Part shown: positions 1-64,000 of the stretch, piece by piece
Layout of the letters: each line of letters starts with the position of its first letter
How positions within the stretch are numbered: the stretch's first letter is position 1
Origin: Loxodes magnus
Taxonomy: Eukaryota; Ciliophora; Karyorelictea; Loxodida; Loxodidae
NCBI GenBank assembly: GCA_946699065.1
Contig: CAMPDV010000238.1
Coordinates: 248,001-312,000, forward strand
Direction: 5' to 3'
Length of the DNA: 64,000 nucleotides
Notes under the pieces: model-generated
Told to the model about the DNA's origin: nothing
Seen by the model: only the letters and a program-made list of their open reading frames with translations
Database searches by the model: none
Made by a program: the position numbers and the translations under genes

Positions 1-2292
1 GATCTTCTGATTCAACACCGACGCTCTGAATAAAACGCAAAATGTTTTTCAGGCATTTATGAAAAAGTTTAGGCTTAATATGCTTGCTAAAATCCTGCAG
101 AATCACTATATCTTTGTTCAAATAACTGAATTCGCCTAGCATTTCTTCAACTTGTTTAAAGTACAGGCCATTCTTCTTTAGAATTTTTTAAATCCTTTTC
201 AAAGCAATTTCTCTCATTTACTGGTCGTATGTTTTGGAGCACTCAATGCTTGCTGTAAATTTAATCATAGCTGATTTGTATTTCTTAAGACCATAAAAGA
301 TCTCCCCTAGTAGCAGTTAGCTTTCTTAAAGTATATTTTCATCTTTTATAATTTCTAAAGTATTTACTGCATCCTAAGTTTTATTCATTTCTATATATAT
401 TTTTCCCATTTCTAGAAAAAGCCTTTATTTGAATTCTTCAGAAGCTTCAAGAAGATAATTGTTTATTGTATCAAGAGCTTAATCTCAATCTTACTTTTAT
501 TGCTTGCATAGTTCTATCAAGTTGCATACCTAAGATAGTCTAAATTACTCAATTTTTTGTGTGTCTATAAAAATCATTTAATTGCCTTCATTCTCATTAA
601 TTAGAGCTTCTTTCTCTTAACTCAAATCGTTAGCTTCTTAAAAAAAGTAAAGAGCATCATCAAATCTTTTATTCTGGTAATGAAGAGTTCCCAGTTACTG
701 GCTACAATATATTTATCCTTTTAAGTTATCTTTAGATCTAAATATTTCCTTAGCCTTTATAAAGGTCAAAAATTAATCAGTTTTACTGATGAAAGACCTC
801 TAGAGCCAAAAAATAGTTCTTAAGTTAAGAATTGTTCTGTAGAAATTTTTAATTTCATACGAATAATGCGCAAAAGCCTCTTCATCAAAATCTGAATTTT
901 CATTATCAATTTTCTCACATACTAGGGCAAGCTAATCAATAGGCTCTAAAATTGTGGAGGCTATATTAAGAGCAATTATGTAGCTCATGATCGCTAGGAA
1001 TAATACTTAGGAGCAGCATAGTATGATTTACGAATACACAACTTGGTCTATAATATCAGTACTCTATTAAACGCTATCATTAATAGTTTCTCTCAAGTAA
1101 GCAACACAAAGAGTAAAATAATTAACTTTTTAAAAGTAATTTATCATTAAGTACATTGGCTATACACTAATTATATACTCATCTCCATATGAATAATAGC
1201 TTAAGATGTGTTATTTTCCATCAATTAGAAAATTATATATTTTTGAATCGAAATCATAAGCCTCTTTTTCTCCTCTTGTTTCAAGCTAGGTTATGTTATA
1301 ATTTCTATTGTTTTATAGGTTAGGATGTATGAATACCGATCCATTTGATCTTAGTATATAGAATCTGTTCTTTTTAGAATATTTTGTATTATTTTATAAA
1401 TTCAGCATCGAACTTAATCCTTCTATAACTCTGTTTTCATCTTAATCTGAATTATCCTTATAATCAATACAGGGTACAATAATTTAATTCGTATCTGAAT
1501 AGATTGCGTTGCAAAAGGAGATACCTATACTGACTTAATCAGCATAAACATATAGATCTGTTATATAAACATTGCCCAAGTTTTCTTTTGCTTGTTAGTA
1601 TCAAATTCTACAAGTTGGAGAGTATCATGGATTTTTGCATTCTTCATGCTCTGTTTCGTTTCACTTTGGTGTAAATTTAGGTGATTCTTTACTAAATTAA
1701 AAACTTACTATAAAGGATATTATTTGAAGAAGTCATCTGAAACTCCTGCATATACCATAAAGAATTAGTCAGGATTAGAAAGACTAACAGGTCTCATTGA
1801 GATTTCAAGTACTAAGAAATCTTTATAAGTTTTTTGCTGAGAGCTACTCAAATTTGAGTAAAAGGGTTTTTAAGGGCCATATCATCAAAGACTGTATGTC
1901 TAATTAATAATGCCGGTTTCTTTAATAACATTATAGTTCAGTTTACTATGATAAAAATCATAATTTTCAACGTTATAAACTTCTCAAGCATTAAGAGTAT
2001 ATTGCTACCTCTATACTGACTTGACATTTTTTATGTAGTAGAGTTCGTAGAAGTTTGAAATAAAAATGATGTACGTAAGGGGCAGCTGTAATTGTTTTTC
2101 TAAGCTATAAGAAGTAATTTAGGTTATATCATACAAATAATCTATCTATATTTTTTCTAAATCATCCAAAAGTAAATTATAATAGATATCTTTGCCTATT
2201 TAAAGCCATAAAATAGTTAGAGATGTTGAAACTATAATGCTAGTAACTTGAGGGATAACAAGAGATCTCAGTAGTTAATTTTTAAGTGACAT
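1..2292 (-). CDS. Cache-TM-TPR-VWA-like membrane sensor (C-terminus off the left edge)
   Basis: About 758 residues are in the window. Order from the start: a signal-anchor helix (residues ~8-32); an extracellular Cache-like domain, with CKNPWYSPTCRIWYQQAK-type motif and later NGSVFIHPNL; a second membrane helix; a HAMP-like stretch (ILEPIDQLALVCEKI); then tetratricopeptide-like helices (QDWDQALDTI, YKSAMIKFTASI). The last residues, DIVILQDFSK, resemble the first strand of a degenerate VWA domain. The start at 2292 puts the first helix right after MSLKNQ. A 17-nt intron (1692-1708, gtaagtttttaatttag on the gene strand) restores the Cache frame. TGA is read as Trp many times, including three within the Cache motif. 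Such receptors usually bind small ligands outside and signal through the cytoplasmic part. The ligand is unknown. Confidence 0.75.
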
Positions 2293-4363
2293 CTTTCCTA
2301 TAAAGCTAGATTAATAGCTTCAACTAATTTAAACAAAGAGATTATATAATATAACTATTAAATTTAAATCATTCCATTCCAGTTAGTTTTAATAGGATTC
2401 TTATAGAATTCTTCCAAGACTTAGAGAATACTCAAATTAGCATTTTTCATTTTACTTTAATACCCTATATTCCTAAACAAATACTATATGCCATTATAGC
2501 AGCATTCTTAGTATTTCACATTAAGGTAAATAAATTTATCTCTGTATGATGATAATCGAAGATTTAAATACAAAAAAAGTAAAGCAGAAAAATAAATAAA
2601 ATTCCCTCTTTTATTCTATATAAATTGCTACTTACTTTTAATTTATAAAATCTTCTTATTCGTATTATCCTTTTTTACTTATACTACCAAACATTTTGTT
2701 AAATACTTCTATAGTAATCAATCTATTTAAAGGTAAATTAATAGAGAAAATACAAATAATAAGCATAAAAATTAAAGTTAGTTTTTTAAGCTCTAATATT
2801 CAGAATTTTAGTCAGACTATTTTGAAATATAAGGAGATTTATTGGAAGAAATTGAATAATTCAAAGACTTTTATCTTAAACTTTCTTTTAAATTAATAGC
2901 AAGGAAATAGCTAATTTGAACTATGCTAGAAGTTAGCAAATTCTAGCATATTGGAGTAATTTAATTAAGCAAACTTGGAAAATAAAAACTAAGATACTCA
3001 ATAAAACTGTAAGATATTTTTAATTGATATCCAAAAGATTAAAAGATATAAATATGTTAATTCTAATTTATCAAAATGAAGCTTTATTTCACTTCGCTAA
3101 TTACTACTCTAGTCAAAAAATTTATAATTTTCTCCTTTTTTGCTTAAAATTTTATCTTTTCTCGCCAAATTTCCACTATATCTTGCCCTGCGAACTATTA
3201 AGGATTCTAGAAAAATGGGATTAAGCAAGATTTCTTATTTAAAGCGTACATATTTAATGAAAAGTAGATATAAGAGTAGTTTAGCTAAGAACCATACAAA
3301 TTTATATGTATTTAAATCCTAACTAGATATCATTAATTTAAACAGTCATTCATTTTATCCTAAGGTATTTTATAAATGTCTAACTAAAAATATCTACTAA
3401 GAAGTTAAGTCTTGAAAAGAAATTGATTAAGCTAAAGATTTACTTTCTATTAAGATTTCCTATTTAAAGAGAATATAGCTATATGAATTTTTGAAGAGAT
3501 TCAAGTTTAAGATTTTCTACATTAAGATTAATTAAATATGACAGAGTAAAGTCCAGGAGGCATTTATAAAATATTTAATTCACTAAGTTTCAATTTTCCA
3601 ATTTGTTTTTCTAAAGTAGATCTATTGTAAAAAGAAAGATTTAATTGGTTTTATAACAATCCAATATCTCTAATTTCTTAATCAAATATAAAATAAAAAG
3701 GTTTTTAATTAATTAACTTGAATAATTATTTAATTATAATTTGGCTTCTTTTTCCTTTATATTTATATAAGGATTACTTTTGATTCTATTTATATTCTTT
3801 AATTATAATTAAATAGCCATAGAAGCAAATTTTATAGTATTATGGATATAGTAATTTATTTCTATGGATCTATTAATATAAAAAAGAAACTTTTAGTTTT
3901 TTAACTATGTTATATTATAATCTCCATACCTACATTGACAAATAGCCTCATTCTTCTTATCTAATATCTTTGATTAATTACAACTGTTAGTTTTTTCATA
4001 AAAGCGAGCTAATGATATTATGATGTTACTATTAAATTAGCTTATGAAGATTTTATACTAATTCTTAAGATAGAAGCATTAATGCTTATTTATAACTATC
4101 TGCTTTATATTAAATATTTAAAATTAGCATAATATAGCTATTTCAAACACTTAGATGCTAATCAAGGGCTATATTAGACTCATTATTTTTTTCTTAAGAT
4201 GGTTAAGTTATTATCTTAAGTGTATATTAGTAGGATTTATTAACAACTATCAATATCATGCTTTATAGTATAAAAGATTAGCTTAACTAGTAAGAGAAAT
4301 TTAAGAATCATATAATTTTAACTTTTAGCTTAAATAGCCAATTTATATATGATCTAAGATAAA
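2293..4363. other. AT-rich intergenic stretch
   Basis: No conserved protein was recognised on either strand. Around 3052-3600 (+) there is a reading with mixed residues that could be a small gene, but with all stop codons reassigned an open frame means little. The first ~300 bases should hold the promoter of the divergent-side sensor gene. No repeat or structured RNA was seen. Confidence 0.4.
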
Positions 4364-6003
4364 TCAAAGAGACTATGCTGTTTGAGAAAAGAAAGACTTC
4401 CAACTAGAAATTTATTTAAGGGTATTAGAGTTATTTATTAAGCAAGGTTTAAGTTATTAGCAAGTATTATCACAAAATCCATAAAAATCTGGCATTAATT
4501 TATCTATGGTTAGAACTTGAGTATACATATCTTTGAAAATGCTAAATATCAAAAATGAGCAAGAAATAATTCCTACCAAAATTAGAACTAAAATCATAAG
4601 ATATTGCTGCATTTATAAAATACCTTATCTTTCAATTGCTTACTAATGGTAAAAAAGCCTAAGGAACTGCTAATCAAAATGAATACTACCAAAATGCTGG
4701 TATAGTCTATTTAAACTTGGCATTTAAAAACGAACTCTATGAAAAGCGAAGTGCATGATAATAAAATGATTAGGTTGCTAGTAGCTCCTGCAGCTTCTGA
4801 GTTTATTCCTTAATTTTAAATAACTCATATCAGTATTATACTAGAATCAATTCCAAGAAATCCACATAAAACTCCTGGAATAAACGCTAACAAAGTAAGC
4901 TATATGCCTTTAGATAAATTTCACTTAATATCTTCCTAAGTAAATGGATATTTAGCTCTTATTTTTTACTTAAAGTTATTAAAAGCACTTCAATCACCTA
5001 AAATAAACATCAGAGTAACGAAAAGAAAGTAAATAACTATAATTAAATAATTGTTTATAGAGCATTTTGCTATTTAGATCCAAAAGCTTAATAAATTAGA
5101 TTATAAGATCATAAAACCTAACTAGCCTAAAAATAAAATAGCTATAGCTAAGCAATAATTACAATTAATACTTTGGGATTCATTTTATAGTACTAGCTAA
5201 AGACTTTCGGAAATTTAACTTAAATGGTCATTGTTCTAGTCATTTTCATCACTTGAAAGCATCTCAATCTCTAAATATTAATACTTTATTATTGCATTTT
5301 TAATGATTTTCTATTCTACTTTCGAATGAGAAAAGTAACGCTCAGAGTAAGCATTTTAAGTATATATTCGATTTTAAGTAGTTTATTAGATACAATAAAA
5401 TCCTATAGCAGAAAGCTTTTCAAAGTTTGATGATAGAATTTAAAATCTAAGTTGCACCTAATTAAAATAAAGTGTCTTAACTCTATTAATCTGTACTGTT
5501 ATAATGAATATTGTCCAGAGGGATAAAACTATTTTACTAAAAAGCAAAGGAAAAATATTTTTTAAGAACAATCCAAAAGTGCTTCCTAGTATCTACCCTG
5601 GTAACATAACTATTATTAGTTCGTAATCAATTAATGGCTTGTTTTTATTTGGATGTCTTAATCAGAAAGTCAAAAGTAATTTTAGCAGACAAGATATAAA
5701 TACAGAGAAGGAAACTATAGCAGTTGTAAAACTAGCTCTGAATTCAAAAAAGCAATATAATCAAATGAGCTCTAAATATCCTCCATAAGTACCTATAGAA
5801 TTTTAAATAGCCTAGCTTAAGCTTAATAATAAAATTCCAATTAATTCTTTCATTTCAGGTTTTCAAAAATCTTTATGTTTACACTCAAACTAGCTGCACA
5901 GTTCAAACTCCATACATTCATTATCATTCTAACAAGCAATAGGACTATTATTAGTAATGACTCAAAGAGAAAGTCACAGAATTAAAATCTTATATAATTA
6001 CAT
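4364..6003 (-). CDS. TauE/SafE-type multi-pass membrane protein
   Basis: About 540 residues. It begins with a signal peptide (MQLYKILILWLSLWVI), then a short Cys-rich lumenal part, then several hydrophobic helices. The second half holds the family-like segment PGVLCGFLGIDSSIIL, followed by QGINSEAAGATSNLIIL. This matches TauE/SafE (DUF81) transporters, which export sulfite, sulfonates or other organic anions in bacteria; the substrate in ciliates is not known. A Gln/Asp/Ser-rich loop (LSSDENDQNND) separates the two halves. A 17-nt intron (4607-4623) joins KQLKDK to QYLMILVL and completes the last helix. Several Trp are TGA (signal peptide, VIQN region). The first in-frame TGA after the last helix is 4364-4366, so the C-terminal ~60 residues are uncertain. 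Confidence 0.75.
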
Positions 6004-6874
6004 AATTATGATTAACTATAATTATTAGTACTAATTACCTTATTATATAAGAGCTTTAATTTACTTCATTTGCACCAGCTATATTTAATTGAATCACTAA
6101 AAGGAAAAATTGACTTTTGTTTTGTTAATACTAATAAAATAATGCTTTAGTAAAGAGCTTAGGCTTAGACTCAATTTTATTAAGTTTATATAGTTTAAAA
6201 AGAATAAAATAGCTTCATAACCATTATTGATGGACATTTATAGAAGATAAGTCCTATCATGATACTTGATATAAGATTATTAATAATGATATATCTCATT
6301 TTCTTTTATACTTGCTTAAGATAGAAACCAATTATTTCAGTACAATAATACTAAACTTATAAGAGCGATTAGTAGAAGCTAGATATTAAAAGCTATAAAG
6401 TAATAGACATTCTATTTATTACTATAGTTTACTTAGTCTATCTATAAATAAATGATTAATGAGCTATTTAATCTTAACTATAATAAAGAAAATCTTCTCA
6501 ATTAACATCATTCTATTAACCGCTACAAACTTATTGTACTTTTACATTGCTACTAGATTTAGTAATTAGATTAAAGGAAAAAGAATTTCTAGTTTATCTA
6601 TATTATATATTTATCTATAATGATTCATATATTAGTCTAAACTATGATATCCTAATATACCTTTTTAGCTTAGAATTGCTTACTTTATTTTAGGTTTAAT
6701 AAGATCCTTTTTTGTTTAGTTACTGTAAATTAGAATTTTATCAAATAAGATTTCGAAATGTTGACAGATTTTTTAAAAGATAGGAAAAATACTTATGAAT
6801 TGATGAACTCAGAGTTGAGTTTAAGATAATTATATAGGATAATTTTAAAATTATTAAGATATCTTATGAAGTTC
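6004..6874. other. AT-rich intergenic stretch
   Basis: Between the start of the TauE/SafE gene and the end of PP2A B56 copy 1, both on the minus strand. It should contain the TauE/SafE promoter. Nothing else was recognised. Confidence 0.5.
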
Positions 6875-8429
6875 TCAAATAGGAGGGATTAAATTTGCAC
6901 TGGTTAAAGGCATACCGTTCATATTATTGAGTCCAACAACATGTGTATCCGTATAAGGAACTATATAAAAGCTTACCAACTGGAGGAACAAAATTAGGAT
7001 CTTATCTCTAAATTTGCTTGAAAAATATATTTCAACGATCTGATGATTTCTGATGTTAAGGCATTGCATACATGCAATTTAAACTATTTAGCTTTGATAC
7101 ATCTTTAGGTCCTTACTTCAAAACTTGATCGAAAGTAGTTGGATCAATTTCTCTTAGAATAGTTTTTAAAGCATTCAAAGACTCTTATAGAATTTTATGC
7201 CAATGAGTATCTGCCATCTCACATATTACAGGAACAACCATAGGAAAAGTCACAGCTTTATATGTTCTCAAAATACCAAGAAAATAGTCATTCTCGAAAA
7301 AGCACATAGCTCTATCAGCAACTTATAAATGGGGACCTGAAATACACTTAACCAAGCGTTAAAATAACTTTGGAATAAGTGGTTCAATTTTAGGTAGTTC
7401 ACATACTTCTAAAACTTCTTATAATTCACTTAAAAACATTGTTTCTTTTGGGGAATTAGCAAAAGGCCAGTAACGAAGTAAACCTTCTACAAGAGGAATT
7501 GCTAAAGAGTGATCTTTAGAAAGGAAAAGCATAGAGCAACGAAGTAGCTATTCGTGATATGTATGGCTAGTTTATACCTTGTGAAGATGAATTACTACTG
7601 TTCTAAAGAAAATTACATGTTCTTCTCTTAAAGGCACTGCAAATCCTGATATTATACTTGCTAGAATATCTAACAATTCTGATGTTCCATTAAAATGACC
7701 AGTTTCATGAATAAGAGCGTAGAAGCAGTCGTTGATAGCTTTTCTAATCATTTTTCTTCTGGGAACTAATTTAGCATAAAGTTTATGAAGTATATTCTTT
7801 AAATAGTCTCTTTCGCGTGACTCTTCACTGTCAAATAGTTAGAGAAATTCTTATATAAAGCTAGGGGTCACGAAAACTTTAAGTGATTTGACATCAGCAG
7901 CTTCACTCACAATAAGCTATAATAAGAATTCATAAACTCCTTATAAATGTGGCCAAGCAGGATCTATTATGATATCTTCTTCGTTTATAGCACCTTCTTC
8001 ACCAATTTTATCTGTACCAGCTTTTTTAAGAGGAAGCGGTCTGAAAATATTTTTAGAAATCATTTCCATAACAAGATCTAGATGAGGAATGCAATACTGT
8101 GATATATTTTTTGGATCTGCAATAAAGCTCTATAGTTCTTAAAGAGCAGTTAATCTTTCAGCCTTTAGTTAAACATCCTTTTATTCATCACTATAATCAA
8201 AAACTTGCTGCGCAAGTTGCAGAGTTTTTGTAAAACTATCTTTCTATTCTTTAGGATTTTTATTATGATTTGTTTATTTGCTTTTAGATCCAGAAGCAGT
8301 ACGCGTTTTACCTGTACTTTCAGATGCTCTAGTCCTATTAGCTTAGTTCGAACTTTCTTATTATTTGGTATTTTTTTAGGTAGTATTCTAAGTAGGTAAT
8401 TAGGCAGTTTGTTTTTAATTGATTTTCAT
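6875..8429 (-). CDS. PP2A regulatory subunit B56 (B'), copy 1
   Basis: Full-length B56/B' regulatory subunit of protein phosphatase 2A, about 512 aa. These HEAT-like proteins bind the scaffold and catalytic subunits and choose substrates. Family motifs in order: WPHLQGVYEFLLQ, VTPSFIQEFLQLFDSEE, ERDYLKNILHKLYAK, RKAINDCFYALIHET, GTSELLDILASIISG, PLVEGLLRYWPFANS, PKLFQRLVKCISGPH and ADTHWHK. The N-terminus is a Gln/Ser/Thr-rich tail. A 16-nt intron (6961-6976) near the 3' end gives the final reading ...NLIPPI, stop TGA at 6875-6877. One Trp codon is TGA (7032-7034) where copy 2 has TGG. The first ~25 codons (8354-8429) lie in the inverted repeat and match copy 2 exactly; beyond that the copies differ by many substitutions. 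Confidence 0.93.
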
Positions 8430-8671
8430 AGTATTCCCTTAATATATTTAGTAAATACTGTAATTATTTAAATTTTCATTCTAATCTCTTAATATCTAAC
8501 TAATTAACTATAGCTGCTTGGTTATTTAGAAATCACTTCAATTGCTTTATATCTTTAAGCAAGTTGCTTATAAACAGGGAAATCTTTGTCTCTTATAGCA
8601 AAGTAATTTTGAATATAAGCTACTCTGTCTTTATATGGAAGTTATTGTAAATAAACTGTTTAGCAATCTGC
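8426..8671 (-). CDS. Candidate small ORF upstream of B56 copy 1
   Basis: A reading with a protein-like composition, ADCQTVYLQQLPYKDRVAYI at its start and KQLAQRYKAIEVI later, ending at a TGA that overlaps the B56 ATG (sequence ATGA). No start codon was identified, so the 5' end is arbitrary and may extend upstream to about 8760. Duplicated exactly in the other arm at 30022-30267. Function unknown. It could be chance in AT-rich DNA, since stop codons do not limit frames here. Confidence 0.3.
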
Positions 8672-9647
8672 TTTTTATATAGTTGGGGAAATAGAGAGTA
8701 TAAGCTATATAAGTACATATTCTAATGGTATTATACTAGTACATTTATAACTATATTACTAGCTATTTGCTACCTTAAACTTAATTATCTTGATACTTAT
8801 TTTGCAAGAAAGAAATGAATATCAATATGAAAAGTAAAATATAACTAATAAAGAAACCATTTAGGCATTAACTCTAGCAGATAGCTAGCTTCTATCTGCT
8901 TCTTAAATAGTCTATGATGCTTTAGAAATAATAAGACTTTTAAGCATTTATTAAGATTTATACAAGTACAAATATACTTTAAATGCTAATTAATAATAAA
9001 CCTTATTGCTTTATAAGGAACTATAAGCACTACTGCTAAATCTATCACTATACTAACTATCTCTTATAAGGAAACTTATTTATTAAGATACTAATGCATC
9101 AAAAGTTACTTGGAGAGTACCATATGATTAGTAACTAAACTTACGAACTTTGCTTAATCAAATAATTTAAAGTCCTAAGGAATAAAAGTATAAAATACCT
9201 GATTCTATGTAGCTAGCTTAAACAACATGATACATGCTTGCTAATAAATATTAGGTTAATATAACTTTAGTAATGAACCTACAAACTAAAGTCATAAAAG
9301 TCTAACTCTTTATTATTATCAAAACTAAGACTAACTTTAATAGTAATGTAAGCATTTATATCCCTACTTAGCTACAAATAAGATAGCCACTGTAAGGAAA
9401 ACTATATAGAGACAATACAAAGAGATTCTAAAATAAAAGAGATAAAGGATAATAATTAGCAATAAGCTTAATATACTGAAGTTTACTTATATGCATATAA
9501 GCAATATAATATAATCAAATAATTTAATAGTATAGTCAACTTTATATTCGATTGCTTTAGTTAGAATTTAACCCTCTGATACCTTTATTAAATCATTCAA
9601 TACTTGGCTTACTAAATTACGTATAGTTACATCTTAGTTTAATAATA

Positions 9648-10004
9648 ATGGACCAAAGCTAATTCTAAGATATTATCAAAGATTTAGTTGAGCAGACAAA
9701 CTTGGTAAGTTTGGAAGCAGAAGTAATAGTTAAAGAAGAGTATGAAGTAAAAGAGTAAAAAATAGTAATTTAGAATAAAATACAAAAAATGATTAAATTT
9801 ATAGAAAACGAAAAACAAATCTCAGTAATTGCCAACAGGGAAACAAAGCAAGAGGCTTATGAAGATTGAGTAATTAAGAGTTTGCTAAAAGACAAGAAAA
9901 GGGAAATTAAAATGCCTAAATATGTAATTGAGTCTGACATTTGTTAAATATATGCTTTACACCAAATCTCATTAAATTACATGCTTTTAAAGAAATAAAA
10001 ATGA
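9648..10004 (+). CDS. Hypothetical 118-aa protein, left-arm copy
   Basis: Starts MDQSQFQDIIKDLVEQTN and ends ...NYMLLKKQK with TGA at 10002-10004. The composition is typical of a real protein: regular Glu/Lys/Ile spacing, a predicted helical, possibly coiled-coil middle (EYEVKEQKIVIQNKIQKMI), and one TGA-coded Trp (YEDWVIKSLL). No family was recognised. It sits within the inverted repeat and has an identical twin at 28689-29045 on the minus strand. It lies upstream of, and convergent with, NADAR copy 1. Confidence 0.6.
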
Positions 10005-10269
10005 TTAAATTACTATTTAGCAAAAGAATTCTACTATATCAATAAAGTAATTTCCTTTATTTGCAAGTCAATAAAATATATCATTAAGATTTAAAAAGCT
10101 AATTCATCTCTAATTCATTAAATTCTATCTCACTCTAACAATAAATGTAACCATACCAACCATTATTATGTTATTGTACATATAAAATAAACTAAGAGAC
10201 TAAGGGAAATATCTTCCTAAAACAATTGATTGAAGTTTTTAAGATAGCTTAATCAAGTAAGCTAATTAA

Positions 10270-10542
10270 ATGGCTATTGAAATATTTAAATAATAGACTT
10301 ATTTAAAACTGCAGAGTAGTAGAGTTTTAAAATTTTGAATTATTAAAAAGTATTTAATGAAAACAGAGAAAGTTATCAACTCTATAGATTGTCTAATAGT
10401 TGATTCCTTCAAATTTACTTTCTAATACAAATATCTAGAGATTAAAGTTAAAATTATAAATAAAAAGTTTAAATAAAGATAATTATATTACTACAAATTG
10501 AAATGTCTATAAATTAACAGACATAATTAAAAGCTTTACTGA
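10270..10542 (+). CDS. Possible 90-aa ORF in left arm
   Basis: Reads MAIEIFKQQTYLKLQ... to a TGA at 10540-10542, just before the convergent NADAR gene. It contains a plausible segment (NSIDCLIVDSFKFTFQYKYL) but is also rich in Lys, Ile and Tyr, as random AT-rich DNA would be. An identical copy would be at 28151-28423 on the minus strand. No function can be proposed. Confidence 0.2.
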
Positions 10543-10607
10543 TGAAAAACCATCTTAAAATGCATTCATAATTATTAATAATTAATTAAACTATATTGAA
10601 ACAAAAT

Positions 10608-11315
10608 TCAAGATATTAAGTTATATAATCTAACTAGTAAGTTATAATTTAAGGTAAAAATTGATGAAATTACAAAAAAGATATAAAAAGTATTCTACTA
10701 TTATGACTTTATTATTTATATGCTCTTATTTCTTTAAATTAGTTTATATTTTAGACTTTTAAAAGCAGTTTTGAATATACAAGGATTTAGATGACTAGAA
10801 ATTTTAAAATTATTTAGTTTTCATTTAGTAACTTATTGAACATTCGCTACTGCTACTTTTTCTGCTTCTTCTTTCCTGATAATTTCTCTAACTTCCATTA
10901 AGGCTTTTCCTAGTAAATTTTTTCCTGACCCATCACCTCCATCAGCCCATTCCTTATCGTTTGTAGTATGTTCTACTAGTAATCTATTTCCAGTTCCAAG
11001 AAGTACTTATTTTAAATCCTTAAGTTGTGTAAATTTTGCATAAAGTCCTTACTTCATTATTTCATATTTAACAGACTCTCAATCTTACCTAAGAGGAAAC
11101 TTTCTAGTATTGCCCATACGCTTAACATCCATTGGGCTTTTACATAACCTAATATTTTCTTCTTAAGGAGTATTTTCAAATTTCATAGCTTGGAAATAAT
11201 GCTCAACTGTAGGTCATTCTTTCTCTTTTAAAACAATCTTAGATGGATAAAAATTAGAAAATTCTCCGTATTCTTAACCTACTTCATAAAAAAGCAAAGG
11301 ATCATTGGATTCCAT
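10608..11315 (-). CDS. NADAR (YbiA-like) domain protein, left-arm copy
   Basis: Starts MESNDPLLFYEVGQEYGEF and carries the NADAR signature: GEFSNFYPS, PTVEHYFQAMKFENTP, KRMGNTRKFPLR followed by D-Trp, LLGTGNRLLVEHT and EWADGGDGSGKNLLG. NADAR proteins act as N-glycosidases on ADP-ribose- or riboflavin-pathway-related compounds; the substrate here is unknown. Two Trp codons are TGA; the third copy (57848) has TGG at one of them (see 27477 for the right-arm equivalent). The domain ends after ~160 residues, but the first in-frame TGA is at 10608-10610, so the formal product is 235 aa with a ~70-residue tail of doubtful reality. Confidence 0.85.
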
Positions 11316-11571
11316 TTAGTATATTTAAATTAGTTAATCACTAATTTATATGATATCAGTAATAAGTATCTAAAAGTATCTTATAAGGAATATTTATACA
11401 CTAACAGTCTTCATAAGCATAAGTATAGATATCTATTAATTTGATTATATTGTAATAATAATGCTACTAGTTGATTAATCAGTATATTATATCTGATTTC
11501 TATTAAACCTATATACTAAACATATTTATATTTAATATAACTTAATTTATTATATTATATATTAAATAAAT

Positions 11572-11815
11572 AGGGAGGAGCAATCCTCCAACTGACATTT
11601 ACTTAAGATCTAGTACCACCAAGTACCCATGGGCTAAGAACCTAACAAAAATCTTGGTAGGAGCCAAGAGAGAAGATAAAGACTAAAGAGGCATCAAGTA
11701 ATATTAGTGATGAAAGATAATAGATACTAAGGTTTCTTTGGAAGCATTCCAATCACGCCCTATAGAAGACGAGACTATCAAGGATGCTAGCATTGTGGAA
11801 GACTTCAGAAAAAAA
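11572..11815. other. GC-elevated island at the inner edge of the left arm
   Basis: About 240 bases with clearly more G and C than their surroundings. It begins with a perfect hairpin, GGAGG-agcaat-CCTCC (about 11573-11588). One plus-strand frame reads as peptide (TKYPWAKNLTKILVGAKRED... IDTKVSLEAFQSRPIED), but no start or end is evident. It may be a structured noncoding RNA or a fragment of a gene. It is not in the repeat; the right arm's inner edge has no counterpart. No match to U1, U2, U4, U5, U6, SRP or tRNA was evident by eye. Confidence 0.3.
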
Positions 11816-12042
11816 ATTTTGACTTTAAAATCTTTATTATTTTTTAAATATAAATTTCTCTTAATTAACATTGCTTTTTACTACAAATTAAATTTTTAGA
11901 CTCAATATTCTTAAAATCCTTTTGGGAAATTAAATATAATAAGATTATTAAGATTTATAAAGTAAAAGTCAAGGAATATTGAAAGCTCTTTGACCTTCTT
12001 TTTTATAACTAATTTGTTCCTATATAAATTTTTACTGATTTT

Positions 12043-12690
12043 TCATGCATCAATCAGAAGGATTTATATTAAGATGTAAGAGCTTAGTGTATTTATATTC
12101 CTTATTTTTATATATTCATGCTATAATTCTTCATAATTTTTTCCCGTATCCATTACTATAAAATAATTCTTAACTAAACATTAGATTGAGCCATAGAGAC
12201 AACATTTATTTTAATGAGTACTTAATATTAAAAGATCCATTTTGTCTTTAGATGCATTAGTCTCATAAATTAATTTTGGTACTATTTTTAGTTTCTTTGA
12301 TATCTATTTAATTCTAATATTAATGAATTTTGTATTATATATTGCTTTTTATAAATATTCTATGTGTTTTATTTTTGGAGAATAAAAGTTTCTTCTATTG
12401 CTTAATAAAATTTGCTTTAGCAATCAGTTTGCTGTATCATTGAGCTTGATAATCTCTTTCCTAGTTTGTTTTTCTTCTTCAAAGTTTTGACAGATCTTAA
12501 TGAACTTGAATTTTCTTCTTTTTTCTTTCAAAATTTCTCTTTAAAATCGCATAAAGTAGTGTTATTTTTTCAACGCTATCGTGTTCTTCAGTCAGTCATA
12601 ATTCATATACTTATAATAAAAATGAAAATCTTCTTAAGCTTCATAGGATAGAAAACCTTTTGTAATTATCTTGCTCTCTTTTTTTAATTT
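12043..12690 (-). CDS. Hypothetical protein (structure uncertain)
   Basis: A minus-strand reading with protein-like texture: GFLSYEAQEDFHFYYKYMN, then a Lys/Arg-rich stretch, EEEKQTRKEIIKLNDTANW, KIKHIEYLQKAIYN and FIVMDTGKNYEELQHEYIKI, ending at TGA 12043-12045. No start codon fits directly; an ATG at 12752-12754 opens a different frame that also looks coding at first (MAISKIELINSLILEIFNQE), so a missed intron or frameshift is likely. No family was recognised. Confidence 0.35.
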
Positions 12691-13567
12691 CTTTTTCTTA
12701 ATTAAAAATTTCTAAGATTAGGGAATTGATTAATTCTATTTTAGAAATAGCCATATTAATAATCAGGCAATATATTTTATTCCTAAATTATTTTATTCAC
12801 AGTACAATATTTTGATTTTCTATCTATATTTTTATTCTTAGACTCAATATAATGAAAGGAATAAATACAGCAAATATAATTTGATTAAACCTTAGTAATT
12901 GACTAAATAGAGAAGAAATATCAAAATAATAAAAAGCTATACTAATTTCTATTTTTATCACTATTTAAATTCTAATAATCACATTCAACACTATAAGCAT
13001 CTCAAAATATAAAAAATACTATTCTCCAAATATGAAGATTATTATTTAAGCTAGGCTATTTACTCAAAAATAAGTTAATAAAATGATTATTAACTTAAAC
13101 TTTATCAAGTTATCTAATTTAGGAGCACTCTTTATTTATATATTATCACTTTTTTAAATTTTTATTGCTCAATAAATTTAATCCTAAAAATAAGCTTTGT
13201 AGCTTGTAGTAAAATTTATATTGATTGAAGCATTTTATAGTTAGTAATCTATTGAAATAATAAGCTATGAAATAAAAGCTAATTTATATACTAAGTTAAA
13301 CAAGAGTATATCTTGACGCATTTTATAAAGGCTTTATTTATAAATGATTAATAGTTAAAGAGAAATAATTAAATCATACAAAAATGAAAGTACTAATTAA
13401 ATGAGTAGCTTTTACTATATTATGGGAAGAAACTTCAAAGAGCTTTGGTTCTTTATTAAGTATAGAAACAATATTTATCAATAAATGTAAGTTTGGAAAT
13501 AATTGCCTTAATCTAGTCTTAGAATCTCTTAAAATAGTTAATTATTTATGCTTTTTAAATAAATTAA

Positions 13568-14179
13568 ATGGAAAAACAGAACCAAACATTGTACATCAGA
13601 AATTTGAATGAAAAAATAAAATAAACAGATCTTAAAAAGTAGCTTTACTAGATGTTTAGCTAATTTGGATATGTTCTTGATATTGTATGCGTCAAAAACT
13701 TTAAAATGAGAGGTTAAGCTTTTGTAGTCTTTGAAAGTATTAATATTGCAGCTAATGCTATGAATACTATGTAAGGCTTTATTTTCTATGATAAACCAAT
13801 GTAAATTTAATTTGCTAAAAGTAAGTCAGACGCAGTTGCTGTTTTAGATGGATCTTATAATCATTAAATTAAAAAGGAAAGAGCTGAACGAAGAATGTAA
13901 GAGTTTGAGCAACTTAAAAAAAAGCAGAAATAAGGTTAAGAAGAGAGCAATGAATAAGAGTTAAGAAAACTGTAAGTATCAGATTTTCCCTAAGAAATTT
14001 CAGTAGAAGCCTTAGAAGAACTTTTCAATCAATATTCAGGATTTTTAAATTTACAAATAAGAGAAAACGTAGCAATAGTAGAATATGCATCAGAAAAAGA
14101 AGCTATGATAGCAAAAGCTGGATTAAATAATTTCAATTTAACCTAGGAAAACAAACTCAGCATAAGTTTGATAGCTTGA
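13568..14179 (+). CDS. U1A/U2B''-type spliceosomal RRM protein
   Basis: A 203-aa protein with two RNA recognition motifs, the architecture of the U1 snRNP A / U2 snRNP B'' family. RRM1 shows RNP2 (LYIRNLN, residues ~8-14) and an RNP1 of the U1A type (MRGQAFVVF, ~48-56), with the typical FGYVLDIV and AANAMNTMQGF segments. A charged Gln/Glu/Lys linker (~100-135) leads to a shorter second RRM (VSDFPQEISVEALEELFNQY ... NVAIVEYASEKEAMIAKAGL). It would bind stem-loops of U1 or U2 snRNA. About twenty Gln are TAA or TAG, some inside conserved RRM positions. The TGA at 14177-14179 falls where the family ends, so it is a true stop. Confidence 0.93.
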
Positions 14180-14613
14180 TAAAATAATTCATAAGGAATA
14201 TCACACTTTTATTCTTGAAACTATTAAAATCATCTTTTAACATTAAGTCTATCAAAATTATTTATATCAAGTATATAATTTCTTAAAAACTACTATCAAA
14301 ATGTTCTCTTTACCCTGCTTGAAAAATTTGCATATTAATTTTTCTTTCTGGAGCCAAAAATTTAATCTATTAAACTTTTTTAATTCTCTTGGAATTCTTA
14401 AATTTTTCATTTCTCTTAACATTGTAAAATGATTTTCATTTTATGATTTCCTTGATAATTGAATATTGAACTATCTTAATAAATCCTTTATGATGCAAGC
14501 AATATTTTAATTGTTTATCAAACTATAATCCTTCAAAATACTCACAAAAAGACTCTAAAGGGAAAGTGAGATAGATTATACTGTCTTGATTTTATTTAAT
14601 TAATATATTTAAA

Positions 14614-15555
14614 ATGCAGGATAAGATGGAAATTGAATAAGACCAAGTTTAATAGAATCAATAAGCTTAGGAAAACAACTAAGAAGTACAACCGTAAATG
14701 CAGATTGAAGTTTAAGAAGAATAAGTCACAGAAAGTATGAATGTAGAAAATTAAGGGCACTAAAATATATAATCAAGCACTAATTAGGATGTTATACAGG
14801 ATATGCATATAGAAGTTGAAGAAAATTAACAGACTATTGTAGCTTCTGCTCCTTAAGTAATTGAAGGAAATTAAGTTCCTGAAATTGTAAAATCGGAGTA
14901 GAAGCAAGAGGAAGAAGCAAAATATTAGAATCAATAAAACTAGTAGAATTTACTAAAGATACCTATTCCTTCAGATTTTGATTTTAATTCTGTTTCTGAA
15001 TTTGTCAAAGGATTAAAATGGACAGGAAGATTAACTGAGGAAGAGTTTAAATATTTATTGAATGTTTCAATATTTCTTAAATATGATAATATCAGAGTAT
15101 AATAAGCTGGAACTGTTCTGGATACATTTAAATAAATTCTAGACCAAGATAGTGAGATATATTAGCAGAATACTATTACGTGCTTTAGTGAAACAGCAGC
15201 TGCTTAAATGGGTTAAGAATTTTATCTTTCACCAGAATAGTAACAGTAGCATTAGCAATATAACCAAGCCAAACAAAAGTCTTTCATGGTTAAATAGGGA
15301 GATAAAGATGAAATAAAGCATTATCAAGAATAAATGGAAACCAAATTACCTGCAATAATTCAAAAGGGATCTGGTACCGCATCAGATAACTAATAAATTT
15401 CGAGAGAGGAAATGGAAGCATAACGTAGATAACGTTATGCTCAAGTTGAAAAGGAGGCTGAAAAAAGAAGAAAAGAGCAAGAGGATTAGCTTAAAAAATA
15501 GCAAGCTACTGAAGCTTTCTGGAAGAGGGGAGGAAAAGGCCTTGGACAATTCTGA
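14614..15555 (+). CDS. Gln-rich protein, function unknown
   Basis: A 313-aa protein starting MQDKMEIEQDQVQQNQQAQE. The first ~110 residues are low-complexity Gln/Glu/Asn, almost all Gln being TAA or TAG. A more folded middle follows (IPIPSDFDFNSVSEFVKGLK, LTEEEFKYLLNVSIFLKYDN), then a Gln-rich part and a charged C-terminal helix (EKEAEKRRKEQEDQLKKQQ) ending FWKRGGKGLGQF, stop TGA 15553-15555. The composition suggests an intrinsically disordered regulatory or RNA-associated protein, but no family was recognised. It follows the RRM gene on the same strand after 434 bases. Confidence 0.7.
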
Positions 15556-16941
15556 TTCTTCTTTTATATTTAAACATCATAATATATACTTCGTTTTTAA
15601 ATTTTCAACGTTTGCTGATTTTTTCCTCATAAAAAATATAAACTTTAAAAAATGTCTTATAATTTACATTGGAATACCTTATAATTTCTTGAACTAGCAT
15701 AAAAGATATTTAAACTCTAAATGAATTTTTTTAATTCTAGTAATCTTATAATAAATTTAAGTGGACATGTAAGCTTAAAATTATTTAAAAAAGAATTAAA
15801 TTTTTTAGGTATTTAAGTTAAAATTTTCTATATCTTTATATATCAAATTTTATAACATGGTTAATTTTTATTTGAAACAGAAATTTTAGATTAAATAAAT
15901 TATGGATTATAGTGCTTTAGAAGTAAGAATAATTAGCTTTTTCTCACTCTTTTTAAATTTTTTAATATCAGTTTATATAAATAAAGTTAACTGATTATGA
16001 GCATTTAGTTCTTAAATTTAATTAAAATCATTTATTTAATATTTAGAGTTTGATCTTAGATTTTCTATGCACTTGTATAATAAAAGACTTGTAAAACCAA
16101 ATTTTTTCTTCCAGAAAATCGATTCTTGAACAAAAGATATGAAACATTAGCATCACTTTAGTTTTATGTTCAGAGAATATTTAAAAAATAAAATTTGCAA
16201 TTATTAATTCCAAGTATGAACACTTATAACTTTGATTGCTTTTTCATTTCTATAATTATTATCTTAAGAACTTAAGAAGAATAATATAAAATCTTAAATT
16301 ATTAATTTAAAAGTTTTTTTGCTAACTTCCTAGTCCTTTTGATGCCCATTTTATGAATATACGATAAACTTTATATAACTTTTATAAAATTCTTATTACC
16401 GACCTTTTGTTATTTTTCCAGGCTTTGATGTATATACTATATTAGTTAATGATATATGAATTAAACTTGATTCCATAATCAATATTTATAATGTAAGTTT
16501 ATTAATCTTAATTATAGTTTTGAGCATACTCTCACAGTCGTACATTTATACTCTGAAGTTTTATTAGAGTAAATTTTTAATTTTAAAAAGTAGAGATAAA
16601 ACAACTTTCTAACTTGTGGTTATTGTAATTATTTATTAAATACCAATAAACACAATATAGTGCTATTAATGCTCTTAAATTAGTCATATCTTCTACTAAA
16701 TGCATAACTTTGCCTATTTCATTTAAAAAATAATCTAATTTTAAGCTCTTACAACTTTTATTTTCACTAATTTGATCATAAAAACTACTAGATTTTATTC
16801 TAGCAACTACAAGAATACTTACATAGAATGAAAATTGTGAAGATAATATTCCTTAATGCAAAAATGCATCCACCATTTAGTAAAGATTCAATTGCACTAT
16901 AATATAACTATTGAAATAAGAATATGACAAAAGTAACTATG
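15556..16941. other. AT-rich intergenic stretch
   Basis: No gene, repeat or RNA was recognised on either strand. Short A/T runs dominate. Confidence 0.4.
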
Positions 16942-17735
16942 ATGAATAAACGAAAATGATAAGTTATTTATCCTAGAGAAAGACACAAAAGTTTGATTAA
17001 TAGTAGATTAAGAAGTTGAGATTAAAGTATATGAAGAGATACAAGTGACAGCTAAAAATATAAAAAGGTTTTTATTGATATAAATAATATTAGTTACCAT
17101 AGTAAAGATGCTTAAATATATCTCTAATTATTCTATTATTAAAGGATACAAATTATTATGAAGAAGCTATGCTAGTATTAAATTAATCCTTATAGCAATA
17201 TTAACTATCTATATTTATATGCTTATTTCATAATTTAAATTGCTTTAAAATTAATTTAAATAATAGAGAAGAAAGTGATGTAAATATTTCTCAAAAGAGT
17301 GATAATGATATCTACTAATTTAATTTATGAAATAAAGGGATTGGTTAAATTAAATAAAGGAAGAGTAATTATAAGGGGAGTTATTAAACGCTTTCCTTTA
17401 GAATAAAGATTTATGAAAATATACACTTTTGGATGATATTTCCATTAAGAGATAATAGAGCTAAATTTTCTTTTCATTAGATTAAATTTAAATGTCAGTT
17501 TTTTAGATTTTTACTAAAAAATTGATGTAAGATAAAAGCTTATTTCATACAGATAATTTTTTTAAGCAAAAAACAAAAAGTTCAAATGTAAATAAAAGGA
17601 AGAGGATTTTCTTTAATTCAGAAAAAGAAAAATAGTAAGATAGTGTATTAATTTAAACTTTGTAAATGTTAAATTTCTTTATTAGACAAACAAGTTAATA
17701 ACTTCTAATAATGGACATTGGTTTAAGATTTTTGA
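16942..17735 (+). CDS. Candidate hypothetical gene, exon structure unresolved
   Basis: Two protein-like readings in different frames. The 5' part starts MNKRKWQVIYPRERHKSLIN and continues to about 17260. The 3' part, from about 17260, reads NREESDVNISQKSDNDIYQ, then KSNYKGSYQTLSFRIKIYE and HFWMIFPLRDNRAKFSF, ending at TGA 17733-17735, three bases before the end of the convergent tail-anchored gene. A missed intron or a frameshift must join them if this is one gene. No family was recognised. Confidence 0.35.
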
Positions 17736-17738
17736 TTA

Positions 17739-18278
17739 TCAAGTATTATACTGGAATATGAAACTTTGAGGATAAAAATAATTGGATTAAAAGTTAAAAT
17801 TCTAGCTAAAAACCTTGTAAACAATAAAAGAAAGAAAGATAAAAAAAACAACTAGCAAATCTAATTTCTAATAAAAAATGCTAGTCTTGGGTTATTGTGA
17901 TTGTTACTGTTTCTGTTTTTGTTTTAATTCTTTTTAATTTACATTTCGCCTCCTTCTTCCATACTTTTTAATTTTCGTAGTAAAACTTAGTCCTCTTTTT
18001 ATATTTTGCTGTATAGGCGAAGATTACTCTTATACAGTTAAATTATGTTCACAACTTTTTGAAGATTCCAATTTTTGTTTTGAGTTTTTAAGCTTGAACT
18101 TTCTAAATTATCTCGAGTTTCTTATGCTGGTAAAATAAGTTGTCTAATTATTATTTCTATCAAGCTGTTTCTTCTTTTCACTGCTTTCATTAAATATTAT
18201 CTGCTCATCTTCATCATTAATAAAATAAGAGCCATCGCTATTCTTCCTTTTTGGTTTTTCTTTCAGTTTATAACTCAT
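17739..18278 (-). CDS. Basic protein with one C-terminal membrane helix
   Basis: A 179-aa protein starting MSYKLKEKPKRKNSDGSYF. It is hydrophilic and rich in Lys, Ser, Gln and Asn, with a basic patch (KKYGRRRRNVNQKELKQKQK), then a single hydrophobic helix (LDLLVVFFIFLSFIVYKVF, residues ~141-159) and a short tail. This layout suggests a tail-anchored or single-pass membrane protein facing the cytosol. The stop TGA is at 17739-17741. No family was recognised. It is convergent with the candidate gene at 16942-17735. Confidence 0.6.
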
Positions 18279-19086
18279 TTTTAATTATAAATTAATCTAA
18301 TATGCCTAGAAAAACTTAAATCTGTAAAATTGATAATTAAATAAAGATGATTTCAAGCTTTTAAAACTGATAAATACTTTAAATGAAAAACAACCAAGGA
18401 TATTTGATAATGAAAGACCATCTTATTTTCACTTTCATCAAGACTAATCAACATTCTTTATTTCATAATTTGAATGCTAATCATTATACCAAAACGTATC
18501 TGACAAATCATATAAAAAAATATTAAAAAAGTGAATAAATCCTTAATGAATTAGATGCTAAGATATAAATATAAAAATAAATAATAAAAATACAATTTTA
18601 TAGAGTAAAAACTACTTATTTGCTACATTTGATTTACTAACATTATTAATGATCAAATTGAAAAAAAAGGCTAATTAACTTTTAAATGATCAGAATGCAA
18701 GTGCTGATATTGATTATTTAAAGTTAAGTAGCTATTTTTATCTAGTTTTATTACTTATATCTTAAGTTTGCTATCTAGCTTATCAATTAAAGCTATATAT
18801 CTAATTTAATTTAACATACTCTATAATAGTTGAACCTATATAGATAGTGATTTGTTTGCTTAAAATTATTAGATTTGTTTGCATAATAAATAAAAGGTTA
18901 AGTAAGGTATTAAATAGAATTTAAGACTTATAAATTTTGATTGAAGTATAAAGAGAGATATTGTATATTTATGTGGGAAAGAGATTCCTATTTTTGTTGG
19001 CATCATTCTGACTAATAAGATATTATTATTTTTCCAATAGAATCTAGACACTAATTCTTTAAAAACATAGTAAAGGCATCTAAAAA
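18279..19086. other. Intergenic stretch between divergent genes
   Basis: Lies between two divergent starts (18278 on minus, 19087 on plus) and so should contain both promoters. No conserved element was recognised. Confidence 0.45.
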
Positions 19087-19891
19087 ATGTAATATGATTA
19101 AGTAAAAGTGAATACTAAGTCATAAAAATGGCTATAGTAAGTTATTAATACTTATGAATAATCTAATGATTCCCACAATGAATAAATAATTGAGAAATTA
19201 GCTTTAGAATGAATCGATTCTATGAATAGCCAAGTTATTAACAAATTTCTTTAAGAAACTAATTAAAAAACTGAATAATTGTGATAAAGCTATTTCCAAA
19301 AATCATCTATTTAATTTGAATGCTTGGTTGAATAACTATAGAGTAGATAAATTTTATACCTGAATTATTTTTTTCGTTGAATATAGACTCGAAAGGGGAA
19401 AGCTTTCGTATTACATAAGCAAGAAATTGGAAGATATTTCTCGACATGTTTTGATAAAAAGAGAAAGAAGAAGACAAAATACTGATAAATTTCATAAATA
19501 ATAGTTATAAAAAAGAGTAAAGGCTGATATCAAAGATAATATTTCATCAATTTATTACAAAAGTTATCAAGCTGTCAAATAACTGCAGTTGCTGAGCATA
19601 TATGTGGAGAATAAACAGATTTTTTAAACTTCCTTATTGAAATCTTTATAAATCAAGGAGTAGTTTAGCTATATGTTGCTATCATCTCATCAGAACAAGT
19701 TTGCTATATCTATAATGAATATCTAAGAACTTACTATATCTATGATAAATTTTCATGTTTCACAACATTAGCTACACGAAATATTGTCACCCAGATAAAG
19801 ATTTTTTCATATTAAAGGAAAAGCACAAAAAATTGAGATATAGGAAGATATTAAAAACCAAAAGAAGCATTTAACTAAGTAGAAATTATGA
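19087..19891 (+). CDS. Hypothetical protein with an apparent +1 frameshift in a T7 run
   Basis: Starts MQYDQVKVNTKSQKWLQQVI and reads well through EKLALEWIDSMNSQVIN and FECLVEQLQSRQILYLNYFF. There the frame breaks in a run of seven T (19368-19374). Dropping one T continues smoothly as VEYRLERGKLSYYISKKLED and on to KKHLTKQKL, stop TGA 19889-19891, giving 267 aa. The protein is helical, with Lys/Gln/Glu-rich segments; no family was recognised. The break may be a sequencing error, a mutation or programmed frameshifting. Two more genes in this window show the same kind of break. Confidence 0.55.
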
Positions 19892-20108
19892 AATAAAGCC
19901 TTACTAGTGTTATTCTGAAAACTATGTCAAATATGTTTGCAGAATTAAAATTGAAAACTTTAAGTAGCTTTGTAAAGCTAAATTAATATTCTAATATATA
20001 GGCATTTCATAATCAAAAAATCTATCTTTAACTTTATTATCTGTAGAAGATCCTATTTAGTGTCTATAAGTGAAAAATTAATTTTTATAATTTTTAGTAT
20101 TAATTATT

Positions 20109-20983
20109 ATGTAAAAAAATAAAACAAGCTAACCAAAACCGTAGAATTAGAGTAGTCCAGAGAAGAGCATTTAAATCTAGAATTAATAGCCTATTGATTA
20201 ATCTCCAAAAAAAGAATAAAAAGTTGAAAAGGAATCTAAAAGATAAATTCTACTTAAAGAATCAGGAATATTTGAAGCATATGAATGTAATTATTTCATT
20301 TAGATCTACTTAAATAATTGATTATCTATGGCCTTCCTAAAGAAAACCTTTTTGAGTTTGCTTCTTTGCAAGTACTAAAATATGAAAGACATTAGAAAAA
20401 TAAAAACCTACAAACTAAAATTAATCAAGCTAAAGAAAATAATAATGAATCCAATATTAAATCAACATTTATACAAGCTGAATAAGTAAAAATACAATTG
20501 GAACAATAAAATTATCTTAAGTAACTTGAAGAAATAAAAAAGAATCTTGAAATGCAAACTTAACTTCAAAAATAGTAAATCATATAGAAGGAGATTAATA
20601 TTAAGGATGAAAAACTAAATAAAGGTAAAAACTTGGTAAGTGAAAAAAGTAGAATAAGAAATAAAGCAAATTTAAGAAGTTATGATAAAAATATTACAGT
20701 TAAACAATTGTAAGAAAAAGGTAAAAATTGAGAACAACAAAAAGTGTAAGCTCCTTCATTGTAACCTCAGACCTTTATGAAAAGTCCTCGTTCTGAAATT
20801 ATTAGGAAAAAAAATTAATAAAATAGTCTACAAGCTATATCTCTTAAAGATGTTTAGAAAATTCAATAAATTTCAATTTAACCAGGCAAATAGGATTAAC
20901 AATTACCTAAATTTCCTCAGGTTTCAACTAAGCAACCTTATGCAAGAGGAAGGAAAACATGACAAGAATTAAATTTGATATGA
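20109..20983 (+). CDS. Probable RIIa/R2D2-type docking-domain protein
   Basis: A 285-aa protein. A Gln/Ser/Lys-rich start (MQKNKTSQPKPQNQ) leads to a helical unit at residues ~52-90, AYEYLLKQLIIYGLPKENLF then EFASLQVLKYER, which resembles the RII-alpha dimerisation-docking fold found in ciliary AKAP-binding and radial-spoke proteins. A coiled coil follows (EQVKIQLEQQNYLKQLEEIK), then a disordered Pro/Gln tail. A 17-nt intron (20287-20303) is needed to join the two halves of the docking unit. The last TGA (20981-20983) is taken as stop; an earlier in-frame TGA at 20960-20962 is read as Trp and could be the real end. The domain assignment is by eye. Confidence 0.65.
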
Positions 20984-21268
20984 ACTTTTTAATTATTTTA
21001 TAAAAATTGAAATGAAACTTAATAATATCGCTTTTGTTCATCTTACTATCATACTAAGACAAAACTATAAAATTAAATTAAAAAATTAGATATTTATTAA
21101 GATCAAATTTAATTAATAAAACCTTAAGTTAGTTGCTTTATAAATATTATATAATAATTTGATTTTAATTAGATGCTTATAGATTATAATACAAGTTTTT
21201 AGTAATTGGATAATTGAAGAAAAGATATTCAAAATATTTTTTATTAGATAACAACAAAGTATGTTTAT

Positions 21269-22678
21269 TCATTATTTATTTTTGCCTTTTTCTTTTTCTC
21301 TGATCATAATGTAATTTTTGAGTTAGGGTTAATTAGTTCCTGGATACTTAGATGTTAAGAATCTGGATAATACTTCTGAAAGCATATTATTGGTAAAAGT
21401 TTTAACTTAAAGCATTTCTTTCACTATTTCTTACGCAATACTTCTAGTAACTTCGTCAATGTAATCTATAGTAAGCAATCTTTAGGCACTTACAAAATTT
21501 TGTTCACGTATTCGTTTTTCATACAGACTAAGCCTATCTTCAAAATACTTTTTCTTATCTTTATTAGCTTCTAACTCTTTTTCATAAGCAACAAGTTTAT
21601 CATAAGCTTCTTCAAAAGTTTTTCATATTATTATTTCTATTGCTTAAATAGTAGTTTCTGAATGAACTCCTTCTTTGCGGACATTAAATCTGCCATCATA
21701 GGGTATTTTGGGCATTTCAATCTCTAATATTGTAATTCTTTTAGCAATATTTAATTTTTATAATTTTTCCTCCAATAAATTCAGTTCATTTTATGCTTTA
21801 TACTCTTCTTACTATACATTTATATCGTATAGATCTGGCTAAATATTTATAGCTTCCATATTTGACATCACTTATTATCTACTTGGTCCATATCCTAATT
21901 CAAGTGAAGCAAGAAATTCTACTCCTCTGTTAATCAATTTCTAATGAGCAATCTTCTTGCGTGCTACTTATTCTTATTCTTCCATCAGTTTTGCTCTTTA
22001 AAGATTCAAACTACGAAGTTATTGCTATTTTTTTTGCTCCATATCTTACAATTCTCTACCTCGCAATGCTTCTATTTCATGAGCTATTCTATATTTAGCA
22101 TCCTAAGTATTAGAGATTAAATTTTCTGCAAATTGGGCCTTTTTACGCAGATCATAATCATCCTATTTCATCTTTTTAGCAATTATATCAGCCTTTTTAA
22201 GAGCATTATCTAAATTTTCACTTGCAAACAAATCTCTTCTAAGTTATTCTTTATTAATAGCATCAATTTCCATCTATTTCATAAGATACTTTTCATTAAG
22301 ATCAGTTTTATTCTAAGTTATTTATCTTAAAGCTAGTTCATTTTGTGCTACTTTATCTAGTTCTTTTGTTTTCCAAGCTAAGAACAATTCTTCTTCTTCT
22401 TTTTACTAAAACTACCTAGCTTCCTTCATCTTAAATTGACTTTCAGCTAACTGCTATCTAGTTTACTCTATATTTTTAGTTTCAACTTCAATGTTAGTCA
22501 ATTTAGATTTTAATTGATGTTCTCGTCAGTTAAAATCATTTAGTTTTTTTTACTCTACTTCAAACTTTCTTTTTTCAAAATCTGCTACTTACTAGTTAAT
22601 CAAGCCTTATTCTTCTTTTATCTTCTATTATTCTTATCTCAGTTATATTTCTCATTCTATATCCTACTTAAATTCCAT
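21269..22678 (-). CDS. Long coiled-coil protein
   Basis: A 469-aa, highly charged, almost wholly helical protein starting MEFKQDIEWEIQLRQEQQKI. Heptad-like Lys/Glu/Gln stretches cover residues ~1-270 (KLTNIEVETKNIEQTRQQL, ENLDNALKKADIIAKKMKQ, ALRGRELQDMEQKKQQQL). A short less helical segment (LELGYGPSRQQVMSNMEAI, IPYDGRFNVRKEGVHSETT) precedes a second coil. The stop TGA is at 21269-21271. Such proteins are common in ciliate cilia and cortical structures, but no specific family was recognised. Gln is mostly TAA/TAG and Trp partly TGA. It is convergent with the RIIa-like gene, 285 bases away. Confidence 0.7.
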
Positions 22679-23011
22679 TTTAATTCTATTTTATTTAATT
22701 AATCTAATTTAGGCTTATCCCTTTATACAAAACGCTATAATATAAATATCTAATCTTAAGGACTTTAAACTCGTTGTTCTTGTGATTTTATATCAATATT
22801 ATAAGATAATTTAAAAAAGTCTCTAATTAACTTTTATGCAAGATTACACCATATCAGAATCTAAATACTTTACTTAGACTAATTAATTTAGAATATAACA
22901 AGAGTAATAAATATCATGACAACATAATAAATAGTCAAATGTGAATAAGAAATAAAATGAAAAGTAAAATACTAAGTAACAGAGCATTTCTATTAGTTTA
23001 AGATAGCCTAC

Positions 23012-24124
23012 TCATTTAAATTAAATTATCATAGCAATTTTAATTTAATTTTTCTTTCTTAAACTTAATTTATAGAAAGCTAAGATACTATGTAAGTATG
23101 TCTTTAAAATACTTTAAAAGCTTTTCATTGAAGAGTTTTATAAATATTATGTGATTTTAATGAATCTATTTTTGAATCTTATAATGCGTACTGTTGAATA
23201 TGATTTTTTATTAAATAAGCCAACTAAAAAATAATACTTATATTTAGGATTTCTTAATTTGAATGATGCATATTATGTAAATAATAAAAAAAATAGTCTT
23301 AGATATATATTTTTAGTTTATTTCATTAGATTTATAAATTGAAATTATAGCTTAGGAATTATATCGTAATGGCTTGAGTGTCTTATTAAAGAAAAAGACT
23401 AAAGTATAACTACAAATTTGCTTTTATATTAATTTAACATATTGTAATTACTAGAGAAATAGGATTTCTATAGCAGCTTTGACTCTTAATCTATATCCTT
23501 TCTAAAATTCATCATGAACTCGTTGTAAATTTCCGAAGTTGTATTTCCTGCGCTTTCTAATTCTTTTTACAAGGCTTAAACAGGAAAATCTTAGTACTAT
23601 TCACAGCTTATATTGACTAACTTATATTTAGGATTAGCTTCTTCATAAAATTCTCTTTTGCTATTTTTAACTGAACTTTCTTCATTAATAACAGATTATA
23701 GCTCCATACGACTTGCACTAATTACGCTTTCTAATTTGCTTTATTAAGGTTTTTCTGGTACTATTGGATTTAAAGAAGCCAGAGCTCTTAATCAAACTCC
23801 ATGTATACTCTATGATTCTGCACACAATATATATATTCGTTCAGGTGTTTCAATCATAAAAGCATAAAGTCAGTCATTAGGTTTTAACTTAATGCTTGCT
23901 GATTTATGCACTTTGGTAATTGAAGAAATTTCTATAATTTTTCTAATTTTACTAGATGATTTCCTCCTTTTATAGAAGAACATCTTCTAATCTAAATCTA
24001 ATACAAATCATCTTTGCACAAATCTTTAGAAAATTTTTCCAATAGCTCTGTTACTTTTCAATTTCTTAAGGTAACTCTAAACGACTCTAGGTCCTTAATA
24101 TGATTGGTCGACTTTATTATCCAT
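23012..24124 (-). CDS. PH-domain protein
   Basis: A pleckstrin-homology domain fills residues ~10-115: VVQSYLKKLKSNRAIGKIFQ, then QRWFVLDLDQKMFFYKRR, IEISSITKVHKS, WLYAFMIETPERIYILCAES and the hallmark Trp of the C-terminal helix in GVWLRAL. PH domains bind phosphoinositides or proteins and place the protein at membranes. The Trp codons in RWFVLD, NDWLYAF and GVWLRAL are all TGA, among the best evidence here for TGA as Trp. A Ser/Glu-rich tail follows to about 23440. The next in-frame TGA is far off (23012-23014) and the intervening residues look non-coding, so the true end is probably between 23440 and 23500. Confidence 0.8.
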
Positions 24125-24978
24125 TACTATTAATTTAAGAAATAAAAAAGGAAAAAAATGAATAGAAACCATTTTACAATAATGAAGTTATGCATATAGC
24201 TAACTTTTATCTCTAATCTTATTCCTCATAACCATTATCGTTTGTTTCTATAGCTTATCATTTCATATACTCTAAACTTCCAGTCCTATTAAATCTATTC
24301 CTTTCTTAAATTAGAAAAAGCTTATGCTCTTAGCTTAAATTAACTATCCTTAAGTTTACCAAGATAGTTATTTTTTGAACACTAGGAATAATAAAAAGAA
24401 GAGTTAAATTTAAGATTAAGAAAGAAGTGATTAGTATCACCTGAGAATTAGATTTAATTAGAGTTTTAATCTCCTCTCTTAAACAGTGAAACGATAAAAA
24501 GTAAATTAAACTTTAGAAGAATTTTATATTATAAACAATAAAAATTATGTATTATTAGCTTTAATTAGCTTTTGCTCATTCTCTTTAATCAATTGTAGAT
24601 TTTTTTATCCGTTATATTGATAAAAGTAAGCTAGCATTTTTATATACCCTTTTAACGCTTGAAATACACTATAGGTCCTGTTCTAATTTATAAAGGTTAT
24701 AAATATATGTAAAGAGCGCTTTTCTTAAAAAATTAGAATTTTGGTATTATTTTATCGAAGAGAATAATAATATGCATCTAATAAGAGAATGAGTGAGGGA
24801 TTTGGAAACTTAAAATAAAAGTATATAAGGTAAATATATAATAATAGCAATAATATTAATTTAAATGTCTAAATATGTGAAGTTACTCAATATATAAGCT
24901 TAATTTAAGTAAAGCAATATTAGTAGTTATTAATTATTTAATTAAATACTTTTACCATTAAAATTTTATTTAAACAAA
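24125..24978. other. AT-rich intergenic stretch
   Basis: Between two minus-strand genes. It includes the PH-gene promoter and the 3' flank of the Cys-rich membrane gene. Nothing else was recognised. Confidence 0.45.
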
Positions 24979-25848
24979 TCAATCGTTCTTTTGATTAAAT
25001 TGTTCTTTTCCCGCTTTTTTGTAACATACATAGCCACAGCAACAAAGACAACTTAAAAAAGAGAATATCCCAAAGAGTAAATAATACCCGCTATATTGTT
25101 CATGAAGTTAGTCAATAAATTAGAAATCGTTGAAATAAGATAGACATTAAAGCTTATTATTAGCTTTATTATGATCAAGTTGGAGTAAAACATGGCCAAA
25201 GTCATAAACTATTTGTATAGAACAGGCCTAAAATACTCACTCATCTGTATTGCTATCATTAACTTCCTTACCACAAATATGAAAAAACTATTCATTTGTA
25301 ATAAAATCTCTTATACTAGTAGTGCATCTTCCAAGATTTGAATTAGGTCCTTCAGGTTTAGGCACACATTGACATTACAATGAATTGCAATAAGAATTAT
25401 TTTTACACTCAGCTCACCCAATATGAGCTCCTTTTTTGAGATTTTTAGTTTTCTCTTCAAGATCTGAATAATATTTTTAAAAATCGCATATCTTCTAAAG
25501 GTAACCATGTCTTTATTCATTAGAGCAATATTTTTTGCACTATAGCCTCTCTTAAAGAGATTCTGGAGTGAAGTTTTAGCAAAACTTATTTTAAACATCC
25601 TACTTTATCTAATCTTAATTCTTAGTTAAATTACGCTAAATTTCCACTTTATAAGGTGCTGTCAAGTTATAAAAATTAGAAACATAGCAAATATCTGTGC
25701 TATTTTCAAATTTCTCACTTACCGTAACTGGGGAGTTAGTGTTTGTCTAATGGATACAATAATTTGAGGGTATATTCTAGTTGCATTTCCAAAAAGGACA
25801 ATCAGTGTAGGCAACAGTAAAAGCAATAAAAAGTAATAAAAATTTCAT
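24979..25848 (-). CDS. Cys-rich type I membrane protein
   Basis: A 289-aa protein with a signal peptide (MKFLLLFIAFTVAYT), an extracellular part with about twenty Cys (CPFWKCN, SNYCIH, KFCQNF, CKKYCSN, SYCNSLQCQCVPKPEG, HICGKEV, QACSIQ), and one membrane helix near the C-terminus (GYYLLFGIFSFLSCLCCCGY) followed by a short Lys-rich tail; stop TGA 24979-24981. The Cys pairs suggest a disulphide-bonded, probably surface or vacuolar, receptor-like protein. No family was recognised. Trp in IGWAEC and DEWVFQ are TGA. A decayed copy of its last exon lies at 32101-32220. Confidence 0.75.
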
Positions 25849-27134
25849 TTTAAAATAATTAAAATTCCTTAACTTCCATATAATAACTTCAACCTTATTA
25901 TCTCCTTTTATTTATTCTTTTGAAGCATTAAGTAATTTATTTTAGTGCTTACTAATTATCTCCTTCCTTCTTTTATTTAAGCTATACTTTCATACCTTAA
26001 GTTTACTATCGAGTTAAATATGTTCCTAATTAATAATTTTAGTTAATAGAGATGTTTAGCTTCTAGTTTTGCTATTGATGTAAATCTGGTTGTATAAATA
26101 TAATGCTAATATTTCTGTTTAGATAAGCAAAAGATAACTATTATTAGATTTAAGAGCTTAATAACTTCTTAATTATGATGCTTTTATTAATATGATTTGA
26201 CTAAGAGTATGAATTAAATTATAAGATTATACTTATTAGAAGCTAAATAATAGCTTATTCTATAATTAAATGATACTAGCATTAATAAAAGCTTAAAGTA
26301 TTGTTGTATAAAACTAAGATTACTTAGATATATAAAATAGCATTTAGTAGCATTGTTTACACTCATTACTATATCACTTTTATAAAGAATTTAGTTAACT
26401 AGTTAATTGATTATCTTAAGCTTAAAGCAAATCTAATTAATATAAACTACAACTAATTAAACTTAGATATTTAAACAGTATTCTTCTTCTATAGTTGGAA
26501 CTAAAATAATGAAGTTACTAGTTATAAAGATAATCAAATTAGATAGTTTCTGCATAGATTTATTAAACTACTTAGTAACTAATTACTAATATAAGCTTAA
26601 TAGCAGAATATAGTAATATGGCTATAATCCTAAATAATTAGTCTATTAATAGTTTATTATAGATAATAATAAGAATGCTTCATTTGCTATTTAGCTATAA
26701 ACTATTAGTATATTAAGCAATCATATGCTCCATTTAAACAATTAACTTTTACTTATAACTAGGAAATAGTTAAATTATATAGATATAAGAAAGTAAAAAA
26801 CATAAGCATACTAAATTCTAAATAAATATATACTAAATATAAAGCATAAAGTAGATTATAAATAATATTTTATTAACTATAAAGTATACCTAGACTTTTA
26901 AGATAGTTAAATAAATTACATGCTAATATAAATATTTTCCTTAGCTTTAAAGAATACCAGTAGGTATAAATAACTTCAAATAAATAATTAAAATATTATA
27001 GATCGCAAATTAATTGCATTATGATGTTCTCAAAATTAGATAAAGCATCACTTATTTAAAACTAAAGGATTATTATTATTAAATGCTATAAATTGTAGTT
27101 ATGAACCTTTAATCAAATAAAGTTTAAATCTTAC
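25849..27134. other. Very AT-rich stretch up to the right repeat arm
   Basis: No coding sequence, RNA or tandem repeat was recognised. Short motifs such as taatta, ttaact and aagcta recur without clear periodicity. It abuts the inner edge of the right arm at 27135. Confidence 0.45.
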
Positions 27135-27377
27135 ATAATATAATAAATTAAGTTATATTAAATATAAATATGTTTAGTATATAGGTTTAATAGAAATCAG
27201 ATATAATATACTGATTAATCAACTAGTAGCATTATTATTACAATATAATCAAATTAATAGATATCTATACTTATGCTTATGAAGACTGTTAGTGTATAAA
27301 TATTCCTTATAAGATACTTTTAGATACTTATTACTGATATCATATAAATTAGTGATTAACTAATTTAAATATACTAA

Positions 27378-28085
27378 ATGGAATCCAATGATCCTTTGCT
27401 TTTTTATGAAGTAGGTTAAGAATACGGAGAATTTTCTAATTTTTATCCATCTAAGATTGTTTTAAAAGAGAAAGAATGACCTACAGTTGAGCATTATTTC
27501 CAAGCTATGAAATTTGAAAATACTCCTTAAGAAGAAAATATTAGGTTATGCAAAAGCCCAATGGATGTTAAGCGTATGGGCAATACTAGAAAGTTTCCTC
27601 TTAGGTAAGATTGAGAGTCTGTTAAATATGAAATAATGAAGTAAGGACTTTATGCAAAATTTACACAACTTAAGGATTTAAAATAAGTACTTCTTGGAAC
27701 TGGAAATAGATTACTAGTAGAACATACTACAAACGATAAGGAATGGGCTGATGGAGGTGATGGGTCAGGAAAAAATTTACTAGGAAAAGCCTTAATGGAA
27801 GTTAGAGAAATTATCAGGAAAGAAGAAGCAGAAAAAGTAGCAGTAACGAATGTTCAATAAGTTACTAAATAAAAACTAAATAATTTTAAAATTTCTAGTC
27901 ATCTAAATCCTTGTATATTCAAAACTTCTTTTAAAAGTCTAAAATATAAACTAATTTAAAGAAATAAGAGCATATAAATAATAAAGTCATAATAGTAGAA
28001 TACTTTTTATATCTTTTTTGTAATTTCATCAATTTTTACCTTAAATTATAACTTACTAGTTAGATTATATAACTTAATATCTTGA
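27378..28085 (+). CDS. NADAR (YbiA-like) domain protein, right-arm copy
   Basis: Matches the left-arm NADAR gene (10608-11315) at every position compared, in opposite orientation. The NADAR core covers residues ~1-160, with GEFSNFYPSKIV and PTVEHYFQAMKFENTP. At 27477-27479 the codon before PTVEHYF is TGA, whereas the third copy has TGG (57947-57949), a direct sign that TGA means Trp. The position homologous to the third copy's TGA stop has no TGA here, so the frame runs on to TGA 28083-28085 and a 235-aa product. Either these copies have a longer tail or a UAR codon ends them. Confidence 0.85.
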
Positions 28086-28688
28086 ATTTTGTTTCAATAT
28101 AGTTTAATTAATTATTAATAATTATGAATGCATTTTAAGATGGTTTTTCATCAGTAAAGCTTTTAATTATGTCTGTTAATTTATAGACATTTCAATTTGT
28201 AGTAATATAATTATCTTTATTTAAACTTTTTATTTATAATTTTAACTTTAATCTCTAGATATTTGTATTAGAAAGTAAATTTGAAGGAATCAACTATTAG
28301 ACAATCTATAGAGTTGATAACTTTCTCTGTTTTCATTAAATACTTTTTAATAATTCAAAATTTTAAAACTCTACTACTCTGCAGTTTTAAATAAGTCTAT
28401 TATTTAAATATTTCAATAGCCATTTAATTAGCTTACTTGATTAAGCTATCTTAAAAACTTCAATCAATTGTTTTAGGAAGATATTTCCCTTAGTCTCTTA
28501 GTTTATTTTATATGTACAATAACATAATAATGGTTGGTATGGTTACATTTATTGTTAGAGTGAGATAGAATTTAATGAATTAGAGATGAATTAGCTTTTT
28601 AAATCTTAAGGATATATTTTATTGACTTGCAAATAAAGGAAATTACTTTATTGATATAGTAGAATTCTTTTGCTAAATAGTAATTTAA

Positions 28689-29045
28689 TCATTTTTATTT
28701 CTTTAAAAGCATGTAATTTAATGAGATTTGGTGTAAAGCATATATTTAACAAATGTCAGACTCAATTACATATTTAGGCTTTTTAATTTCCCTTTTCTTG
28801 TCTTTTAGCAAACTCTTAATTACTCAATCTTCATAAGCCTCTTGCTTTGTTTCCCTGTTGGCAATTACTGAGATTTGTTTTTCGTTTTCTATAAATTTAA
28901 TCATTTTTTGTATTTTATTCTAAATTACTATTTTTTACTCTTTTACTTCATACTCTTCTTTAACTATTACTTCTGCTTCCAAACTTACCAAGTTTGTCTG
29001 CTCAACTAAATCTTTGATAATATCTTAGAATTAGCTTTGGTCCAT
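28689..29045 (-). CDS. Hypothetical 118-aa protein, right-arm copy
   Basis: The inverted twin of the gene at 9648-10004, with the same start (MDQSQFQD) and TGA stop. Preservation of a clean reading in both arms is expected from their near-identity and is not independent evidence. It is convergent with NADAR copy 2. No family was recognised. Confidence 0.6.
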
Positions 29046-30021
29046 TATTATTAAACTAAGATGTAACTATACGTAATTTAGTAAGCCAAGTATTGAATGA
29101 TTTAATAAAGGTATCAGAGGGTTAAATTCTAACTAAAGCAATCGAATATAAAGTTGACTATACTATTAAATTATTTGATTATATTATATTGCTTATATGC
29201 ATATAAGTAAACTTCAGTATATTAAGCTTATTGCTAATTATTATCCTTTATCTCTTTTATTTTAGAATCTCTTTGTATTGTCTCTATATAGTTTTCCTTA
29301 CAGTGGCTATCTTATTTGTAGCTAAGTAGGGATATAAATGCTTACATTACTATTAAAGTTAGTCTTAGTTTTGATAATAATAAAGAGTTAGACTTTTATG
29401 ACTTTAGTTTGTAGGTTCATTACTAAAGTTATATTAACCTAATATTTATTAGCAAGCATGTATCATGTTGTTTAAGCTAGCTACATAGAATCAGGTATTT
29501 TATACTTTTATTCCTTAGGACTTTAAATTATTTGATTAAGCAAAGTTCGTAAGTTTAGTTACTAATCATATGGTACTCTCCAAGTAACTTTTGATGCATT
29601 AGTATCTTAATAAATAAGTTTCCTTATAAGAGATAGTTAGTATAGTGATAGATTTAGCAGTAGTGCTTATAGTTCCTTATAAAGCAATAAGGTTTATTAT
29701 TAATTAGCATTTAAAGTATATTTGTACTTGTATAAATCTTAATAAATGCTTAAAAGTCTTATTATTTCTAAAGCATCATAGACTATTTAAGAAGCAGATA
29801 GAAGCTAGCTATCTGCTAGAGTTAATGCCTAAATGGTTTCTTTATTAGTTATATTTTACTTTTCATATTGATATTCATTTCTTTCTTGCAAAATAAGTAT
29901 CAAGATAATTAAGTTTAAGGTAGCAAATAGCTAGTAATATAGTTATAAATGTACTAGTATAATACCATTAGAATATGTACTTATATAGCTTATACTCTCT
30001 ATTTCCCCAACTATATAAAAA

Positions 30022-30267
30022 GCAGATTGCTAAACAGTTTATTTACAATAACTTCCATATAAAGACAGAGTAGCTTATATTCAAAATTACTTTGCTATAA
30101 GAGACAAAGATTTCCCTGTTTATAAGCAACTTGCTTAAAGATATAAAGCAATTGAAGTGATTTCTAAATAACCAAGCAGCTATAGTTAATTAGTTAGATA
30201 TTAAGAGATTAGAATGAAAATTTAAATAATTACAGTATTTACTAAATATATTAAGGGAATACTATGA
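30022..30267 (+). CDS. Candidate small ORF upstream of B56 copy 2
   Basis: Twin of the reading at 8426-8671. Protein-like segment DRVAYIQNYFAIRDKDFPVY; its TGA (30265-30267) overlaps the B56 start as ATGA. No start codon was found. It may instead be upstream untranslated sequence. Confidence 0.3.
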
Positions 30268-31809
30268 AAATCAATTAAAAACAAACTGCCTAATTACCTA
30301 CTTAGAATACTACCTAAAAAAATACCAAATAATAAGAAAAAGACAATTAGAACAAAGATATTATAACTTCTTAAAGTTAAGATATAGAATCTGAATCTTA
30401 AACTAATGAAACTAATAATATTCCAAATCCCCCAGATTAAAAAGATATTTTTATAAAAAATCTTCAGATTGTGCAACAAGTTTTTGATTATAGTGATGAA
30501 TAAAAGGATGTTTAACTAAAGGCTGAAAGATTAACTGCTCTTTAAGAGTTATTGGACTTTATTGCGGATTCTAAAAATGTGTCATTGTATTGCATTCCTC
30601 ATTTAAATCTTGTTATGGAAACGATTTCTAAAAATATTTTCAGAACAATTCCTCTTAAAAAAGATAAAATGGAAAAGATATGTGAAGAAGGTATTTATAA
30701 TTAAGAGTACAATGTAGTTGATCCTGCTTGGCCACATTTATAAGGAGTTTATGAATTTTTCTTAAAAGTAATAGAAAATGAAACTGTTGATGTCAAATCA
30801 CTTAAAGTTTTTGTGACTCCAAGTTTTATATAAGAATTTCTCTAACTATTTGACAGTGAAGAATCAAACGAAAGAGACTATTTAAAGAATATACTTCATA
30901 AACTTTATGCTAAATTAGTTCCCAGAAGAAAAATGATTAGAAAAGCTATTAATGACTGCTTCTACGCTCTTATTCATGAAACTGGTCATTTTAATGGAAC
31001 ATCAGAATTGTTAGATATTCTGGCAAGTATTATATCTGGATTTTCAATGCCTTATAGATAAGAAAATATAATTTTTTTTAGAACAGTAATAATTCCTCTT
31101 CACAAGCTATAAACTAGTCATATATTTCACGAATAATTATTACGTTGCTCTATGCTTTTCCTTTCTAAAGATCACTCTTTAGCAATTCCTCTTGTAGAAG
31201 GTATACTTCGTTACTGGCCTTTTGCTAATTCTTCTTTAGAATCAAAGATTTTGGGTGAATTGAAAGAAGTTTTAGAAGTATGTGAACTACCTTAACTTGA
31301 ACCACTTATTCCAAAGTTATTTTAACGTTTAATTAAATGTGTTACAGGCCCTTAACATTAAATAGCTGATAGAGCTTTAGACTTTTTTGATAGTGATTAT
31401 TTTCTTCTTATTTTGAGAACATATAAAGCAATGACTTTTCATATAATAGTACCTGTAATATGTGAGATGGCTGATACTCATTGGCATAAAATTTACTGGG
31501 AATCTTTGAATACCATAAAAGCAATTCTTAGAGAAATTGATTCAACTACTTTCGATCAAATTTTAAACCAAGAACCTAAAAATGTATCAAAGCTAAATAG
31601 TTTAAATTGTATGTATGAAACTCCTTAATATCAAAAATCATAAGATAGTTGGAATATATTTTTCAAGCAAATTTAGAAATAAGATCCTAATTTTGTTCCT
31701 CCAGTCGGTAAGCTTTTATATAGTTCCATATATGGATACAAATGTTGTTGAATTTAATAACATGAACAGCATGCCTATAGCAAATCCAAGCTTAAAAATT
31801 CCTATTTGA
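30264..31809 (+). CDS. PP2A regulatory subunit B56 (B'), copy 2
   Basis: A full-length B56 paralogue of copy 1, about 509 aa. Same order of family motifs: WPHLQGVYEFFLK, VTPSFIQEFLQLFDSEE, LHKLYAKLVPRRKMIRKAI, LIHETGHFNGTSELLDILAS and PKLFQRLIKCVTGPQH. A 16-nt intron (31708-31723) has the same sequence and position as in copy 1; the stop TGA is 31807-31809 after KIPI. The codons up to about 30339 are in the inverted repeat; downstream the gene differs from copy 1 throughout, including the N-terminal tail just past the junction (KDNQNKDIITSQSQ here, SSNQANRTRASEST in copy 1). At 31650-31652 TGG stands where copy 1 has TGA. Confidence 0.93.
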
Positions 31810-33200
31810 GCGGTTCATTTTAGGTTTCGTCAATTTTTAGATTATCCAATTTATTTATCTTTTCTATTTTCTATATATTACAGGGTTTTCTCATTTCTTC
31901 AAGATTTTGCTTTCTTCCTTGAATCAAACTTATAAAAATAGTTTTAATTAAGTTTAAAAAGAAGACTTGAAGAATTATAGAAGTAGGTAAAGGAGAAAAG
32001 ACTGAATTTAATAGGCTTATTAGATGCTTTATAGAAAAAGATGGTTAGAAATAGTTAACGATATTCCTTTAAGCATATCAATCTATCTTATTCATATCTC
32101 GTTCTTTTGCAACATACTTAACCGCAATAAATTAAGTAAAAAGAGAATATACTAAAGTGAAAATAAACTACCTATATTGCTCATGGAGTAAGTTAGTAAA
32201 TTAAAAATCGTTGTAAAAATATGCAGTAAGTATATATACATAAAAAGGAAAGACTAAACCATACATTTATCCATTCTCAGTAAATTAGATTATATAATTT
32301 TAAACTATCTCCAAAGAATGCAATTTCATTATGAAATTATATAAAATTTTAGTTTATATTTTAGATTTTATTCTGAAGTTTAAGTAAATTTCTTTTTATT
32401 AGAATTTTGTAAATTAGTATTTTGGTAATTAATAGCAGTTGATTAGCTTAAAAAGTATGCATAAAAGGGATAAATAGTAAATTAGAACCATAATCAAATA
32501 AAATCTCTAGCTAATACACATCATATACTGGATTAAATATATTTTAGCTAGAATACTTATTGATTTATATTAGCATATTATTATTCCCAATCTAAGCGTT
32601 TAATTCTTTTTAAGTCTTTAATTATTAAGATATTGTTATATACTTAAATTTCAAAACAAATGCTTTTTACATGCCATACCTCTAATTCATTTAATCAAAT
32701 ACACAAAGCAGTTGCATTCTTCTTAAGCTAATAATCTGGCAAAGAGCACTACTAATTTACTTAAAAAAGTATAATTATCTTTCAGTTAATATAGGTTAGT
32801 TGATATATCTCTTATCTATCATATTGTTGAACTAGAGTATTAAAGGATATTGATAACTTATTTATTATTAAAGCTATTATTCTCAAAAACCATTAAGTCT
32901 ATAAATGTATGCTATTAAAGCTTAAAGGAATGAAAATAAGTAGAAATATATAGTAAGAAAGTGATTTATATAATAAATAAGCTCATTATAACAAAGGCTA
33001 ATTATCTTTGCTTTTATATTCTAAGCAAACTAAGGTTAACTAGATAATCAAGTAGTGCTTTATAAAGGTTGAACTAACTTACTTACTAAATATGTTATTA
33101 CAATCATATTGCATTATAAAATGGAACTATTTTAAAGATAACTGTATTATAAAAGCTTTAAAAATATAAATATTTAAACTAATAATAAAACAAAAGTGAA
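31810..33200. other. Intergenic stretch with one gene relic
   Basis: Apart from the decayed fragment at 32101-32220, no coding sequence was recognised. No similarity to the flank of B56 copy 1 was seen, so the inverted duplication does not extend past the B56 gene. Confidence 0.45.
32101..32220 (-). pseudogene. Decayed 3' fragment of the Cys-rich membrane protein gene
   Basis: Similar to about 25010-25140, the end of the Cys-rich type I membrane gene. The shared reading NDFQF..LLHEQY (intact gene NDFQFIDQLHEQY) is followed by a degraded membrane segment with most Cys lost and several indels. No upstream exon or signal peptide is present. It is on the same strand as the intact gene but outside the inverted repeat, so it came from a separate partial duplication. 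Confidence 0.6.
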
Positions 33201-34193
33201 ATGGGAATCAAGCACTCTAAAACCTAAGAATATTTTAAAGATTATTTTTCCTTTAAATTTAGGTATTTCCTTTATGTTAGAAAAAAACTTAAACAGAGAT
33301 AAAGCGAATTAAGAGGAGTCAAGAGTTTTTATGCGAAAATTCCTCTAATGATTTTAAAATATGAGGTATATCCTAATCTAGTGCAAGATTACAGTAGCTA
33401 TATAATCAATATAGCATAAATTAATGACTTGACTACTATTTAAATGTTTAGTGTCAAGTAGGAGTTTTATAAATAAATGCATGTGGACTTAGATATAACA
33501 AACATAAAAAGTAGCAAAGTTTCTTGATGCATTGCTAAACCTTCCTTTTTAATAATGAGCTATTAAATACTTTAAAAATAGTATGATATACTAACCACTT
33601 ATAAAAACGCAGAGTTGAGTTAATATAATGATTTTCTTGTCTCTATAAATCTGGAGGATGGATATTATGAAAAACTACCTTGCCTAAAACCCGCTAGAGT
33701 AAAGCCTTTGATGGTTTACTGCAAAAATTATATTTATGCTCTAGGAGGTAAAATGAAGAAAATTTAGCAAAGTGTCTCTAAAGTATTTAATTAAAGTTAA
33801 ATCGAATATTATTAGTTAGGTAATAAAACCGAAAATTATGTTATTATGACAAGATATGATTTTAAAAGCAAAACTGGAATTTGAGAATTGTGCTGTCCTT
33901 TCTTAAAGCAGGAAAAATATTCGAATGCTTTACTGAATTATCCTAAAACTCAGATTTACCTCTTTGGAAAAATAAAACTTAATAACACTTTCTAAATTTA
34001 CTTCATCGAAGATGATTTTTGGGATTCTTTTACTTTTGACTTACAATGGGCTTGAAGTAGTATTTTTACAGATTATCAATGCTAAATTTATATTGCAAGT
34101 TGGGAGGATAATCTAAAAACTGAATGAAGCGTTAACTTACTAAATTTTTAAGAAACTGAAGAGAGTCAATAATAAAATAAGAGTGAGAATTGA
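33201..34193 (+). CDS. Kelch-like protein (C-terminus uncertain)
   Basis: Starts MGIKHSKTQEYFKDYFSFKF. The N-terminal ~100 residues are basic and of unknown type. From ~170 on there are beta-rich, kelch-like units: PLMVYCKNYIYALGGKM, RYDFKSKTGIWELCCPF, LLNYPKTQIYLFGKIKL and QIYFIEDDFWDSFTF. Kelch blades form beta-propellers for protein binding; only about three units are visible, with weak consensus (one GG pair). The call ends at TGA 34191-34193 (330 aa). Three earlier in-frame TGA codons read well as Trp (GIWELC, WAWSSI, KTEWSV), so this TGA too may be Trp, with the frame open to 34649. Confidence 0.55.
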
Positions 34194-36545
34194 TATTTGA
34201 GTAATATAAAGACATTCGAAAAATATTAACCAAGTGGTAAATCTAATATAATTAAATACGAAATTAAATTTTCTACTAAACTAGTTCTAATCAAATTAAA
34301 ATCTGCTCAACATGTTTAACAAATGAAGAAATGAAGAAAAGAAGATTAATCAATGACCAAGGCTTTCAGTTTTATAAAAACACTTTGGAATATAAAAATT
34401 TAAAAGTTCGAAGTATTCACAAATAAGCTTTATAACTCTTTATTACATGAAATAAATTTAGATCAGTCAGTTTTTTATATATTGTAGAATTTTTGTTTCA
34501 TTTTAATATCTCAATCCTTTTTTTTCTTTACTAAATTTTCATAATTTTCGAGCTCTATCATTTAAAAATTTTTCTTATTACTCAAAATAAAATTTTAATA
34601 TCAGATACAGCACATTCTCTTGCTTTCACTTTTGCTCACGATAAATTGATGAAGTTATAAATACCATTTTACAACGTTAAAATACCTTAGTTATATTCTA
34701 TTTATCCATTGGCATTCTTCTTACATATTTTAAAATAAGCTCTTATATTATAATTAATCTAACCCATTACTTATAGCTAAGATCAACAAGTTAAGAACTT
34801 TCTTGAAAACAAAAGCTAATTAAATAATTAATAAATCATATTAGATTCTTGTTACTGCTATTAGTCTTATTTTCTTTTCCCTTACTCCTTACTCTACCTA
34901 ATGTACTATTTATCTGATTCTAAAATTGGAAATTTTATATAAAGTAATTCCAATTTTCTTTTAAGTGTATTTTGAAGATTATTTTTCTAGTATAAATTGA
35001 GATTATATAATCTAAAAAGTTAATGCTAGAAAGCAATATGATATTTGAACTTAATAAATAAAAATATATATATAATCTAATAGTAGATATATTCTAACAA
35101 TTAATGAAGCATATAAGTCTTAAAAGTTATATAAAAGGTACTTAAGTTATATTTAGATATTCAAATAGTTAAGTATAAAGTATATGAAGAATAAAGAAGA
35201 AAATGACGGGAGTATAATCATAAATTAACTTTAGCATAGTTCTAATGGTGCTATTCTAACCAATATCAGCATATCACCATTTAAAAATATCGAAAATCCT
35301 ATTTTCACACTTAGGAACAATAATTATTCTAAGTTATTCTTATTATCCAATTACTTTTTTATATTTAAATTTTATAATTAAGAAGAAAAAAGAAACAAAA
35401 TTATTAGATAAGCAAAAGAAACCTTTTTTATGATTCTAAAGCACTATAAACCATTTTATATAAGACATTGTATAAAAACCTTCACATAGTATATTAATAT
35501 ACTTGGAGCTAAATCATTTTATAAGGTTCTATCAAAATTGATTTAAATCCTTTAATCTAAAGATAAATAATAAATACCAAAATCTAAGAAATTTAAAGTA
35601 TTATTTACATTTGCTCTAGTTATTCAATACTCTAATACCACTACAATTATTAAAAAGGGAACGTTTATTTTGATTTAGTTTTAGAATTAACAAATATAAG
35701 AATAATGAAAAAGCTTTTAAATTAGGTATTATAGTATAATGATTTAGACTAAGTTTAAATATATTGGTAGATAAGTTTAATGCTTATATGTATTGCAAAT
35801 GTTTTAGTCTGATGTTTTATTTATATTAGTGAAAATAAATTGTATAAAGCAGTATAAATCTAATATAAGTTTATAACTAGGAGAGACAATATTAAATTAA
35901 CTAAACATCTATTTAACCCATTAAAGGTATGACACATTTAGTTTAGTGATTTTCAATTTTAAAGGAGTTGAATTTCTTAGTATAGGATAAGTTTAAAAGT
36001 TAGCTTTAAAGATAGGTTTGATAATATAAAGCATGAGAATATAATTTAAAGCATAATTCATATAAATGGGATATAGAAGTTATTAGCAGGTTTTTTACTA
36101 CTTGTCTCTATATTTATCATAGAACTATAAGGAAATTATCAGAAGTAAGTTATTTATTTCGGATCTAAATAAAAATAAATTAAACTAGAAAATATACTTA
36201 TTATTAAATATACATATCTCAATTAAATTATATAAAGATAGATCTAATAAATATAGTTAAAAGTAAATTGTCAGTCTTTACAATATAAGACAAATATTTT
36301 GATAAGGTGACGTCATTTATACAAAGTAATTCAGAGTAATTAAAGTTGGGTAATAAAATAAGTGATAATATATATAGATAAGAGTAGGATTTTCAATACT
36401 CTAGATAAAAACTAACTGCTTATTAGTTTAAAAAAGAGAGGTTATTAAGTTATTTTGACTTCCATGAAAGATTTTAAGCTTAGTATTAGTGATTGCTATT
36501 TAGTCTCTATATTTAAATATTAAGTGATTATATAGATTTTTCATT
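34194..36545. other. AT-rich intergenic stretch
   Basis: About 2.3 kb in which I recognise no gene on either strand. Possible C-terminal extension of the kelch-like gene to 34649, and the promoter of the HECT gene at the right end. Confidence 0.4.
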
Positions 36546-37989
36546 ATGGGTTCTTGCTGCAAATTTAGAAGCAGAAAAAAAAACGTATTAATTAGCTAAA
36601 AGCTAGGACAAAATAGCAATTGCACAGTGTGTGGAGCCACTTTTCGTAAAGGTTCAAGTACATTTGAGTTTAGTGAGCATGTTTCTGCCTGCTTTACTAA
36701 GGTAGATTAGCTATAATCTAATAGACTTTAGTTTGATTAAGAGGAATTACCTGTAGGTGAAAGCTAAGAAAATATGAAAGATTAAAAATTGAAAAACTTG
36801 AAAACTGAAAAAGAGAAAAAGCTACATTAAAAGTAGAAAATATAGCAATTTCATCTTAAATGTGATAGTGTTCGTGTTCCCTTTACTAAATCTTGAGAAG
36901 TCTTAAAAATCAGAAGAGATCAATTTTGGTAAAACTCTATTGAAATGTTTGGATGGATGAACTCAGATGATCTCCACTAAGAATTAAAAGTAGAATTTCT
37001 AAATGAAGTTGCCCATGATGCTGGTGGAGTTGCTAGAGAATGGTTTACTTTATTGATGAAAAAGTTATTCGATAAGTAATAAGATATGTTCGAGATCACA
37101 GAAAGACAAATTGGTTATTATGGTATAACCACTAAATTTTAATAGTCTCAAATAACAGAAACAATTCTAAACAACTATTTATTCGCTGGCAAAGTAATAG
37201 GAAAAGCTTTATTTGACAGAATACCAATCAAATGCCCATTTAACTATGTAATATTTAAGCAGATGTGTAAAGGAATTGGTGCTATTTCATTTGATGATTT
37301 GAAACATGTGTAGCCTAGCTTACATTTAGCTCTTTCATCCATTTTAACTACTGATCCCTCTATATTGCAGTAAAATTTTACAACAATTCATAATGGCATT
37401 GAAATTGAGTTAAAGGAAGATGGGGAAAATATTCGATTAAGTGAAGATAATAAAGAAGAGTATTTGAATCTAATGGCAGAGTTTATTTTGAAGAAATAGA
37501 TTTAAAAACAGCTATAAAGCTTACTGGATGGCTTTTGAACAGTAATTCCCATTAATTTATTGATAAGTCTAGAACCTGAAGATCTTCGGTTAGCTCTTTG
37601 CGGTCTTCAAAATATTGATGTAAATGATTGGTAGAGTCATACTTAATATAAAGGAGAATATAATGCGAATCATTAAGTAATAAAGTGATTTTGAGAATAT
37701 TGCCATAATAATTAAAAAAAATTGGAAAGGCTATTATAATTTTGCACTGGTAGCAACAGAGTACCTTTTTAAGGTTTCAAGTAATACTTAATATAGGCAT
37801 TTAGAAAGTAGCAGAGGATAAATTTAGTTATTTACTATTTAATCAGTAGAGTTTAAATAGGGAAAATTACCTGTTGCACATACGTGTTTTAATAGATTAG
37901 ACTTACCAGTCTACACACAAAAAAAATACCTTGAGAAGGCTTTCAACACAGCTTTAGAATCCCAAATTACAGGGTTTAGTTTAGAGTGA
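36546..37989 (+). CDS. HECT-type E3 ubiquitin ligase
   Basis: A 475-aa protein. The N-terminus MGSCCKF could be myristoylated and palmitoylated. A Cys-His cluster follows (CTVCGATFRKGS... FSEHVSAC), then a Lys/Gln-rich coil. The HECT domain fills residues ~115-475: EVAHDAGGVAREWFTLLMKK, GKVIGKALFDRIPIKCPF, WFWEYC, LLQFCTGSNRVPFQGF and the active-site region AHTCFNRLDLPVY with the catalytic Cys, ending at the usual place (ITGFSLE, TGA 37987-37989). HECT ligases take ubiquitin from an E2 onto this Cys before passing it to substrate. A 16-nt intron (37781-37796, gtaatacttaatatag) is needed to join VPFQGFK to the catalytic segment. The WW/C2 modules of Nedd4 types are missing. Confidence 0.94.
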
Positions 37990-39138
37990 AAGGTGTTTCT
38001 ATGTTTATTTTAATTACATGATTAGAAATATTATTTTCTATTAAAAATACTATCTTATCTAGTTTATCAAACTCCTCATTAAGCTATCTTTAATCTATTC
38101 ATTTGCTTTTATTAAGATATTTACCATCCTAAATCTTAAATCAAAAGTTGAAGTTTAAATATGGAATTTAAAAATAGATGCTAGAGTAGTGATAATCTAG
38201 AAATCTCTTTCTTATATCTAAAATTTTGCTATTATATAAACTAATTTTTAAACAACTAACTTCAATCAGATAAGTAGTAAATATATAATTTAACTGAAAG
38301 TTTTCAAAATTAAGATAACTCTAAAAATAATTATCTTAGATAAGTGGATTCAATGAAGACGATTATTTGGAAATCATATTATAAGCATTATGTTTAGATA
38401 TGTCTTAGGTTGAATCTTAAAAAGTGGATGTAGAGCTATAAATTTTGAGTAAAGATATATATTAATATTAATCTAATGTAAGTCTGTAATATGTATTTCT
38501 TAATGGTTAGCATGTAAATAGAATATACTTTTAATTATTTATTAATAATTGAAAATTATTTTAATTTTTCCATCTATTAAGTAGTATTAAATCTCTCATA
38601 CAAACTTCTTTATTTAGCTTGTTATCTATTAATAATATCTAGAAAAACAGATTTGTATGTGAATCCGGGTTGTTTTAGTCTGAGCTTTTAGAGCTTATTT
38701 CTAGGTTATGAGATTTGCTAATAAGAGATTGAGCTTAATGCTATTTTAATACTCTTACTGCTATTTTAAGCTTTCTTTTATTTCCTTTGTCAAGTTCTTT
38801 GTTCATCTCTTCTTTAAATTGAATAATTTCATACTTATCCTCAAAAATTATGCTTTTCTTAATTTAGTAGGCTAAATTTAAAATTTTCTATTACTATTCC
38901 CAAAAATTGTAGACAAAACAGGAAAGATTTAAGAAAAAAAGGCTTATTCTCAAATAAGATCTATCTATTTAATAAAACGAGGTACTTATAAAAAATGATT
39001 TACAATAGAAAAATTAAAGTAAAAGGGTTGAGAAAATATCGAAAAGAAAGGAAAAACAAGTAGACTACAAATGAATGCTTCTACTTAATTTATTAGCTAT
39101 ATAAGAATAATCTTTGAATTCAAAATTTTAATTAATCC
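37990..39138. other. AT-rich intergenic stretch between convergent genes
   Basis: Nothing recognised. It separates the HECT gene (+) from the BAH-PHD gene (-), whose real 3' end may lie several hundred bases to the right of 39139. Confidence 0.4.
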
Positions 39139-41203
39139 TCAAATTAAAGTAAAGACTAATCTTTATGTCTTACCAAGATAGTTATTAATTATTTATTTAG
39201 AAGTAGTAAATTTTATTTAAGAAACTATTGACTATTCATATAGGAGCTAAAGTCTTTTTATTAGTTAGTTTAACTATTAAAAGATTGGATAATAAGCTAC
39301 ATTGATAACTTTATTAGATGAATTTGACTTAGTAAAATTTATTTGCTAAATTAGTTTTTATTGCCTAATTTTTAATAGATTGGATTTAACTGATATTTGT
39401 TGATAAGATGAAATAGAAAATTTTGATGCAAATTAAATTGTGTATTATAGTTAAAGATCAGCCTTCAGAGAATCTCTCAAAATCATAGTTTTTTTCTCTA
39501 TATCCTTTAACTTTTGTATTTAGCTCTTTTCATAGCAGTTTTGAAAATTTGTTTGCATTTTTATTTATACAGTTCTACAATCTCCTTCTTGTGTAATTAA
39601 ATTATAAATTTCAATATCTTCTTCATTCCTGTTTTTTGGTTCTGAAGGATGAGGTGGTAAGTCTGAAGAATCTGATTTTCCATTTTTTTCAGTTATTGAA
39701 GACGTTCCATTTTAGTTTTAGGTTTTACTTTATAAGTTGTCGATAATTTGCACTGTATGGCGATATTCTACGTTTCTTCTAGTTTTTGTATCTTAATTAT
39801 TATTTTCATTGTTGTCGTTGTCCTAGTCTCCTTTTTAGTCTTTCGATTCTCCCTATTCATTTCCACTCTTTTCACTCCTTTTTCATGATAAAAAGCTATT
39901 ATTTCTATTATTAATTTAACTAACAAGACTTTATATGGCAATTTTATTTTTGATGATTCCTTATCTTACATTAGGCTATGAGCGTAGAATTTAGTTCATT
40001 TGCTTACACATATTTTCATAAATTTAGTTCCTTAGTTTATTATTAGCCTAACTTATTCTATTTTCCAATTATTGACTCATTTTTTTGAATATTTCCTCTT
40101 ATTATTTACTTATCTCAACTTCATCTTAGTTTATTTCTAGAAAAGCAAATTTTAGATGTAGTAAAAAATGCTCAGACCAATATTATGACATGCAGTCTTT
40201 TTCATTCAGAAGAGTTTTATTCAATTCGTGCTTTTTCATGGCCTCGTTTTTCCATTTTATAAACACTTCTTGCTACCTTTGAGTAAGATTGGTTTTGGGT
40301 AGAAATAAGTTGCTTTTATTATTGCTTTGCTAAGCTGTTTCAATGCTAGAAGAAATATCGTATTAAAAGTAATAATAATTGTTTTAGTCAGTATTCTAAA
40401 TACTCTATTTAGAACTTTGTGCTTAAGTTATTTGATCGTTTTACTTTTGTGAATTCTGCTTTTCTAGAGTTTGTATTTATTACATATTCTTTACAGTTTC
40501 ACTACTTTAGCAAGATTCGCTTTGCTCCATATGATCTGTAGAGTCTTTTGAATTTTGGACTTCCTCAATAATTGCCTTTTTAATTTTCCACTATTCTTGA
40601 CATTAATGTCTTCCTTTTATAAAGCAGTTTTCATGGAGTACTAATGAGCAATATGAGCATATTTTGTTTTGAAAATCAGGAGATTCTGGAAGCCCACAAC
40701 ATTTCAGTAATTTAGCTTTAAAGTTTGAGTTTTAGAAGCTGAACTTGGAAAAGATATCGAAATTGAACTAACGAGTAGGAAAATTAATAGAGTTTCGTAC
40801 ACAATAAACTTGCTTACGATTTCATTGTTTGGGCCTTTTATCTTTAATATACTCTTGAAACTGAGACAAGGTCAAAACTCTACATTTTTTAACAATCTAG
40901 GCTATTTTAATGGTTATTTCAAGATTAGTTTCATATATTTCTTTCAGTCCTGTTTAGACTTATCTACTCTCTAAATAAAAGCTTACATGCTAGTTCTTGC
41001 GGCCATAAATACACCTACATTAGAACTTAATCATTAGTTATTTCTTTAATTTTACCTATTCTAAGCATTTTTCACGTTATTCAAAGTTCTTTCTCATAAT
41101 ATACAAAAGTCTAGTTTTCTTTTATTTCTTCTTATAGTAACTTAAGTGCTTTACGTCCTCAATTTCTTAACTAAGCAAGTTTTTTTCATATTTCCATTTA
41201 CAT
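39139..41203 (-). CDS. BAH-PHD chromatin-reader-like protein
   Basis: Starts MQMEIWKKLAQLRNWGRKAL. Residues ~25-165 have the pattern of a BAH domain: FVYYEKELW, RIGKIKEITNDQVLMQVYLW, ETNLEITIKIAQIVKKCRVL, SQFQEYI and QVYCVRNSINFPTRQFNFD. A PHD-like zinc finger follows (LKCCGLPESPD, ICSYCSLVLHENCFIKG, RHQC). BAH-PHD pairs, as in plant EBS/SHL, read methylated histone H3 tails. A helical region follows (AMKKHELNKTLLNEKD, MSQQLENRISQANNKLR) and a Ser/Asn/Asp-rich tail. A 16-nt intron (40971-40986) lies inside the BAH domain. Several Trp there are TGA. Formal end TGA 39139-39141 (682 aa); plausible protein ends near 39500. Confidence 0.75.
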
Positions 41204-41917
41204 AGTTAATTATATTCAGTTTAAGAAGATTTCTTATTTATAAAATCGTTAGTTAAATGTGGAACTCAACATTCAGTTAAATTTAACTTTTATTCTGTCT
41301 AATATAACCCTTTAGATGATCTCTTGCTTGTACCTTCTAGCTATTATGAAGATAACTATGAGTAAGATATGCAAATTTCCTTGTGGATGTATAATAAAGA
41401 ATGGTATTCTGATCCTGTATTTAGTATATTAGTAGCTTTAATTTTAGATTATACGTTAATTTTTAATTTTAAATCACCAATCCCACAATCTAAAGTAATA
41501 GATGCAGGATAAAATTATTACAACTAACTACTGTCATTTTATACCTAGTCTATTAGCTTCTAATCTGATGGTATTTTAAGCCTTTAATAATAAAGGGCTA
41601 GCTTAATTTGTTTTATCTGGCATGCTAAAAGAGGAAGATAGTTAGTTTCTTATAGCTTTGACTATAGAGATTATTGAGACTATATAGACTATTGAGACTG
41701 TTAACTAGAATTATGAGATTAGATTGTTATGCCGATGAGATGTGTACAGCTTAATCGTAAAGCTAGTTTAAATGGCTTATAAGATTACTTTAAATAAAAA
41801 GGCTTTATATTGGATATTATTAGTGTAATTACAAATATTAGCATAGGATTTAGCAATGTTAATGTTTAAGGCTGATAAGTTAGACACTTAGTTAATTTAA
41901 ACCTTATACTATATAAA
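41204..41917. other. Intergenic stretch between divergent genes
   Basis: Contains the promoters of the BAH-PHD gene (-) and of the large plus-strand gene. No specific element recognised. Confidence 0.45.
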
Positions 41918-44900
41918 ATGATAGGAGATACCAATAGTAAAACATCTCAGTATAATGAAAAATTAATGCTGGATTAAAAAACAGTAAATAACAGCTAGCA
42001 TGTAGTAAATAGTATAAAGGATAGTAGTATTAAGTAATTAAAATCAGCTTGATAACAGTATTTATTTTAAAGTCTAATTAAAAATACCTAAATGAGTAAT
42101 TAATAGTCACTTAGTTCTTCCATTATTAAACCTAGTTAAAAAGACTTAAAGTCCGTTTTCCTAGATGAAGATGAATTCAGTCCTAAAACTTAATAAGATA
42201 AAAAAAAGGTGCAATTTAAAAGAGAGTATGAAGATGTTTTTAGAAAGAAATCTCAAGAGTTCATTGAGTTAAAGAAACAAGGAAGGATTGTAAAAGATGC
42301 AGATATTTTTAACTTCATCTTAAAATCATAGGAATATTAACTCTTGCTGTTTAATTACAAAACTTATATCAAAAGTTAGAAAATAAAGAAGAAGAAGGAG
42401 GATTTTAAGACAGATAACAAGGATAAATAAAAGCAAGGAAAACTTATCCTCAAATACGCTAAAAAAATTAGGAGTTAGTTGAATTAAAAATATTTTAAAC
42501 TGTGAGTTCTTATTCAGTAATTCAAGTGCAGTCAAAAATCTCTATAAACTACAAATAGAATAAAAAAACAATTTTGAAAGAGATCGTAGAATATAGAGAC
42601 GAATAGTTAATAAAACCTTAGTAGCTGAGAAAATTAAAATTAGCAAAATAAGTGATAAGAATCCAAGCTTTGAAGTCGATGTTTTAAAGCAAGAGGAATT
42701 TCTCAAATAATCAATTATCTGTGGAGAATTCTTTTTTCTAACTCTATAGAAACTAAAGGAAGTATGCTAATTAAGGTTAAACATTCCAGAGTCTTATATA
42801 ATAGGATATGGATTTTATCGACCTATGAGGGTTTATACTCACTAAGGGTTAGTTTAATTTGAAAGTATAAATGACTGATCTCATCTTAACAATTTGTATA
42901 ATAGCCAAATAAAGGATAGAATAAGCAATCCTTGCTCTATCTTCAAAACTGTTTTCTGCAAATAAATATACTTAAATGAAAGCACTAAATAGCTTCAAAT
43001 GATCCTTAAAAGAGAAACTATGATATATAATTATAGAGATAACCCACTTTAAAATGTTCACTTTGAGTATGGAAGATCTTTGGCAAAACTGAATTTGGTT
43101 ATTTAGAAGTTTGTTAATTGTAGAGCTGCAAAAGCAACCAAGTTTCGTTGCTTTTGAGAATCAGAAGAAGAGCAGAAAATCATTATTACTTAAGTTATAA
43201 ATGAATATAAAAAAGACCAACTTAATGTTTCTTCCTCACCTCTTGATGAAAATCAAAAACCAAATTTCTAAACATTTTTTTGAAAAATGGGTAGAAGTTA
43301 GTCAGTAGCAAGTGATGCATAAAAAGAATCAGGAGAAGATATTAAGCATTGATTTAAAAACGATCAGCCAAAACTCTAAAGCAATCCCTCTAATAATTAA
43401 TTATAAACTCTAACTATAGTTTAATAGCTTATGCAAGAGCAAACCTAAAAGGAGTAGAAGCTTGAATCTAAGTAAAACTAATAAATATTAAAGAAAACTA
43501 AAGAGGATTGAGATTGATTACTAAATAGTAATAAACTATAATAATTTCTTAACTAAGGATAATCAAAGTACCAAAAAGCGCTAAAATAAATATACCTAGC
43601 GAAAGTTAAGAATAGATACAGCCACATATTCACGCTAAATAATTTTAAGCATTATGAAGATCTAAAGAACTAAATGATCTATATTAAAAACTAAATAGAC
43701 AGATTTATCTTAAACAAATAATAGCTAAAGCTTACAAGTCTATCTATTGATTTTATCCTGGATAAATAAAAGCGCTGATGAGTTATAGATTGCACCAGCG
43801 TAAGAATAGGAAATCTGGAATAGAAAATAACTAAATAAATAGCCTTAAAAATGTAAAAGGAAAGAAAATGCTAAGGAAGTTACTGCGAAATAATAGAAGA
43901 ACTTAATAGTAATCCAAATATTAAGAAAGAACTTATTTCTCAACTTAACTCACTTAGTCAAAATTATTTCTTAATTTAAGAAGGAAATGAAGAATGAGAC
44001 TTCCAATTTAGAGGAATACACGGTTAGAATGTTTTAAAAAGCCAACATGATTTAGAGAAGCGAAAACATTACTATCCCATTCTAAAAAGAGTATGAAAAG
44101 CAGATCAAAAAGATCCTAACACTCTTAACTATATATATCATTAATGAAAAGCGAAAAAGGAAAAAGATCAAAAATAAAAAGAAGTAGATCGGATAGAAAA
44201 AAAGAAATACGTCCTTTGAAATTCAAAATAAACCTCATCATAGGAATTCTAAAATAAGAAGCTTACAGAAATAACAGAGTAAATTCCAGTATGCTATTTA
44301 TGCCATAAATTTTATAAATGAAATCAATAGTAAAGATAATAACTAAGAAAAAGTAAACTCTAAAGTAGAATTAATGCTAAACATAGTGAGATGGAAAGAG
44401 AACCTATTTTCTAATAGAACATTTTGTAAAATCAGTAGATATAATAGAGAAATTTCTAAGAAGAAGACTAGGAGATTTTACTATAAGAAGATTCTAAAGT
44501 GCTTAAAATTTTTATCGAGAAGTTAAATAAAATTAAGATTAGAGATATTAAAAGTAAACATAATGGCTATAGGCTAGAATCTCGAGTATAATCTTTACCT
44601 AATATACATTAAATAAACAACTCATAATAAGAGATTATATAAAATACCTAGGCTTAATTGAACTAAAAGAAATTTAGAACAAGTACAGTAGAAGAAATAT
44701 TATCAGAAATATCATAGAAAATGGATAAAATGAGAGAAAGCGCAAATAATTTAAAGAAAAAGAAATTAAACTCTTCTGTAGGTTAATGTATTACTTATTT
44801 TAGTCGTACCTTAAATCCTTAACTATAATATAAAAAATTGAATATATGTTAAAGAGATAAATAATTATCTGTCTCTAAGTCTAAATTTCTAATAATTAAA

Positions 44901-45308
44901 TACTCAAGCAAAAAATATAGCATAATGTTTATTAGTATATATGTTATAGATTTTAGCAAAATGAACTATATAAGATAAAATAGTTTATATATTAGTATCT
45001 CTATCCCAAAATCTAAAATTCAATCAAAATATAAATTTTAATATCTTAAGATACTAGATTTGACTCTCAGCTTAAGTGAAGTTTTGAATATCTATTAATA
45101 TCTTAGTATTGCTGAAGTTAATAATAAAATATTTAATATTTTAGGTTAGATGTTAAAAATAAATAAGTATTATAAGGTCTATCTACAGAGCTAAAATATG
45201 AATACAAATTTACGCTTTTTTCTTAACAGATCCTAATATCTTGCTTACTTTTATTATGACTAGTTACTTTTTTGTGGTATTGAATAGCAATTTTTATAAA
45301 ATGCTTGA
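41918..45308 (+). CDS. Large protein of unknown function
   Basis: Up to 1124 aa, starting MIGDTNSKTSQYNEKLMLDQ. Well supported to about 44850. Notable parts: a charged N-terminal region (KKVQFKREYEDVFRKKSQEF); after a 16-nt intron (42502-42517, gtgagttcttattcag) a segment ESYIIGYGFYRPMRVYTHQG; a Cys/Trp-containing part (FVNCRAAKATKFRCFW); long Lys/Gln-rich coils; IDFILDKQKRWWVIDCTS; and a CxxC pair (VCYLCHKFYKW). The pattern is that of a large cytoskeletal or ciliary protein, but no family was recognised. After ~44850 the reading becomes low-complexity yet meets no TGA until 45306-45308, so the real end is unknown. Confidence 0.6.
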
Positions 45309-45912
45309 TATTCTCAAATCAGTTTAGCATCTTTCTACTACATCGAGAATTGAAACATTTTTAAAGATATTCTAAATTATTATGTTAAGATAGCTAGAGA
45401 ATAAAGTTTCGTTTTTTAGATCAATTTTCTAATACAAAAATTCAGAATAAATTTATGATTTAAAACTTCTTTTTTAACTGATAAAGCAACTAAAATAATC
45501 CAAAACTAGGAGGATAGAAGATTATATAAATTAGAATCAATTATATCAGTAAAAGGCAATAAAAACCACCGGCTAGGAAAAATAGCCAATTTTTATAAAA
45601 ATAAAAGAGCATAGTAAAAGCATTTTAAAAAGTAAGCATTAATACCATAAGTTACTAAATTACTAAAATGAATCCAATTTTTAATTTTTCTTCACTTCTT
45701 TGATTGCTTTATTTATCAGGATACGCTTGAAATTCTTTCAACTTTTATTGAAAATTTACAAGAGACATGCTAATAATAATCCTGCAGCTTTATGTAAAAA
45801 TTAGTAAGGAATGCTTAGAAAGGTGGCTATTTTAAATTTTGGTTAATACAATAGACGAGAGTTAAAATTATAGTTTAATATTTAATAGTAAATAAAGAAA
45901 ATTCAGCTATGA
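45301..45912 (+). CDS. Basic hypothetical protein
   Basis: A 203-aa reading from MLDILKSVQHLSTTSRIETF to IQQQIKKIQL, stop TGA 45910-45912. Very basic, Gln/Lys-rich, with one hydrophobic stretch (FQFFFTSLIALFIRIRLKFF). The stop overlaps the ATG of the methyltransferase by ATGA, and the start overlaps the formal end of the large upstream gene. No family was recognised; it may be a chance reading. Confidence 0.35.
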
Positions 45913-46731
45913 AGATGTAAAGAATTATTAGATACTTTACTAAATCTGTTTCTGTCAATTAACTATGAGAAAGCGTTTAGAAAGTATAGCAAGTCAAATA
46001 GCTTATTCCTGAGAATAACGAAATAGATGAAAAATACTTTAACTATGTGAGAGATTCTGTAGTGTATTAAAAGCTTACTTTTCCTTCTATTATGTCTAGT
46101 TTAGATAAAATAAAAGGGCTTGTATTTGCTGAATTTGGATGTGGTGACTCTCCACTAGGAACTTTGGTTGCTTAATAAGGAGCAAAGAAAGTTTATGCAA
46201 TTGATTATGATCAAAAAATCTTGGAATTCTTGGATGGCAAAATATCTAAACTTGGACTTAGAGGAATTTTTGAGTTGATTCGTGCTGATGTTTTTTGATG
46301 AAAACTGAAGCCTTCCTTAAAAAGTAGATGTAGCCCTTGTAGTATAATTATTGACTAGCATTATTAGCAATTAGCATCAACTAGTTAAACTTCTTCAAAA
46401 ACTAAAGCATTAGATAAAACCTCATGGCCAATTAATTGTATGTGATATGGCTTTTTACTAGTGCGAAGTCGATTAATGTAGATGTGTAGCCAAATAATTG
46501 CCAGTTTAACCCTTTGATGTTTACTCTTTCTTCTTTGAAAGCACCGAAGTTTCCTGCTACAACATTCCAAGTGAAAATGTGGTTAAAGCATTATAATAAG
46601 CAGGTTACTAAAATATATAACTAATAAGGCCAAAAGCGGCAAAGGGATATGAAAAAAACTAAGAGATACTTGAATATTTAAATAGTAAAGATTTTGACGA
46701 GTATATTATAAAAGCTGAGTGTGATTATTGA
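45909..46731 (+). CDS. Class I SAM-dependent methyltransferase with apparent +1 frameshift
   Basis: A 273-aa product if one T is skipped. A short leader (MKMQRIIRYFTKSVSV) precedes the SAM-binding motif I in VFAEFGCGDSPLGTLVAQQG, then VYAIDYD, the acidic residue that binds the ribose. The frame breaks in a T6 run (46291-46296): frame 0 meets TGATGA at once, while skipping one T gives DVFDENWSLPQKVDVALVV. Later come IKPHGQLIVCDMAFYQ and YEKNQEILEYLN, ending at TGA 46729-46731. The substrate is not evident. TGA is Trp in NQLWES and DENWSL. The gene may be intact in nature (sequence error or programmed shift) or be a young pseudogene. Confidence 0.7.
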
Positions 46732-46848
46732 GGAAGTTAACTTAAACTCTTAAAAAATTTTAAGTTAATTTACTATTTCCTTTGCATTGCACATTCCATC
46801 CCAATAAAAGTATAAAATTCAATTTATTTGACTTTTTATATCTAAAAC

Positions 46849-47968
46849 ATGATTAACAATTAACAAAAATATAACTTAGATAAGTTTAGTCCTGAAATGA
46901 ATCTGCTATTATGATTATAAATGCTATTTATCAAAGCTTTTAAGTTAATTTTCTAGGTTTAAAAAATCAATGATTAAGTTAGCAAAGGTATAACAATGAT
47001 TAGTTCAAAAGATAAGGAATTATTATTAACTTGATATCACATGTTTCATAAGAATATTTTTGATTAGAAAAAGATAATTGAAGGTTTGCTTATCATTTAT
47101 AAATTTCAAAATAGCATAAGCTACGATGCTTCATATTAGATTCCATATAACTATTGGAAATACTTAATAAGATAAGTAGAGGCCTAACTCAATACTTATT
47201 TAATCTATGAAGTTGATATTTATAAAGCATTAGTCTATTAATTATTGACTAGACGCTTTTTAAACTTCTACTCATTTTGATTTTAAATATTTATGCATGA
47301 TAATCAAACTTTTATTTTCACATAAACAAATGCTAGTGAAATTGAAGTAAAGTAGACAAATCATATAATAGGCAATTTTCCTTTGAATAATCTATATTAA
47401 TAATATATTCTAATTTATTAATTTATCTTGCTTCTGCTTATATTCCTTCTACCATTCTACTTTATAGATAATAACTCAAACAGAAGCTAAACATAAATTG
47501 TTAATCTACTAATTTGCAAAGTAGACATATCTAGAAAATCTTGATTTTAATTATTTATTTAATAGGCTAATTCCAATCTTTATTAGTATTCCTATAATCC
47601 CTTTCATATAGAAAGCTATAAAGAAGCTTTAATGTAATTCTATTTCCTTCCATTTAATTATATAAACACCTTCGTATTTCAATTTCCCCTTAATCTAAAA
47701 AGATTTACAAATTACTAGCATTTAGAGAGCTATATCCTCTTTATTGTTTACCAATTGCATAAAAAAGTCGTATTATTTGATAAATAAAATTACTAATAAA
47801 CTATTAAGATCCAAAGGGAAATAGAGTATTATTAATGCCTTTATTTATATAGCGAACATTCATTCTTAATAGATAAGGTTTATCAGCTTAATTATTATTG
47901 AATGCTCTAGTTTCTTTTCTAATACTAAAGTACTTAGAGCAATTAAATATATCAGCTATAGTTCTTTA
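46849..47968 (+). CDS. Candidate aromatic-rich protein, exon structure unresolved
   Basis: Starts MINNQQKYNLDKFSPEMNLL. It has a hydrophobic helix (QQYILIYQFILLLLIFLLPFY) and many Tyr/Phe (YQIPYNYWKYLIRQVEAQL, FYFLPFNYINTFVFQFP). Most Trp would be TGA. The reading fades toward 47900, where another frame looks better and leads into the small gene at 47969, so the two may be one gene joined by a missed intron or frameshift. No family was recognised. Confidence 0.35.
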
Positions 47969-48310
47969 ATGGATATTTTTCAAGATTTTTCCAAGCAAAA
48001 ATTTTAAGATGAATAGAACTTTAAAGGTTTGATTTATAGAGTTACAAACACAGTAATTATCAAATATATTGATAAGTTTTAAATGCTTTCTTAATTTTCA
48101 TCGATTTATCATGAAAGTCACATCTAGCAAAAAATATTCTGGATTAAAGTAAATATTAGAGAAAGGTAAGCATATGCAAGTTAATTATATTCTTTAATGG
48201 ATAGTGATTATAGTTAGATTTAATACTTAGTAAACATTAAATTGCTTTGGCTATATTATAGACTTTAGAATAAAAGCATGGTAGTTAGTGAATGCTTTGA
48301 TGGAATATGA
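47969..48310 (+). CDS. Small protein convergent with V-ATPase subunit a
   Basis: A 113-aa reading, MDIFQDFSKQKFQDEQNFKG to VVSECFDGI, TGA 48308-48310, only 40 bases from the end of the convergent V-ATPase gene. It contains KGLIYRVTNTVIIKYIDKFQ and VNIKLLWLYYRLQNKSM. A 15-base GT..AG segment (gtaagcatatgcaag) lies inside in frame and may be an intron. It could be the last exon of the candidate gene starting at 46849. No family was recognised. Confidence 0.4.
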
Positions 48311-48350
48311 AATAGAGATTGTTATTAATTGATTGAAATTTAAGAATTTT

Positions 48351-50866
48351 TCAAGTAGATAGTTTTTCAAAGGAGAAAGGAGTAAATTTAATTCCATCAG
48401 CTTTGTAGAATTTATTCTAAAACTCCACCCTGTATAAATTACTTACCAGTGGAGACGAAGTGCATGTAAGAAGCACTCCATAGCATCCATACACATAAGA
48501 ACTCCTAAAGTAGCATTTATGAAAATAAAGAATCCAGCAATTAGAAGTACAGGATTGTCTTATTCAATTACTTCTCTTATACATTTGTCGAAAAACACTT
48601 CGGCCAGCTCTGCATGTGCGAGACTTAGAGCCCACAGACGCAAATAAGATGCAGTATTTGAAATTGTTCCTAGCACATATTCAATGGTTTCAATCATTTA
48701 ATGAATCCAGACTTCTCCAGCTGAATGCTGATCATCTTCTTCTTCATGCTCTTGATTTTATTTTTTAACTCCATGTAATTCAATTTTTTATTCTTCTTCC
48801 TATCCCGGTATTTATTCTAATCCTTCATCAGGTAGAAGTTGATTTCTCATTATGTTGTGTTTCTTTTTCAACGTATTCAAAGTAATGCAAGGCTTGAAAA
48901 TTAGCATAACAGGGACACACAGAACAGCAATTATAAAGAATGCCTATTCTATAGATTCTTGCTCAGACCCATCACCCCATAAAGGATCATCAACTTTTCC
49001 CAAGCTCATCGTCATATCAACTAGTGTTTGAATTAAATTGGGTGCCTATTTATTATCTCCAATCCAATCTACAGTCCATTTGTAAACGATCATGAAATCC
49101 ATATAAATGAATAGAGTACTCATAAAGATAAGCTGAGGAATAAATTCAAAAATAAAGTCTAAGGGCTTTCTGAAGTAGATTGCGTTCAAACCCTTTATTA
49201 ACACTCCAATAGTCATCTAACCTACTCCTAAAATAACGGAAACCTTCATCTTATAAGAATTGAAAAATACCAGTTTATTATCAGCCAAAAACCAGAACGG
49301 ATCCATACCAAATGGATAAACATCTGTTTAGACATATTCTGCTTTACCTTCGTCTAATTTCCAATTAGTACCAAAAAGATCAATAGGAATTGACATGCAA
49401 TCGTTATAGATGAATCCATTGTAAATAGCAAATAAGGACATCATTAAAATAAGATATCTTGCTTTTATCCAATCTTTCAAAGGATGATCTTTAGTGCTAA
49501 GAATAGAGTTCTTTCCTACAACAATGTATAAAGCAAAACAGAAGAGAAGAAGACCATGACCAATGTCTCCAAACATTACTCCAAATAGGAATGGGAAGGT
49601 AACAATTGTAAATAGAGTTGGATTAGCTTCTCCGTAGTTTGCAATACCATAAGTTTCAACTAGTTCTTAAAATGGCCATATAAACTCGTTAACTTCAAAG
49701 TGGGTGGGAGGTTTCATGTCATTTGACATTAATTGCTTGTCCTTAAATTCTCTCAGTTAGCCAGTTGGTAGTTTAGGATAGAGTTTTACTAAGTTTTAAA
49801 GCTTTAGATCTATTTCCATTTTTTTGCTTGTTGGACACCAGCAATCTCCATAGAAAATATGATTCCTTGACTAGAACATATTGAGATTGTGGTAAATGCA
49901 TTTTTCCTTCTAGATGAACCATTTATACTCAAATAGAATACTATGGCCATCCTTTTTACCAAAGCGATTATCTTTCAAGCTGTATAAAATGTTTTCAATT
50001 CTGTCCTTGGTCTTTTTCAATACGTCTGAAGATTGCTTAAGCTCCGATTTTATTTTTTCAAGTTATTCTCCATAGGCATTTCTATCAACTTCATGTCTTT
50101 TAACTCCACCAGATTCAGTAATTTTCCTTAGTTTTTACCTTAAAGTATCAAGCTCTCCAACTTCAAAGAAAATAATGAAAACATCTTTATAAACTTCTTG
50201 ACCAGTAAATGGATCTTCCATAGGCTTATCTACATCCTTAAAGAGTGTCAACGCGTTACCTCTGCTAGCCCTAAAAATCATTCTTTTGAATCTTTCTTTT
50301 TCTTCACGTTGAACAACTCCTGTCAAATAGTCCCATCCTGAACTCTGGTAAAACTCTCTATCTAGAAGTTCTCGTCTAATGTCTTCGTTTCCTTACTATC
50401 TAGCAAGGTGAGCAGACAGATATTCTTATGTATGATAAAGAACTCTCTTCAATTCTTTAAGATTGTTGTGACGCTCTTGTAGTTGCTCATATATTTTCAT
50501 CTGATTAATAAGTTCAACTTCTTTTTCTTGTAGCTCTCTTTCGACTTCTTCAATATATGTATTTGGAGGTTAATCTCTATTTCTTAAAACGTTATCAATA
50601 GATTCTCTATATTATTAGTATGATCCTTCTTCTGGAATAATATGGAACCTTTACATTTCTGATTCAAAAAATCTCAACCTTCTCTCTGCTTCATCACATC
50701 TTTTTAAGTAAGGAGCATGCTCTCTATTGAAAATAGTCACGTTTGCATTAAGATCTACAAATTGGCAACTTGACAAATGTCCAATTTCATTCATTATAAC
50801 ATAGGCAGACTCAGCAGGCATCATCAAGTTGTAATAGCCCATCTCTTCAGATCGGAATATACCCAT
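48351..50866 (-). CDS. V-type proton ATPase 116 kDa subunit a
   Basis: An 832-aa protein, full length for the family. The cytosolic N-terminal half ([39 protein letters not shown]) is followed by the membrane half with about eight helices ([39 protein letters not shown]). The segment [19 protein letters not shown] holds the essential Arg of the proton path. A 17-nt intron (48430-48446) splits the conserved end [15 protein letters not shown], and TGA 48351-48353 follows [10 protein letters not shown] exactly where the family ends. The subunit forms the two proton half-channels of the Vo sector in vacuolar membranes. All thirteen Trp codons I placed are TGG, unlike most genes here, suggesting selection for high expression. 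Confidence 0.97.
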
Positions 50867-52389
50867 CTTTAAATTTATAAAAATGTCTCTTAATTAACTT
50901 AAATAATTTCCAAGCTTCAAATTTAAAGCCAATAATCATTAAAATACACTAATTGCCCAATATTAAAGATCTACCTTTAAATTGCTTATTTAATACTACT
51001 TCTAATTCTATAAACCCTTTCAACTTTTATAAAGCTAAACAAATTGAATCAAATCTCTTAATCATTTAAGTTTATTCCTTATTAATTACTAAAAGCATTC
51101 TTGCTACTTTTAATATTAACTCTTAAGAAGGAATTTAAGAAATAATAAAGAGAAATATATGATGAATATTCTATTTCTTTTATAGAGCTAAATATAAGAA
51201 TTAAGCCTAAGACTTCCTGAGAAAAGGATTAAATAATAGTTGCATATGAACTCTTATTTTATAGCAAGCTATTTTAATTTTAAATGTATTGACATCAAGC
51301 TAGCAATTTTTATAAGTTAAATCTATAATCTTATAATGCTTAAATAGAGGATAACTACTTTCTATTACCTACTTTAACTAACAAGCATTTTTTTAATTTT
51401 GGAGGGGATATATACATCAAAGCAGTACTTTTCTCTATAGCAGCAATAACTTTTACTAGATTATTTATTTATTAAGTCTTTTATTAGTAAATATTTGGCT
51501 AAAGTAATGCTTTAAAAATAGATAATTATTTCTTTCTAATTGACTAACTCAGAAGTAAGTTATAAATTTGTCTGATGAGCTTATATTTAATTTACTAGAA
51601 TTTCTTAAAAATCTTAAAAAAACACATTTTAATTATTTTGGCTAACTTTAATTCTTTCTCTTAACTATCATTTAAGATAAATATTCTGTTTATTATAATT
51701 AAGTTATACGCTTTTAAGTTTTATCACTAGATACTTTTATTTTATCTTTTTCTTTATATTTTAAGTAAATAAACAAGCTTTTTCTATAATATCACCAGTT
51801 CCTCTATTATACTAAAAGTAAGCATTTCATTTTATTAATTTTAGATTACTAATTTAGACTAAATGAGGCCATAACCTGATTTATTTTTTTTATAATGCTT
51901 TATTCTTATAAATTTTGTTAAAAGCTTAAAAATAATATCTTTATTTCAATTACTTAGCAGTCTTTTGATATGGCATCGTTAATAATTAATAAAATACCTT
52001 TTAATTTTTAACTTAGTCTACATATATAATTTCCCCTTTTTATCCTTACAATAAAATAGGGTTTAAGTAGAATAGATTTGAATCTTAATAACTCTTATTA
52101 AAAATGATTAAATGTAGCTTGTAGATTTGATTAGATATAAGACAGCATTATTACTAAAGTTTAATCTGCTAATATTAAGTTATTAGATTTAAATTACTAA
52201 TTAGTTATACTCTTGGAAGCTTTATTTCTTACTTAAAAAAAGTTTTAAAATAAAAAGATTTAATGTTAAGATTAGCATTGATTTGAAAGTTATTTTAACG
52301 TTATTTTGAATTAATAGCTATAAGGAATTAAAATACCAATAGTGTATTTTAAGTTAAATAAGCATTATATAATCGAAGTTTATCTATGC
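50867..52389. other. AT-rich intergenic stretch
   Basis: Contains the V-ATPase promoter at its left end. No gene, RNA or repeat recognised in the remaining ~1.4 kb. Confidence 0.45.
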
Positions 52390-53757
52390 TCAACTTAACG
52401 GCTGAAAGGTTTCCTTTTAATTCTTGCTTTTTGAATTGGTTGAAAGTCCTTATGCTTTGAAAAATAAAGAGTTGTCTTTATTATTTCTGTTTCTTGTAGA
52501 CCAGTTGCCTGATTCTTTTAGGTCTCCATAAATTTAGTATGTATTATTTATTTAATTTAATTCTAAAATGCTCTATTTCATCATATCTTAATAGTATAAG
52601 TCTAGATCGTTAAAGTATTTCTGAATAAATCCTTTTCATTCACTTTCTTAAATCTTTTTAGCCATTGCTATTTTATATAAATTCTTAGCTTGAAGTTATT
52701 ACCCAGGATGGTCTGATCCATAGCTTATTTTTAGACCCATAAATAGCTTTAAGAATTTTTTTTATTTACAACTTGCTTATTCCTAAAAGCTAATTTCTGA
52801 CTAATCATCTGAAAGCTCAGAAGTAATATTGTTATTATTTTCATTTTCTTCAGTATACTGAATAACAGAGTTTATTTGTATAGCTTAATTACTTTCAACA
52901 AGAGAGTTTCTTTCCTTCTAAAAGCTTACGTCTGATCCAGCACTGGGTCTATATTTAAACAAGTCTTATTTTTCATTAGCAAGAATTTTGATTCTTTCCA
53001 AATAAATACTCAAATAAGTTCTTTCTATCCTATCTACGTTTTTTTCAGATTCTATCTTTAGCTTCACTTTGTTAATATTGACTATTTCTTTTTGGATTTC
53101 AAAAAAGTCATTACAATTAAGTAAAGTTTAGCATTAAATAAGAATAGTTCTTAAAAACATGGGAATATTGAAGTTGACTATTCTTTGCTCTATTAAATGC
53201 TAGAGAGCTTCATTTAACTTTTGGAGTTTGAAGTTAACAAACAACTCTTAATCATTATGAGTCTCAAAAGTTTAGACATTCTGCAAAACAGTTGTACAAT
53301 CAGAAGAATGCTCCTCTATACTTTCTAAGCTAATGTAGTTCTAGCAATTAACGCATAAAACTTGTTATGGGTTTGTATGCTTCTTTTGCTGCTTAACTTT
53401 CTCATCAGGATCTGAGTATATACAGTAAGTAGAGTGGATATCTATACATTCAGCTTTTATGAAATTCTAGCAGTTTATGCATAGAATTTATTAGAACTAA
53501 CTTAAAGTTGGAGACATTGTTGAAGTTTAATCAGGCGATAAATTTGGAGATTAAGCCTTAAAGAACGAAAATTTTGTTCCGGGAGTTTTTTTAGTAGACT
53601 TAGTTCTAGAACTATTAGGAGTACTAAAACGAAAATCGTTTCTCTCCTTGGAAACCGGAGTTTGAATAGGGTTAAAATTTTTCAAGTCTTCATCATGCTA
53701 AATAAACGAAAAGTTATATTCTTGCACACAAATTTGGTTCGACTAATATTACGACAT
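52390..53757 (-). CDS. Protein with two C2HC zinc-finger repeats
   Basis: A 455-aa protein starting MSQYQSNQICVQEYNFSFIQ. A Ser/Thr/Pro-rich region with basic residues (RFSTPNSSRTKSTKKTPG) precedes two zinc-finger units spaced by ~50 residues: LCINCQNFIKAECIDIHSTY-C and LCVNCQNYISLESIEEHSSD-C, each C-x2-C-x12-H-x3/4-C. A helical region follows (KLQKLNEALQHLIEQRIVN, KIESEKNVDRIERTYLSIYL), an acidic stretch (TEENENNNNITSELSDD) and a C-terminal conserved-looking part (YGSDHPGQQLQAKNLYKIAM). Stop TGA 52390-52392. C2HC fingers of this spacing bind nucleic acid, ubiquitin or protein partners. The frame is also in phase with the preceding gene without an intervening TGA. Confidence 0.65.
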
Positions 53758-53970
53758 TATTTTCTAGTAATTAAACTAAAAGCTAGTAAATAAACCTTTA
53801 TATAATAATATAAAAATTGATAGATGAATAAAATTAAAATGATTAGATTCATATACTTATAGATAGTCTAATTAATTGGGTTTTTACATTTTCTATGTGT
53901 AATTTTAAATTAGCTGTTTTCTTATTTTTTATACTATAAAATGCTTTAAATTAAATATTAAGTATAATTA

Positions 53971-56139
53971 TACTGTTCCTATTAACTTCATATAATTTTG
54001 ACTGTCTGCCTTTATTTTTTTGACTAAGCTTTAAGCTATTTTTATTATCTAACCTTATACTTTCTTTTCCCATTCATAATCAAGATTTCTATAAAAACTG
54101 ATTTGTGATAATTAATATAATTGGTGAGATATACCGTCAAAATTTTTACTAATGCTGGTTTGGTAGTTCCCTTTTGCTATATCGAGTTAAATCATTTTAT
54201 GATCAGCTGGGTGTCTACCAAGTATGCATAATGTTTTGACAATTTAGTTTTGTAGAATAGTACCAAATATTTTAAGATTTTCCTGCTGTTAGTTACTTAT
54301 ATCATTTGATATTTTGCACTTTTTTGGTTTCAAACAAATCTTTCCAACAAACTACTTAGTAAAAAGGAAAAAGATTAGCTTCATTTAATTCAGAGCAGTA
54401 TCGCTCTTTATACTACTGATTCTGCTGTTTTCGAAGGCTGATCAATATTCTAGTGGAATTTCAACGTTCTAATCAAAAAGGATCTAATTACAGAATATCT
54501 TTAAAGGTATGAATAAACTCTCTTCTGATAACTAGTTTTCAACAAATTCAAAATTTTTGAGGAAATTAACTATTCAAGTTTGAACTATCTCTTGATATTA
54601 TTATTAACTATATGACAGAATAGACTAATCCTAAATATTCTAGTCACTTTGGAGATTTAGAATTTAGCTTATACTAATATTTCAATCTAAGACTTATTTA
54701 ATAAGAGTCTTATGAATTTTGCAAAGTCATCGAACTGCAATGATTTCGTGAAAATAGATAATTTTAAACAAGTTTTATTTCTCCAAGCACATCTTAAGAG
54801 ATTATTAAATGCTTTGCTTTATTTCTTTAGATTACTTAAGTAAAGCTTATTTCTTCTTCATTTACTTTTGAAGAGCTTTTTCTTATTCTTGTGCTTCTAA
54901 TAATTTTTATTATTGCTCACTTCATTATAATGACTATTCTATTTTTTTCTTCTCATGTAGTTATATCAGAATACTGGGGGATCTTAATCCTTTTTAACTT
55001 TAAGTAATAAAGGATTCATTATTTTCTATAGGCTATAGTTTAAAGCTTCTTTATTATCACTCATTTTATTAATTATTATCTGATCTATTACTTTGAACAA
55101 ATGAACAATTATTTAATAGAGATGTAGGTAAAAAGCTTTAAGAATTCTTTATATTTACTTGTTAATTTTCTAGACTTGGTGAAAAACTTTTCCTCCTATT
55201 CTCCTCACTAATAAGTTAAATTTAATTTGAGTGAGATATTAAAGATTTATTAGGCTTGCTCACTTTAATTTTTGTCTTAGTATTAAAAATTAAAGGAGAT
55301 TCTTCTTCGTTTTCTTCATTAATGCTATTAGCATTTAGCATAGCGTCTTCTTCTTGATGTCCTAAATTATTGTTTATAAGGTTTTTAGGTCTAAAAGGAT
55401 CAATATATTGCTGCTTAAATTAATTTAGCAATTAAAAAAGCTCGCTACTTTAATCTCATGCTTAAGTCTTCTTTATTTATTTCTTTATTCTGCTTTACTT
55501 TGTTAATACGAACTTTTTATTAATCTTTTTAGATTTTTTTTTAAAAGAGATTTGATCTTAACTCGCATTTTAACTTATATAGCAAGATTTTGTCATTCTG
55601 CTATGTTTGGAATCTAAGAGAGTATTTACTTAGTTAGAATTATGAGATAAATTTAAGATTTCATTTCCTTGTTTATATGAACCAGTTCCTAGTAATAAAT
55701 CCTAATCATGACGTTAAAGATTCTTTTTCTTTATTTTTAAAAAAATAATTTTGTTATTTAAGCCTTATTTGGATTGCTCTACGAATAGATTTTTCTTTTG
55801 ATTACAATTTATTATTTCTTAAGGATCTATTTACTTTTACATGCTAGTATTTAAACTTTTGACAAATATATGTGGAAGTGATTCATACTGGTCTCTGGTT
55901 TATGTTGGTGGTAAAGAAATTTTAAAGCTATTCTAAAATGGCATCTAATGATCTTAAGTTTAACTAAAATTGAAGTTGTCTGATTTATTGATTAATCTTC
56001 TTTAATTTATATTTTTTGAAAAATTTACTTTTTGCTTTTTATCAAATGAAAGTACTCTTACTATTGGTTGGCTTTCCTTCTTGATTAAAAGAGCATCGAT
56101 TTTTTATAAAGGTCTATTTTCACTTACTGCATATTTCAT
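53971..56139 (-). CDS. Long Lys/Gln-rich protein of unknown function
   Basis: About 720 residues, starting MKYAVSENRPLQKIDALLIK. The first half is disordered (Ser/Asn/Lys/Gln), with PPTQTRDQYESLPHIFV and an acidic patch (NEENEEESPLIF). A coiled coil follows (EQQQKLLEAQEQEKALQK, KKKQALLKQSKEIKQSI), then a folded C-terminal region (IVNFLKNFEFVENQLSEES, PLEYWSAFENSRISSIKSD, KTLCILGRHPADHKM, NYQTSISKNFDGISHQL). In-frame TGAs at 55456, 55057 and 54727 must be Trp for this reading. No TGA ends it before the zinc-finger gene at 53757; the end given is a TAA position chosen where protein-like sequence stops. Confidence 0.55.
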
Positions 56140-57847
56140 TTTATATTACTGAATCTTTAGTTAAAATCACGTATAAATAAGCTCAAACTTATACTAATTG
56201 CATGCTCCTTATTTTTATTATTAAAACTATTTATTTATTATAGAGTATATAATACTAAATCTATTAGCTGCTTAAGATTGTTACTGATCAAACTTTTACT
56301 CTTTACTTGCTAAACTTCAAAACTATATTGATGTTAATTGCTCGACTGTCTATTCAGCAGATTATTTCTTTCTTAATATAAAAGCAATAGAATAATTATA
56401 TCTCAGTCATACATAAACAGGAAATTGGTATTATATAATAGACACAATATTTAAGCATACTAATCTAATAAATTTATTGCTAGTTCATATTTCTATGATT
56501 AGCTCTATATTCCTTTATCTCTCAATTCTCTTTTATTTATAGTTAAATATATATTTACTCCATTTTCTCTTATATTTATGCTATAAAAAATTAAATTTAC
56601 GTTCGTTTGCTTGTTTAATTATTTTCTAATTTCCTTTTCATTTAAACACTAGATAGAAATATCTAAAAGCTAAGTAATTATTATAGAAAAGGGTTTATTC
56701 AAAACATCCTAAAATTCTTAATTTATAATTTCTGGTTTCTATACTTTTAAGGCTTAAGCTAGATATAAAATAATACCCAATACATATATTAGTATCAATA
56801 TATATCTAGATTCCAATAATTACTCAGCTATCTCTTTATAAAACCATTTACCAAAGAGTCATATATAGGAAATTAAGACATTTACTAGTATATAGCCCTT
56901 AGTCATTAGCATACTGAAATAATCTTAAAGGTTTATTTATTTAAATTAAAGCTTATACTAAACAAGATATTTATTGCTTAACTCTAGTAAGCTAGTTTAT
57001 TTTAGTCCTTATATCAATTTTAAGCTATTTAATGTTAATAAATGTTTCTTATATAGAAAGGAGATCTATTTTAACTCTCATATTATTAACTCTAAGGTTA
57101 AATTTTATTATTGCTTATCAACTAAAAAATCTTAGCCCACAGTATTTATTAGAAATCCTAAAATATTTAATTTCATTAAGTTTGATAAACAATAGTTTAA
57201 TGATTTAACTAAGTTACTAGTATAAATGCTAGTAGTTAGCTACCAAAAGTTAATTCTAAGAAAAGCTATTTCCTTGCCATAATATAATAGACTGCTTATT
57301 CTTCTCCTCTAATTAACTAGAAGACAGTTATAAAAGTTAAGATAATTGAATAGCTAGTTGTTAGGTATTATCTACAATATTAAATAGCTATTTACATTAG
57401 ATAAAAACTCTTTACTTTACCTTGCTTATCTTCTTAATTTTATATGATATGAGTTTAAGGAGCACTAATATACTAGATTAGCCTCTTTCATAATTATAAT
57501 ATTCTATTATTAAAATAGATTATAAACTTTTAATTTATTAGTTTATAGCTAACTTAATCATAGTTTAATGGCTATTTCATATAATACCCTATTTTAATTA
57601 TCCTCTACTTGTATGAAATAGGATAAATATACTTCTATTATAATAGTATGATGCTTTTATAAGGAGAATCATTTTAATAGAAATCATGCTTTAGTTACTG
57701 ATAGTTTGTTAAATTGAACTAGAAAGTAACTTATTTAGTAATGGGTATATCAAGCTATCTCAGAAGATGCTATTATATAGCATATGCTTTACTTTGTTTT
57801 CTGGCATATGGGTGTATATTAAAACAGTCAGTTTGGTTATAATTATA
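56140..57847. other. AT-rich intergenic stretch between divergent genes
   Basis: Promoter regions for the long Lys/Gln-rich gene (-) and NADAR copy 3 (+). Nothing else recognised. The 5' flank of NADAR copy 3 does not resemble that of the repeat-arm copies. Confidence 0.45.
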
Positions 57848-58342
57848 ATGGAATCAAACACTCCTATTCTATTTTATGGAAAAAAGGATGATTATGGAGA
57901 GTTTTCTAATTTTTATCCGTCTAAGATTGTTATGAAAGGTAAAGAATGGCCTACTGTTGAACACTATTTTCAAGCTATGAAATATGAAAATACTCCTTAG
58001 GAAGAATAAGTTAGATTATGTAAAAAGCCTGGAGATGCTAAGCGTATGGGTAAAAATACGAAATTTACTCGCAGATCAGATTGATAGAGTATTAAGTATG
58101 ATGTAATGAAGTAAGGGCTTTATGCTAAGTTTACTCAATTTAATGACTTTAAGTAATTACTACTTGGAACTGGAAATAGATAAATAGTAGAGCATAGTGA
58201 AAACGATAATGAATGGGCTGACGGAGGTGATGGATCAGGATAAAATTTATTAGGAAAAGCAATAATGGAAGTGAGAGAAATCATTAGATAAGAGGAAGAA
58301 AAAAAAGCCACAAGTGCTCAATAAGTTAGCAACTAAAGTTGA
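57848..58342 (+). CDS. NADAR (YbiA-like) domain protein, third copy
   Basis: A 164-aa, compact NADAR protein, the standard size for the family. Motifs: YGEFSNFYPSKIVMKGKEW, PTVEHYFQAMKYENTPQEE, CKKPGDAKRMGKNTKFTRR, then S-D-Trp with TGA (58082-58084), GLYAKFTQFNDFKQLLLGTG and NEWADGGDGSGQNLLGKAI. The ATG at 57848 is chosen because the arm copies start at the same residue (MESN). The stop TGA 58340-58342 follows QVSNQS. Clearly diverged from the arm copies at both DNA and protein level, so it is an older duplicate or the ancestor. Confidence 0.9.
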
Positions 58343-59724
58343 AAAATACCAGATGTTTCTTAATATAATATATTATTAAAAAGCAAAGCTTCTTTATTTA
58401 ATCCATAATCTAATTAAATATAGTATCTTCTTATATATCCAGAAAGATTGATAATTGATAACTAATGTTTTCTACATATTATAATGGATATATAAATTAA
58501 GTCTAAATTAAAATAGGTAGCAGATTATATTCTATTTATAATGGATAAATGCTTCATTAATTAAGAAATAAGCAATCTTCCAAGAAAATAGAACGTTAGC
58601 TTTCTTACAATAATAAAAAATAGTCATTTTACTTATCCATAGTGTATAAGAATGATTGCTACAGTCAATCATTATAATTTCAAAAGTGCTTTTATTAGCT
58701 GCTATTAACTTTTAAAACTCTTTTTAGATAATTCTCTGATTAGATTTACAATACTTATCTTATACTAAGTTTCTAGTTTTTAAATAAAGAGCTTATATTA
58801 AGGAAGCTTAAGCTATATGATTTAATTATAAAAGTTAGCTTCTTTAAAGATTTATACTAATTTGAAGGTAACTAAAAGGCTTTAAAGTTTGCTACTATCT
58901 TCTAAATAATATAGAGCTAAATAGGATTTTTAGTATAAATCAAGTTTCACTTATAAAAAGCCTTAATTTTGAATTCTACTAGTTTAAGCTTGAGAAAGAT
59001 AGTAAGTTTGCTGATAATTGAAAATCATAGTCTAATAAATTTTTTGTCTAAGTTTCTTATATATCTTAATGGTCTTTAAAAAAGAAGTATGATTAATTAA
59101 CTAAAGCTAACTTTTACCAAGGGTATTTAATCTAACAATGGAGATGATAAAAGAAACGAAATTTAAAGGTTTAAGACTTTTAATCAATTCGAGGATAACT
59201 ATTGCTAAATTATTTTGCTAGAAAGACTAAAAATAATTTAAATTCTAAGGTATGAAGAAACGAACAAATTTACATATATACTTAGAGAATTAAAACAATC
59301 AACTCTATTAATAAAATCCTAAAGAGTGAAATTAACAAAAGATATATTAAAAGAGTGTTATTTTATTGCTAAGATAAAAATATTATGATGCTATAACCTA
59401 ACTGTATTCCTTTATTTATAAGAGCATCTTTATAATCGAATAGATTTAATAGAATACAGAAATAATAGGTTTAAAATCTTAGACACAACAGGATAAATAT
59501 AGTGAGAGTTTAGATGTAAGAGTAAGTAGGTAGAAATAGTTAGTAGTAATAATTTATTTTATTAATTATTTAGTTTATTGCACATATGACGAAAATCATT
59601 TGAATTGCTGTTTAGAAATTAATAACTTACTTTTGGATTAATTATCGCTATTTTTGGTTAAATAATTCCTGTCTAAGAAATTTTCTACAGTCTAAAGTTT
59701 AAAATAATTACTTAACTTCCTGGT
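58343..59724. other. AT-rich intergenic stretch between convergent genes
   Basis: No gene recognised. If the CK1 gene is read without correcting its A8 run, its frame stays open deep into this stretch with no TGA, but the residues look random. Confidence 0.4.
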
Positions 59725-60769
59725 TCAGGAACTATTGCTATTGCGTTGGCATCTAGTTGCTTCTGCTCCTCTATATTCCTGGCTTTTTATTAATTAAGTT
59801 TTGGTTTCTTTCTTGTTTTTTTTCTTCAAATGGTATTTTCTTTAGAAGTTATTTTTGTTCATTACTACTTTAGCGAGAATTCACTTGATTCAAAATGGTT
59901 CAATCAAAAATGGAATCATATTATTATCCTTCTCTTATAAATAAATCTTTAAACATTCTTTTCAGGTAAGAATAATCTGGAAAATCTTCGAAGCGAAGAC
60001 TTTTACAGTAATTAATGTAAGTGCTAAACTCTGGAGGTAAGTTTTTGCATAGGATTTCTACCGGAGTGTTTGCCTTCTTTTCCATAATTTTTTCATATTT
60101 TCGTTTTTTGCTATTTCCGGGTAATCCTTACCAAGGAAGACTTCCTCTTAAAAAATACAAAAGAACATATCCTATTGACTCTAAGTCATCTCGTCTTGAT
60201 TACTCTATTCCCAAATGAGTATTGATAGAAGCATATCTTGCTGTTCCAGTAAGGCTCTTGCCTTCTTTATAGGGTATGTGTTATTGAGTTTTGGAATCGC
60301 GATATTTTTTAGCAAGTCCAAAGTCAATAATGTGAATTAAATTTTACTTTTAATTCAAACCTATCAAGAAATTGTCTGGCTTAACGTCTCTATGAAGGAA
60401 GCATTTTGCATGGATAAATTCGATTCTTGAAATCATTTAATCAGCACACATTAAGGTAGTTTTGAGTGTAAATTTTCTTTAGCAGAAATTGAAAAGATCT
60501 TCTAAAGAAGGTCCTAGCAGATCAATTACCATTATATTATAATCTCCTTCAACTCCATATCAATGAATTTTCGGAATTCCCACTCCTCCCTAGAAAATCC
60601 TATAAAGCTTGCACTCATATAACAATTGAGGAAACTTAGCTTTACTAGATTCCAACTTCACCGCTACATTCTCATTCGTCGCAACATTTACAGCTAAGTA
60701 AATATCTCCAAAAGAGCCATCTCCTATCTTTTTAACAATCTTTCATTTATTTCCCACACGAAGCTCCAT
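59725..60769 (-). CDS. Casein kinase 1 family protein kinase
   Basis: Starts [20 protein letters not shown] with the Gly-rich loop, then VAVKLESS (catalytic Lys), [33 protein letters not shown] (catalytic loop), [12 protein letters not shown] (in place of the usual DFG context of other kinases), [15 protein letters not shown] and [20 protein letters not shown], all CK1 hallmarks. Trp in PKIHWYG and FDWTILN, conserved in CK1, are TGA. The basic tail breaks in an A8 run (T run 59816-59823 on the plus strand). Using seven A gives [17 protein letters not shown]... ending at TGA 59725-59727; other run lengths open other frames. CK1 enzymes phosphorylate acidic or primed Ser/Thr sites. Confidence 0.92.
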
Positions 60770-63700
60770 GAATATTTTTATAATTACAGAAAATTATTAA
60801 CTGGAAGTTAAATTTTGAAAATAGTAAGAAAATAAAGCTCCTAATTGAAATTAAATTATCCCCTTTAAAGCTTTATTATTCATATCTCCATACTTAAGTA
60901 TTTCTACCACTTACTTTATATTTAACTACCTATTAAAAATATCTCACTTATTCACTATTTTCTATAACTAAGATATATAAATAAAGCTTCCATTTTCTAT
61001 AGACTAAATACTTATTCTTATTTTCTTGAATATAACTTTAATACTTAATGGTAGATTTAAATTAACAAGTTAATGAGTTTATTTCTTCTATTTAATAGAA
61101 ATTAATTAAATGAATAATAAGTAATTATATGCATATTAGTATAAGACTTAATGTACATAAAATAGTACCTTTAATTACTAATTCAGCTTAGTTAATACCA
61201 TATATCTAGCTTGTATAGCATTATTATCCTAAGTTCATTTTTTAATTATATCAAAGATTTAATTATTCACCAGTTAATTCAATAGTAGCTTCTTCATACC
61301 TATATGTATAGATGCATAACTATTTAGTTATGTGCCTAGTACTTTCTTTTATTATTAGATAAATCATAGCTAGTTAAACATTATAAAGAATTAATTAATT
61401 ATTAGGCTAGTTTAATCCTAGGAAAAAAGATAGGAACAAAACTAAATAAAATTCCTGTAAATGTAAAATAGGACAGAGCATAGGAAGGCTATTATGCTTT
61501 ATACTTACTAGTGTTAATCTATACCTTTATATCCCTTTTAATATTATGGTATTCCATATTAGTCAATCAAAATAATATTTATATTTCTAAAATTTGTTGA
61601 GATGTATTGGTTTATTTCTTTATAGTATAAAGGAGCTCATAGCAATGAGAATTAAATATTATGGAAGCTAATTATTTATAAAGATAAAAAAAGGAAAAAG
61701 GAAAATTATATTTGGAAGGAAAATTTTCCCTAAGGATCATATTATTAGTCAAACAGATTTAAATATCCTAATTTATAATTAACTGAAATGATAAGCGTAT
61801 ATATGAAAGTAATAAAGAGTGATTTTTCAGTTTGTTATAGAACTTAATTTACATTATTTTCATAATTTATTCTAGATCTAAAAGCATCACTCTAAAAAGT
61901 ATAAAATAACTAATAAATAAAGAAAGGATTTACTTATTTTAATTAATTCGCTAAAATTTGGATTTTTGCTTAAAATACTAGAGATAAATGGAAATTTAAA
62001 AAGAACGCCTTTGTCAAAGTTCTTTCAACAGCTTAAGTTAAAATTCTTTTAAGCTCAAAACATTAAAATTCTGAATAATATATGATAAATAATTGAAATT
62101 TCATAATTTTGTAAGATTCTTGAACAGCTACGATAAAAATACATGAGTAAGTACCTAAAAGTAGCTAGTAGCTTTAAATAAAAACAACTATAGAGAAAAG
62201 TAAGATTATAAGAATTTGACATGCTTAACCTATAGGATAAATCTTTAAAACAATAAATAAAGATGACTCAAATAAATATGAAAAAGAGAGAAACTTTCAT
62301 TAGAATCACCATAATTTAAGGATATTAATCCAATATAACTTAAACTAAAGTTAGGAATAGAAGTAGTAAGAACAGGACATTTTAGTAAGAAAGCATAATA
62401 ATAATTTAGATGCAAGTTTTATCCTCTTATGTTCTAAAATGTAATTTAAAATCCTATAAATTTTGTATTTTTTGCTATATTTTTAAAGAAAAAAACATTA
62501 AAAAAGATTTGAAAGCATTACTATAGAACATTTTTCTAACCAATAACTTAAAAGAATTTTATTAAATAAAGTATCTATTAGAAAGGTTGAAACAGTCCTT
62601 TGAAATTCTATAAACTAAGATCAGATAAAGTATTATAGTACTTGTTTCAAATAGAAGCTCTAGAGTTATAAATAATAAGGTATTAATTAAATTATTAAAT
62701 CCTATTAAAATAAGGATATTAAGAATAATATTAGTAACCTGAGAAAATTAAGGATAACAAAGATAAGCACTTAATGGAACAGACATTTGCAATCCGTAAA
62801 AACTATTAATTTTAAAGAAGCTAATAAATCTACTATTAATTTAAACTAATTAAGAAAGAAAGGAATCATAAATCAGAGTGATATTATTTAAAAATATAGA
62901 TTAGGGTTAAACAGCTAGCTTTGGAAAGAAGTAAATAATAAAATTATATAAAAAATCAAGAAATAAAAGTATAGCTAGCTATTTGAATAATAAATCTGAC
63001 TTTTTAAGGTGTTAGTTTTTGGATATAATAACCAACTATGTTTATATAATATAAGTTGAAATATAGGAATAATTAGCTAGGCATTACTTATTTTTCTATG
63101 CTTTAATTATAATTTAATGAAAGTTTTCCTTCTTAATGTTTTAATTGTTTAAAAAAAGTTTCATACTCCTAATCAATTAGGTAAAAGATAAGAGTGATTA
63201 TTGGATTGGTCAATTTTTAATCCATTCTTAGCAAAATCTTAACTCTTTGAAATTACCAAAATAAAAACAGATTTAAGCAAGTTTACTGACTTTACATTAG
63301 CAAGAGACAACATATATCCACTATTAATGGTGTAAGATCGAAAGGCTAGTTTAAAGAAAGAAAAAATCCCACTTTATGATTTGCTAAGGATTTTGATTAG
63401 CTGCTAAAGCTATCATTGTTATAATTTCCTCTTTTAAAGAAATTTTAGTAATTGAGTAATTAAATAAAGCTATAATTAGACTCTATTAAAAGGATATAAA
63501 TTCTAGAACACAACTCCTAATAAATAGTAGAACTATTCTATATTTTAACTACTTCAAAGACCTAAAATTAAATTGGGATAGGCAATTGAGGCTAATTACT
63601 GCGCTAGAATTTCCGAAATTTAAATTTATAACCATCACGAGTTAGAGAAATGTTTTTCAAATCTTATTAATTGAAATATCATATTTTGAAAGTTCCTAAA

Positions 63701-64000
63701 AATAATAAGAGAAAAGATATTGAATTATGAGGGATAATATTAGCTTTACGTTTATAATCTAAAATACTTTAAAAGATACCATATGTTTTTATATCTTTGT
63801 CTGCTTAAATAGTTTTAAAATAAAATAATAAAAGCAGTCAATAAAAATTAACATGAGCATTTTCAAAAAGAAGTCAAAATATCTTAGATTAAAATAATTA
63901 ATCTCAAATATTTATATAAATTATGAAAGGAATCTTTAGATAAAAATTATACCTTATTTTACAAGATAATTACAAAGAAATAGAAAGATAGTATAATTTT
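60770..64000. other. AT-rich right end without a recognised gene
   Basis: The left end should hold the CK1 promoter. Readings at 62780-63000 (+; MEQTFAIRKNYQFQRS) and 63854-64000 (+; MSIFKKKSKYLRLK, running off the edge) have some protein-like texture, but neither shows a conserved motif. Nothing else was recognised. Confidence 0.35.

Follow-up and report, generated by a model that had tools for sequence, protein, structure and literature searches.

In the karyorelict nuclear code (NCBI table 27), described for Loxodes magnus and Parduczia sp., UAA and UAG are read as glutamine, and UGA means tryptophan inside genes and stop at their ends (PMC11441545; PMC4967479). PMC11441545 also reports that the introns of L. 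magnus are mostly 16-25 bases long with a mode of 17, that its GC content is 33.5% in coding sequences and 18.6% in 3'-UTRs, and that it is depleted in UAA as well as UGA ahead of stops; heterotrich introns are given there as about 95% 15 bases, the remainder being 16. The preliminary description of the DNA studied here had named as known a dual-meaning UGA with UAR as glutamine in karyorelictids and a fully ambiguous code in Condylostoma. From the published model we infer that the tryptophan tRNA would outcompete the release factor eRF1 at an internal UGA and that eRF1 would win at a UGA near the mRNA 3' end and the poly(A) tail. Since the outcome would depend on nearness to the mRNA 3' end, position, not local sequence, would set the meaning of UGA.

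We analysed a window of 64,000 nucleotides, the whole stretch of DNA, and its features are listed in Table 1. TAA, TAG and TGA are very probably all used as sense codons in the window, with TGA also ending genes. We hold with high confidence that this nuclear DNA belongs to a karyorelict ciliate, Loxodes or one of its relatives being the likeliest, with the known karyorelict code, in which UAA and UAG would be read as Gln and UGA as Trp within the coding sequence and as stop at its end. Because this code equals that described for karyorelicts such as Loxodes, the observation is genuine and not new.

Table 1. Features of the window. (X), match obtained with all stop codons as X.
Feature	Position	Strand	Match	Intron	Sense TGA	End
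Cache-like + TPR protein (part)	112..1797	-	TPR_2 8.5e-7	1692-1708 (17 bases)	1661-1663, 1625-1627 (CKNPwYSP), 1601-1603, 485-487	both ends uncertain
PP2A B56 regulatory subunit copy 1	6875..8429	-	Pfam B56 1.7e-124	6961-6976 (16 bases)	7032-7034 (TGG in copy 2)	TGA 6875-6877
NADAR copy 1	10821..11315	-	Pfam NADAR 3.1e-40		11214-11216 (TGG in copy 3), 11079-11081	TGA 10821-10823 (presumed, unanchored by homologue)
U1A/U2B''-like two-RRM protein	13568..14179	+	PDB 3pgw 1.9e-39 (X)			TGA 14177-14179
Gln-rich reading frame	14614..15555	+			none (25 TAA, 14 TAG)	TGA (gene finder)
PH-domain protein (part)	23402..24130	-	Pfam PH 2.4e-10		24008-24010 (RwFVL), 23870-23872, 23792-23794 (GVwLRAL)	
NADAR copy 2	27378..27872	+	near-identical to copy 1			TAA 27870-27872, where copy 1 has its TGA (presumed stop)
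PP2A B56 regulatory subunit copy 2	30264..31809	+	Pfam B56 7.2e-103 (X)	31708-31723 (same 16-base intron)	none	TGA 31807-31809
HECT E3 ligase	36546..37989	+	Pfam HECT 1.9e-52 (X)	37781-37796 (16 bases)	36894 (outside aligned part), 37536 (opposite T), 37686 and 37692 (opposite W)	TGA 37987-37989
V-ATPase a subunit (832 codons)	48351..50866	-	Pfam V_ATPase_I 3.5e-231 (X)	48430-48446 (17 bases)	none (17 TAA, 8 TAG, 13 TGG)	TGA 48351-48353
NADAR copy 3	57848..58342	+	PDB 2b3w 8e-37 (X)		58082-58084 (opposite W of E. coli YbiA); TGG at copy 1 TGA site	TGA 58340-58342 (presumed)
Casein kinase 1 (CK1)	59720..60769	-	PDB 3sv0, casein kinase I-like, 9.1e-144 (X)		60743-60745 (F/Y column), 60560-60562 (W, IHwYG), 59900-59902 (W, FDwTIL)	

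The meaning of the three codons was examined in the printed HMMER alignments of six conserved proteins, one best match each, with TAA, TAG and TGA all entered as X. This blind tally covered 2061 aligned columns and omitted the family duplicates (B56 copy 1 and NADAR copies 1 and 2). The PH-domain protein was absent from it because its PDB match was weak (E 0.043) and shifted at the second TGA; it was tested by Pfam score instead. TGA faced tryptophan in five of seven columns, against a background of 1.4% (binomial P 1.1e-8), so that the TGA codons do not lie at random positions in the family alignments. The two other columns held T in HECT and F in CK1 (Y in human CK1), and none of the seven held cysteine. 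Tryptophan also came first among ten readings of TGA by Pfam score in PH and NADAR. The hallmark tryptophans that the preliminary description had placed at TGA, in the PH, CK1 and Cache-like motifs of Table 1, were all present. TAA faced glutamine in 20 of 71 columns (P 5.9e-12), with two further TAA opposite gaps; in V-ATPase, glutamine was the best of ten readings of TAA by a margin of 7.5 bits (Pfam) and beat glutamate by 7.9 bits.

The evidence on TAG was thinner. Only 2 of its 17 columns held glutamine, which is not significant (P 0.15). Beyond the tally, the spliced tails added one TAG at glutamine in V-ATPase and two not at glutamine in HECT, and in the U1A/U2B''-like protein a TAG fell at a conserved Gln 11 codons upstream of the stop. 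Summed over four Pfam families (V-ATPase, HECT, B56 and RRM), glutamine led arginine by 4.2 bits, with arginine ahead by 0.1-0.2 bits in HECT alone and in B56 alone. The earlier claim that TAA and TAG both fall at Gln-like positions stands for TAA, and for TAG it stands as sense use, with glutamine weaker (2/17; 4.2 bits summed). Judged from these alignments, sense use is demonstrated for all three codons, with glutamine for UAA and tryptophan for UGA; UAG as Gln is weakly indicated and less firm than the preliminary description implied.

Codon usage and the paralogues were examined under the same reading. TAA was the commonest Gln codon (158 of 301) in ten gene models, two of them partial, and occurred in all ten. 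Sense TGA made up 14 of 3765 codons; this 0.37%, biased upward because PH and CK1 entered the set for TGA already seen in them, compares with 0.120% reported for Parduczia sp. TGA and TGG were exchanged at the same codon between the B56 paralogues and between the NADAR paralogues, and TAA/TAG exchanges numbered three and one, respectively. With the karyorelict code, dN/dS was 0.41 for B56 and 0.32 for NADAR. The non-silent TAA changes between paralogues count against the reading, at 11 of 31 in B56 and 9 of 12 in NADAR.

The gene finder accepted TGA as the only stop and was blind to TAA and TAG stops; therefore, the TGA ends of NADAR copies 1 and 3 and of the 14.6 kb frame were built in and are no evidence. 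Homologues fixed three ends (HECT, V-ATPase a and the U1A/U2B''-like protein), and all three were TGA, none TAA or TAG; TGA at these ends is demonstrated, as judged by the homologues. HECT and V-ATPase reached their TGA only once an intron of 16 and 17 bases, respectively, was removed. The spliced HECT tail matched to the final residue of a SMURF2 chain, and that of V-ATPase ran to residue 813 in one plant a3 chain of 821 residues and to residue 818 in another of 823. Both B56 copies ended with TGA at the same place. The preliminary description had four proteins ending exactly at a TGA: the RRM protein does so at the family end, V-ATPase and HECT do so only after splicing, and in NADAR copy 3 the TGA lies just past the domain, at an end that no homologue anchors. 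No end was found for CK1, PH or the Cache-like gene; CK1 may end at a TGA reached through a 19-base intron.

The introns were few: 17 bases in V-ATPase, 16 in HECT, 16 at the same site in both B56 copies and 17 in the Cache-like gene (gene finder only), giving two of 17, two of 16 and none of 15. Gene-finder introns in models lacking a homologue (16, 16, 16 and 17 bases) were excluded from the evidence. GC content was 33.6% in the V-ATPase coding sequence and 15-25% in the 60 bases past eight modelled stops, beside the 33.5% and 18.6% given for L. magnus. The window resembles the published karyorelicts in UAA as Gln and UGA as Trp and stop, probably in UAG as Gln, in tiny introns and in AT-rich DNA past the stop. 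The karyorelict code would leave about the last 20 codons of a gene free of sense UGA; in eight models these codons, 160 in all, held no TGA, with about 0.6 expected, too few for a test of depletion. Together, the 16-17 base introns, the GC contrasts and UAA as top Gln codon fit Loxodes better than Amoebophrya or the heterotrichs with published introns. The earlier placement near karyorelictids or Condylostoma holds and leans to the former, with three of three fixed ends at TGA and introns of 16-17 bases against 15 in heterotrichs. The taxon is the most likely one given introns, GC content and code rather than a tree. Neither tRNA (ARAGORN) nor rRNA (Rfam, gathering threshold) was found in the 64,000-nt window.

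One reading modifies the karyorelict code itself: close to mRNA ends UAA may be regaining its role as a stop, or may never wholly have given it up, which would put this organism midway between the codes of karyorelicts and Condylostoma. It is favoured by the reported depletion of UAA ahead of stops in L. magnus (PMC11441545), by NADAR copy 2, where TAA stands exactly at the presumed TGA stop of its twin, and by TAA codons just before the presumed TGA in copies 1 and 3 (2 to 6 codons ahead; in copy 3, 2 and 6 codons upstream). Against it, this is a single case, and copy 2 may be a pseudogene or hold a sequence error; it may also read through 71 codons to the next TGA. We consider the modification improbable.

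The remaining alternatives concern the organism or the genes. One alternative, absent from the preliminary description, is a syndinean dinoflagellate resembling Amoebophrya sp. ex Karlodinium veneficum, which independently reads UAR as Gln and UGA as Trp and as the apparent sole stop, in an AT-biased genome (PMC6394959, PMC12005148). UAA is the top Gln codon in three of its dynein genes; overall, however, CAA leads (an estimate possibly confounded, per its author), whereas TAA leads here. In-frame stops are reported there in about half of the annotated sequences, against TAA in ten of ten models here. Its MAKER genes have a mean length of 2063 bp, with 2.6 exons and 331 aa on average, which implies hundreds of bases per intron, by arithmetic and not from intron lengths themselves. 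Given its overall CAA-rich Gln usage, multi-exon genes and longer 3' UTRs, such a dinoflagellate is a very unlikely source despite sharing the assignments.

We give no better chance to a heterotrich source, for example Condylostoma, where each of the three codons serves as sense codon and as stop. The Condylostoma magnum code is NCBI table 28. All three codons are sense in the window as well, the TAA of NADAR copy 2 replaces a presumed TGA stop, and TAA or TAG stops would have been invisible to our gene finder. The homologue-fixed ends, however, were all TGA, NADAR copy 2 being one ambiguous case outside them, and none of the four introns has the 15 bases of most heterotrich introns, a published figure for heterotrichs as a group. 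According to PMC4967479, the C. magnum code likewise allows all 64 codons to be sense, with UGA as Trp.

A standard or UAR=Gln-only code, with the internal TGA due to pseudogenes, assembly errors or selenocysteine, could draw on the rarity of sense TGA (none in V-ATPase) and on near-identical paralogues that might include dead copies, yet it is scarcely credible given TGA on conserved Trp and never on Cys, TGA/TGG swaps between paralogues with dN/dS below 1, and open frames with homology on both sides of TGA.

Two further codes share UGA as Trp with the karyorelict code. In Blepharisma, UAR codons are stops, whereas UAA is sense here. In Blastocrithidia, UAR is Glu, whereas the V-ATPase score favours Gln.

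From sequence alone, the contig is very probably shown to use the ambiguous karyorelict code. Since both the code and the dependence of its stop on position are in print, the value of the result lies mainly in annotation. Standard-code gene callers would break all ten genes counted here because all carry in-frame TAA, and introns of 16-17 bases also conceal some true gene ends. The NADAR copies add one natural TGA to TAA change at a presumed stop.

Several minor observations were made. The gene at 112..1797, which we take to be Cache-like from its motif, had no Pfam Cache match, and a second intron predicted in it by the gene finder (20 bases) was not believed. This gene and the RRM gene fall outside positions 23012-60769. 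Three weak matches were given no weight: one methyltransferase-like, at 45.6-46.6 kb (E 0.003), one to CCDC32, at 25.0-26.2 kb (E 0.004), and one to EpoR (E 0.001). In viral contigs, four stretches for CK1 and one for V-ATPase a fitted a peptide pattern, and none was confirmed as a relative. The Gln-rich frame at 14.6 kb had no Pfam match and was recognised by codon-usage scans.

The window is rich in AT, with a GC content of 23-29% per 4 kb step. An iterative codon-usage scan, in which TAA, TAG and TGA were given neutral scores, delineated 16 coding stretches, and a simple gene finder that permitted GT-AG introns of 15-30 bases and TGA as the sole stop gave 17 gene models. With these three codons masked as X, V-ATPase a, HECT, B56 and protein kinase were identified by Pfam (4/10 stretches). 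Matches to NADAR, RRM, PH and TPR were added once TAA and TAG were translated as Q and TGA as W. In the window, ARAGORN found no tRNA genes and no Rfam family matched at the gathering threshold.

Coordinates and remarks for the features discussed
Feature	Position (strand)	Remark
Inverted segmental duplication	6866-11570; 27123-31818	NADAR then B56 on each arm
NADAR copies 1, 2, 3	10821..11315 (-); 27378..27872 (+); 57848..58342 (+)	
PP2A B56 copies 1, 2	6875..8429 (-); 30264..31809 (+)	identical 16-base intron in both
Cache-like protein	112-1797 (-)	Cache-like motifs (three TGA codons in this part), membrane-like stretch, TPR repeats; truncated at window edge; 17-base intron (gene finder only)
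U1A-like two-RRM protein	13568..14179 (+)	
PH protein	23402..24130 (-)	
HECT E3 ligase	36546..37989 (+)	16-base GT-AG intron
Methyltransferase-like match	45588-46592 (+)	weak; Methyltransf_25, E 0.003, under curated cut-off
V-ATPase a	48351-50866 (-)	17-base GT-AG intron
Casein kinase 1 (CK1)	59720..60769 (-)	
CK1 frame past FDwTIL	58943-59899 (-)	no in-frame TGA for 319 codons, well beyond coding signal

V-ATPase a, HECT, CK1, B56 copy 2, NADAR copy 3 and the U1A-like protein were aligned blind, with X at all three codons, to solved-structure sequences, and the single best match per protein was tallied (six proteins, 2061 aligned columns). TGA stood opposite W in 5/7 columns (P = 1.1e-8) and TAA opposite Q in 20/71 (P = 5.9e-12), with 2 further TAA at gaps. 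The 29 subject Trp in these columns faced TGG in 15 cases and TGA in 5. When TGA was read as each candidate residue, W scored highest for PH (41.3 bits vs 37.4 for the runner-up, Y) and NADAR (138.5 vs 134.3 for Y); TAA read as Q gave 797.6 for V-ATPase vs 790.1 as K. Because the blind tallies and score tests agree, the readings UAA=Gln and UGA=Trp, both proposed in the preliminary description, are well supported. Its extension of Gln to UAG is the best reading but not firm, and is the least firm part of the code: TAG was opposite Q in 2/17 columns (P = 0.15). The summed scores (V-ATPase, HECT, B56 copy 1 and RRM) were 1482.6 for Q, 1478.4 for R, 1476.9 for K, 1475.7 for E and 1466.1 for X, and in single families R exceeded Q by 0.1 bit (HECT) and 0.2 (B56). 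TAG as Y, L, S, W or N scored below Q in every case (V-ATPase and HECT only). V-ATPase a has 13 TGG and zero sense TGA, and CK1, HECT and PH encode several Trp by TGA; some genes may avoid UGA as a sense codon.

The paralogues (two B56, three NADAR) served as an internal control. B56 copy 1 contains a single sense TGA, and copy 2 has TGG at that codon. NADAR copy 1 contains two; copy 3 reads TGG at one of them and shares TGA with copy 1 at the second. TAG/TAA swaps numbered three in B56 and one in NADAR. The paralogue had a codon for an amino acid other than Gln at 11/31 TAA and 2/7 TAG sites in B56, and at 9/12 and 1/2 in NADAR; thus, the changes are not all silent. The dN/dS under the karyorelict code (UAA/UAG Gln, UGA Trp and stop) was 0.41 for B56 and 0.32 for NADAR.

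Eight models ran from ATG to TGA. Since the gene finder had no other stop, only externally fixed ends count, and homologues fixed three at TGA: the HECT tail aligned up to the final residue of a SMURF2 chain, the V-ATPase tail to residues 813/821 and 818/823 of two plant a3 chains, and the U1A-like protein through residue 279/282, with two residues remaining before its TGA. For HECT and V-ATPase, this end is reached only when the intron is removed. Both B56 copies end in TGA at a matching position. In NADAR copy 2, a TAA (27870-27872) occupies the site of the presumed TGA stop of its near-identical paralogue, copy 1 (10821-10823). For CK1 to reach its true end, one more tiny intron may be required, or else a different stop codon. 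In the model of Swart et al. 2016, proximity to the mRNA end converts sense UGA into stop (PMC4967479). Over their final 20 codons, the eight models together contained 4 TAA, 2 TAG and 0 TGA, against 6.7, 2.4 and 0.6 expected from overall rates, so near expectation that depletion is neither demonstrable nor excludable.

The preliminary description was correct that all three stop codons are sense codons and UGA is both Trp and stop. This is the known karyorelict code: UGA is reported as the sole stop of Loxodes magnus and also Trp (PMC11441545). The same report gives introns with a mode of 17 bases, those under 16 being negligible, vs 15 bases in about 95% of heterotrich introns, and a GC content of 33.5% for CDS and 18.6% for 3'-UTR. 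Here, CDS GC was 33.6% for V-ATPase and 27-33% for the other nine models, and the 60 bases past each of eight modelled stops, putative UTR, had 15-25%. Amoebophrya sp. ex K. veneficum is described as having the same code, but its Gln is overall mostly CAA and its genes are multi-exon (PMC6394959; PMC12005148). We infer that the window comes from a karyorelict.

Across the 3217 bases of NADAR plus spacer, the arms of the inverted duplication show 11 mismatches, of which 5 fall within the first 12 bases, at the match start; in the B56 part, identity is about 85%, in a patchwork with identical blocks. This contrast between a near-identical and a patchy part suggests that the arms were shaped by gene conversion, or reflect an assembly effect.
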